From: Fibrobacteria bacterium
Lineage (GTDB): Bacteria > Fibrobacterota > Fibrobacteria > UBA11236
NCBI GenBank assembly: GCA_021155885.1
Contig: JAJNBB010000043.1
Span: 1 to 38,835, forward strand
Direction: 5' to 3'
DNA length: 38,835 bases
The notes below the pieces were generated by a model. The model did not search any database, was not told the DNA's origin, and saw only the letters and a list, made by a program, of their open reading frames with translations. Made by a program: the position numbers and the translations under genes. The stretch's first letter is position 1. Each line of letters begins with the position of its first letter. Of the stretch, positions 1 to 38,835 are shown in pieces.

Positions 1-219
1 GAGTGGCTGGGCCTCTTGCGCAAGGGCGGCGGCTTTCAGAGCCGGTTCAAGACGGCGCCGCTGCCGCGCGCGGGCCGCCGGGCGCTGCTGCGGAACGTGC
101 TGATCGCCCTGCGGAACACGGGAAAAGAACTGAGCCCGGAGTGGCGCAGGATTCTGGAAGCGGAAGAGGAAGATCCGGTGGTACGCGGAGAATTAGGAAT
201 GATGAAGGATGAAGGATGA
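1..219 (+). CDS. queG: QueG C-terminus (epoxyqueuosine reductase), 5' partial
   Basis: The frame is open from base 1 and ends at TGA 217-219, so only the last 72 residues are present. The segment EWLGLL..F..RF.TAPLPRAGRR followed by LLRNVLIAL matches the conserved C-terminal end of epoxyqueuosine reductase, the cobalamin- and iron-sulfur-dependent enzyme that makes the last step of queuosine in tRNA. In the family the LLRN..IALGN motif precedes HEAT-like repeats; here the protein stops about 30 residues later, so the C-terminus is short. The last residues (RGELGMMKDEG) are encoded by the 7-nt repeat that begins around base 190, suggesting the original end was overwritten. The iron-sulfur and cobalamin domains lie outside the window. 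Assignment rests on recognition of the C-terminal motif only. Confidence 0.7.
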   Translation, partial: EWLGLLRKGGGFQSRFKTAPLPRAGRRALLRNVLIALRNTGKELSPEWRRILEAEEEDPVVRGELGMMKDEG

Positions 220-272
220 ATCAGGAATGATGAGTGATGTGTTTTTTCATAATTCATCATTCCTGATTCATC
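215..272. repeat. Heptad-repeat inverted repeat 1 (queG / lipoprotein gap)
   Basis: A perfect 19-bp inverted repeat: arm 215-233 (core tgaatcaggaatgatga) pairs with 254-272 around a 20-nt T-rich loop. From base 195 the left side reads as 7-nt units of the type gaatgat, gaaggat, gaaggat, gaatcag, gaatgat. It lies between convergent genes, covers the queG stop and touches the stop codon of the minus-strand lipoprotein (TCA at 271-273). It could act as a two-way terminator, although no U-tract follows the stem on either strand. Confidence 0.8.
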
Positions 273-1110
273 ACTTTTCCCCAACTTCCTCCGTCTCGTC
301 CTTCGCTACTCCCGGCCTCCTGAGCTGCAGCTTCCCCGCCCTCGGCTTTTTCCCCAAGCTCACGAATTCATAGCGGATATCCAGCGGCCCGGCGCCGGCC
401 TCGGTGGGCAGCGGCGGGAATTTCTTCATCCGGCGCAAGGCCTTCGCCGCCTTTTCGTTGAAGGCCGGCCACGCGCTTTTCTCCAGCCAGGTCACGTCGG
501 TGATGCGGCCGTCGCCCTGCACCCGGATGCGCGCCACGCTTTTGTGGTCCACCGATCCCTTGCGCTTCGGCGGGATCCAATAGGTTTCCACGGAGGCGCG
601 CACGCGCAGCGACCACAGGCTCAGGCTGTTCCGGCGCGCCGCGGCCCAGGCCTGCGCCGAATCCTGCAGCCTCGCCTCGGCCTCGGCTTCCAGACGCCGC
701 TTGTCCTCCTTCGAAAGGCCCGAGGCGTCGATCGATTCGAGGTAGACGACGGTGCCCCCCTGGAACACGCGGATGGCTTGCAGCTTCCCGTCCTGCCGCC
801 AGGCCCGCAAGGTGTCGCGATGCACGCCCAGGCTGTCGCGGCCCTGGTACCACAGGTTGCCACCCGGGTACCACGCCTGATAGGCCCCGTGACGGAGGCC
901 ATGGACGTTTTGGGCCTGATAGCGGGCCTTGCCGTTGTCGAACCACCAGGTTTCGGGACCGTGCTTTTTTCCCGCGGAATCCACGGCGACATGATATTTC
1001 GGCACGCCCGAAGGGTACGATCCTTTCAGGACCGAAGGGGGTCGGGAGCAGGCGAAGAGAAACACGGCGAAGCCCGCCAGGAACGCCCGGCGCCAGGGGA
1101 TACGCGACAT
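271..1110 (-). CDS. Lipoprotein with MORN-like repeats and TonB-type C-terminal domain
   Basis: A 279-residue protein. The ATG at 1110 (MSRIPWRRAFLAG) is preferred over the longer ORF at 1170 because it gives a normal lipoprotein signal: basic N-terminus, hydrophobic stretch and a LFAC lipobox with Cys about residue 21. Residues about 45-115 hold MORN/YwqK-like repeats (KKHGPETWWFDNGKARY, GLRHGAYQAWYPGGNLWYQG), which are aromatic- and Gly-rich hairpins. Residues about 170-250 look like a TonB C-terminal domain (VARIRVQGDGRITDVTW, then FNEKAAKALRRMKKFPPLP). Such proteins sit in the envelope; the exact role is unknown. The skipped upstream stretch carries a palindrome, which also argues for the shorter start. 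Confidence 0.75.
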   Translation of the reverse strand: MSRIPWRRAFLAGFAVFLFACSRPPSVLKGSYPSGVPKYHVAVDSAGKKHGPETWWFDNGKARYQAQNVHGLRHGAYQAWYPGGNLWYQGRDSLGVHRDTLRAWRQDGKLQAIRVFQGGTVVYLESIDASGLSKEDKRRLEAEAEARLQDSAQAWAAARRNSLSLWSLRVRASVETYWIPPKRKGSVDHKSVARIRVQGDGRITDVTWLEKSAWPAFNEKAAKALRRMKKFPPLPTEAGAGPLDIRYEFVSLGKKPRAGKLQLRRPGVAKDETEEVGEK

Positions 1111-1139
1111 GATGCGAATGTAAAAACGATGGATCGTAG

Positions 1140-1160
1140 GGGCGCGTTTTAAACGCGCCC
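1140..1160. repeat. GTAGGGGCG-type palindrome, copy 1
   Basis: A 10-bp perfect inverted repeat (gggcgcgttt / aaacgcgccc) around one central base, preceded by gtag. It lies just upstream of the lipoprotein start. Its left edge gtaggggcg matches the palindrome at 6231, so the two appear to be one family with different centres. Confidence 0.75.
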
Positions 1161-1246
1161 TAAACATCATGTCGTTTCATATGCCGGGCGTGGGCGCGGT
1201 CCGAAGCGCCAGGGACACGGCGGCCGTGTAACCCAGGCGCCCCGCC

Positions 1247-1948
1247 CTAGTGGTAATTGCGCATGATCCCGATCACCCGTCCGAGCACGGAGAAATCGGT
1301 GATTTCCTTGCCGACGATGATGGGCCCGTAGGCGTCGTTGGCGGGCTGCAGGCGGACGTAATTGCCCTCGGGGTAGAAGTATTTGACGGTGGTTTCCTCG
1401 CCGAGCAGGGCCACCACGATCTGGCCGCGGTCGGCGTTGCTCTGCTGGCGCGCGAACAGCAGGTCTCCGTTCAGGATGCCGGCGTCCTTCATGCTGTCGC
1501 CCTGGACCTTGAGCGCGAAGACGTTTTCCTGGCGCATGAGGAAGTCGCGGTCGACCACCACGGTGCCTTCGAGGTTTTCGACGGCGAGAATCGGGGTGCC
1601 CGCGGCGACGCGGCCGAGGATGGGGACTTCGAGGGAATTGCTCCGGGAGTTTTCGAGGTCCCGCTCCATTTCGGGCAGGTCGATTCCGCGGGAGAGCTTG
1701 GGAGAGCGTTCGATATAGTTCTTCTTGGCCAGGGCGTGCAGGATGCTGCGGACACCGTTGGTCGAGGTGATGTTGAACCGCGTGCCGATCTCCCTCAGCG
1801 TGGGGGGGCGGTTCGATTCCTGGATGCGTTCCTTGATGAAGTTGAACACTTCCTGCTGGCGGGCCGTCAGGGGTTTCCTGTCCTGGCCGTGCAGGGAGGA
1901 GGATGAGGCCGATGCGGTTCGAGTCGAAGTGCCCGTTGAGAGTGCCAT
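1247..1948 (-). CDS. lexA: LexA, SOS-response repressor and self-cleaving protease
   Basis: A 233-residue LexA. The N-terminal winged helix starts near residue 27 ([25 protein letters not shown]). The S24 peptidase half has the cleavage site AAG (Ala116-Gly117), catalytic Ser152 in GDSMKDAGI and catalytic Lys189 in ETTVKYFYP; the Ser-Lys spacing of 37 equals that of E. coli LexA. About 25 extra Ser/Thr-rich residues precede the DNA-binding domain. The ATG at 1948 is chosen because GGAGG lies about 6 nt upstream and a sigma70-type promoter sits 33 nt further out. Role: represses DNA-damage genes until RecA filaments trigger cleavage. It is monocistronic here. Confidence 0.96.
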
Positions 1949-1980
1949 GGAAAACCTCCAAAAGGTGAAGTACTGGACTC

Positions 1981-2009
1981 AATATACTGCACATAAAGTC
2001 ATGTGTCAA
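1981..2009 (-). promoter_or_regulatory. lexA promoter
   Basis: Read on the minus strand: TTGACA (2009-2004), a 17-nt spacer, TATATT (1986-1981). This is a near-consensus sigma70-type promoter 33 bp upstream of the lexA ATG. The spacer contains most of a dyad, consistent with autorepression. Confidence 0.8.
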
Positions 2010-2021
2010 TAAGTTCAGTAT
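1984..2021. promoter_or_regulatory. Putative LexA operator in the lexA promoter
   Basis: The dyad CACAT-N6-ATGTG at 1990-2005 lies between and overlaps the -35 and -10 boxes. It is flanked by an outer inverted pair, atactg at 1984 and cagtat at 2016, and another tactg is at 1971. LexA operators differ between phyla; these dyads do not exactly match the E. coli CTG-N10-CAG spacing. Position, not sequence match, is the main argument. Confidence 0.55.
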
Positions 2022-2404
2022 CTTTATTTCTTGCAAACCGGGGGGGATTGAAGTAGTTTGTCCACCGATACTCTAGGACCTTCACGGATGTATTTCCGGG
2101 AGCCTTATTGGATCCGGTGTTTGACGATTTTCCGCCTTAGGCCTCCCCCCTCTCCTTTTACGACGGATCGGGACGGTTTTCCGGGCGGGCCGGCCGCTCT
2201 AACTTCTAAGTATGGGGCGCTTCCGGGATCCCAGTGATCCAATCCCCTTCCCCGCTTCCAAAATATCGAGTATTCGCCCCTCGCCCGGAATTTTTCCGCG
2301 TCCACGGGGAGGCTGGCAATCCAATCAGGACGCGTTAATCCGGCAAACGGGGCCGCCAAAGAAGCCGCCCCGCCGGAGTACATCGAACCCAGGAAACACT
2401 CCTC
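2022..2404. other. Intergenic region upstream of the Arg-rich membrane protein
   Basis: About 380 bp between the lexA promoter and the next plus-strand start. I see no tRNA, no convincing hairpin-plus-T terminator and no ORF with recognisable content; the ORF-track entry at 2212 looks like chance. Any promoter for the downstream gene should lie here, but I could not pick clear boxes. Confidence 0.5.
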
Positions 2405-3217
2405 ATGGTAACCTCTTATCTCCTCTTGGCCCTTTCGGCGGCAACGCTGGTCGTGGGCCTCTTCGTTCTCCTCCGCCTCAAAACCGTTCTTTACCTGCTT
2501 CAGCAGCCCGTCGTCAAGAAAATGTCCCCCCAGCTCCGCCTGAAACCCGTCAAACTGGATGAAGTCCTGAACCGTGGCAGCCGCGAAGGCGGCCGTCCCG
2601 AGGGCGGCGACCGCGGTCCCCGTCCGGAGCGCGGCGAACGCCGTGACGGCCGTGGCGAAGGCCGCCGCGAAGACCGTGCCCCGCGCGGTGAAGGCCGCGG
2701 CCCGCGTCCCGAAGGCGACCGTGGCCCGCGCCCTGAGCGCGGCGAACGTCGTGAAGGTGGCGAAGGCCGCCGCGAGGACCGTCCCCGCCGTGAGGGCGAC
2801 CGTCCCGACCGTGGCCCCCGCCCCGAGCGTAGCGAAGGGGATCGTGGTCCGCGTGAAGGCCGCGAAGGCGGCCGTGGCCGCGAAGACCGCCCGGAGCGCG
2901 CCGAAGGCGGACGTGAAGGTCGCCCCGAGGGCGACCGTGGTCCCCGCCGCGAGGACCGTCCGCGCCGCGAATTCAGCGAAACCCGCGACTTTGCCCCCGC
3001 CCAGGAAGCGGCTTCCGCCGAATCCGCCCCGCTTTCCCCCCGCCGCCCGCTGTTCGCGGACAACGCGGAACCCCGCTCCGAGATCGCGCCGGTTCGCGAG
3101 AATCCGGCTTCCGAGACCTTCGTCGGCAGCAGCAGCGATGACTTGCAGCACGGCCGCCGTCTCCAGCTGAAGAAGAAGCCCAAGTTCGACTTCGAGGAAG
3201 ACGCGACCGAGGCGTAA
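2405..3217 (+). CDS. Membrane-anchored protein with long RGE/RED/RGP-rich disordered segment
   Basis: 270 residues, family not recognised. Residues about 4-32 form one hydrophobic segment (SYLLLALSAATLVVGLFVLL), either a signal anchor or uncleaved signal. After a short Lys/Arg linker, residues about 58-190 are almost entirely R, G, E, D and P, in imperfect repeats such as GDRGPRPERGERR and EGRREDRPRREG. The last 80 residues are less biased and end acidic (FDFEEDATEA). The segment should be intrinsically disordered and polyampholytic; RG-rich stretches often bind nucleic acid, but that is inference. Two other frames are also open across the repeat, a side effect of the biased codons; this frame is supported by the hydrophobic start, AGGA upstream of ATG 2405 and a terminator just after the stop. 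Confidence 0.75.
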   Translation: MVTSYLLLALSAATLVVGLFVLLRLKTVLYLLQQPVVKKMSPQLRLKPVKLDEVLNRGSREGGRPEGGDRGPRPERGERRDGRGEGRREDRAPRGEGRGPRPEGDRGPRPERGERREGGEGRREDRPRREGDRPDRGPRPERSEGDRGPREGREGGRGREDRPERAEGGREGRPEGDRGPRREDRPRREFSETRDFAPAQEAASAESAPLSPRRPLFADNAEPRSEIAPVRENPASETFVGSSSDDLQHGRRLQLKKKPKFDFEEDATEA

Positions 3218-3240
3218 GCCCCCGGCTTACCGCGCTTTAG

Positions 3241-3270
3241 GCCTCCCGCTTCGCCGGGAGGCTTTTTTTT
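3241..3270 (+). terminator. Rho-independent terminator
   Basis: Stem gcctcccg / cgggaggc with loop cttcgc, followed by eight T residues, 23 bp after the stop of the Arg-rich protein gene. Confidence 0.93.
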
Positions 3271-3363
3271 GTGATTATTTCATAACTCCCCGTATTTTCA
3301 CATATTCCGGGGAAACCCCTGGCCTTTTTTCTACCTTGGCTTTCCTTGCTTATACCGGCCGAA

Positions 3364-3388
3364 GGCGCCGCCCGCTAGAGGGGGCGCC
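3364..3388 (+). other. GC-rich hairpin in the leader of the GH2-like gene
   Basis: ggcgcc at 3364 pairs with ggcgcc at 3383, with additional C/G pairing inside and a small loop (gctaga). No T-tract follows. It sits 33 nt before the ATG of the GH2-like gene and so could affect its mRNA leader. Function unknown. Confidence 0.35.
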
Positions 3389-3421
3389 GCCTGCAAATCA
3401 GGCCGTGCTCCGAGGAATTTC

Positions 3422-6172
3422 ATGGCCGACATTATCCGTTTTGAAGAGGGTTGGGAATTTTGCTTTGATCCCGCGAACGTGGGAGTCGCGGACCAATGGT
3501 TCCGGCTGAAGCCGGAGTCCACCCGCAAGGTGACCCTTCCCCACCTCTTTCTCCACGAATCCAATCCGGAGGGCGCCTCCGTCGGTTTTTATTTCAAGGA
3601 ATTTCCCCTCGAGAAAAAGGACGCGGTCAAGCGCTTCATGCTGCGCCTTCACTCCGCGCACCCGCACTTCACGGTCTGGCTGAACGGCGAGGAGCTGGGC
3701 TCGCGTTACTTCGGCCACGTCCCCTTCGACATGGACGGCGGCAAGGCCGTGCGCTACATCGATAACAACCTGCTGGTCGTGCGGGTGCAGACCTTGGACA
3801 AGCAGGGCAAGCTCGGCGACCTGGAAGCGCAGGAGCTTCCCCTGGGCAATCCGTTCCAGAAGGGCGCCTACGCGGGCTTGCTGGGTCCCGTGGAGCTGCA
3901 CACGGCGCAGAAGGCCATCGTGCGGTCCATCAACGTGCTGCCCGACTTCGAGGCCGACCGCGTGACTTTGGAGCTTCGCTTCTGGAACAGCAAGAGCTTC
4001 CAGACCGAGGCGGCGTTCGACATCACCAACCCCGAGGGCGAAACGGGGACCTTGATCAAGAACATCCGCCTCGACAAGGAGAACGGTTCCTACCTGTTGA
4101 GCCTGCAGCTCGAGGCCGGCAAGGTCTGGAGCCCTTCCACCCCCATCCTGTACGACCTGCAGGTGCGGATTCCCGGGAGTCCCTCGACCAAGGTGCGCTT
4201 CGGCATGCGCAGCGTCGAGGTCGACAAGGGCACCTTCCGCCTGAACCACGCCTCATTCAAGGTGCGCGGGGTTTCCTACCCCTGGTTCTTCAACTTCCAT
4301 CACGGTCTCCCGGCGTTCCCCGTCGACATCCGCAAGGAATTGCTGGAGATCAAGGACACGGGCTTCAACCTGATCCGCAGCAACGGGGCTCCCCTGCCGC
4401 CGCAAGTGCTGGACATTTGCGACGAGATCGGCCTGCTGGTCCTGCAGGAAACCACCGCCTACAACCAGAAATCGAGCAAGGACGGCGTCGACTGGGTCAA
4501 GGCCCAGTTGCAGGCCCTGGTCGAGCGCGACGGCCACCATCCCTGCGTCTTCGGCTGGGTGGTCGGCTCCAAGAACGGCTCGCTGGCCCTGGAGAACGGC
4601 AACAAGCTCCTGCGCTTCACCGCCGACCTCGATCCCACCCGCCCGGTGTTCTCGAACCTCGGGTCGGTGTACCTCGACAACCACGGCGGCGGCAAGGTCG
4701 ACCTCGGCAAGATCTACGAGCCCGTCTCGGCCCAGATCGTGCCCTTCGAAGGCCATAAGATCCGCCTGGGTTACCCCCTCGCGCCGCGCAGCTATTCCAT
4801 GGTCTCGAACTATTGCTCGTCCAAGGTCAGCAAGTCGGTGGCCGACGGCATCCACGGCAACCGGTCGTTCTGGGAACGCTACAGCTACCTCAAGGACCAG
4901 GTCGCCGGGAAAATCCTGGTGGACGGCCTGGGCGTGCCGGTGTTCGGCAACCCGAAGGACCTTCTCGAGGCCGCCAAGAAATTCTCCTCCTCGCAGGATT
5001 ACAAGGACCTGTCCAAGTTCCTGCAAGAGCTCGAGCAGGGCCTGAAGGACAAGGGGCTTACCTTCTGGAAGACTCCCGAGGCCTTCTTCGCCGACGCCGA
5101 CGCCCTGGGCCGCGCCTCCCTGTCGCGCCAGATCGAGTCGCTGTTCACCAACACGCAGATCTCGGGCTTCTTCATCGAAAACGGCATCGACCAGGGCTTG
5201 CGCTTCACGGGACTTTCCGATTGGCTGCGGCGCCCCAAGGCCGGGCTGCGCGAGAGCCTCAAGACCGTCAACCGTCCGGTGCACATCTTCGCCGAGGCCG
5301 AGGACCGCACGCCGTACGCCGGCAGCTCCGCGGCGGTGAAGGTGCACGTGTTCAACGAAGCGCACCTGGGCGACTACGCGGTGCAGTTCAAGGTCAAGGG
5401 CCAGAGCGGCCGCACCTTGCACCAGGAGTCGCTGACCGGCAAGGCGCGCCCCGGTTTCAACAACGTGGGTCGCCTGAAGTTCCCGGTGGGGCTCGAGCGC
5501 GGGCGCTTCACCTTCGAGCTCACGCTCACGCGCAACAACAAGGAACTGGCCCGCACCGAGGAAGTGTTCTTCGTGCCCGCCGAGGTCAAGCTCGACAACA
5601 TCCTGAAGAAGGTGTCGCTGCTGGGAACCTTCCCCGACGCGATCGCCTTCTCGACCATCGAGGACGCGCCCGTCACCATCGTGACCGGGCTGCACGAAGT
5701 GCCCGAGGCCGCGCTGAAAAAAGCCGTGGAACGCGCCTCCCAGGGCGGCACCTTGGTCTTCGGGGCGCTGACCGAGGAGGACGTGAAGAAGGTCAACGGG
5801 CTCAAGGCCCTCGGCCTCGACCTCGGCTGCATCCGCTCGGCGGGCGGACCGCAGGGCAATTACCACTATCTCAAGCAAAGCCCCGCGTTCAAGGATCTTC
5901 CCGCGCCCGGCCTGCTGGACCAGACCTTCGCCGAGGTGCAGCCGCTGTGGAGCCTGGACCACCTGCCCGAAAAGGCGGATGTGCACGCCGGGAGCCTGAA
6001 TTTCAACACCGTGCCCGGGGCCAAGGCCAAGATCCGCTGGGGAGCCGACCTGGCCGTGCTGCCCTTCGGCAAGGGCAAGCTCGTGTTCTGCCAGTTCGAT
6101 ATCTTCGAGCGCCTGGGCAAGAACGCGCTGGCCGACGCGCTGTTCGCGAACCTGGTGAAATTGGCCGGTTGA
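3422..6172 (+). CDS. Glycoside hydrolase family 2-like protein, probably catalytically altered
   Basis: 916 residues, no signal peptide, so probably cytoplasmic. Fold order resembles GH2 (beta-galactosidase/glucuronidase group): a jelly-roll sugar-binding-like domain (about 1-165, with FTVWLNGEELG), an Ig-like domain (about 165-275), then a TIM-barrel-like part opening with FKVRGVSYPWFF and IKDTGFNLIRSNGAPLP. In active GH2 enzymes the acid/base Glu sits in a W..GNE motif after a strand like HPCVFGW; here the equivalent reads FGWVVGSKNGS, without Asn-Glu. I cannot place a nucleophile Glu with confidence either. Extra C-terminal beta and alpha/beta-like regions follow. Start: GAGG lies just upstream of ATG 3422. 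It stands alone between two terminators. It may be a non-catalytic binding or structural relative, or an enzyme using other residues. Confidence 0.65.
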   Translation: MADIIRFEEGWEFCFDPANVGVADQWFRLKPESTRKVTLPHLFLHESNPEGASVGFYFKEFPLEKKDAVKRFMLRLHSAHPHFTVWLNGEELGSRYFGHVPFDMDGGKAVRYIDNNLLVVRVQTLDKQGKLGDLEAQELPLGNPFQKGAYAGLLGPVELHTAQKAIVRSINVLPDFEADRVTLELRFWNSKSFQTEAAFDITNPEGETGTLIKNIRLDKENGSYLLSLQLEAGKVWSPSTPILYDLQVRIPGSPSTKVRFGMRSVEVDKGTFRLNHASFKVRGVSYPWFFNFHHGLPAFPVDIRKELLEIKDTGFNLIRSNGAPLPPQVLDICDEIGLLVLQETTAYNQKSSKDGVDWVKAQLQALVERDGHHPCVFGWVVGSKNGSLALENGNKLLRFTADLDPTRPVFSNLGSVYLDNHGGGKVDLGKIYEPVSAQIVPFEGHKIRLGYPLAPRSYSMVSNYCSSKVSKSVADGIHGNRSFWERYSYLKDQVAGKILVDGLGVPVFGNPKDLLEAAKKFSSSQDYKDLSKFLQELEQGLKDKGLTFWKTPEAFFADADALGRASLSRQIESLFTNTQISGFFIENGIDQGLRFTGLSDWLRRPKAGLRESLKTVNRPVHIFAEAEDRTPYAGSSAAVKVHVFNEAHLGDYAVQFKVKGQSGRTLHQESLTGKARPGFNNVGRLKFPVGLERGRFTFELTLTRNNKELARTEEVFFVPAEVKLDNILKKVSLLGTFPDAIAFSTIEDAPVTIVTGLHEVPEAALKKAVERASQGGTLVFGALTEEDVKKVNGLKALGLDLGCIRSAGGPQGNYHYLKQSPAFKDLPAPGLLDQTFAEVQPLWSLDHLPEKADVHAGSLNFNTVPGAKAKIRWGADLAVLPFGKGKLVFCQFDIFERLGKNALADALFANLVKLAG

Positions 6173-6190
6173 AATAACCGGCCAACAACA

Positions 6191-6226
6191 AAAACCCCGG
6201 CCGTGGAAACGGTCGGGGTTTTTTGT
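6191..6226 (+). terminator. Rho-independent terminator of the GH2-like gene
   Basis: An 11-bp stem (accccggccgt / acggtcggggt, one G-U pair) with a ggaa tetraloop, followed by TTTTTTGTTT, 18 bp after the stop codon. Confidence 0.93.
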
Positions 6227-6230
6227 TTCG

Positions 6231-6258
6231 GTAGGGGCGAATAATTATTCGCCCCTAC
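6231..6258. repeat. GTAGGGGCG-type perfect palindrome, copy 2
   Basis: A perfect 28-bp palindrome running from gtaggggcga to tcgcccctac with an AT-rich centre. It follows the GH2 terminator and lies 26 bp from the end of the convergent cyclophilin gene. Its edge matches the palindrome at 1140. Confidence 0.9.
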
Positions 6259-6283
6259 GATTCACCAGGTTCGCGACCCGGTG

Positions 6284-6760
6284 TTAATCCACAATTTTCA
6301 CCGTGATCGACACGGGTTCCAGCGGGTTGTCGCGATGGTCGGTCTTTTCGGCCACGATCTTGTCGGCCACGTCCATGCCCGAGACGACCTTGCCGAAGGC
6401 CGTGTACTGGCCGTCGAGGTGCGGGGCGCTGGTGGTGACGATGAAGAACTGGGACGAAGCCGAATCCGGGTTCGACGAACGCGCGGCTGAAACGATCCCG
6501 CGTTCATGCTTGGTCTTGTTGAACTCGGCCTTGACGTTCTTGCCGGAGCCGCCGGTGCCGTGAAGCTGGCGGTCGTCCTGTTTGCTGTTCGGGTCGCCGC
6601 CCTGGATCATGAATCCCGGGATGACGCGATGGAAGCGGGTGCCGTCGTAAAAGCCGGACTTCGCCAGTTCGACGAAGTTCGCGACGTGGTTGGGGGCGAC
6701 TTCCGGAAGGAATTCGATAGTGATGTCGCCGTGGCGTGTGGAGAGAATGGCTTGTGTCAT
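6284..6760 (-). CDS. Cyclophilin-type peptidyl-prolyl cis-trans isomerase
   Basis: 158 residues, the length of compact bacterial cyclophilins. It catalyses cis-trans isomerisation of X-Pro bonds during folding. The signature FHRVIPGFMIQGGD, the later SASSQFFIVT and the Trp/His-loop region LDGQYTAFGKVVSGMDV are all present, including the active-site Arg in FHR. There is no signal peptide, so it is a cytoplasmic PpiB-like form. It is separated from rimI by 190 bp of hairpins, so it is probably transcribed independently. Confidence 0.95.
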   Translation of the reverse strand: MTQAILSTRHGDITIEFLPEVAPNHVANFVELAKSGFYDGTRFHRVIPGFMIQGGDPNSKQDDRQLHGTGGSGKNVKAEFNKTKHERGIVSAARSSNPDSASSQFFIVTTSAPHLDGQYTAFGKVVSGMDVADKIVAEKTDHRDNPLEPVSITVKIVD

Positions 6761-6826
6761 AGGACAGGGAAAGGTAGGAATTGGCGCGGTAGATAGGGAT
6801 AGGGGGATGGAGCAAACAACGGAAGC

Positions 6827-6896
6827 CTTATTGGCGAATCAATAAGAGTTGGGGGTTGGAGGATAGAGTTACAGCGGCCTGGTGGCCGCTAAAAAA
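6827..6896. repeat. Hairpin cluster with a heptad-repeat remnant
   Basis: Three elements in a row: cttattg / caataag stem (6827-6846); a short gagttgg-gggttgg-aggatag stretch (6846-6866) with the same 7-nt word as the element at 21829 but no opposing arm; and agcggcc-tggt-ggccgct (6873-6890) followed by six A. The last hairpin has no U-tract on its downstream side for the minus-strand genes. It may be a decayed copy of the heptad elements. Confidence 0.55.
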
Positions 6897-6930
6897 GGAA
6901 TCTTCGACCTTTAGTCCGGCTCAGGAATTT

Positions 6931-6949
6931 CGTTGGGCTACTCCCAACG
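6931..6949 (-). terminator. Hairpin directly after rimI, possible terminator
   Basis: cgttggg / cccaacg with a 5-nt loop, starting 1 bp after the rimI stop codon. Only a weak A/T stretch follows on the minus strand, so termination is uncertain. Confidence 0.45.
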
Positions 6950-6950
6950 C

Positions 6951-7406
6951 TTAAAGTTCCCTCCGCAGTAATACCGCATCCTCCCCGCTGTCCGCGTAGT
7001 ACCCCTTGCGAACCCCCGCATCCGCGAACCCGAGACTTTTGTAAAGCGTGATAGCGTCTCGATTTCCGGCTCGAACCTCCAGAAAAATCGAATCCGCCTC
7101 CAGGGTTTGCAGGCGGGCGAAAAGGCCCCGCAACAAGGCCCGGGCGAGGCCTTGGCGGCGGGCGTCCGGGTGGACGCCGAGAACCAGGATTTCGGCCTGC
7201 CCCGCAACGGAGGAGGCGAGGAGGTACCCCAGGACGCGCCCTCTTTCGTCCAGGGCAACAAGTCCAAGACGCACGAAGCTGGAGGGCTCGGGATCGGCGA
7301 ACGGGAGCAGGTCTTCCAGATGCCAGGGCAGCGGGTTGCACAGGGCTTCGAGCATCGCCACCGCCGGCGCGTCCACGGTCACGAAGGAACGAACGGTGGC
7401 GGTCAT
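6951..7406 (-). CDS. rimI: RimI-type GNAT N-acetyltransferase
   Basis: 151 residues. Acetyl-CoA-binding motif A is visible as ILVLGVHPDARRQGLARALLRGL (Q/RxxGxG/A form), and motif B as FLEVRAGNRDAITLYKSLGF, typical of RimI, which acetylates the N-terminal Ala of ribosomal protein S18. The ORF-track start at 7541 runs back into tsaB; the ATG at 7406 is chosen because it gives MTATVRSFVTVDA and lies 1 bp after the tsaB stop (TGAcATG), which suggests translational coupling. A rimI next to tsaB is a common arrangement, supporting this over a generic GNAT label. Confidence 0.85.
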   Translation of the reverse strand: MTATVRSFVTVDAPAVAMLEALCNPLPWHLEDLLPFADPEPSSFVRLGLVALDERGRVLGYLLASSVAGQAEILVLGVHPDARRQGLARALLRGLFARLQTLEADSIFLEVRAGNRDAITLYKSLGFADAGVRKGYYADSGEDAVLLRREL

Positions 7407-7407
7407 G

Positions 7408-8007
7408 TCAAGAGCCCCGGGCGACCTGGTCCGCCGCCGCCTTGTCTTCGGCTGCGGACAGCTGCAGGTAGTAGGGCTTGCGCGCGTCGCGTTTCGAGGA
7501 AAGAGCATGCCGCGCGATGCGGGGGTAATCCCAGGAGGCATCCGCCGGAGTCAGCACGGTCGCGTTCCCTGCCGCATCGGCCAGGGCCTCGGCGCTGGTC
7601 AGGACTCCAGGATCCTCCAGGCCGCGCGCGAGGTAGAAGCGCCCGGCGTTGGCCGCGATGGCGGCCACGGCCGCCCTCCCCTCCGGAGCGGATAGGAACA
7701 AGGCCTCGAAGCTGGTGAATCCATGCAGGGGAATCTTCCCCGGCAAGGCCACGCCCTGCGCGAAGGCCATGCCGATGCGGATGCCGGTGAAGCTGCCCGG
7801 GCCGAGCCCGACGCAGATCCAGCCCAGGTCCTTCCAGCCCCCGCCAGATCCTGCATCTTTCAGCAGGGATTCCAGCCAGTCGCCGAGGTCGTCATGCCGC
7901 GTGCCTCCCTGGCGGACTTGCGAGGCCAGCACGGTTTCCCCGTCGGCGGAAAGCACGGCGGCGAAGCCGGTATGGGATAAATCGAGGACGAGACCGAGGC
8001 TCGGCAT
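7408..8007 (-). CDS. tsaB: TsaB, tRNA t6A37 modification complex subunit
   Basis: 199 residues, ASKHA fold. With TsaD and TsaE it forms the complex that transfers threonylcarbamoyl to A37 of ANN-decoding tRNAs; TsaB is the non-catalytic dimer partner. The diagnostic motif VGLGPGSFTGIRIG lies near residue 66, and the start LGLVLDLSHTGFAAVL is the typical first strand. It is 13 bp downstream of ddl and 1 bp upstream of rimI, in a tight minus-strand run. Confidence 0.94.
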   Translation of the reverse strand: MPSLGLVLDLSHTGFAAVLSADGETVLASQVRQGGTRHDDLGDWLESLLKDAGSGGGWKDLGWICVGLGPGSFTGIRIGMAFAQGVALPGKIPLHGFTSFEALFLSAPEGRAAVAAIAANAGRFYLARGLEDPGVLTSAEALADAAGNATVLTPADASWDYPRIARHALSSKRDARKPYYLQLSAAEDKAAADQVARGS

Positions 8008-8020
8008 CAGCGGAGGCCCC

Positions 8021-9085
8021 TCAACGCGGGGTCGAAAGACTTTGTTCGATCACCTTCGTGACCAGATCCCGATACGATAGCCCTGCGTGCGCCGCCTGCT
8101 GCGGCAGCAGGGAGGTCGGCGTGAAGCCGGGCAGGTTGTTCGTCTCCAGCGCGAACAGCTCGTCCTTATCGGGGACCCAGATGAAGTCCGTGCGGCTGTA
8201 CACCGAAAGACGCAGGGCCTGGTGGGCCTGCCGGGCGAACTTCTGGATCCGTTCGATCACCGCGGGCGGGAACTCGGCGGGCGTGATCTCCTCCGCCCCG
8301 CCCTTCGCGTATTTCTCCTCGAAGGAGAAAAAGGCGTCCTTGCGGGGGCGGATCTCGGTGGGAGACAGGGCCGTGGCGAATCCCTCGAGAACCCCGCAGC
8401 TCGACTCGCGTCCCGCGACGAAGGCCTCGGCCAGCAGACGCGGCGTTTCCTTCCCGATCTCCGCCAGGGCCGCGATCAGCGCTTCGCGGGTGCGCGCCAC
8501 GGCCACCCCGATGCTGGAGCCCCCGGTGGGATGCTTCACGACGGCGGGCAGGCCGATTTCCTTTTCGACGCGGTCCGCGGCCGCGGCGACCTCGCGCTGA
8601 GTCCACTCCGCCGTGTCCAGCACGACCCACTTCGCCGTGGGGATCCCGTGAAGGGCGTACAATTGCTTCGACAGGATCTTGTCCATCGCCAGGGCCGAAC
8701 CCAGGCCGCCGCTTCCAGTGAAGGGTTGCCCGGCCATCTCCAGGAAACCCTGCAGGCGTCCGTCTTCCCCGCCGACCCCGTGCAGGCCGATGAAGTACGC
8801 GTCGGCGGACGGCAATGCGTTGAACCGGGGGAAGCGCGCGCGGGCCCAGGTCACGGGCGGGTCCTTCAGGATTTCCGCGGCCATGGCCGCGTCCCAGCCG
8901 CCGGGTGGGATCCATTTCCCGTCGATGGCGGCGGCGGGCCACATCCATTCATTGTCCCGCGAAATCAGGACGGGAAAACCCTGGAAGAGCTTCGGGTCGA
9001 GCTGGGCGAGAATGCCGCAGCCCGAAGCGAGGGAGACGGGATGTTCGGGGGAGATCCCCCCCATGAGAACGGCGACGCGCTGCAT
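8021..9085 (-). CDS. ddl: D-alanine--D-alanine ligase
   Basis: 354 residues. An ATP-grasp enzyme that joins two D-Ala for peptidoglycan. Visible: N-terminal VAVLMGGISPEHPVSLASG, ATP-binding loop HPTGGSSIGV, metal- and substrate-binding end ALETNNLPGFTPTSLLPQQA. The usual E.N..PG form is present as ETNNLPG. It starts 15 bp after the small ORF at 9101 and is followed by tsaB. No second cell-wall gene lies nearby. Confidence 0.95.
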   Translation of the reverse strand: MQRVAVLMGGISPEHPVSLASGCGILAQLDPKLFQGFPVLISRDNEWMWPAAAIDGKWIPPGGWDAAMAAEILKDPPVTWARARFPRFNALPSADAYFIGLHGVGGEDGRLQGFLEMAGQPFTGSGGLGSALAMDKILSKQLYALHGIPTAKWVVLDTAEWTQREVAAAADRVEKEIGLPAVVKHPTGGSSIGVAVARTREALIAALAEIGKETPRLLAEAFVAGRESSCGVLEGFATALSPTEIRPRKDAFFSFEEKYAKGGAEEITPAEFPPAVIERIQKFARQAHQALRLSVYSRTDFIWVPDKDELFALETNNLPGFTPTSLLPQQAAHAGLSYRDLVTKVIEQSLSTPR

Positions 9086-9100
9086 CTTTTTCCAATGAGT

Positions 9101-9310
9101 TCAGAGTTCCAGAATGCTGCCCATCGGTTCCTCGGGGGAATTGAAGTCCTCCAGGAAGTAGGCGAACCCTTCGGCGTCGGGGGTATACCCGTGGGCGGCC
9201 GCATGCTGCTGAAAAAAGAACTTCACGGCGGAATCGCGCGAGTCCATTTCCACGATCTGGTGGACGAGCTCGGGCTTGGCGGTGACGAAGGCGATGGCGT
9301 ACCGGGGCAT
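9101..9310 (-). CDS. Small conserved-looking hypothetical protein (69 aa)
   Basis: Family not recognised. 69 residues (MPRYAIAFVTAKPELV to MGSILEL), soluble, mixed alpha/beta in appearance with a DSRDSAVKFFFQQHAAAHG helix. It ends 15 bp before ddl in the same direction, so it is probably the first gene of the ddl-tsaB-rimI run. Its composition looks like a real protein, not shadow frame. No strong ribosome-binding site is visible because a repeat arm starts 20 bp upstream. Confidence 0.6.
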   Translation of the reverse strand: MPRYAIAFVTAKPELVHQIVEMDSRDSAVKFFFQQHAAAHGYTPDAEGFAYFLEDFNSPEEPMGSILEL

Positions 9311-9329
9311 GGGTGAAAGATAAGTAGGA

Positions 9330-9430
9330 GTTGTTGGTTGTTAGTTCTTAGTTGTCAGGAAAAAAAGAAACAAGGCCCTTCCAGGAAGGAAATGCGCCAT
9401 TCCAACAACCAACAACTAAGAACCAACAAC
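9330..9430. repeat. Heptad-repeat inverted repeat 2 (galE / small ORF gap)
   Basis: Left arm 9330-9355 and right arm 9405-9430 are about 23/26 complementary. Both read as 7-nt units (ggttgtt, agttctt, agttgtt). A ccttcc-a-ggaagg hairpin lies in the 49-nt loop. The element sits between two minus-strand genes. Its right arm encodes the last residues of GalE (KVVGS) and contains the galE stop codon. Confidence 0.8.
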
Positions 9431-10408
9431 CTTGCGTTCGTTCGCCTGATAAGCCTTCCACGTGGTTTCCAACAACGTGTCCAGGTCGCTGTACCGGGCT
9501 TTCCAGCCCAGGAGTTCGGCGGCCCGGCCCGCGGAGGCAAGCACCACGGCCGGATCGCCCGGGCGACGCGCGACCACTTCGCTGGGAATGGCGCGGCCCG
9601 TGATCGCGCGCGCGCGCTCGATCAGTTCCAGGACGGTGACCCCTTCCCCGGTTCCCAGGTTCACGATGAAATCCTCACCGCCGCCGTGCAAGCGCTCCAG
9701 GGCGAGTACATGGGCCGCGGCAAGGTCGGTGACGTGCACGTAGTCCCGCAGGCCGGTGCCGTCGCGCGTCTCGTAATCGTCGCCGAAAACCTGCACCTTG
9801 GGACGCCAGCCCATGGCGGCTTCCATCACGATGGGAAGAAGGTTGGCGGGGTTTTGCTCGAGCCCGGTGATCTCGCCCTCGGGATCATATCCCGCCGCGT
9901 TGAAGTAGCGCAGGACCCCATGCTTCAGGCCCTTGAGCCGGCCGTACCATTCGAGGAACCCTTCGATGACGAGCTTGGTGTGGCCGTAATAGTTTTCGGG
10001 CCGGGTCGGATGCCGCTCATCGATGGGCACGTAATCCGGCAAGCCGTAAACGGCGGCCGAGGAAGAGAACACGAAGCGCGGGATTCCCGCCTCCACCACC
10101 GCCTCAAGAAGGTTCAGGGAACCGGTGATGTTGTGGCGGCTGTATTTTTCCGGAGCCGTCATGCTTTCGCCCGCGGCCTTGAGGGCGGCGAGGTGAATGA
10201 CTCCGTCGAAACGGTGGGCGGCTGCGGCGGCCCGCAAGGAGGAGACATCGAGGATATCCCCGAACTGGAATTCGGTGCCGGGCGCCAGGTTTTCGCGAAG
10301 GCCCGTCGACAGATTATCGAAAACCACAGCCTCATGCCCGGCCAGACGCAAGGCCTTGCATACGTGCGAACCGATATAGCCGGCTCCGCCGACAACCCAG
10401 ACTTTCAC
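9416..10408 (-). CDS. galE: UDP-glucose 4-epimerase
   Basis: 330 residues, extended short-chain dehydrogenase. It interconverts UDP-glucose and UDP-galactose for envelope sugars. NAD-binding GGAGYIGSH is at residues 7-15, FDNLSTG follows, the catalytic Ser/Tyr/Lys are in SSSAAVYG and YYGHTK, and LRYFNAAGYDPEGEIG-like and GTGLRDYVHVTDLA motifs are typical of GalE. The C-terminal KVVGS is encoded by a repeat arm, so the natural end may have been slightly different. A divergent thioredoxin-like gene lies across a 228-bp gap. Confidence 0.94.
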   Translation of the reverse strand: MKVWVVGGAGYIGSHVCKALRLAGHEAVVFDNLSTGLRENLAPGTEFQFGDILDVSSLRAAAAAHRFDGVIHLAALKAAGESMTAPEKYSRHNITGSLNLLEAVVEAGIPRFVFSSSAAVYGLPDYVPIDERHPTRPENYYGHTKLVIEGFLEWYGRLKGLKHGVLRYFNAAGYDPEGEITGLEQNPANLLPIVMEAAMGWRPKVQVFGDDYETRDGTGLRDYVHVTDLAAAHVLALERLHGGGEDFIVNLGTGEGVTVLELIERARAITGRAIPSEVVARRPGDPAVVLASAGRAAELLGWKARYSDLDTLLETTWKAYQANERKVVGS

Positions 10409-10444
10409 GGAGTCTCCAGAAAAAAAGAGGAATATAGAACAGGT

Positions 10445-10579
10445 GGGCAGGCGTCGGGCGGCAGGCGGCGAACTACCGGTCCAATGCCTGCCATCCCCCC
10501 TCGTACCAGGCTCGTTCCGCGGCCTTTCCTTTCGTTTTTTCCTGCCGCCCGCAGCCTGCCGTCCCCGTTCCCTGCCTAC
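10445..10579. repeat. Heptad-repeat inverted repeat 3 (galE / thioredoxin gap)
   Basis: Left arm from 10445 (ggcaggc, gtcgggc, ggcaggc) pairs with the right arm ending at 10579, about 18/20 over the core (cctgccgcccgcagcctgcc on the plus strand). Units are again 7 nt. It fills most of the divergent gap between galE and the thioredoxin-like gene, so it cannot be a simple terminator for either. Confidence 0.7.
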
Positions 10580-10636
10580 TTTTTTCCTTCCCTACCATTG
10601 TATCTTATGCCCCATACCGCTCCACAAGGATTGCCC

Positions 10637-11212
10637 ATGCGCCTTTCATCCCGCTTCTCCCTTCTCCTGTCCGCCGCCGGCCTGATGCTCGGCCTTTCCA
10701 CGGCCCACTCCCAGGCCGTCCAGGGCCCGATGGCTCCCGCGGCCGCGCCCACCTTCGAGCTCGACAAGGGCAAGCGCGACAAAATCGATTTCACCCTGGC
10801 GCCCCAGCCTATCTCGAACCCGAACCTGAAATTCTCCCAGTTCCAGGGCCGCCGCCTCCTGCTGTTCTACTTCTCGGCCAAGTGCCCGCACTGCCAGCAT
10901 GCGTTCCCGTATATCCAGAAGCTCGCGGACGAACTGGCTCCCAAGGGCTTCAGCGCGCTGGCCTTGGCCATCAAATACAACACCGAAGACGACATCCGCG
11001 GCTTCATCCGCGACTATGGCGTGCGCATGCCGGTGATGCAGGACGAGGACCGCAAGTTCGGCGACCGTTACGGCGTCGGCACGATTCCGACGATCTACGT
11101 GATCAATGAAAAGGGCGAGTACGTCCGCTATACGAGCTTCGACGACAACCTGACCCCGGGCCAGATCCGCACCGTGGCCGCTTCGTGGCCGTCGGCGACC
11201 AAGAAGAAGTAA
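10637..11212 (+). CDS. Exported thioredoxin-like (TlpA/ResA-type) protein
   Basis: 191 residues. The track ORF opens at 9338 but real coding starts at ATG 10637, with AAGGA 6 nt upstream and a clear signal peptide (MRLSSRFSLLLSAAGLMLGLSTAHSQA). The thioredoxin fold follows, with active site CPHC in FSAKCPHCQH near residue 85 and the cis-Pro in VGTIPTIYV. It probably reduces or shuttles disulfides in the periplasm, for example in cytochrome c maturation; the partner is not identifiable here. Its TAA overlaps the ATG of the next gene (TAATG), indicating coupling. Confidence 0.88.
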   Translation: MRLSSRFSLLLSAAGLMLGLSTAHSQAVQGPMAPAAAPTFELDKGKRDKIDFTLAPQPISNPNLKFSQFQGRRLLLFYFSAKCPHCQHAFPYIQKLADELAPKGFSALALAIKYNTEDDIRGFIRDYGVRMPVMQDEDRKFGDRYGVGTIPTIYVINEKGEYVRYTSFDDNLTPGQIRTVAASWPSATKKK

Positions 11213-12198
11213 TGACCCGGCCCGTCCCGGCGACCCGCCGGGTCAGCGCTGTCTTTTCCCACATCGCCGCCCCCAACGAGGGCGGCGTTTCTTTTTTGGA
11301 CCTGCTGATCCGCCGCTTTCCCTATCACACCCCCGAAGAGTGGACGACCCGCATCCTTTCGGGACGCGTGCGCCTCGACGGGGCCGCGGCCGCCCCGGAG
11401 ACCTCCATCCTCCCCCGCATGGTTCTGGAATACCGGGTCGAGGATTATGAAGAACCCGCCGTGCCCCTGGACTTTCGGGAAATCGCGATGGAAGGCGACC
11501 TCGCGCTGGTGCACAAGCCCGCGGGCCTGCCTGTACACAAGACGGGCAAGATTTTCGTGAACGTCCTGGCCAACCTTTACCGGGCCTTCAAGCAGGACGA
11601 GGCGTGGACGCCGCTGAACCGGCTCGACGTCGAGACCAGCGGCATCGTGGCCTTCGCCCGCGGCCGCGAGGCCCTGCGGCGTTTCTCCCCGGGCACGCCG
11701 GGAACGCAATGGACCAAGACCTATCTCGCGGTGGCGCAGGGCGTTCTGCGGGAGCCGGGCGTTCACGAGGGGCCACTGGCCGAATGGCCCGAGCATGCCA
11801 TCCGCAGCCGCATGCGGGTGCATCCCGACGGCAAGGCGGCCCGCACGCAGTATGCCCCCCTGGAAACTTCCGGAGACAAGACCTTGGTGGTCGTCCGGCC
11901 CGTCACGGGACGCAAGCACCAGATCCGGGCGCACCTGGCCGACCTGGGTTTCCCCATCGTCGGCGACAAGGTCTATAGCCTGGACGGCCGGTACTACCTC
12001 AAGCGCCTCGAGGGAGAACTCGATGCCGACGACATCGCCGCGCTACAAGCGCCCCACCACCTGCTGCACGCCGTATCGCTGGACGTGCGGGACGCGCAGG
12101 GCGCCGGAATCGCCGGAATCGACACCTTCCTTCCGGACGGCTTTTTAAAATTTTTCCCGAATGCCCTGGAACTCATCCCGGACCACCCGACTTCGTAG
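11212..12198 (+). CDS. RluA-family RNA pseudouridine synthase
   Basis: 328 residues. It isomerises uridine to pseudouridine in rRNA or tRNA. The start ATG 11212 overlaps the upstream stop by one base. Residues about 25-85 look like an S4 RNA-binding domain (LLIRRFPYHTPEEWTTRILSGRVRLDG). The catalytic motif is NRLDVETSG (family form HRLDxxTSG, with Asn for the His), with the catalytic Asp. KPAGLPVHKTGK and the later GRKHQIRAHLADLGFPIVGDKVY are the other family blocks. The precise RNA target cannot be read from sequence. The last codons overlap a leader element of the next gene. Confidence 0.92.
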   Translation: MTRPVPATRRVSAVFSHIAAPNEGGVSFLDLLIRRFPYHTPEEWTTRILSGRVRLDGAAAAPETSILPRMVLEYRVEDYEEPAVPLDFREIAMEGDLALVHKPAGLPVHKTGKIFVNVLANLYRAFKQDEAWTPLNRLDVETSGIVAFARGREALRRFSPGTPGTQWTKTYLAVAQGVLREPGVHEGPLAEWPEHAIRSRMRVHPDGKAARTQYAPLETSGDKTLVVVRPVTGRKHQIRAHLADLGFPIVGDKVYSLDGRYYLKRLEGELDADDIAALQAPHHLLHAVSLDVRDAQGAGIAGIDTFLPDGFLKFFPNALELIPDHPTS

Positions 12199-12230
12199 GT
12201 TAACCCGGATACATCAACCTCCGGAAAACC
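12191..12230 (+). promoter_or_regulatory. Shared CTT(C)GTAGGTT leader element, copy A
   Basis: cttcgtaggtta begins inside the last codons of the pseudouridine synthase gene; its TAG is that gene's stop. AGGTT is followed after 14 nt by AACCT, and the SRPBCC ATG comes 29 nt after the motif. Near-identical motifs precede the genes at 12773 and 13983. It may be a -10 box (TAGGTT fits TAnnnT) or an operator. Confidence 0.5.
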
Positions 12231-12674
12231 ATGAACGAACATCAGCACGAAGATCACCTCGCCACCGCCTCCATTCTCACGCACGCCTCCCGTGAAAAAA
12301 TCTGGGATGCGCTCATCAACCCCGACGAAATCAAGCAGTACATGTTCGGGACGACGGTCGCGTCCGGCTGGCGCGAGGGAGGCTCGATCTCCTGGATGGG
12401 TGAACACGAGGGCGAAGCGTACGAGGATACCGGGAAGGTCTTGCTCGCTGAGCCCGAACACGCGCTCCACTACACGCGGTACAGCCCTTCGTCGGGCCCG
12501 GATACGGCGGAAAACCACCATACCGTGAAAATCGATTTCACCTCCGAGGGAAAGGACACCCGCGTCACGCTGACCGAGGACAACAATGCCACCGAGCAGG
12601 CAAAAACGCACTCGGAGAAAAACTGGACCCAGGTGCTGGAGGGGATGAAGAGGTACCTCGAACTCGGGCATTAG
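12231..12674 (+). CDS. SRPBCC / AHSA1-like domain protein, paralogue 1
   Basis: 147 residues, START/Bet v1-like fold. Hallmarks: ASILTHASREKIWDALINPDEIKQYMFG at the N-terminus, WREGGSISW, and a C-terminal helix WTQVLEGMKRYLELGH. These small cytoplasmic proteins bind hydrophobic ligands; Aha1-type activity is not implied. It is close in sequence to the gene at 13983 over the whole length, indicating duplication. An ester cyclase-like gene and a barrel-protein gene lie between the two copies. Confidence 0.85.
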   Translation: MNEHQHEDHLATASILTHASREKIWDALINPDEIKQYMFGTTVASGWREGGSISWMGEHEGEAYEDTGKVLLAEPEHALHYTRYSPSSGPDTAENHHTVKIDFTSEGKDTRVTLTEDNNATEQAKTHSEKNWTQVLEGMKRYLELGH

Positions 12675-12734
12675 AACCCGCACCGGCAGATGCGGGAGTC
12701 TACTCCCTGAACCCCTGGCGGGAGGAGTATCAGG

Positions 12735-12772
12735 CCTTGTAGGTTAATCGTGAACCTGCAACGGAGGTATCC
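12735..12772 (+). promoter_or_regulatory. Shared CTTGTAGGTT leader element, copy B
   Basis: ccttgtaggttaa is followed by an AGGTT-N7-AACCT dyad, a GGAGG-type ribosome-binding site and the ATG, 27 nt after the motif. The spacing is identical to copy C. Confidence 0.55.
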
Positions 12773-13198
12773 ATGTCCACCGAATCGAACAAGGCCGCCT
12801 ATCGGCGCTTCTACGAAGAATTCGTGAACGGCGGGAAGGAGTCGGCCGCCGACGCTCTACTCGACGAACGCCTCGTGTCGCATTCCCCCTTTCCCGGACA
12901 GGCCCCGGGTCCGCAAGGCGTCAAGGATACCTTCGCGCTGTTTCGCCGCGCGTTTCCCGACCTCCATGCAAAACTCGAGGACCTGCTGGCGGAAGGCGAC
13001 AAGGTCGCCGGACGCTTTACCGTGACGGGAACGCACCGGGGCGAATTCATGGGCCGCGCGGGAACGGGCAACCCCGTGACCTACGAGGAAGTCGTCATTC
13101 TGCGCTTCGAGAACGGCCGCATCGTCGAGCATTGGGCCGTGGCGGATGCGTTGGCGCTCATGCAGGGCATCGGGGCCGTTCCCGCCGCCGGACCGTAA
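12773..13198 (+). CDS. SnoaL-like ester cyclase-family protein
   Basis: 141 residues, NTF2-like alpha+beta barrel of the SnoaL/ester cyclase type. Visible: NKAAYRRFYEEFVNGG opening helix, LLDERLVSHSPFPG, the pattern GVKDTFALFRRAFPDLHAKLEDLLAEGDKVAGRFTVTGTH, and FENGRIVEHWAVAD near the end. Real substrates of stand-alone members are mostly unknown. cggaggt lies 5 nt before the ATG. It shares a leader element with both SRPBCC genes, hinting at common control. Confidence 0.88.
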   Translation: MSTESNKAAYRRFYEEFVNGGKESAADALLDERLVSHSPFPGQAPGPQGVKDTFALFRRAFPDLHAKLEDLLAEGDKVAGRFTVTGTHRGEFMGRAGTGNPVTYEEVVILRFENGRIVEHWAVADALALMQGIGAVPAAGP

Positions 13199-13212
13199 AT
13201 CTTCATTATTTA

Positions 13213-13241
13213 TTGTCACGATAGCGTCATAAATCTAATTT
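13213..13241 (+). promoter_or_regulatory. Candidate promoter of the barrel-protein gene
   Basis: TTGTCA (13213), a 17-nt spacer, TAATTT (13236), in an AT-rich island 72 bp before the ATG at 13313. Box match is moderate. Confidence 0.45.
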
Positions 13242-13312
13242 TCCCGGACATCCATGGCGTCGCCGGCTTCCTTCCATGTATACTTTCCCGACTTTTAATC
13301 TTCGGGGAAATC

Positions 13313-13858
13313 ATGAAGAAAATCCACGCGCTCGCCCTTTGCCTCGCCCTCCCGCTGGGGGCCTTCGCTCAATATCGCCAGGGATCCGTCGCCCTGGGCG
13401 GAAGCGCCTCGCTTTCCAATAGCTCGAACGGAGGGCAGAACGTGACTTACGCCTCCATCGGCCCGACGATGTCGTATTCCTACAGCGATGCCGGCGCTAT
13501 CGGGGCCTCGGCTTCGTACGACTGGAGGGAAGACATGTGGCACAGCGGGGGCGTAAACCTGTTCTGGCGTTACAACCTGGCCCTCGCGGATCGCTTCGGC
13601 GCCTACGGATCGGTGGGGCCGGGACTCTACCTCTATTCCAGTTCCTACGACGATTACCTTAGCTGGTCCCTTTCGGCCAACGCCGCGGGCGGCCTTTATT
13701 ACTTCCCGGTCGACTGGCTTTCGGTGGAACTGAACCTGGCGAGCGTGTCCTATTCATACGGAAAAGCCCTCGTTCCCGGGCCCGATCGCACCTACAAAAA
13801 CCTGAGCGCCTCGCTGAGCGGCAACTCCCTCGGGCTTACGTTGCTCTATCATTTTTAA
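13313..13858 (+). CDS. Small outer-membrane beta-barrel protein
   Basis: 181 residues. A signal peptide (MKKIHALALCLALPLGAFAQ) is followed by alternating polar/aromatic strands rich in Ser, Tyr and Gly (GGSASLSNSSNG, YSYSDAGAIGASASYDW, SYSYGKALVPG) and a terminal aromatic (LTLLYHF), the usual end signal of outer-membrane barrels. Probably eight strands by length. No specific family recognised. ggggaa lies upstream of the ATG. It sits between the ester cyclase-like gene and the second SRPBCC gene but has a separate-looking promoter and lacks the CTTGTAGGTT motif. Confidence 0.8.
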   Translation: MKKIHALALCLALPLGAFAQYRQGSVALGGSASLSNSSNGGQNVTYASIGPTMSYSYSDAGAIGASASYDWREDMWHSGGVNLFWRYNLALADRFGAYGSVGPGLYLYSSSYDDYLSWSLSANAAGGLYYFPVDWLSVELNLASVSYSYGKALVPGPDRTYKNLSASLSGNSLGLTLLYHF

Positions 13859-13943
13859 CGGGAAAGGCGGGGCGCCCGGGTCGCGCGTCAGGACGATGCA
13901 GGCGCCTCTTCCCGACTTCTGCGCCCAAATCCCCGTTACGGGA

Positions 13944-13982
13944 CCCTTGTAGGTTGTACGGGAACCCGTCCCGGAGGATCCC
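13944..13982 (+). promoter_or_regulatory. Shared CTTGTAGGTT leader element, copy C
   Basis: cccttgtaggttg, then AGGTT-N7-AACCC, cggagga and ATG, 27 nt after the motif. This aligns base for base in spacing with copy B. Confidence 0.55.
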
Positions 13983-14414
13983 ATGACCGCCAACCTCGTC
14001 GCCACCGCCTCCATCCTCATTACCGCGTCTCGCGAAAAGGTCTGGGACGCGCTCATCAATCCCGACGCCATCAAACAGTACATGTTCGGCACCACGGTCA
14101 CGACGAACTGGCGCGAGGGCGGCCCCATTTCGTGGAAGGGCGAATGGGAGGGCAAGGCCTACGAGGACAAGGGAACCGTGCTCGTGGTCGAGCCCGAGTT
14201 CGCGCTTCACTACACGCACTACAGCCCCTTGTCCGGGCCCGACATCCCCGAAAACCACCATACGGTATCCATCGACCTGACGGCCGAAGGGGACCGGACC
14301 GGGGTGACCCTGACGCAGGACAACAACGCGACCGAGGAGGCAAAGGCGCACTCGGAAGAAAACTGGAAGCGGATGCTGGAGGGGCTGAAGAACTACGTCG
14401 AATCCGGGCACTGA
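13983..14414 (+). CDS. SRPBCC / AHSA1-like domain protein, paralogue 2
   Basis: 143 residues, colinear with the gene at 12231: shared blocks include KVWDALINPD.IKQYMFGTTV, NWREGG.ISW, ENHHTV and a DNNATE.AK.HSE.NW segment. By eye roughly two thirds or more of positions agree, so this is a recent tandem-type duplication. It differs mainly in a shorter N-terminus and in charge changes. The leader with the CTTGTAGGTT element was probably duplicated as well. Ligand and role unknown. Confidence 0.85.
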   Translation: MTANLVATASILITASREKVWDALINPDAIKQYMFGTTVTTNWREGGPISWKGEWEGKAYEDKGTVLVVEPEFALHYTHYSPLSGPDIPENHHTVSIDLTAEGDRTGVTLTQDNNATEEAKAHSEENWKRMLEGLKNYVESGH

Positions 14415-14419
14415 TTAAG

Positions 14420-14466
14420 GGTGCCTAAGGGGCCGGGGCACCGGGTCAAGGCCGGGTCAATTTTTC
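14420..14466 (+). repeat. Hairpin plus 9-bp direct repeat after SRPBCC paralogue 2
   Basis: ggtgcc / ggcacc stem (14420-14442), overlapping two copies of ccgggtcaa at 14441 and 14452, then a run of five T. It may act as the terminator of the paralogue 2 gene. A tcggtaccga palindrome follows at once. Confidence 0.45.
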
Positions 14467-14517
14467 GGTACCGACACAGACTTCACCTTGATTACTATTA
14501 GCGCAGGAGTCTCGCGC

Positions 14518-14652
14518 ATGAATCTTGCCAAGATGAACCGATCCCGTCTGGAAAAACTGACGGACCTGCCGAACATCGGCCCCGCCTGCGCGCGGGATTT
14601 GCAGCGCCTCGGCTTCAGCGACGTCGAGGACCGCGAGGAGGTCGCGCCGTGA
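14518..14652 (+). CDS. Truncated helix-hairpin-helix (Cdd1-type) protein, 44 aa
   Basis: Too short for the ORF track. ATG 14518 with AGGAG 8 nt upstream encodes 44 residues: after a basic start comes LEKLTDLPNIGPACARDL, a helix-hairpin-helix opening typical of the small Cdd1/pathogenicity-locus family, whose members are normally near 90 residues. Here the protein stops after about half, just past QRLGFSDVEDREE. The stop TGA overlaps the GTG start of the FMN reductase (GTGA), so it may survive as a coupled leader peptide or be a fragment. Confidence 0.6.
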   Translation: MNLAKMNRSRLEKLTDLPNIGPACARDLQRLGFSDVEDREEVAP

Positions 14653-15170
14653 AGCTTCTGGCCTTGTCGGGCAGCCTGCGGGCCGGATCCGCCAACATCC
14701 GGCTTCTCGAGGCCGTGCGGCTTCTGACGCCGCCCGGCGTAGTCCTGACGATCCGGCCTTCGCTGGATGATCTGCCTTACTTCAACCCGGATATCGAGGA
14801 AGCCGGCTTGCCGCCGGTGGCAGCGGCGTTGCGGGCGGCCGTGGGCGCCTGCGATGCCCTGTTGATCTCCAGTCCGGAGTATGCCCACGGGGTTCCCGGC
14901 GTGATGAAGAACGCGCTGGACTGGCTCGTGGGCGGCATGGAAATGGCCGGCAAGCCCGTGGCCCTGCTGAACGCGACCCCGCCCGGGGAATACGCGCAGG
15001 CTTCCTTGATGGAAATCCTGGGCGTTCTGGGCGGGCGCTTCGTGGAGGCAGCCTCTTTCGAGGCGCCCTTGCGCGGAAGCCAGGCAAGCGCGGAGGAAAT
15101 CGCGGCGGATCCGGCGACGGCGAAGAAAATCACGCACATGTTCGACGTGCTGGCGCGCTACGTGGGTTAG
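14649..15170 (+). CDS. NADPH-dependent FMN reductase-family flavoprotein
   Basis: 173 residues, flavodoxin-like fold. FMN-binding loop GSLRAGSANIRLL is at residues 7-19 and the second signature SPEYAHGVPGVMKNALDWL near residue 77, as in SsuE/ChrR/azoreductase-like enzymes. It reduces FMN, quinones or similar with NAD(P)H; the substrate is not determinable. The start is GTG 14649, overlapping the stop of the truncated helix-hairpin-helix ORF. Confidence 0.93.
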   Translation: MKLLALSGSLRAGSANIRLLEAVRLLTPPGVVLTIRPSLDDLPYFNPDIEEAGLPPVAAALRAAVGACDALLISSPEYAHGVPGVMKNALDWLVGGMEMAGKPVALLNATPPGEYAQASLMEILGVLGGRFVEAASFEAPLRGSQASAEEIAADPATAKKITHMFDVLARYVG

Positions 15171-15213
15171 GCCCAGCCTTGTCCTCCCCTCCCGACGCCG
15201 CGCGCCTTTTACG

Positions 15214-15900
15214 CTAGCGCTTTCGAACCCTTCCCCGGTAAAATCCCAGCGCGGCCAGGGCGCACATCGCGGCGGGAACCAGAATCGCCCCATAGCCGAA
15301 GGCGCGGAAGGCAAGAAACGCGAGGATTCCCCCGGTAAAGAAGCCCGCCAGGACCAGCAGCAGAAACGAAATCTTCCAAAGGCGCACCGTGCGGTGGCGC
15401 AGGGCGTGCCCGATCAAAATACCGAGATCGGTGACGATGCCGGTCATGTGGGTCGTACGAATGATCAGACCCAGGTAGGTGCTCGCCATGGCGTTCTGCA
15501 GGCCGCAGGCCAGCGCCGCGAAGAACAGGCCCGTGTTTGCCGCGCGCCCGAACAGGACGAACGAAACCACGAGCGCCAGGCTCTCGAGCACGAGTATCAG
15601 GACGTATTCCCGGGACGGGCGCGTGTTTTTAACCCCGATGATCGCGCCCGAAAGGGAAGCCCCCGCCAGAAACCCGAACAGGATGTAGGCGATGTTCAGG
15701 AACTCCCGGAAGTTCAAGGAGGCGGAGTCGATGCTTAAGCGCGTGACGGCGCCGGTCATGTGGCTGACCGGAATGTGAAAATAGCCCAGCGAAACGGTGT
15801 TCACGAAGCCCGCGATAAAGGCCAGAACAGCCCCGCCCACGAGAATCAGGGGTTCCGCGGTAGCGGATTCTCGGATTCTGTCGTGATCGGAATACGGCAC
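15214..15900 (-). CDS. YoaK/DUF1275-family membrane protein
   Basis: 228 residues with about six hydrophobic segments (LILVGGAVLAFIAGFVNTVSL, IAYILFGFLAGASLSGAII, YVLILVLESLALVVSFVLFG and others). The repeated motif SHMTGAVTRL and THMTGIVTDLG together with LACGLQNAMAST is characteristic of the DUF1275 (YoaK) inner-membrane family, function unknown. The track ORF extends to 16194 through the ferredoxin gene; GTG 15900 is chosen because it follows the ferredoxin stop by 14 bp and all membrane segments lie after it. Confidence 0.85.
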   Translation of the reverse strand: MPYSDHDRIRESATAEPLILVGGAVLAFIAGFVNTVSLGYFHIPVSHMTGAVTRLSIDSASLNFREFLNIAYILFGFLAGASLSGAIIGVKNTRPSREYVLILVLESLALVVSFVLFGRAANTGLFFAALACGLQNAMASTYLGLIIRTTHMTGIVTDLGILIGHALRHRTVRLWKISFLLLVLAGFFTGGILAFLAFRAFGYGAILVPAAMCALAALGFYRGRVRKR

Positions 15901-15914
15901 GGATTTCCGGGAAG

Positions 15915-16235
15915 TTATTCGCCTTGGGAGGGCGTATTCAAAAGGGACCGCACCTTTGCCTCGATCTCCGGGACATCCCCTTCCCCGACGCCCTGCAGCC
16001 ACACGCCGGGCGTGCCGTCCTGCGCGTAGCACATCACGTTCGGACCCTGCGCGCAAGGCCCCAGGCACCCCGTCCTCGAAACGCGCACCGGCAGCTTGGC
16101 TTCCTTGAGCCGGGCCTTGAGGGTTTCGAACACCCTCTGCGCCTCGCCCGAATCCCCGCACGACGGCGTGCCGTCGTGGCGCGCGTTGGTGCACACGAGG
16201 ATATGGAGTTTATGGGGTGTTTGCGCTATGTTCAT
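15915..16235 (-). CDS. Thioredoxin-like [2Fe-2S] ferredoxin
   Basis: 106 residues. It has the Shethna-type pattern: first Cys in LVCTNARHDGTPSCG, then CLGPCAQGPNVMCY, giving the four cluster ligands in the C-x(n)-C ... C-x3-C arrangement. It carries electrons in the cytoplasm; partner unknown. It is 14 bp upstream of the YoaK-like gene and divergent from lpxH. Confidence 0.92.
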   Translation of the reverse strand: MNIAQTPHKLHILVCTNARHDGTPSCGDSGEAQRVFETLKARLKEAKLPVRVSRTGCLGPCAQGPNVMCYAQDGTPGVWLQGVGEGDVPEIEAKVRSLLNTPSQGE

Positions 16236-16249
16236 TGTGTTCCATGGTT

Positions 16250-16276
16250 CTCACCCTTCGACAGGCTCAGGGTGAG
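16250..16276. repeat. Dispersed-type hairpin ctcaccct / agggtgag
   Basis: An 8-bp stem with loop tcgacaggctc, in the divergent gap between the ferredoxin and lpxH genes. The sequence cttcgacaggctcagggtga is, from memory, an intergenic hairpin word found in many unrelated bacterial genomes. Confidence 0.7.
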
Positions 16277-16326
16277 CGGAAGTCGAATAGGCATTTCATT
16301 CTCCCTTTAAAACTAAATTCTTCGCC

Positions 16327-17073
16327 ATGGCCTCCGCGTTCTTCATCTCCGACCTGCACCTCGGCACGCGCTATGGCGCGGCGGACCGGGGACGCGAGGC
16401 CCGGTTCGAGGAATGGATCCGGAGCCTGACCGGCCGCGCCAGCCACCTCTTTCTGCTGGGCGACATCTTCGAGTTCTGGATGGAATACCGGCACTACGTT
16501 CCCAAGCACCATATGGGCGTGCTGTCGGCCCTGTACGAACTCCGCCGCTCCGGGGTGGAAATCCGTTACGTTGGCGGCAACCACGATTTCAATCTGGGCA
16601 CGTTCTTCCGGGACTCCCTGGGGATCATTACCCACAACGGTCCCTTCGAGGTCACTTTGCAGGGAAAGCGCCTGCTCCTGCTGCACGGGGACGGGCTGAA
16701 TCCCAAGGATTGGAAATACCGCCTCGTCCGCAAGGTACTGCACCATCCCCTGTCGAACTGGGCCTACAAACTCCTGCACCCCGATCTCGGCATGAAGATC
16801 GCGCTGGGAGTCGGCAAGACTTCCCGCGACCAGGAAACACCCGAAAACTACATCGGCAACGACCCCGTCCGTCTCGCGCAGTATGAGGAGGAGGCCCGTT
16901 CGCTCCTGAGGCAAGGCTACGACATCGTCATGCACGGCCACATTCACGTCGGCTTCATCAAGCCGCTCCCCGAGGGCGTCTACGTCAACACGGGCGAGTG
17001 GCTCCAGCGGCTGGAATACGTGGAAATGAGCGATGGGGTCTGTACGCTGCGGACGTACGAAGCGAACAGCTGA
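16327..17073 (+). CDS. lpxH: UDP-2,3-diacylglucosamine diphosphatase-like phosphoesterase
   Basis: 248 residues, calcineurin-like metallophosphoesterase. The metal-ligand motifs are all present in order: SDLHLG (Asp9, His11), LLGDIFEFW, GGNHDFN, HGDG and MHGHIHVG. The GDIFEFW sequence is typical of LpxH, which removes UMP from UDP-diacylglucosamine to make lipid X in lipid A biosynthesis. The related LpxH2/YbbF-like group cannot be excluded. The final residues and TGA fall in a heptad-repeat arm. Confidence 0.85.
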   Translation: MASAFFISDLHLGTRYGAADRGREARFEEWIRSLTGRASHLFLLGDIFEFWMEYRHYVPKHHMGVLSALYELRRSGVEIRYVGGNHDFNLGTFFRDSLGIITHNGPFEVTLQGKRLLLLHGDGLNPKDWKYRLVRKVLHHPLSNWAYKLLHPDLGMKIALGVGKTSRDQETPENYIGNDPVRLAQYEEEARSLLRQGYDIVMHGHIHVGFIKPLPEGVYVNTGEWLQRLEYVEMSDGVCTLRTYEANS

Positions 17074-17149
17074 CAGCCTACAGCGGACAGCCGAACGCAA
17101 TCCGCCGGTACCGGTCCGACCCTAAGCTGTTCTCTGTGCGCTGTCCGCT
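17068..17149. repeat. Heptad-repeat inverted repeat 4 (lpxH / unknown gene gap)
   Basis: Left arm 17068-17092 (agctgac, agcctac, agcggac, agcc) and right arm 17125-17149 match at 20 of 25 positions. Units of 7 nt are clear on both arms. A ccggtaccgg palindrome lies in the loop. The element bridges two convergent genes; it contains the lpxH stop and ends 2 bp from the opposite stop. Confidence 0.8.
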
Positions 17150-17151
17150 AG

Positions 17152-18027
17152 TTACAACCCCGCCAGCTCTTTGCGGATGCTTTCCAGCTTCTCGTAGTCT
17201 TCCTGCTGCAGCGCCTCGATCTTCGAGACCAGGAGTTCCAGCTTACGGAGCGTGGGCGCGTCGAAGTCGCGGGCCGATTCGATCAGGTGCAGCACGGCCT
17301 CCGTATCCTCCGGAAAACCGAACTCCTCCATGAACGCCCGGAACTCGGCGATCGACTTGTCATGGTCGCCGTCCCCCCCGCGCGTGTAAATCATGCGCGG
17401 GATCAGGACGGTCAGGAGGTGATGCTTCCAGCCGCCCTCGGGTTCCGGAAGGGACGGCGCGGGCTCGGGATTCTCGATGGTCCGCAGAAGCTGGGCGATC
17501 TCTTTCTCGACCGTCCGGTGCTCCTGCTCGCGGTAGTAGGCCTGGTACAAGATGGGGAACGAATTGACGCAGAGATGGGCGTGGCTAAGCACGGTGAACG
17601 AGCCCAGGTAATAGATGTCGGCGTCGTGCGCCATCATCGCTTCCTCGCTCGCGAAGTACGCCACCTTGGCCGGGATGGGGATGAAGTCGGCGTTCTTCAT
17701 GGAATCCAGGCGCTCCTTGACGGCCTCCGGATCCAGCGCCCCCTCGAGGCCGCCGTTTTCACGGGCCTGCTCGATGACTTCCTGGATGCCCTTCTCCATC
17801 GAGATCCCGAACTCCTTCTTGAAGAAGTCGCGGATGTTGCGCTGGTCGACGTAATTGGCCTGCACGGCCAGCACCCCGTCGCGCACGAGCGCTTCCAGCG
17901 GGGAAGCCTCCGCGTCGGGGGCGCGGGATTCCACGGTACCTTCGATCCGCACGTAGGCGATCAGATGACCGCGCAAATGCCGGGGATCCCCTTTTTTCTG
18001 CTCGACGCCGAGGCCGAAATAGTTCAT
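17152..18027 (-). CDS. Hypothetical protein downstream of glgP and the PRPP synthetase-like gene
   Basis: 291 residues, family not recognised. ATG 18027 gives MNYFGLGVEQKKGDPRHLRGHLIAYVRIEG; the longer track ORF upstream is out-of-frame PRPP synthetase-like coding sequence. There is no signal peptide or membrane helix. The middle (YYLGSFTVLSHAHLCVNSFPILYQAYYREQEHRTVEKEIAQLL) looks helical, and the C-terminal 50 residues are charged and probably coiled coil (LVSKIEALQQEDYEKLESIRKELAGL). It is in the same direction as glgP and may belong to that transcript. Confidence 0.7.
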   Translation of the reverse strand: MNYFGLGVEQKKGDPRHLRGHLIAYVRIEGTVESRAPDAEASPLEALVRDGVLAVQANYVDQRNIRDFFKKEFGISMEKGIQEVIEQARENGGLEGALDPEAVKERLDSMKNADFIPIPAKVAYFASEEAMMAHDADIYYLGSFTVLSHAHLCVNSFPILYQAYYREQEHRTVEKEIAQLLRTIENPEPAPSLPEPEGGWKHHLLTVLIPRMIYTRGGDGDHDKSIAEFRAFMEEFGFPEDTEAVLHLIESARDFDAPTLRKLELLVSKIEALQQEDYEKLESIRKELAGL

Positions 18028-18118
18028 GACAGCAAAGTAGAAACTACGCGCACGGCCGTTTTGCGTCGTGCGCCGGCGAACCGTTTGAAAATGAAGCGGC
18101 GCGCACGCGCGCCGGCGA

Positions 18119-19139
18119 TCAACGGCCGGGACTGATGCTGGGGCGCCAGCGCGGATTTTTCGAGGACATGTCCACCGAATAGAAATTGCGCTCGAACGGG
18201 GCCGCGTTCTTGCCCAGGTGCTGGAGCAAAAAGCGCGCGATCCACTTCTCGATCGTGCGGGTTCGCCTCGCGGAGCAGCCGGCAGCATTCCACCACGGTG
18301 GAACCCGTGCGCACCATGTCGTCGAGGATGATGACGTCCTTGCCGGCGATCTGGTCCAAAGTGATGTCGGACTTCGCGCCCACCGCCATGCGCACCTGGC
18401 GCTCGCCCACGCGCGACTTCTCCATGACGAGGCACGACGCGCGGGACAGCGAAAGCGACTCGCGCACCTGGTTCACGAAGGGCAGGGCGCCCATGTCGGG
18501 GGCGCAGAGCACGAGGTTGTCGCCGTCCTTGCCGGTCACGACCATGTCCGAGTACTTCAGGTAATCGGCATAGACCTCGTTGGGGATGAGGTTGTAGAAC
18601 TCGCCCCCGAAGGCGCGGCCGAAAAGCTTCTGCACCTTGGAACTGTGGTTGTGCACGGTGATCACGGCGTCGACGCCGGCGTGCTTCAGGAGCTCGGCGT
18701 ACAGCTTGGCGGTGAAGGGCTGGCCGTCGAACTTCTTCAGGTCCTCGACCGAGCGGTTCTCCTCGTCCTCGCCGCGGTGGGGGCCCCGGTCCTGCGCGGA
18801 GAAGAACAGGTCCGGCTCGACCAGGATGACCTTCTTCGCCCCGTTGTCCTTCGCGCCGCGCGCCAGCATCAGCGTGCGCATGGCGAGCGATCCGCGGCTG
18901 TCGTTGGTCGCGGCGGAGCAGATCACCACCGTCTTGCCCTCGAGCGAGCGCCCGATGACGTCCATGTTCCCCTCGTCGCTGATGTAGCGCGGGCAGAACT
19001 CGGTGTTGGCGTAGATCTTCAGCGAGATGAGGTCGGCGATCTCCTCGGTTTGACCGCACATGTGGGCGAGGTCGATGGCGAAAGGATCATCGGAAACGTT
19101 GGAAACGATGAGGGTATCGTTCATGGCGTGATTTTTCAT
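18119..19139 (-). pseudogene. PRPP synthetase-like gene with frameshift and missing segment
   Basis: The N-terminal 285 or so residues are ribose-phosphate pyrophosphokinase-like: SAQDRGP, FTAKLYAELLKHAGVDAVITVHNHS and the PRPP loop VIILDDMVRTGSTVVECC. After RLLREANP the frame carries nonsense. The other frame from about base 18257 reads TIEKWIARFLLQHLG and VDMSSKNPRWRP, a sensible C-terminus ending at TGA 18119-18121. The strand usually between these blocks (in relatives the H.......TNTIP region, about 40 residues) is absent, so this is an internal deletion plus frameshift, or an assembly error. Start ATG 19139 is preferred: GGAG lies 4 nt upstream and ATGA overlaps the glgP stop. ATG 19124 is an alternative. 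Confidence 0.75.
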
Positions 19140-21658
19140 TCTTCTCCGGCGCGCGCGATCGGGATCGAGGGCGTCTTCCACACGTCGTTGCGGTATTCTT
19201 CGATGGTCCTGTCGGAGGAAAACATACCCATGCGCGCGAGATTCAGCACGGCCTTTCGCGTCCAGGCGTCGGAATCCCGGTAAAGGTCCGAAACCCGGCC
19301 CTGGGCGGCCGCGTAATCGGCGAAATCCGCGAAAAGCATGTATTCATCGTGATGCTCCAGGCCGTCCAGGAAGGGACGGAACAGGCCCGGCTCGTCCGGC
19401 GAGAAGTAACCGGAGCGGAACAGGTCGATCACCGCCTTGAGGGCCGGGTCCTGGGCGAGGACCAGCGCCGGGTTGTACCCGGAGGCCTTGCGGTTGCGCA
19501 CTTCCTCGGCGGTCATCCCGAACAGGAAGAAGTTCTCCTCCCCCACCTGCTCCCGGATCTCGATGTTCGCCCCGTCCAGGGTGCCGATGGTCAGCGCCCC
19601 GTTGATCGCGAACTTCATGTTGCCCGTGCCGCTCGCCTCGGTGCCGGCGGTGGAGATCTGCTCCGAAAGGTCGCTGGCCGGGAAAATTTTCTCCGCCAGC
19701 GAGACCCGGTAGTCCTCCAGGAACACCACCTTGATCAGGTCGCGCGAATCCGGGTCGGCGTTCACCACCGAGGCCACCGAATTGATCATCTTGATGATGA
19801 GCTTGGCGGTCATGTAGCCGGGGGCCGCCTTGCCGCCGAACACGAAGGTGCGCGGCACCATGCCCTTGCCGTTGCCGCTCTTGATCTGGTTGTACAAGTG
19901 GACGATGTGCAGGGCGTTCAGGGCCTGCCGCTTGTATTCGTGGATGCGCTTGATCTGCACGTCGAACATCGACTCGGGATCGACCTCGATGTCCTGGGTG
20001 AAGCGGATCCAGTCCGCCAGCTTTCCCTTGTTGTGACGCTTGATGTCCCTCCAGCGCGACAGGAATTCGGCGTCGTCGGCGAACTTCTCCAGCTCGCGGA
20101 TGCGCCCGAAGTCCTTCACCCAACCGCCGCCGATCTTCTCGGTGATGAGGGAGGACAGCCCCGGGTTGGCCTTGTACAGCCAGCGGCGCGGGGTGACGCC
20201 GTTGGTCTTGTTGTGGAACTTCTCCGGCGTCATGTCGTTGAAGTCCTTGAGCACCTGCGACCTCAGCAACTCGGTGTGCAGCGCGGCCACGCCGTTCACG
20301 GCGTGCGACCCCACCACGGCCAGGTAGGCCATGCGGATCTGGCGGTCGCCCGATTCGTCGATCAGGGACATCCGCTTCAGGCGCTCCGCGTCGCCGGGGT
20401 ACTTCCAGGAGACCTGCTTTAGGAAGCGGTAGTTGATCTCGTAGATGATCTGCAGGTGGCGCGGCAGCAGCCGTCCCAGCAAGTCGACGCCCCACTTTTC
20501 GAGGGCCTCGGGCAGCAAGGTGTGGTTGGTATAGGCGAAGACCCGCGTGGTGATGTCCCAGGCGTGCTCCCACGACATCTCCTCGATGTCGACCAGCAGG
20601 CGCATCAGCTCCGGGATCGAAATCGCCGGGTGGGTGTCGTTCAGCTGGATGGCCGCCTTCTCGGCGAGCTCGCTGCAGTCCTTGTGGAACTTCTTGTGGC
20701 GGCGCAGGATGTCGGACAAAGTGGCCGCGCACATGAAGTACTGCTGCTTGAGGCGCAGCTCCTTGCCGTTCATCGAATTGTCGTTCGGGTACAGCACCTT
20801 CGAGATGCTCTCCGACAGCGAAATGTCCTTGCTCGCCTCGACGTAGTCGCCGCTGTTGAAGTAATGCAGGCCGAACTCGTCGGAGGACTTCGCCGACCAC
20901 AGGCGCAGGGTGTTCACCGTCTCGTTGCCGTAGCCCGGGATCGGCGTGTCGTAGGGGCAGGCCAGCACCGTCTCGGTATCGACCCACTCGAACACCGTCA
21001 CGCCCTGGGCGTTCTTGCGCGAGGATACCCGGCCCTTGAAGTGGATCGGCACCGTGTATTCGGGGCGCGCGATCTCCCAGGGGTTCGGCAACCGCAGCCA
21101 GTTGTCGGGATGCTCGTGCTGGTACCCGTCGCGGATCTTCTGGTGGAACATCCCGTAGTCATAACGGATGCCGTAACCGTAGGCGGGCAGTTCCAGCGTC
21201 GCCATCGAGTCGAGGAAGCAAGCGGCCAGCCGGCCCAGGCCGCCGTTGCCGAGACCGGCCTCCAGTTCCTGGCTGCGCAGCTCCGCGAGGTCCATGCCGA
21301 GATCGTACATCGCCGAACGCGCCGACTCGGCGATGCCGAGGTTGATCAGCGCGTTGCCCAGCGAGCGGCCCATCAGGAATTCCATCGAGATGTAGTAGAT
21401 GCGCCGCGCGTCCTGCAGATAATACGTCTGCTGCGTGCGGATCCAGCGCGAGATCAGCTGGTTGCGGGCGGCGAAGCTCAGCGCCAGGTACTTGTCGTAC
21501 GGGGTCGCCGAATATTTGTCCTTGCCGAGGGTGAACCGCAGATGCTCGAAGAAGGCTTCCTGGATGACCTCCTTGCCGTGCCGCGCCTCATCGGCCTTGG
21601 CGGAGGCCGCGGCTTCATGAGGAACCGCGCGTGTCTTGGATTTAGCGGATGGTGCCAT
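19136..21658 (-). CDS. glgP: Glycogen/maltodextrin phosphorylase
   Basis: 840 residues, full family length. It releases glucose-1-phosphate from alpha-1,4-glucans using pyridoxal phosphate. Landmarks: EAGLGNGGLGRLAACFLDS, GYGIRYDYGMF, QLNDTHPAISIPELMR, KTNGVTPRRWL, QIKRIHEYKRQ and the PLP site EASGTGNMKFAINGALTIGT (Lys near residue 682). The first 25 residues are a basic, Ala-rich extension. A strong GGGGAG ribosome-binding site precedes ATG 21658. Its TGA overlaps the PRPP synthetase-like ATG, so these two are coupled. Confidence 0.97.
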   Translation of the reverse strand: MAPSAKSKTRAVPHEAAASAKADEARHGKEVIQEAFFEHLRFTLGKDKYSATPYDKYLALSFAARNQLISRWIRTQQTYYLQDARRIYYISMEFLMGRSLGNALINLGIAESARSAMYDLGMDLAELRSQELEAGLGNGGLGRLAACFLDSMATLELPAYGYGIRYDYGMFHQKIRDGYQHEHPDNWLRLPNPWEIARPEYTVPIHFKGRVSSRKNAQGVTVFEWVDTETVLACPYDTPIPGYGNETVNTLRLWSAKSSDEFGLHYFNSGDYVEASKDISLSESISKVLYPNDNSMNGKELRLKQQYFMCAATLSDILRRHKKFHKDCSELAEKAAIQLNDTHPAISIPELMRLLVDIEEMSWEHAWDITTRVFAYTNHTLLPEALEKWGVDLLGRLLPRHLQIIYEINYRFLKQVSWKYPGDAERLKRMSLIDESGDRQIRMAYLAVVGSHAVNGVAALHTELLRSQVLKDFNDMTPEKFHNKTNGVTPRRWLYKANPGLSSLITEKIGGGWVKDFGRIRELEKFADDAEFLSRWRDIKRHNKGKLADWIRFTQDIEVDPESMFDVQIKRIHEYKRQALNALHIVHLYNQIKSGNGKGMVPRTFVFGGKAAPGYMTAKLIIKMINSVASVVNADPDSRDLIKVVFLEDYRVSLAEKIFPASDLSEQISTAGTEASGTGNMKFAINGALTIGTLDGANIEIREQVGEENFFLFGMTAEEVRNRKASGYNPALVLAQDPALKAVIDLFRSGYFSPDEPGLFRPFLDGLEHHDEYMLFADFADYAAAQGRVSDLYRDSDAWTRKAVLNLARMGMFSSDRTIEEYRNDVWKTPSIPIARAGEE

Positions 21659-21983
21659 TAGAATCTCCCCCTCTGATAGCGACGCGCTGAACCAAGCATA
21701 GCAATTTCGGATTTTGGCTGATTCCCCCTTTTGTCCGGATTCTACAAGAATGCCGGGGCGCCGTCATCACACGTTCCGTACGGTCAATGGCGCCGCTTCC
21801 TTGTAAATTTTGTCATAAAATGGAAACAGGAGTTGGGGGTTGGGGGTTTGGGGGTTCGGAGTTGGGCGCTTGATACAGAGCCACGAGAAACATTTTCGTC
21901 GCATATCGGCATCCAGAAAAAGTCGGCGGCGTTTTGTCTTTTCCCCCAACCCCCAACCGCCAACTCCAGGCTATCTTAGCCCC
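21659..21983. other. Divergent intergenic region glgP / methyltransferase
   Basis: 325 bp. It should hold promoters for both genes, but I found no convincing -35/-10 pair. Over 40% of it is the heptad element at 21829-21967; the remainder near glgP is AT-richer. Confidence 0.5.
21829..21967. repeat. Heptad-repeat inverted repeat 5 (divergent gap)
   Basis: Left arm 21829-21854 (ggagttg, ggggttg, ggggttt, gggg) and right arm 21943-21967 are about 23/25 complementary, separated by an 88-nt loop. Units are 7 nt. G-runs make the left arm a possible G-quadruplex former. The right arm ends 16 bp from the methyltransferase GTG, so it would form part of that gene's leader. Confidence 0.8.
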
Positions 21984-22736
21984 GTGCTTTCCCCCGAATC
22001 CCACCTGCGGCAACAAGGCCTGACGCCCCTGGCCTGGGATGAAATCCTGACCCTCGTCGAGCAGAAATTGACGCCGACGGAATCGCAAACCTTCCAGCGG
22101 CTGCACCGCGCCTTCGCCGCCTATCCCGCGGCGCACACCGTGCGGGCCTTTTACGACTTCGCCGCGCAGCGGGATCTTCTCGCGCTATTGGCCGGCTTTC
22201 GCTTCGAGCGGCTGGTCGATCTCGCCGGCGCCCTGTCGACGCAAGCCCTCGCGGGCCGGCGCGCCCTCGACTACGGGGCCGGCGGCGGGTACCTGGCGGC
22301 CTACCTCCGCGCCGCGGGCGCCGAGGTGACCGTCGCCGACTTTTCCCCGGCCACGCTCCGCCGCCTCGAGACTCTCGGCTACCCGGTGGTCGCCGGGGAG
22401 GTCCCGCCCGCCCCGGACTTCGACCTCATCCTGTGCGCCGACAGTCTCGGCGAAGTCAACGCCGACGAAGACGACTGGCTCGCCGCCCCCGAAAACCTCG
22501 GGGACCCGAACTATCCCGGAGAACTGAACGCCCGCTACGGCTTCGCCGAAAAGCTGGCGCCCCTGAAATCCCGGCTCGCGGCGAATGGCTTCGTCCTTCT
22601 GTTCGAACCCGTCCGGCACGCTCATTTCTGGCAGGGCGCCGCGCGCGCGCTCGAAGGCGCGGGATGGAAGGCGGAGGTTTTGACCGCGCCGGTGCTGGGG
22701 TTGAAATTACGGACGGGGGACGGGGGACGGGAGTAA
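21984..22736 (+). CDS. SAM-dependent methyltransferase-like protein
   Basis: 250 residues from GTG 21984; the track ORF starts 48 codons earlier inside the inverted repeat, giving low-complexity Pro/Gly sequence, so the later start is chosen. Class I methyltransferase motif I appears as RALDYGAGGGYLAAYLRAAGAEVTVADFSPATL, with an acidic end of strand 2 and motif IV-like FDLILCADSLGEV. An N-terminal helical region of about 90 residues precedes it. Substrate unknown. The C-terminal LRTGDGGRE is encoded by the next repeat element. Confidence 0.75.
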   Translation: MLSPESHLRQQGLTPLAWDEILTLVEQKLTPTESQTFQRLHRAFAAYPAAHTVRAFYDFAAQRDLLALLAGFRFERLVDLAGALSTQALAGRRALDYGAGGGYLAAYLRAAGAEVTVADFSPATLRRLETLGYPVVAGEVPPAPDFDLILCADSLGEVNADEDDWLAAPENLGDPNYPGELNARYGFAEKLAPLKSRLAANGFVLLFEPVRHAHFWQGAARALEGAGWKAEVLTAPVLGLKLRTGDGGRE

Positions 22737-22798
22737 AGACGAAACTAATATGTTTCGGTTTTTGAGTTCCCCCCGTCCCCCTACCCCCATCCCCCGTC
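22712..22798. repeat. Heptad-repeat inverted repeat 6 (methyltransferase / peroxiredoxin gap)
   Basis: Left arm is three gacgggg-type units (22712-22731); right arm 22769-22798 holds four (reverse complement gacgggg, gatgggg, gtagggg, gacgggg). Inside is a perfect cgaaac-taatat-gtttcg hairpin (22740-22757). The left arm supplies the last methyltransferase codons and abuts its stop. It lies between two tandem plus-strand genes. Confidence 0.8.
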
Positions 22799-22844
22799 TT
22801 TCTATATTCCCCTTCTCCCAACAACTTTCTCGAAAGGCAACCCC

Positions 22845-23429
22845 ATGGCAGTACTCGTCGGCAAACAGGCCCCGGATTTCACCGAAGCCGCGGCCATCGG
22901 CCAAACCACCAAGACCGTTTCCCTTTCCGATTACAAGGGCAAGAACTACGTCGTCCTGTTCTTCTACCCCCTTGACTTCACCTTCGTCTGCCCCACCGAA
23001 CTGCACGCCTTCCAGGAGTCGCTGAAGGAGTTCGAGAGCCGCGGCGCGGTCGTGCTCGGCGCTTCCGTCGACTCGGCGCACTCGCACATGGCCTGGTTGC
23101 GCACCTCGCGCAACGACGGCGGCATTGAGGGCGTGACCTACCCGATCCTCGCCGACATCCACAAGCGCGTCGCGCGCGCCTACGACGTGCTCGACGAGGC
23201 GGAGGGCATCACCTACCGCGCCTCCTTCGTGATCGACAAGAACGGCGTCGTGCAGGCCCAGGTCGTGCACCATCGCCCGATCGGCCGCAACGTCGAGGAA
23301 GTCCTGCGCCTGCTGGACGCCCTTCAGTACAGCGAGGAGCACGGCGAGGTTTGCCCGGCCAACTGGACCAAGGGCAAGGCCGCCATGAAGGCCACGCGCG
23401 AGGGCGTGACCGGCTACCTCAAGAAATAA
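22845..23429 (+). CDS. 2-Cys peroxiredoxin (AhpC/Prx1 type)
   Basis: 194 residues. It reduces H2O2 and organic hydroperoxides. The peroxidatic Cys is in FTFVCPTELHAF near residue 50 and the resolving Cys in EVCPANW near residue 170, the typical 2-Cys arrangement with a C-terminal arm. VSLSDYKGKNYVVLFFYPLDFTF is the usual first block. No AhpF or thioredoxin partner lies adjacent. A strong terminator follows. Confidence 0.96.
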   Translation: MAVLVGKQAPDFTEAAAIGQTTKTVSLSDYKGKNYVVLFFYPLDFTFVCPTELHAFQESLKEFESRGAVVLGASVDSAHSHMAWLRTSRNDGGIEGVTYPILADIHKRVARAYDVLDEAEGITYRASFVIDKNGVVQAQVVHHRPIGRNVEEVLRLLDALQYSEEHGEVCPANWTKGKAAMKATREGVTGYLKK

Positions 23430-23447
23430 TCCGCCTCGCGGACCCCG

Positions 23448-23485
23448 AAAAAGGCCTTCATCCCCCGGATGAAGGCCTTTTTCGT
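23448..23485 (+). terminator. Rho-independent terminator of the peroxiredoxin gene
   Basis: A perfect 16-bp stem (aaaaaggccttcatcc and its complement) with a 3-nt loop; the A/T ends supply a T-tract in either direction. Confidence 0.95.
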
Positions 23486-23502
23486 TTTCGGGACGGGCCG
23501 AG

Positions 23503-23527
23503 CGTTTGAAAAATTCAAACGTTTTTT
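23503..23527 (+). terminator. Second hairpin with T-tract, terminator or operator
   Basis: cgtttgaa-aaa-ttcaaacg perfect 8-bp stem followed by six T, 20 bp after the first terminator and 78 bp before the lipoprotein ATG. It is AT-rich and may instead be a regulator site for the lipoprotein gene. Confidence 0.55.
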
Positions 23528-23604
23528 CCGGTTCCGGCCAACCTGAAACGTCACGGGCGGCAATATTGATAAGGTCCCAAATTCGGGATCAAGGGAGAGA
23601 GACC

Positions 23605-24483
23605 ATGAAAAAATCAATTGCCATCCTCGCGGCGGCCGCGCTGCTGACAGGATGCTTTTCCAACGACAACAACCCAACGGGCAACTCCGCGGGCCGCAGG
23701 CCGGGGCAGATCCAGCTGGTGGCCATGAACGGGCTGGCCAAGGGCGCCGTATCCGGGGCGGCGAGCAGCTACTCCTTCAGCCTCGATACCGCGCGCTCCT
23801 CGTTCCAGCAGTATTTCATCCTGCAGAACACGGGCGACGTCGAGATCACCGACATCGAACTGTCGACCAACAATCCGAACTTCACCTTCAGCCCGTCGCG
23901 CATCGCCTCGCTGCCGCCGTCGGAAGACGCGAGCGTTGTGCAGGTGATCAAGCTGAACGTCGTGCACGGCAAGCGCCTCGACGGGCTGGGCTACGGAAAT
24001 TACCTGACGCCGGGCCTGAACACGGTGACCGCCACCATCGTCGGGGCCACCATCGACGAGGAGAACGAAACCCTCGCGCTGAACGAAAGCGTGACGCTGA
24101 CCACCTTCGCGAAGGTCGCGAAGTTCAGCGTTGTGGCCGGGGACAGCTCCTACCTTCTCACGAGCCTCTGGCACGGCTCCACGTTCGGCCCTCCCATGGG
24201 CAACCCCTCGATCCCCCACTATTACGTGCCCGTGGACTCGGCGCTGAATCCCCTCGGGGAGGTTTTCCTCAAGAATAACGGCAACACGCCCCTCACGGTG
24301 CGCCGCTGGAGCGCGGGTAACCCGTGGGGCGCCCTGTCCGACGTGGTGCTGGCGCCGGACAGCAGCTTCGAGGCCAGCGGCGAGATCCTCGAGCTGGACG
24401 CCGACGGCGCGACCTTCGCCCCGGCGGACCTGCCCATCGGAGCGAACGGGAAGATCCTGTTCATCGTGTACGGCGACCTGTAG
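23605..24483 (+). CDS. Hypothetical lipoprotein with Ig-like/DUF1573-like beta domain
   Basis: 292 residues from ATG 23605, with GGGAGA just upstream. A lipoprotein signal ends in the lipobox LLTGC (Cys about 17), followed by an Asn/Gly-rich linker. Residues about 45-175 are beta-rich with the phrase YFILQNTGDVEITDIELSTNNPNFTFSPS, and near residue 220 EVFLKNNGNTPLTVRRWSAGNPWG; both resemble Ig-like repeats in which a substance is 'new or missing' relative to a baseline. Outer-membrane or periplasmic. Role unknown; it stands alone between terminators. Confidence 0.75.
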   Translation: MKKSIAILAAAALLTGCFSNDNNPTGNSAGRRPGQIQLVAMNGLAKGAVSGAASSYSFSLDTARSSFQQYFILQNTGDVEITDIELSTNNPNFTFSPSRIASLPPSEDASVVQVIKLNVVHGKRLDGLGYGNYLTPGLNTVTATIVGATIDEENETLALNESVTLTTFAKVAKFSVVAGDSSYLLTSLWHGSTFGPPMGNPSIPHYYVPVDSALNPLGEVFLKNNGNTPLTVRRWSAGNPWGALSDVVLAPDSSFEASGEILELDADGATFAPADLPIGANGKILFIVYGDL

Positions 24484-24505
24484 CGGCCCACACGGCGCGA
24501 GCACG

Positions 24506-24536
24506 ACCCGGTTTCCGCATGGAGACCGGGTTTTTT
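24506..24536 (+). terminator. Rho-independent terminator of the lipoprotein gene
   Basis: cccggt / accggg stem with inner tcc/gga pairing around gcat, followed by six T, 22 bp after the stop. Confidence 0.88.
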
Positions 24537-24579
24537 GATTTCAGGAAGCCCTCCCTCCCATTGCTACCTTTGCCCCCGC

Positions 24580-25485
24580 ATGACTTTCACTCCCTCCGCG
24601 GTCGTTCATCCCGGTCCTCGCGGCTTCCGCGCCCTGCTGGAGCTTTTCAAGCTGCGCATGACCTCGCACATCCTGATCACCACGGTGGTCGGATTCTACA
24701 TGGCCTCCCCCCTGGAATTCCAATGGGCGCTGCTGGGCTGGACCTTGCTGGGAACCGGCTTGCTGGCGATCTCGGCCTTTTGCTTCAACCAATCGATGGA
24801 AGTGAAATTCGACCGCGTGATGGAGCGGACGCAGAACCGGCCCCTGCCCTCCGATCGCCTCGGCGTCAAGGCCGGTTACGCGGCCGGGATCGTGACGTGC
24901 TTCCTGGGTGCCGCGCTTCTGTATGCGCAGGTGAACACCCTGACGGCCCTGCTGGGCATCCTGACCGTGGTGATGTACGCCGCGGTTTATACCCCGCTGA
25001 AGCGCCTTACCACCTTTAACACCTTGGTGGGCGGCATTCCCGGCGCGCTGCCCCCGCTGATGGGCTGGACGGCCGCCCAGAATCACGTGGGCATGGGCGG
25101 CATGCTGCTGTTCACGCTGCTTTTCTTCTGGCAGCTTCCCCACTTCCTCGCCTTGGCATGGATGTACAAGGATGACTACCGCCGGGGCGGCTTCCAGATG
25201 CTCAGCCTCGTCGACGCCTCGGGAGAAACCTGCTTCCGCCAGGTCTGGATCCAGAGCTGGCTTCTCGGCGTGGTGTCGGTCTTCCCCTATCTGTATGGCC
25301 TGGCGGGCGAGATTTACCTGGCCGTGGCCCTGGTTTCCATCGCCGTCATGCTGTGGCTGGCTTATCGGCTGCGCCGGACGGGGACGCGCCAGGCGGCCGT
25401 GCACGTGTTTTTATGGTCGCTAGCCTACCTTCCCCTGGTGCTCATCGCCATGGCCCTGGATCGCCGCCTCGTTTTCGTCGGCTAA
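24580..25485 (+). CDS. ctaB: Protoheme IX farnesyltransferase (heme O synthase)
   Basis: 301 residues, UbiA-type prenyltransferase with several membrane helices. It converts heme B to heme O, the precursor of heme A used by the oxidase encoded downstream. Family blocks: FNQSMEVKFDRVMERTQNRPLP (the Asp/Arg prenyl-diphosphate site), AVYTPLKRLTTFNTLVGGIPGALPPLMGW and FFWQLPHFLALAWMYKDDY with the second Asp motif. ATG 24580 is chosen over 24535, which lies inside the terminator region. It is separated from actA by 371 bp, so it is probably a separate transcript. No ctaA is in the window. Confidence 0.95.
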   Translation: MTFTPSAVVHPGPRGFRALLELFKLRMTSHILITTVVGFYMASPLEFQWALLGWTLLGTGLLAISAFCFNQSMEVKFDRVMERTQNRPLPSDRLGVKAGYAAGIVTCFLGAALLYAQVNTLTALLGILTVVMYAAVYTPLKRLTTFNTLVGGIPGALPPLMGWTAAQNHVGMGGMLLFTLLFFWQLPHFLALAWMYKDDYRRGGFQMLSLVDASGETCFRQVWIQSWLLGVVSVFPYLYGLAGEIYLAVALVSIAVMLWLAYRLRRTGTRQAAVHVFLWSLAYLPLVLIAMALDRRLVFVG

Positions 25486-25623
25486 ACCGCCATTCCTCGC
25501 GCCTCTTTTCGCCTTCTCCTTTGAACTCAACGGCTTCCGTCCGTCAAGGGTTAAATCCTTACCAAATCGATCAAGAATCCATCGCGGTTTAATGGGAGAT
25601 TTTGGCCCTCCACGGGAATGAAA

Positions 25624-25669
25624 TTCTTATAGAAAAATAAGATTGAGAATAAATCTCAAACTATAAGAA
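25624..25669. promoter_or_regulatory. Nested inverted repeat upstream of actA
   Basis: Outer arms ttcttatag / ctataagaa (9 bp, perfect) enclose inner arms ttgag / ctcaa. The outer pair spans 46 bp. The T/A-rich, twofold design suits an operator or an RNA four-way fold upstream of the respiratory operon. Confidence 0.55.
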
Positions 25670-25724
25670 AGGCGGGAGAAAGTGGTTTAACCGAAAGAAT
25701 TTCGCCTTTTACCTCGATAAAAGC

Positions 25725-25753
25725 TTGAACCGGCTACCTACCCGATTTAACTT
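25725..25753 (+). promoter_or_regulatory. Candidate promoter of the act-sco-cox operon
   Basis: TTGAAC (25725), 17-nt spacer, TAACTT (25748). This gives a leader of about 95-100 nt before actA. Moderate match to sigma70 consensus. Confidence 0.45.
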
Positions 25754-25856
25754 TCACGCTTTTGAAACCTTAGACTTGATGCGACCCGACAATCCCTGAA
25801 AACTGCGAAGTCCGCAGATTCGGGGAGGGCCCGGGCCGCGCCGCTGGAGAGGCCGA

Positions 25857-26510
25857 ATGCTATTCCCGAAGTGGACCAATAAGGTGCCCCTCGTCTTATT
25901 GGCATCGCTCGTCGTTCTACTGTGTTTCATCGTTTTCGCCTTCGCGTACTGGGGCTCCCCCAAGAACTACGTGGTCGGCTACCAGCCCGTCCAGCCCATC
26001 GCCTTCAGCCACAAGATCCACGCGGGCGAACTCGGCCTCGACTGCCGCTATTGCCACTTCAACGTGGAAAAAGGCCGCCATGCCGGCGTCCCCCCCACCG
26101 AAACCTGCCTGAATTGCCACAACATCGTCCGCTCGGGCTCCAAGACGGGCACCGCGGAGATCAAGAAAATCCACGACGCGCACTCCAAGGGCGTGCCGAT
26201 CCAGTGGGTGCGCGTCCACAAGCTCGCCGACTTCGCCTACTTCGATCACAGCGCCCACGTGAACAAGGGCGTCAGCTGCGTCGAGTGCCACGGCCGCGTC
26301 GACCAGATGGACGAAGTGCGCGCCGCCCAGCCCCTCAGCATGGGCTGGTGCCTCGATTGCCACCGCAATCCGGCGCCGCACCTCCGCGACAAGAAGTTGG
26401 TCACCAACCTGGCCTGGACCCCCGGGGGCGATCCCGCGGAACTGGGCCGTGAGTTCATGAAGAAGTACAACGTTCAGCCCAGGACGGATTGTTCCACATG
26501 TCATCGTTGA
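25857..26510 (+). CDS. actA: ActA, pentaheme cytochrome c of alternative complex III
   Basis: 217 residues. An N-terminal membrane anchor (VPLVLLASLVVLLCFIVFAFAYW, about 10-32) is followed by a periplasmic domain with five CxxCH heme sites: CRYCH, CLNCH, CVECH, CLDCH and CSTCH. Five hemes and this position match ActA, which passes electrons from the quinol-oxidising core to the terminal oxidase. GGAGAGG precedes ATG 25857. Its 3' end overlaps actB by 13 bp. Confidence 0.95.
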   Translation: MLFPKWTNKVPLVLLASLVVLLCFIVFAFAYWGSPKNYVVGYQPVQPIAFSHKIHAGELGLDCRYCHFNVEKGRHAGVPPTETCLNCHNIVRSGSKTGTAEIKKIHDAHSKGVPIQWVRVHKLADFAYFDHSAHVNKGVSCVECHGRVDQMDEVRAAQPLSMGWCLDCHRNPAPHLRDKKLVTNLAWTPGGDPAELGREFMKKYNVQPRTDCSTCHR

Positions 26511-29500
26511 ATCTTGATCCCAAACAGGCCGGCAAGGCCACCTGGAAAAGCCTGGAAGAGCTGGCGGGCGCTCCCGAATTCAAGGAGTTCGCCGGCCAGG
26601 AATTTCCCGACGGAGCGGACACGATGGGCGCCGACATTTCGCGCCGCCGTTTCCTTCAGGTCATGGGCGCGGGAATGGCCTTCGCGGGCGTGACCGGGTG
26701 CAAGGGCATCCGCCGGCCCGAGCAGCACATTCTTCCTTACAACAACCTTCCCGAGAACCTGATTCCGGGCGTCCCGCAGTATTACGCGACCTCCTTGTCC
26801 ATCGCGGGCGACGCGGTCGGCCTGATCGTCGAGGCCCATGAGGGCCGGCCGACCAAGATCGAGGGCAACCCGGCCCATCCGGCCAACCGCGGCGCGACTT
26901 CGAAACAGCACCAGTCGATCCTCCTCGACCTGTACAACCCCGAGCGCAGCCAGAAAGTCCTCAAGGACGGTTCTGAATCTTCCTGGGACGCGTTCTGGAA
27001 GGCGTCGGCCCCCGTTCTCGACGCGCTGAAGCAAAACGGCGGCGAAGGCCTCGCCTTCCTCGCGGGCTACAGCGCTTCGCCCTCGTTCCGCGCCGTGCGC
27101 GAACATGCCGCCAGGACCTTCCCCAAGGCCGTGTGGTACACCTACGAGCCGCTGAACCGCGACAACGTGCTCGCGGGCATGCATGCCCTGACCGGCCAGG
27201 CGCTCGAGCCCCTCTATCACTTCGACAAGGCCGCGCGCATCCTTTCGGTGGACGGCGACTTCCTGGAGTCGGAGCCCTACAACCTCGCCTATGCGCGCGA
27301 CTTCGCGGCCGGCCGCAATCCCGACAACGGCGCGGCGAACATGAACCGCCTGTACGTGATCGAGTCGCACTTCTCGGTCACCGGCGGCGCCGCGGATCAC
27401 CGCCTGCGCGTCAAGCCCGATACGATCCCGCAAACCTTGCTGGCCCTCGCCCGCGAATTGAAGGCTGCGGGCCTCGCCCTTCCCGACCTCGGGACGGATC
27501 TGGGCACGATCCCCCGCAACGCCGAGGGGATTTCCTCCGCCTGGCTGCAGGGCGTCGCGCAGGATCTTCTCTCCCATCGCGGCAAGAGCCTCGTCGTCGT
27601 CGGCAAGGACCAGCCCGCCGGCGTCCACGCCATCGGCCAGGCCCTCAACGCCGCCTTGGGCAACGTGGGAACGACCGTCGAATGGCTGCCCTCCACGGTG
27701 CACGCCCTCAACGCCACCGACTCTGCCGGCGTCCCCGAAAACTCCATCGCCTCGCTGCGCGCCCTGTCCAGGGAACTCGACGCGGGCCGCGTTTCGGCCC
27801 TGTTCATCCTGGACGCGAACCCGGCCTACGCCTCGCCCGCCGAACTGGCGTTCGGCGACAAGATCGCCCTGGCCAAGTTCTCCGCGCACCTCGGCGCGGA
27901 AGTCGATGAGACCGCCGTGGTTTCGCAGTGGCACCTGCCGCTCAGCCACTTCCTCGAGACCTGGAGCGACACCCGTTCGCAAGACGGCACGATCGCGCTC
28001 GCGCAGCCGCTGATCGCCCCCCTGTACGAAACCCTTTCGGCCGCCGAAGTCCTCGCCCGCCTCTCGGAATACCCGAAGCAGACGGACCATGACATCGTGA
28101 AGGACCTGTGGGCCAATGGCAGCGAAAAGAACTGGCGCACCTGGCTGCACGACGGTATCGTGTCCAAGGGCGCCCTGACGGGCGTTTCGGGCTACTCCGC
28201 CGCCGGCATTTCCGCGGTCGTGAAAGCGCTGCCTGCGCCGACCCGCGACCTCGAAATCCTGTTCCGCGAGGATTCCCGCCTGCTCGACGGACGCTTCGCC
28301 AACAACGCCTGGCTGCAGGAAATCCCCGACCCGGTCACCAAGCTGACCTGGGACAACGCCGTGCTGATGAGTCCCGGCATGGCCGAAAAGCTCGGCATCC
28401 ACGGCATGCTGCTGAACGGCGAAGAGACCGGCACGACCCTGGGCGACTACCGCAAGCGCCCGATGGTCCGCGTCACCGCGAACGGCCGTTCCCTCGAAGC
28501 CGCCGCCTGGGTTCTGCCCGGCATGGCGGAAAACACCTTGCTGCTGCACACCGGTTTCGGCCGCATCCAGGTCGGCAAGGTCGGCGAAGATTCCGGTTTC
28601 AACGCCTATGTGCTGGCGTCGCTCGCCAACCCCTCGGTGGCCGGCAACGTCAAGATCGAGAAAATCGCGCGAGTCTACTCCCTGGCCTGCACGCAGGATC
28701 ACTGGTCGACCGAAAACCGCCCCATGATCCGCACCGGCGACCTCGCCGAGTACCTGCGCCACCCCGAGGAGTTCGCCTCCGAGGAGAAGTGGAACGAGCA
28801 TCCGCCGGAAAAGAGCCTGTGGGACGAGGAAGTCCGCGGCACCTACGACTTCTCGAAGGGCATGCAATGGGGCATGGTCATCGACCTGAACAGCTGCACG
28901 GGCTGCAACGCCTGCTCCATCGCCTGCCAGGCCGAGAACAACATCCCCACCGTGGGCAAGGAGCAGGTCCTGCGCGGCCGCGAGATGCACTGGCTCCGCC
29001 TGGACCGCTATTTCACGGGCGACGTGAACGACCCGCAGCTCGAGTTCCAGCCGATGACCTGCCAGCAGTGCGAAAACGCCCCCTGCGAGGAAGTCTGCCC
29101 CGTGGCAGCCACCGTGCATACGCACGAGGGCCTGAACGACATGGTGTACAACCGCTGCATCGGCACCAAGTACTGCTCGAACAACTGCCCCTTCAAGGTG
29201 CGCCGCTTCAACTTCTTCAATTACAACAACCAGCACGCCGAAACCGAGAAGATGCGCATGAACCCGGACGTCACCGTCCGCTTCCGCGGCGTCATGGAGA
29301 AGTGCACCTATTGCGTGCAGCGCATCCAGCGCGCCCGCGTAGACGCCAAGAACCACGGCAGCGAGCGGATCGCCGACGGCGCGGTCACCCCGGCCTGCGG
29401 ACAAGCCTGCGCCAGCGACTCCATCGTGTTCGGCGACATCAACGATCCGAACAGCCGCGTGTCCAGGCTCAAGAAACACCCGCGCAACTACGGGCTGCTG

Positions 29501-29593
29501 AACGACCTCAACGTGAAGCCGCGCACGAGCTACCTCGCGCGCGTGCGCAATCCGAACCCCGCCCTGGCCACTCAAGAGAAGGCCGGGGCCTAA
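26498..29593 (+). CDS. actB: ActB, molybdopterin-like/iron-sulfur fusion subunit of ACIII
   Basis: 1031 residues from ATG 26498 (the track TTG start adds three codons). A twin-arginine motif [21 protein letters not shown] at about 46-66 suggests Tat export. Residues about 70-780 resemble the catalytic fold of molybdopterin oxidoreductases; ActB proteins of this complex lack the cofactor. From about 795, four cysteine groups follow: [35 protein letters not shown], and CTYC with CGQAC, the set for three [4Fe-4S] and one [3Fe-4S] cluster. This fusion is the standard ActB design. An antisense ORF of 1093 codons is a GC-rich shadow. Confidence 0.95.
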
Positions 29594-29621
29594 GCGGCCC
29601 GCAAGGAAGAACGGACCCCCA

Positions 29622-31019
<1,398 letters not shown>

Positions 31020-31038
31020 GATGAGGAGCGAAATCGCC

Positions 31039-31599
31039 ATGAGTAACCAGTCCGCAGCCGCATCCGCCAAGGCCCCCCTGTTCGGGGTCATCGCGGAATT
31101 CGGCAGCCCCGCCGAAGTGTACCACGCCGCCGAGAAAGTGCGCGACGCCGGGTACAAGCGGTGGGACGTGTATTCCCCCTTCCCGATCCACGGCATCGAA
31201 TCGGCCATGGGCATCGGCGACTCCAAGCTGGGCTGGATCGCCTTCTTCGGAGCCTGCGCCGGCGTGTTCGGCGGTTTCGGTTTGCAATTCTGGGTGCACA
31301 AGTTCGCCTACCCGCTGCTGATCGGCGGCAAGCCCATGGTCGCCTACCCCGCCTACATCCCCGTGACCTTCGAGCCGGGCATTCTGTTCACCGCCTTCGC
31401 CACCCTCCTCGGCATGCTGGTCCTGAACGGGCTGCCCCGCTTCTACCACGCCTTGTTCCGGAGCGAAAACTTCCGGAAGGTCACCGATGACGGTTTCTTC
31501 ATCGGCATCGAGGCGAAGGATCCCAAGTTCAGCGTGGAGTCGGCCCGCGCGCTGCTCGAGTCCATCGGCGGCAAAAACATCGAAGTTCTGGAGGATTGA
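31039..31599 (+). CDS. actD: ActD, DUF3341 subunit of ACIII
   Basis: 186 residues. DUF3341 motifs: FGVIAEFGSPAEVYHAAEKVRDAGYKRWDVYSPFPIHGIESAMG, then two membrane helices (LGWIAFFGACAGVFGGFGLQFW and ILFTAFATLLGMLVLNGLP) and a C-terminal cytoplasmic tail. ATG 31039 is preferred over ATG 31021 because AGGAG lies 10 nt before it, although the earlier ATG would sit 1 bp after the actC stop. ActD is thought to shape the membrane interface of the complex. Confidence 0.93.
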   Translation: MSNQSAAASAKAPLFGVIAEFGSPAEVYHAAEKVRDAGYKRWDVYSPFPIHGIESAMGIGDSKLGWIAFFGACAGVFGGFGLQFWVHKFAYPLLIGGKPMVAYPAYIPVTFEPGILFTAFATLLGMLVLNGLPRFYHALFRSENFRKVTDDGFFIGIEAKDPKFSVESARALLESIGGKNIEVLED

Positions 31600-31600
31600 C

Positions 31601-32176
31601 GTGAAGCCCACCGCTTTCTTGGGATTTACGCTGCTCGGCGCCGCCGTCCTGCTTTCGGGTTGCCGCGGGCAGACTTCGCGCAAGCCCCCCGTTTTCATTC
31701 TGCACGGCATGGAGTTCCAGCCGCGCTTCAACGCCTTCGAGGGCAACTCCTTCTACGCCGACGGCCGCAACATGCGCACGCCCCCGGCCGGGACCGTTGC
31801 GCGCGGCCTGCTCAAGGACGAGGACGCCTTCTACCGCGGCGGCGATAGCACCGCGCCGCTGCAGGCCAGCCCCGTTCCGGCGACGGCGGAGCTGCTCGAA
31901 CGCGGCCGGGAACGCTTCGACATCTACTGCGCCCCCTGCCACGCGCGCACCGGCCTGGGCAACGGCATGGTGGTCCAGCGCGGCTTCCTGCCGCCGCCGA
32001 GCCTGAACGACCCGCGCATCGTGGCGCTGGCCGACGGGCAGATTTTCCAGGTCATCAGCAGGGGCAAGGGCAATATGCCCTCCTACGCCAAGCAAGTTCC
32101 CGAAGCCGACCGCTGGGCCATCGTGGCCTACGTGCGCGCGCTTCAGTACAGCCAAAACGCCGGGGAGGCGAAGTGA
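31601..32176 (+). CDS. actE: ActE, monoheme cytochrome c lipoprotein of ACIII
   Basis: 191 residues from GTG 31601, with GGAGG 6 nt upstream and 1 bp after the actD stop. Lipobox LLSGC (Cys about 20) and one heme site CAPCH (near 109), with the Met ligand likely in GNMPSYAKQVP. This is the mobile-like heme subunit of ACIII. The track start at 31487 is out of register with the signal peptide. Its TGA overlaps the actF GTG. Confidence 0.94.
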   Translation: MKPTAFLGFTLLGAAVLLSGCRGQTSRKPPVFILHGMEFQPRFNAFEGNSFYADGRNMRTPPAGTVARGLLKDEDAFYRGGDSTAPLQASPVPATAELLERGRERFDIYCAPCHARTGLGNGMVVQRGFLPPPSLNDPRIVALADGQIFQVISRGKGNMPSYAKQVPEADRWAIVAYVRALQYSQNAGEAK

Positions 32177-33378
32177 GCATGGACAAGGTTGAAACACCGG
32201 ACACCCTCCAGCTGAACGACCGGCTGGCCAAAAGCACTTCGTGGTTCCTGGGGGCCGGCATCCTCGGCGTGCTGCTATGCGGTTTCGGCTATTACCACAA
32301 CAGCCAGGAGTTTTTCGCTTCCTACCTGACCGCCTTCTCGTTCTTCCTGGCGATCGCCCTGGGAGGGATTTTCTTCGTCATGGTGCAGCACCTGGTGCGC
32401 GCGGGCTGGAGCACCACCGTGCGCCGCACGGCCGAGAACATCGGGAACAACCTGATCGTCATGAGCGTGCTCTTTCTTCCCCTGCTGCTCGGGGTGCATG
32501 ACCTGTTCGAATGGTCCCACGAGGAGGTCCGCGCGGTCGACCGCCTGATCCAGGCGAAGGCCGGCTACCTGAACGAGCCCTTCTTTTACCTCCGCGCGCT
32601 GATCTACATCGTGATCTGGTGCGGCCTCGGCAGCTGGTTCCTGCGGACCTCGCGCCGCCAGGACGAGTCGAAGGACCCCCTGCTTTCCATCAAGATGGGC
32701 CGCGCCTCCACCTTCGGCCTCGTCCTTTTCGCGCTCACCTTGACCTTCTACGCCCTCGACTGGATCATGTCGATCGACGCGCATTGGTTCTCCACCATGT
32801 TCGGGGTATACTACTTCGCCGGCGCGGTCGTGGCGTTCTACTCCTTCCTGATCCTGATGATGACCTGGCTGCGCTCCACCGGCCACGCGCGGACCTCGAT
32901 CAACATGGAGCACTACCACGACGCGGGCAAGCTGCTGTTCGGCCACAACGTGTTCTGGACCTACATCGCCTTCAGCCAGTTCATGCTGATCTGGTACGCC
33001 AACATCCCCGAAGAGACGCTGTTCTTCCTGCATCGCGGCGGCGACTGGAAGTGGGTCAGCATGCTGCTGCCCTGGGGCCATTTCGCGGTTCCCTTCGTCT
33101 TCCTGATGTCGCACAACGTCAAGCGCAAGCCCTGGCTGGTTTCGATCGGCTGCGCGTGGCTGCTGGCCATGTGCTACGTGGACATCTACTGGCTGATCCA
33201 GCCCAACTTCCACCACCACCCGCACTTCGGCATCGCGGATGTCGGCTCGTTGCTGGCCGTGGGCGGCTTTTTTATGTTCTTCCTCGTTCACACCATGCGC
33301 CAGGCCCCCCTCATCCCCGTCGGCGATCCGCGGTTGAAGATGAGCCTGAGCTATAATAACGGGATTCCAAAAAAATGA
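32173..33378 (+). CDS. actF: ActF, membrane subunit of ACIII
   Basis: 401 residues with about ten helices; homologous in outline to ActC. Family features: WFLGAGILGVLLCGFGYYHNSQEFFASYLTAFSFFLAIALGGIFFVMVQHL, SIDAHWFSTMFGVYYFAGAVV and FWTYIAFSQFMLIWYANIPEE. GTG 32173 (GTGA overlap with actE) is listed; ATG 32179 is an equally plausible start. It ends in an ATGA overlap with the next small ORF. Confidence 0.95.
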   Translation: MSMDKVETPDTLQLNDRLAKSTSWFLGAGILGVLLCGFGYYHNSQEFFASYLTAFSFFLAIALGGIFFVMVQHLVRAGWSTTVRRTAENIGNNLIVMSVLFLPLLLGVHDLFEWSHEEVRAVDRLIQAKAGYLNEPFFYLRALIYIVIWCGLGSWFLRTSRRQDESKDPLLSIKMGRASTFGLVLFALTLTFYALDWIMSIDAHWFSTMFGVYYFAGAVVAFYSFLILMMTWLRSTGHARTSINMEHYHDAGKLLFGHNVFWTYIAFSQFMLIWYANIPEETLFFLHRGGDWKWVSMLLPWGHFAVPFVFLMSHNVKRKPWLVSIGCAWLLAMCYVDIYWLIQPNFHHHPHFGIADVGSLLAVGGFFMFFLVHTMRQAPLIPVGDPRLKMSLSYNNGIPKK

Positions 33379-33713
33379 GCGACGCACACAACCATACCGG
33401 ACACGGGACGCATTCCGAGGGCGCCCACGAGAAATCCGACCTGAACTACCAGCCCATGCTGTGGATCATTCCCGCCAGCCTGGCCTTCCTCCTGCTGTTC
33501 GTGACCGTGATCGTGTATCTTTCCGCCGCGGCCGCCTCCGACGAGATGAACCGCAAGCAGTTCGGCTCGGCCGACGCGGGCCGGGCCCAGCTCGAGGCCC
33601 TGCGCGCGCAAGAGGACAGCGTCCTGAACGGTTCCGGCACGGATGCGGACGGCCGCGTCCGCGTCCCCGTCTCGACGGCGATGGAAGCCCTTCCCACCTC
33701 CAAGAACCCCTGA
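33375..33713 (+). CDS. Small single-helix membrane protein between actF and sco
   Basis: 112 residues, family not recognised. His/Gly-rich N-terminus (HNHTGHGTHSEGAHEKSD), one membrane helix (WIIPASLAFLLLFVTVIVYLSAAAA, about 30-55), then an Ala/Asp/Gln-rich tail. ATG overlaps the actF stop (ATGA) and the next start is 13 bp away, so it belongs to the operon. The His cluster could bind metal, plausible beside a copper-delivery gene, but this is inference. It may be an accessory subunit, analogous to extra small ORFs seen in ACIII operons. Confidence 0.75.
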   Translation: MSDAHNHTGHGTHSEGAHEKSDLNYQPMLWIIPASLAFLLLFVTVIVYLSAAAASDEMNRKQFGSADAGRAQLEALRAQEDSVLNGSGTDADGRVRVPVSTAMEALPTSKNP

Positions 33714-33726
33714 TCCAGGAATAACC

Positions 33727-34563
33727 TTGCTGTCCTCCGCCCTTCTTCTCGCCACGCTCGCCGTAGGCCCGAATCCCTACCCGGTTTCGGATACCACGGG
33801 CGCGATGTCACCCACGCTGGTCGGCGTGGGGATCGAGGAGCGTTTGGGCGAAAAGGTGGACGGCTCCCTGGCTTTCACCGATGAAACGGGCAAGTCCGTC
33901 CGGCTCGGCGATTACCTGGCCCACGGAAGGCCCGTGCTCCTGAACTTCGCCTACTTCCACTGTCCCATGCTGTGCGGGTTGGTGCAGAACGGCATGGTCA
34001 ACGGCCTCAAGCCCCTGGACTGGACCCCCGGGCGCCAGTATGAAATCCTCACCGTCGGCATGGACTGGCGCGAAGGACCCGCGGAAGCGCTGCCCGTGAA
34101 GAATCGCCTCGTGCCCGAGCTCGGCAAGGCGGGGTCCGAAAAGGGCTGGCACTTCCTCACCGGCAATTACAAGGCCGTCCACGCGCTCGCGCGGTCCGTG
34201 GGATTCAACTACAACTACGTCCCGGATCGCAACGACTTCGCGCACGCCGCCGGCCTCATTTTCATCAGCCCCGAGGGCAAAATCTCGCGCTACCTCTACG
34301 GCATCGAGTTTTCGCCGCGCGACATGCGCCTGGCCCTGCTGGACGCCTCCGAGGGCAAGAGCCTGTCGCTGGGCGACAAGCTGGCGATGTTCTGCTACAG
34401 CTACGACGCCCACACGCAAGGCTACGTGCTTTTCGCCCGCAATTTCATGAAGGCCGGCGGCCTCGCGGTGCTGGGTCTCTTGCTACTTTTACTCATCCCC
34501 CTATGGCGCAGGGAAGTCCGCAATCGGCGGCTATCCGGCCTCTCCACGGGAAAGGACGCCTGA
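33727..34563 (+). CDS. SCO1/SenC-type copper chaperone for the CuA site
   Basis: 278 residues from TTG 33727 (AGGA 7 nt upstream); the track start at 33643 lies inside the previous gene. Signal-like N-terminus, thioredoxin-like domain with the copper-binding CPMLC (Cys79, Cys83) and the distal His173 in NDFAHAAG. A second membrane helix near the C-terminus (AVLGLLLLLLIPLW) anchors it, which is a less usual arrangement than an N-terminal anchor alone. It delivers copper to subunit II of the oxidase encoded next door. Confidence 0.93.
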   Translation: MLSSALLLATLAVGPNPYPVSDTTGAMSPTLVGVGIEERLGEKVDGSLAFTDETGKSVRLGDYLAHGRPVLLNFAYFHCPMLCGLVQNGMVNGLKPLDWTPGRQYEILTVGMDWREGPAEALPVKNRLVPELGKAGSEKGWHFLTGNYKAVHALARSVGFNYNYVPDRNDFAHAAGLIFISPEGKISRYLYGIEFSPRDMRLALLDASEGKSLSLGDKLAMFCYSYDAHTQGYVLFARNFMKAGGLAVLGLLLLLLIPLWRREVRNRRLSGLSTGKDA

Positions 34564-34593
34564 CCGCCCGACAGGGACGGAAACGGATCATCT

Positions 34594-35541
34594 ATGGAAA
34601 CCACTAAAACATTCTGGCTCCCCGAGCAGGCCTCCACCTTCGCCGACGCCGTCGACTGGGCGTTCGGCCTTTACTTCTGGATCTCCCTGTTCTTCTTCGC
34701 CCTGATCATCGGGCTGATCACGTATTTCGTCCTCCGCTACGCGCGCAAGCGCCCCGAGCAGATGGCCTCCGGCCAGATGATCCACAACACCATGCTCGAG
34801 CTGAGCTGGACGATCATCCCCCTGCTGATCGTGATGGGGCTCTTCTTCATCGGCATGCGCGGCTACTGGCACATGCGCGTGGCCCCCTCGGACGCCGTCA
34901 CCATCGACGTCGTGGGCCGCAAGTGGAGCTGGAGCTTCGATTACACCCAGGGGTTCAGCAACGACACGCTGGTGGTTCCCGTCCACCAGCCGGTGCGCCT
35001 GCGCGTCACCAGCACCGACGTCCTCCATTCGTTTTTCATTCCCGCCTTCCGCGCCAAGGCCGACGTCATTCCCGGGCGTTACCACAGCCTCTGGTTCGAG
35101 GCCACCCGGACCGGCGTCTTCCCGGTGCTGTGCACCCAGTACTGCGGCACCAACCACTCTTTCATGCTTTCGGCCGTCAAGGTGCTGGAACGGGAGGAAT
35201 ACGACGAGTGGCTGAAGGGCGCCGCCGAGGCGGCCGGGGGCGGGGGCATGACGCCCGCCGAGTTCGGCGCCACGGTCTACACCAAGCGCGGCTGCAACGC
35301 CTGCCACAGCCCGGACGGCAAGCCCGGCATCGGCCCGACCTGGCAGGGCCTGTGGGGCAAGAGCCGCCCCCTGACCAACGGAAGCTCGGTCCTGGCCGAC
35401 GAGGCCTACATCCGCCAATCGATCCTGGAGCCTCCCACCCAGGTCGTGGCCGGCTTCCAGCCCATCATGCCCCCCTACAAGGGAATCATCAGCGACCGCG
35501 AAATCGAAGCCGTGATCGCCTACATCCAGACCCTGAAATAA
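34594..35541 (+). CDS. coxB: Cytochrome c oxidase subunit II with fused cytochrome c (caa3 type)
   Basis: 315 residues. Two N-terminal helices (about 27-50 and 70-92), then a cupredoxin domain whose CuA motif is [12 protein letters not shown] (about 180-191). A C-terminal cytochrome c domain has CNACH (about 233) and a Met in the PIMPPYKG region. The fused heme marks a caa3 oxidase that can take electrons directly from ACIII. ATG 34594 lies 30 bp after the sco stop. Confidence 0.96.
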
Positions 35542-35554
35542 CCAGCGAGAAACC

Positions 35555-37155
<1,601 letters not shown>

Positions 37156-37156
<1 letters not shown>

Positions 37157-37806
37157 TGGCCGAAGTAACAGTGCCCAAGGAGCACGAGGTCGCCCACCAC
37201 TTCGACGACCTCGAGCAGGAGTTCGAGTCCCACCGCCTCGGCATGTGGCTCTTCATAGCCTCCGAGATCATGATGTTCGGGGCGCTGCTCGTCGGCGGCC
37301 TGCTGCTGCTGTACAAGTTTCCCGCGGCCTTTGCCGAGGGCCGGGCCCATCTGGACTGGCGCCTGGGGACGCTCAACACCTTTTTCCTGCTCACCAGCGG
37401 CTTGACCATGGCCCTCGCGGCCTGGCACGCGCAGCGGTCGGAGCAGGACAAGGTGCGCCGCAACCTGCTGCTCAGCCTCGCCTTCGCGACGGGCTTTTTG
37501 ATCGTCAAGTACTTCGAATACAGCGCCAAGTTCCACCACGGCCTGCTGCCGGGCAACGCCTTCAGCGGCCACGGCTTCACCGACCCGAACGCGCACGTGT
37601 TCTTCGGGTTCTACTTCGTGGCGACCGGCCTGCACGTACTCCACGTGCTGATCGGCATGGGCCTGATGGTCTGGTGCCTTTTCGTGTCCCGCAAGGTGAA
37701 GTTCACCCGCGCGTACTACACGCCGGTGGAACAAAGCGGCCTGTACTGGGCGCTCATCGACCTCGTCTGGATCTTCCTGTTCCCGCTTCTTTACCTGGTG
37801 GCCTAA
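37156..37806 (+). CDS. coxC: Cytochrome c oxidase subunit III
   Basis: 216 residues with five helices, the short bacterial form lacking the first two helices. Signature LGMWLFIASEIMMFGALLVG and the later FYFVATGLHVLHVLIGMGLM and YWALIDLVWIFLFPLLYLV. Stabilises subunit I. Its ATG overlaps the coxA stop by one base; coxD begins 1 bp after its stop. Confidence 0.96.
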
Positions 37807-37807
37807 A

Positions 37808-38251
37808 ATGGAAAACCTGCCTGGACATACCTACGACATCAAGGTTCTCGTGCGCGTCTACGTCGCCCTGCTCGTCCTCGCGGGCGGTATGGTCGTCGTC
37901 TCCCTCGCCCCGCTGGAAAACATCGCCGGCCTCGACTGGATCGACCTGCACGTGCTGAAGGGACTCGTCATCTTCGGCCTGGCCACGATCATGGTCAGCA
38001 TCGTTTCCGGCTTCCTGATGGGCCTTCGGTACGAGAAGTCCAAGTTGAACACCGTGGTGTTCCTCGGAAACTTCGCCTTCCTGGCCTTGTTCATCGTCTT
38101 CACCTGGGCCGACATCGGCTTCCGCGGCTTGGTCTACCCGAGCTTCGAGGAGCAGTTGAACTGGGAATCCCCCGTCGACAAGGCCAACAAGGCCCACGCC
38201 GGCGAGTCCGAAGAAGCCGAAGAGGCTGATCCCGAGACCCCCGCGCACTAG
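37808..38251 (+). CDS. coxD: Cytochrome c oxidase subunit IV (prokaryotic type)
   Basis: 147 residues, three helices (VYVALLVLAGGMVVVSLAPL, LHVLKGLVIFGLATIMVSIVSGFLMGL, FLGNFAFLALFIVFTWADIGF) and a charged C-terminal tail rich in Glu and Ala (AGESEEAEEADPETPAH). By position and profile it matches the small subunit IV of bacterial oxidases. Last certain gene of the operon. Confidence 0.9.
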   Translation: MENLPGHTYDIKVLVRVYVALLVLAGGMVVVSLAPLENIAGLDWIDLHVLKGLVIFGLATIMVSIVSGFLMGLRYEKSKLNTVVFLGNFAFLALFIVFTWADIGFRGLVYPSFEEQLNWESPVDKANKAHAGESEEAEEADPETPAH

Positions 38252-38272
38252 CGGGGGGCCTCGCCCACCCGG

Positions 38273-38835
38273 ATGCCGAAGCAAACCGTGGAGCCGGTGT
38301 TCAATCGCCGCTCCTTTCTCTTTTTCCTCTTCACCGCCCCCTCGGCGATCCTGATCCTGATCGCCCTCGTCGTCCTGGCCCAGTACAAGCAGCTTCACTC
38401 CATCGTTTCCTCCCGTCCGGCCGTGGGTCCTTTTGAGTGGAACGCGGCCGATCGGTCCCGCCTCGACTCCGTGCTCGGCTCCCTGAGCGCCTTCTCGGCG
38501 GGAGCGGGCTCCGATACGCTGCGCCTGCCCGCCTCCGACCTGAACCTGCTCGGCGCCGCCAGCCCCGTGCTTCGCCAGGAGCGGCTGTATTTTCGCATCT
38601 CCGCGACGGACACCTTGCTGATCGTGGAAAGCACCCAGAGCATCCGGGACCAGAAGCGACGGTTCTCGTGGATCTTCAAGAAAGTCATTCCCGAGGAGTT
38701 CCAGTACCTGAACGCGCGTCTCGAAGGCCTGCCGACGTGGCAGGGGGGGCGCCTGGATTTCGCGCCCGAGCGCGGGTTCCTGAACGGGTCGAAGGTCTCG
38801 AAGGTCACGCTGAAAAAGCGCAACGGCATGTCGCC
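38273..38835 (+). CDS. Membrane-anchored hypothetical protein, 3' partial
   Basis: Not in the ORF track because the window ends before a stop. ATG 38273 starts an open frame of at least 187 codons. Residues about 14-40 form one membrane anchor (RRSFLFFLFTAPSAILILIALVVLAQY). The rest is soluble, with alternating strands such as ERLYFRISATDTLLIVESTQSIRDQKRRFSWIF. No family recognised. It begins 22 bp after coxD in the same direction, so it may be an operon member, perhaps involved in oxidase function or an unrelated signalling protein (its N-terminal anchor plus extracytoplasmic part suits a sensor). Confidence 0.7.
   Translation, partial: MPKQTVEPVFNRRSFLFFLFTAPSAILILIALVVLAQYKQLHSIVSSRPAVGPFEWNAADRSRLDSVLGSLSAFSAGAGSDTLRLPASDLNLLGAASPVLRQERLYFRISATDTLLIVESTQSIRDQKRRFSWIFKKVIPEEFQYLNARLEGLPTWQGGRLDFAPERGFLNGSKVSKVTLKKRNGMS

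Follow-up and report, generated by a model that had tools for sequence, protein, structure and literature searches.

Six intergenic gaps of the 38,835-nt stretch of DNA analysed here (the window) hold long imperfect inverted repeats whose arms are degenerate tandem 7-mers. They raise the question of how a 7-nt period and mirrored ends can be kept while the sequence of those ends changes freely. A sequence-only reading of the window had described one family with a different word at every locus, had likened it to the short tandemly repeated repetitive (STRR) heptanucleotides of cyanobacteria, and had suggested a repair or copying process that keeps the arms alike while the word drifts.

Inverted arms were found at 6/6 of the places that had been named, and the repeats are real. 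All six lie between protein-coding genes (gene coordinates are from our own gene calls), and the window contains no rRNA. Their parts are as follows.

190..240, plus strand: element 1, 5′ arm; GAATGAT/GGATGAA heptamer array, lag-7 identity 0.77, pairs with 246-272.
246..272, minus strand: element 1, 3′ arm; TTCATCATTC..., lag-7 identity 0.75, 92% complementary to 215-239.
9330..9355, plus strand: element 2, 5′ arm; GTTGTTG array, lag-7 identity 0.84, inverted-repeat score 19.4.
9356..9404, no strand: element 2, loop; unique sequence with an A-run adjoining the 5′ arm.
9405..9430, minus strand: element 2, 3′ arm; lag-7 identity 0.79, includes the stop codon of the minus-strand gene called at 9416-10408.
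10444..10470, plus strand: element 3, 5′ arm; GGCAGGC array, lag-7 identity 0.65, the most degenerate of the six.
10541..10579, minus strand: element 3, 3′ arm; lag-7 identity 0.56, 90% complementary over 20 nt.
17066..17094, plus strand: element 4, 5′ arm; AGCGGAC/ACAGCGG array.
17126..17149, minus strand: element 4, 3′ arm; in a convergent gap.
21829..21866, plus strand: element 5, 5′ arm; GGGGGTT array, lag-7 identity 0.78.
21943..21967, minus strand: element 5, 3′ arm; 92% complementary.
22711..22731, plus strand: element 6, 5′ arm; GGACGGG array, lag-7 identity 0.93, overlaps the last codons of the gene called at 21984-22736.
22737..22771, plus strand: element 6, loop; small hairpin followed by TTTTT, terminator-like by sequence and fold.
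22772..22798, minus strand: element 6, 3′ arm; inverted arm.

Element 1 had been placed at 215-272 and is indeed present there, but its 5′ array already starts at 190. The period of 7, claimed for every locus, is borne out by lag-7 identities of 0.71-0.93 in nearly all arms of the window and falls short in 10445-10579, the locus of weakest periodicity (0.65 and 0.56). A promoter-like, conserved sequence, TTGTATCTTAT, lies outside the 3′ arm of element 3 in an alignment with three relatives. RNA folding gave hairpins for 6/6 elements, with z values of -3.0 to -6.8 relative to dinucleotide shuffles. No Rfam family matched anywhere in the window, and a known RNA family was dropped as a candidate.

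The window belongs to a Fibrobacterota MAG of 2.59 Mb (G000; 87.5% complete), of which 1.02 Mb (~40%) was analysed. Maximal-scoring segments at lag 7 numbered 164, against 1-4 at the neutral lags 4, 5, 8, 10, 11 and 13; lags 6, 9 and 12 gave 22-29, from codon periodicity. With stricter windows, 28 period-7 segments were observed and none in a third-order Markov null. At a threshold of 10, an inverted partner lay within 250 nt of 151 of the 180 segments; random places gave 15 such pairings and the direct orientation 7. Two of the checks suggested by the sequence-only reading, lag-7 autocorrelation and a search for 7-periodic inverted repeats, therefore revealed a clear excess; the outcome that it had named as refuting, an ordinary genome-wide level or a null yielding as many, did not occur. 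Merging the segments yielded 93 elements, each made of two arms (median 26 nt) around a unique loop (median 50 nt), that is, inverted repeats of gene-less type in many copies. For the bacterium as a whole, the number of such hairpins is put at well above one hundred.

The words differ from locus to locus within the window, as had been noted, but genome-wide they recur as about a dozen families. GGTTGTT accounts for 46 of the 151 paired arms; GGGGGTT, AATGATG, ACGGGGG and AGCGGAC/ACAGCGG are recurrent too, and the others are AGTTGGG, GGGTCGG, ACTCGGT, AGGTAAG, AGGCGGC and ACTTAGG. For the word family of element 5, 15-mer matches across the genome were exact in 14 cases and carried one mismatch in 46. 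The GGTTGTT, AATGATG and ACTCGGT families are devoid of G-triplet runs and hence lack the four G-runs per array that characterize GGGNATC G-quadruplex repeats.

The arms have a strict polarity, a property absent from the sequence-only reading. The 5′ arm has G > C in 90/93 elements and G < C in 0/93, such that a C-poor word reads inward from both ends, and no arm of any word family was reverse oriented in the 1.02 Mb. T is scarce in the strip directly inside the 5′ arm. AACACAA/TTGTGTT is enriched in the loops (11 occurrences versus 0.6 expected in G000, 8 versus 0.7 in the sister species), while comparison of the loops with one another and with the rest of the 1.02 Mb returned nothing beyond a few short repeats, and the idea of loops as moved cargo was rejected. 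Elements take up most of the gap that hosts them; divergent gaps are under-used, although both these and operons hold some.

In a second species of the same genus (G001), 880 kb contained 55 elements, with the same polarity and largely different words (AAATGAG, GGTAGAC, GAAATATG and AGTGGAT). No period-7 arrays were found in 200 kb of a third (G002). Among 121 orthologous gaps, an element is present in 27 in G000, in 13 in G001 and in 7 in both, where 2.9 shared gaps would be expected (P 0.009, gap length not corrected for). In the seven shared gaps, arm identity is 0.90 within a locus, 0.55 between species and 0.47 for random arm pairs; "arms alike, word drifts" is thus apt as a description. 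Of the gaps in which a single species has an element, about half are longer by roughly the whole element, and in the clearest cases the other species has 2-28 nt there; at some orthologous gaps it has a plain terminator hairpin. The gap of element 2 measures 105 nt here versus 14 nt in the same-genus orthologue, and the array of element 4 is missing from three same-genus relatives by alignment. The proposed alignment of orthologous gaps hence delivered several gaps filled in one species only, alongside the seven occupied in both. Closeness to stop codons shows no excess over gap filling in G001 and a weak one in G000; stop-codon targeting was dropped for this reason, even though one exact insertion, described below, hits a stop codon.

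The first clue to a larger relative came from a Nostoc plasmid, in which a "four helix bundle" gene lies exactly between opposed TAATTCG arrays. A search with PF05635 (S23) retrieved four genes each in the element-rich genomes G000 and G001, none in G002, whose 200 kb had no arrays, and none in G003. S23/PF05635 is the family to which the ORF of the 23S rRNA intervening sequences belongs. Heptamer arms enclose all five S23 genes that fall within the analysed 1.9 Mb of G000 and G001. In the same 1.9 Mb, ten pairings of same-word opposed arrays 250-700 nt apart with standard polarity were listed, among which the five that surround S23 genes are the only single intact long-loop elements; inspection resolved the remaining five into neighbouring elements, low-complexity GC sequence or words that do not match. 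Enclosure of the fourth S23 gene of G000 was predicted beforehand, and GGTTGTT arrays were found at C25:42737-42765 and 43305-43319; heptamer arrays enclose 4/4 S23/PF05635 genes of this genome. These four siblings carry the ORF that is found in none of the six window copies, whose loops measure 8-89 nt. The words that flank S23 genes are those of the gene-less copies of the same genome; GGACGGG of element 6, for instance, also flanks the S23 gene at G000:C4:1481-1795. The S23 proteins score above the cut-off of TIGR02436 and match the S23-fold structures 2gsc and 2rld; their match to Avd is weak.

The association extends well beyond Fibrobacterota. We drew 20 plasmid S23 genes from tblastn lists before inspecting their flanks, covering seven phyla (cyanobacteria, Spirochaetota, Chloroflexota, Bacteroidota, Bacillota, Alphaproteobacteria and Gemmatimonadota). 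By a strict test, period-7 arrays occur on both sides of 16/20 and on one side of 2/20, with 0-1/20 at other lags; controls gave 2/2,000 for random intervals and 0/55 for neighbouring genes. The exceptions include a Gemmatirosa copy with a period of 8 and a Nostoc copy with a perfect 40-nt repeat of no clear period. The same test applied to 40 distinct S23 loci of viral contigs showed lag-7 arrays on both sides of 24/40 (0-1/40 at other lags). The C-poor polarity is kept in 31 of the 36 informative cases. The full-length form of these elements thus looks like a pair of inverted heptamer arrays around one gene, for an S23/PF05635 (TIGR02436) four-helix-bundle protein, in at least seven phyla.

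Presence and absence of one S23 element could be read exactly. The element of Trichormus variabilis plasmid C is absent from N. linckia plasmid 2 (98.6% identity) and from five further plasmids that match the region at 97.7-98.6% over the same 1,093 bp. The empty site reads AAAAAGTAATTAACAAATAA in N. linckia plasmid 2; the filled site of T. variabilis plasmid C reads AAAAAGTAAT, then ~428 bp of inserted sequence, then GTAATTAACAAATAA. The target duplication is GTAAT (GTAATTAA with one mismatch) and spans the stop codon of the upstream gene. The array of the Scytonema copy of this element is shorter by exactly 14 bp, or two heptamers, and a decayed remnant occupies the same insertion site in Nostoc C052. 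In L163, of the same family as the window's genome, one gap is occupied by an S23 element with heptamer arms; in L102 and L103 that gap measures 25-43 bp and is array-free. For the cas1-S23-cas2 arrangement, the empty site in Nostoc UHCC 0870 is a 2-nt gap, with the cas1 end too diverged for a target duplication to be read. Two short matches in the same order lie 170-265 nt apart at places on Nostoc plasmids versus 413-462 nt in S23 copies; these match coordinates suggest that the plasmids also hold gene-less copies with the arms of S23 copies.

The six hairpins of the window are probably gene-less members of a class of S23 mobile elements whose ends are inverted tandem 7-nt arrays. Under this explanation, the gene-less copies would move or spread by the route of the S23 elements: S23 protein would work on their hairpin arms in trans, and cutting and synthesis would fall to host enzymes. 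Array length would change through 7-nt slippage, and the hairpin would allow one arm to be corrected against the other, keeping the arms alike while the word changes. The RNA stem is probably a substrate of RNase III, by analogy with Coxiella, in which case insertions at gene ends would be tolerable. Several observations count against this explanation. The loops of gene-less copies are unrelated to one another or to S23, arguing that these copies are not simple internal deletions; no S23 remnant was detected in any loop at E 1e-4, and an origin as deletion derivatives of S23 elements was ruled out. A Fibrobacter genome (G021) has arrays at 42/Mb and no S23 gene, which excludes a strict link between the two at the level of genomes. 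S23 has no catalytic activity known to us. Lastly, comparison with the nearest sequenced species, ~68% identical in protein, yielded no direct insertion polymorphism of a gene-less copy.

The same data bear on explanations that need no such element. Old terminator hairpins near gene ends might have gained 7-nt duplications by slippage, with template switching at the quasi-palindrome copying changes between arms. Growth in place of this kind accommodates the agreement of arms at 0.90 within loci whose words differ between species, the exact 14-bp difference in array length and the plain terminator hairpins at some orthologous gaps. We nevertheless consider it unlikely, as it would have unrelated loci arrive at common word families with strict polarity and leaves period 7 unexplained; half or so of the one-species gaps differ by about one element, S23 genes sit inside the same arms, and one S23 copy has an exact empty site. 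The shared word families, the exact-site presence/absence of S23 and its enclosure in many phyla likewise argue that repair or copying acting alone at single loci, a possibility along the lines of the sequence-only reading, is not the best account. Somewhat less probable still are RNA devices under selection, bidirectional gene-end hairpins for termination, RNase III processing or 3′-end protection in which the word is free as long as pairing is kept. Strong folds, several loops that hold terminator-like hairpins and T-runs, the sparing of divergent gaps (2/54 versus 92/407 in G001) and the excess of gaps occupied in both species, uncorrected for gap length, would fit such a role. Yet the distribution is patchy, and the absence of hairpins from 200 kb of a same-genus genome indicates that they are not needed; operons and divergent gaps are occupied as well, neither period 7 nor the S23 link is explained, and any RNA function could be a secondary effect of a mobile element.

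Two further readings are very improbable. Movement of REP/BIME-like elements by a Y1 (RAYT) transposase, or of retro-elements by a reverse transcriptase, is compatible with the REP-like copy number, intergenic position and hairpin form and with the relationship of S23 to Avd, an accessory protein of DGRs. No common REP core exists, however, and Y1_Tnp (PF01797), the transposase type of REPs, and RVT_1 (PF00078) both gave 0 matches in G000 (87.5% complete) and G001 (98%), which refutes movers of these two families there. Equally hard to credit are plain simple-sequence or G-quadruplex repeats of STRR or GGGNATC type whose pairing is incidental: the unit length is the same and some G-rich words have four G-runs, but 151 of 180 arrays are paired, many words (AATGATG, GGTTGTT and ACTCGGT among them) have no G-triplet runs, and polarity and S23 enclosure would have no explanation. 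Integron attC sites and retron msDNA were dropped; to our knowledge neither has heptamer arrays.

A broader proposition, which we put forward tentatively and with slightly more doubt than belief, is that S23 genes throughout bacteria are the sole gene in mobile elements of a new class that lacks a transposase. The ends would have no conserved sequence and could be any C-poor, mirrored tandem 7-nt word, a machine working in 7-nt steps, and not the word, defining them; STRR, GGGNATC and the repeats of this genome would be gene-less offspring, and 23S rRNA intervening sequences the few copies that landed in rRNA. If true, this would unite four oddities that have been described separately, namely cyanobacterial STRRs, the heptamer pairs of Xanthomonas, orphan "four helix bundle" genes and the intervening sequences of 23S rRNA. 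A large and uncharacterised family of proteins, related to Avd, would thereby acquire a role. S23 genes inside cas and restriction operons would then be insertions and not functional partners. A general link between heptamers and S23 genes was not found stated in the open literature (subscription papers, including the classic ones on intervening sequences and STRRs, lie outside this scope), and neither PMC4990558 nor PMC4692102 connects the two generally.

Among known systems, the direct TAACTGA repeats of Beggiatoaceae are heptamer arrays that adjoin genes, mostly just upstream of start codons (PMC4679880); they use a single word in direct orientation, whereas the elements here are inverted and use many. 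The STRR heptanucleotides of Nostocales resemble them in unit length, intergenic position and variety of words, and the comparison made by the sequence-only reading was a good lead, since Nostocales plasmids carry period-7 arrays of which a few are paired. In the 250 kb of Nostocales plasmids analysed, the arrays are nonetheless mostly single (3 paired elements among 12 arrays), and STRRs belong to heterocystous cyanobacteria, while the arrays here are mostly paired and the host is of Fibrobacterota by its nearest relatives. The long paired-arm layout, which had been matched to no named element, has partial counterparts in two systems. In Xanthomonas, GGGAATC arrays occur as convergent pairs, 70 of them in Xcc and 75 in Xac; these are tandem heptamers, inverted, with the G-rich strand inward, mostly intergenic and rare in divergent gaps, as here (PMC4692102). 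They form one word family, read as G-quadruplex repeats and not linked to S23, in contrast to the many words found here, several of them incapable of quadruplex formation; among the proteins of X. campestris is one of the S23 family, Xcc0516 (2gsc). In Coxiella, the 23S rRNA intervening sequence combines a terminal stem of 28 bp, an S23 ORF, excision by RNase III and, at its 5′ end, GACAGAT heptamers in 2-3 units depending on the strain, and has been named a selfish element (PMC4990558). The window copies share the terminal stem and tandem heptamers with intervening sequences that have an S23p ORF (Coxiella burnetii, Leptospira and others), but those sit in helices 9, 25 or 45 of 23S rRNA and carry the ORF in full-length copies, while the window copies are intergenic and ORF-less and use many words. 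MITEs and REP/BIME elements resemble those here in being short, multicopy inverted repeats without genes. The ends of a MITE family are fixed in sequence, and its parent transposon encodes a transposase; here the larger relative carries S23 and no known transposase, and it is for this S23-carrying relative that target duplication and presence/absence were seen. The ends of the S23 and gene-less copies have in common their period, their polarity and, within one genome, their words.

The loop edges of the heptamer-armed elements are enriched in a recurring motif. In the elements of the window's genome and of the element-rich same-genus species G001, AACACAA directly inside the 5′ arms and TTGTGTT ahead of the 3′ arms show about 10- to 20-fold enrichment in both genomes. 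The heptamer words differ between the two species, yet this enrichment is common to both. Within one element, at positions 5617-5777 of stretch L022, a REP-like hairpin, GGATCCCCGCCTGCGCGGGGATG, is present twice inside the loop; the same hairpin also occurs at many other loci of the window's genome.

Arm lengths can be strongly unequal, since in an S23 element of stretch L012 one arm, at 1835-1931, comprises 12 nearly perfect GTCCCCC units and the opposite arm about 4. The repeats flanking S23 genes may also depart from period 7: the arrays on either side of a Gemmatirosa gene (L283) have period 8, and a Nostoc gene (L265) sits between the arms of a 40-nt inverted repeat that is perfect but shows no clear 7-nt period.

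The window contains further palindromic sequences:

Window 6229-6258, palindromic repeat GTAGGGGCGAATAATTATTCGCCCCTAC, with identical copies at about 8083-8112 of L053 and about 4332-4361 of L100, two other stretches of DNA.
Window 23446-23484, hairpin CGAAAAAGGCCTTCATCC, perfect 18-bp stem and 3-nt loop.

The GTAGGGGCGAATAATTATTCGCCCCTAC palindrome occurs with the same sequence at two sites of the window's genome and in the same-genus species G002, unchanged while the surrounding intergenic DNA has otherwise diverged between the two. It is a second dispersed palindrome, unrelated to the heptamer-armed hairpins. The CGAAAAAGGCCTTCATCC hairpin looks like an ordinary bidirectional terminator.

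Heptamer-armed S23 genes were also found amid cas genes, twice in the cas2/cas1 gap and once in the cas6/cas4 gap (L268, L269, and L277). The 23S rRNA IVP is among the domains listed by a CRISPR-discovery paper (PMC10910872), an inclusion that may be caused by insertion rather than function.
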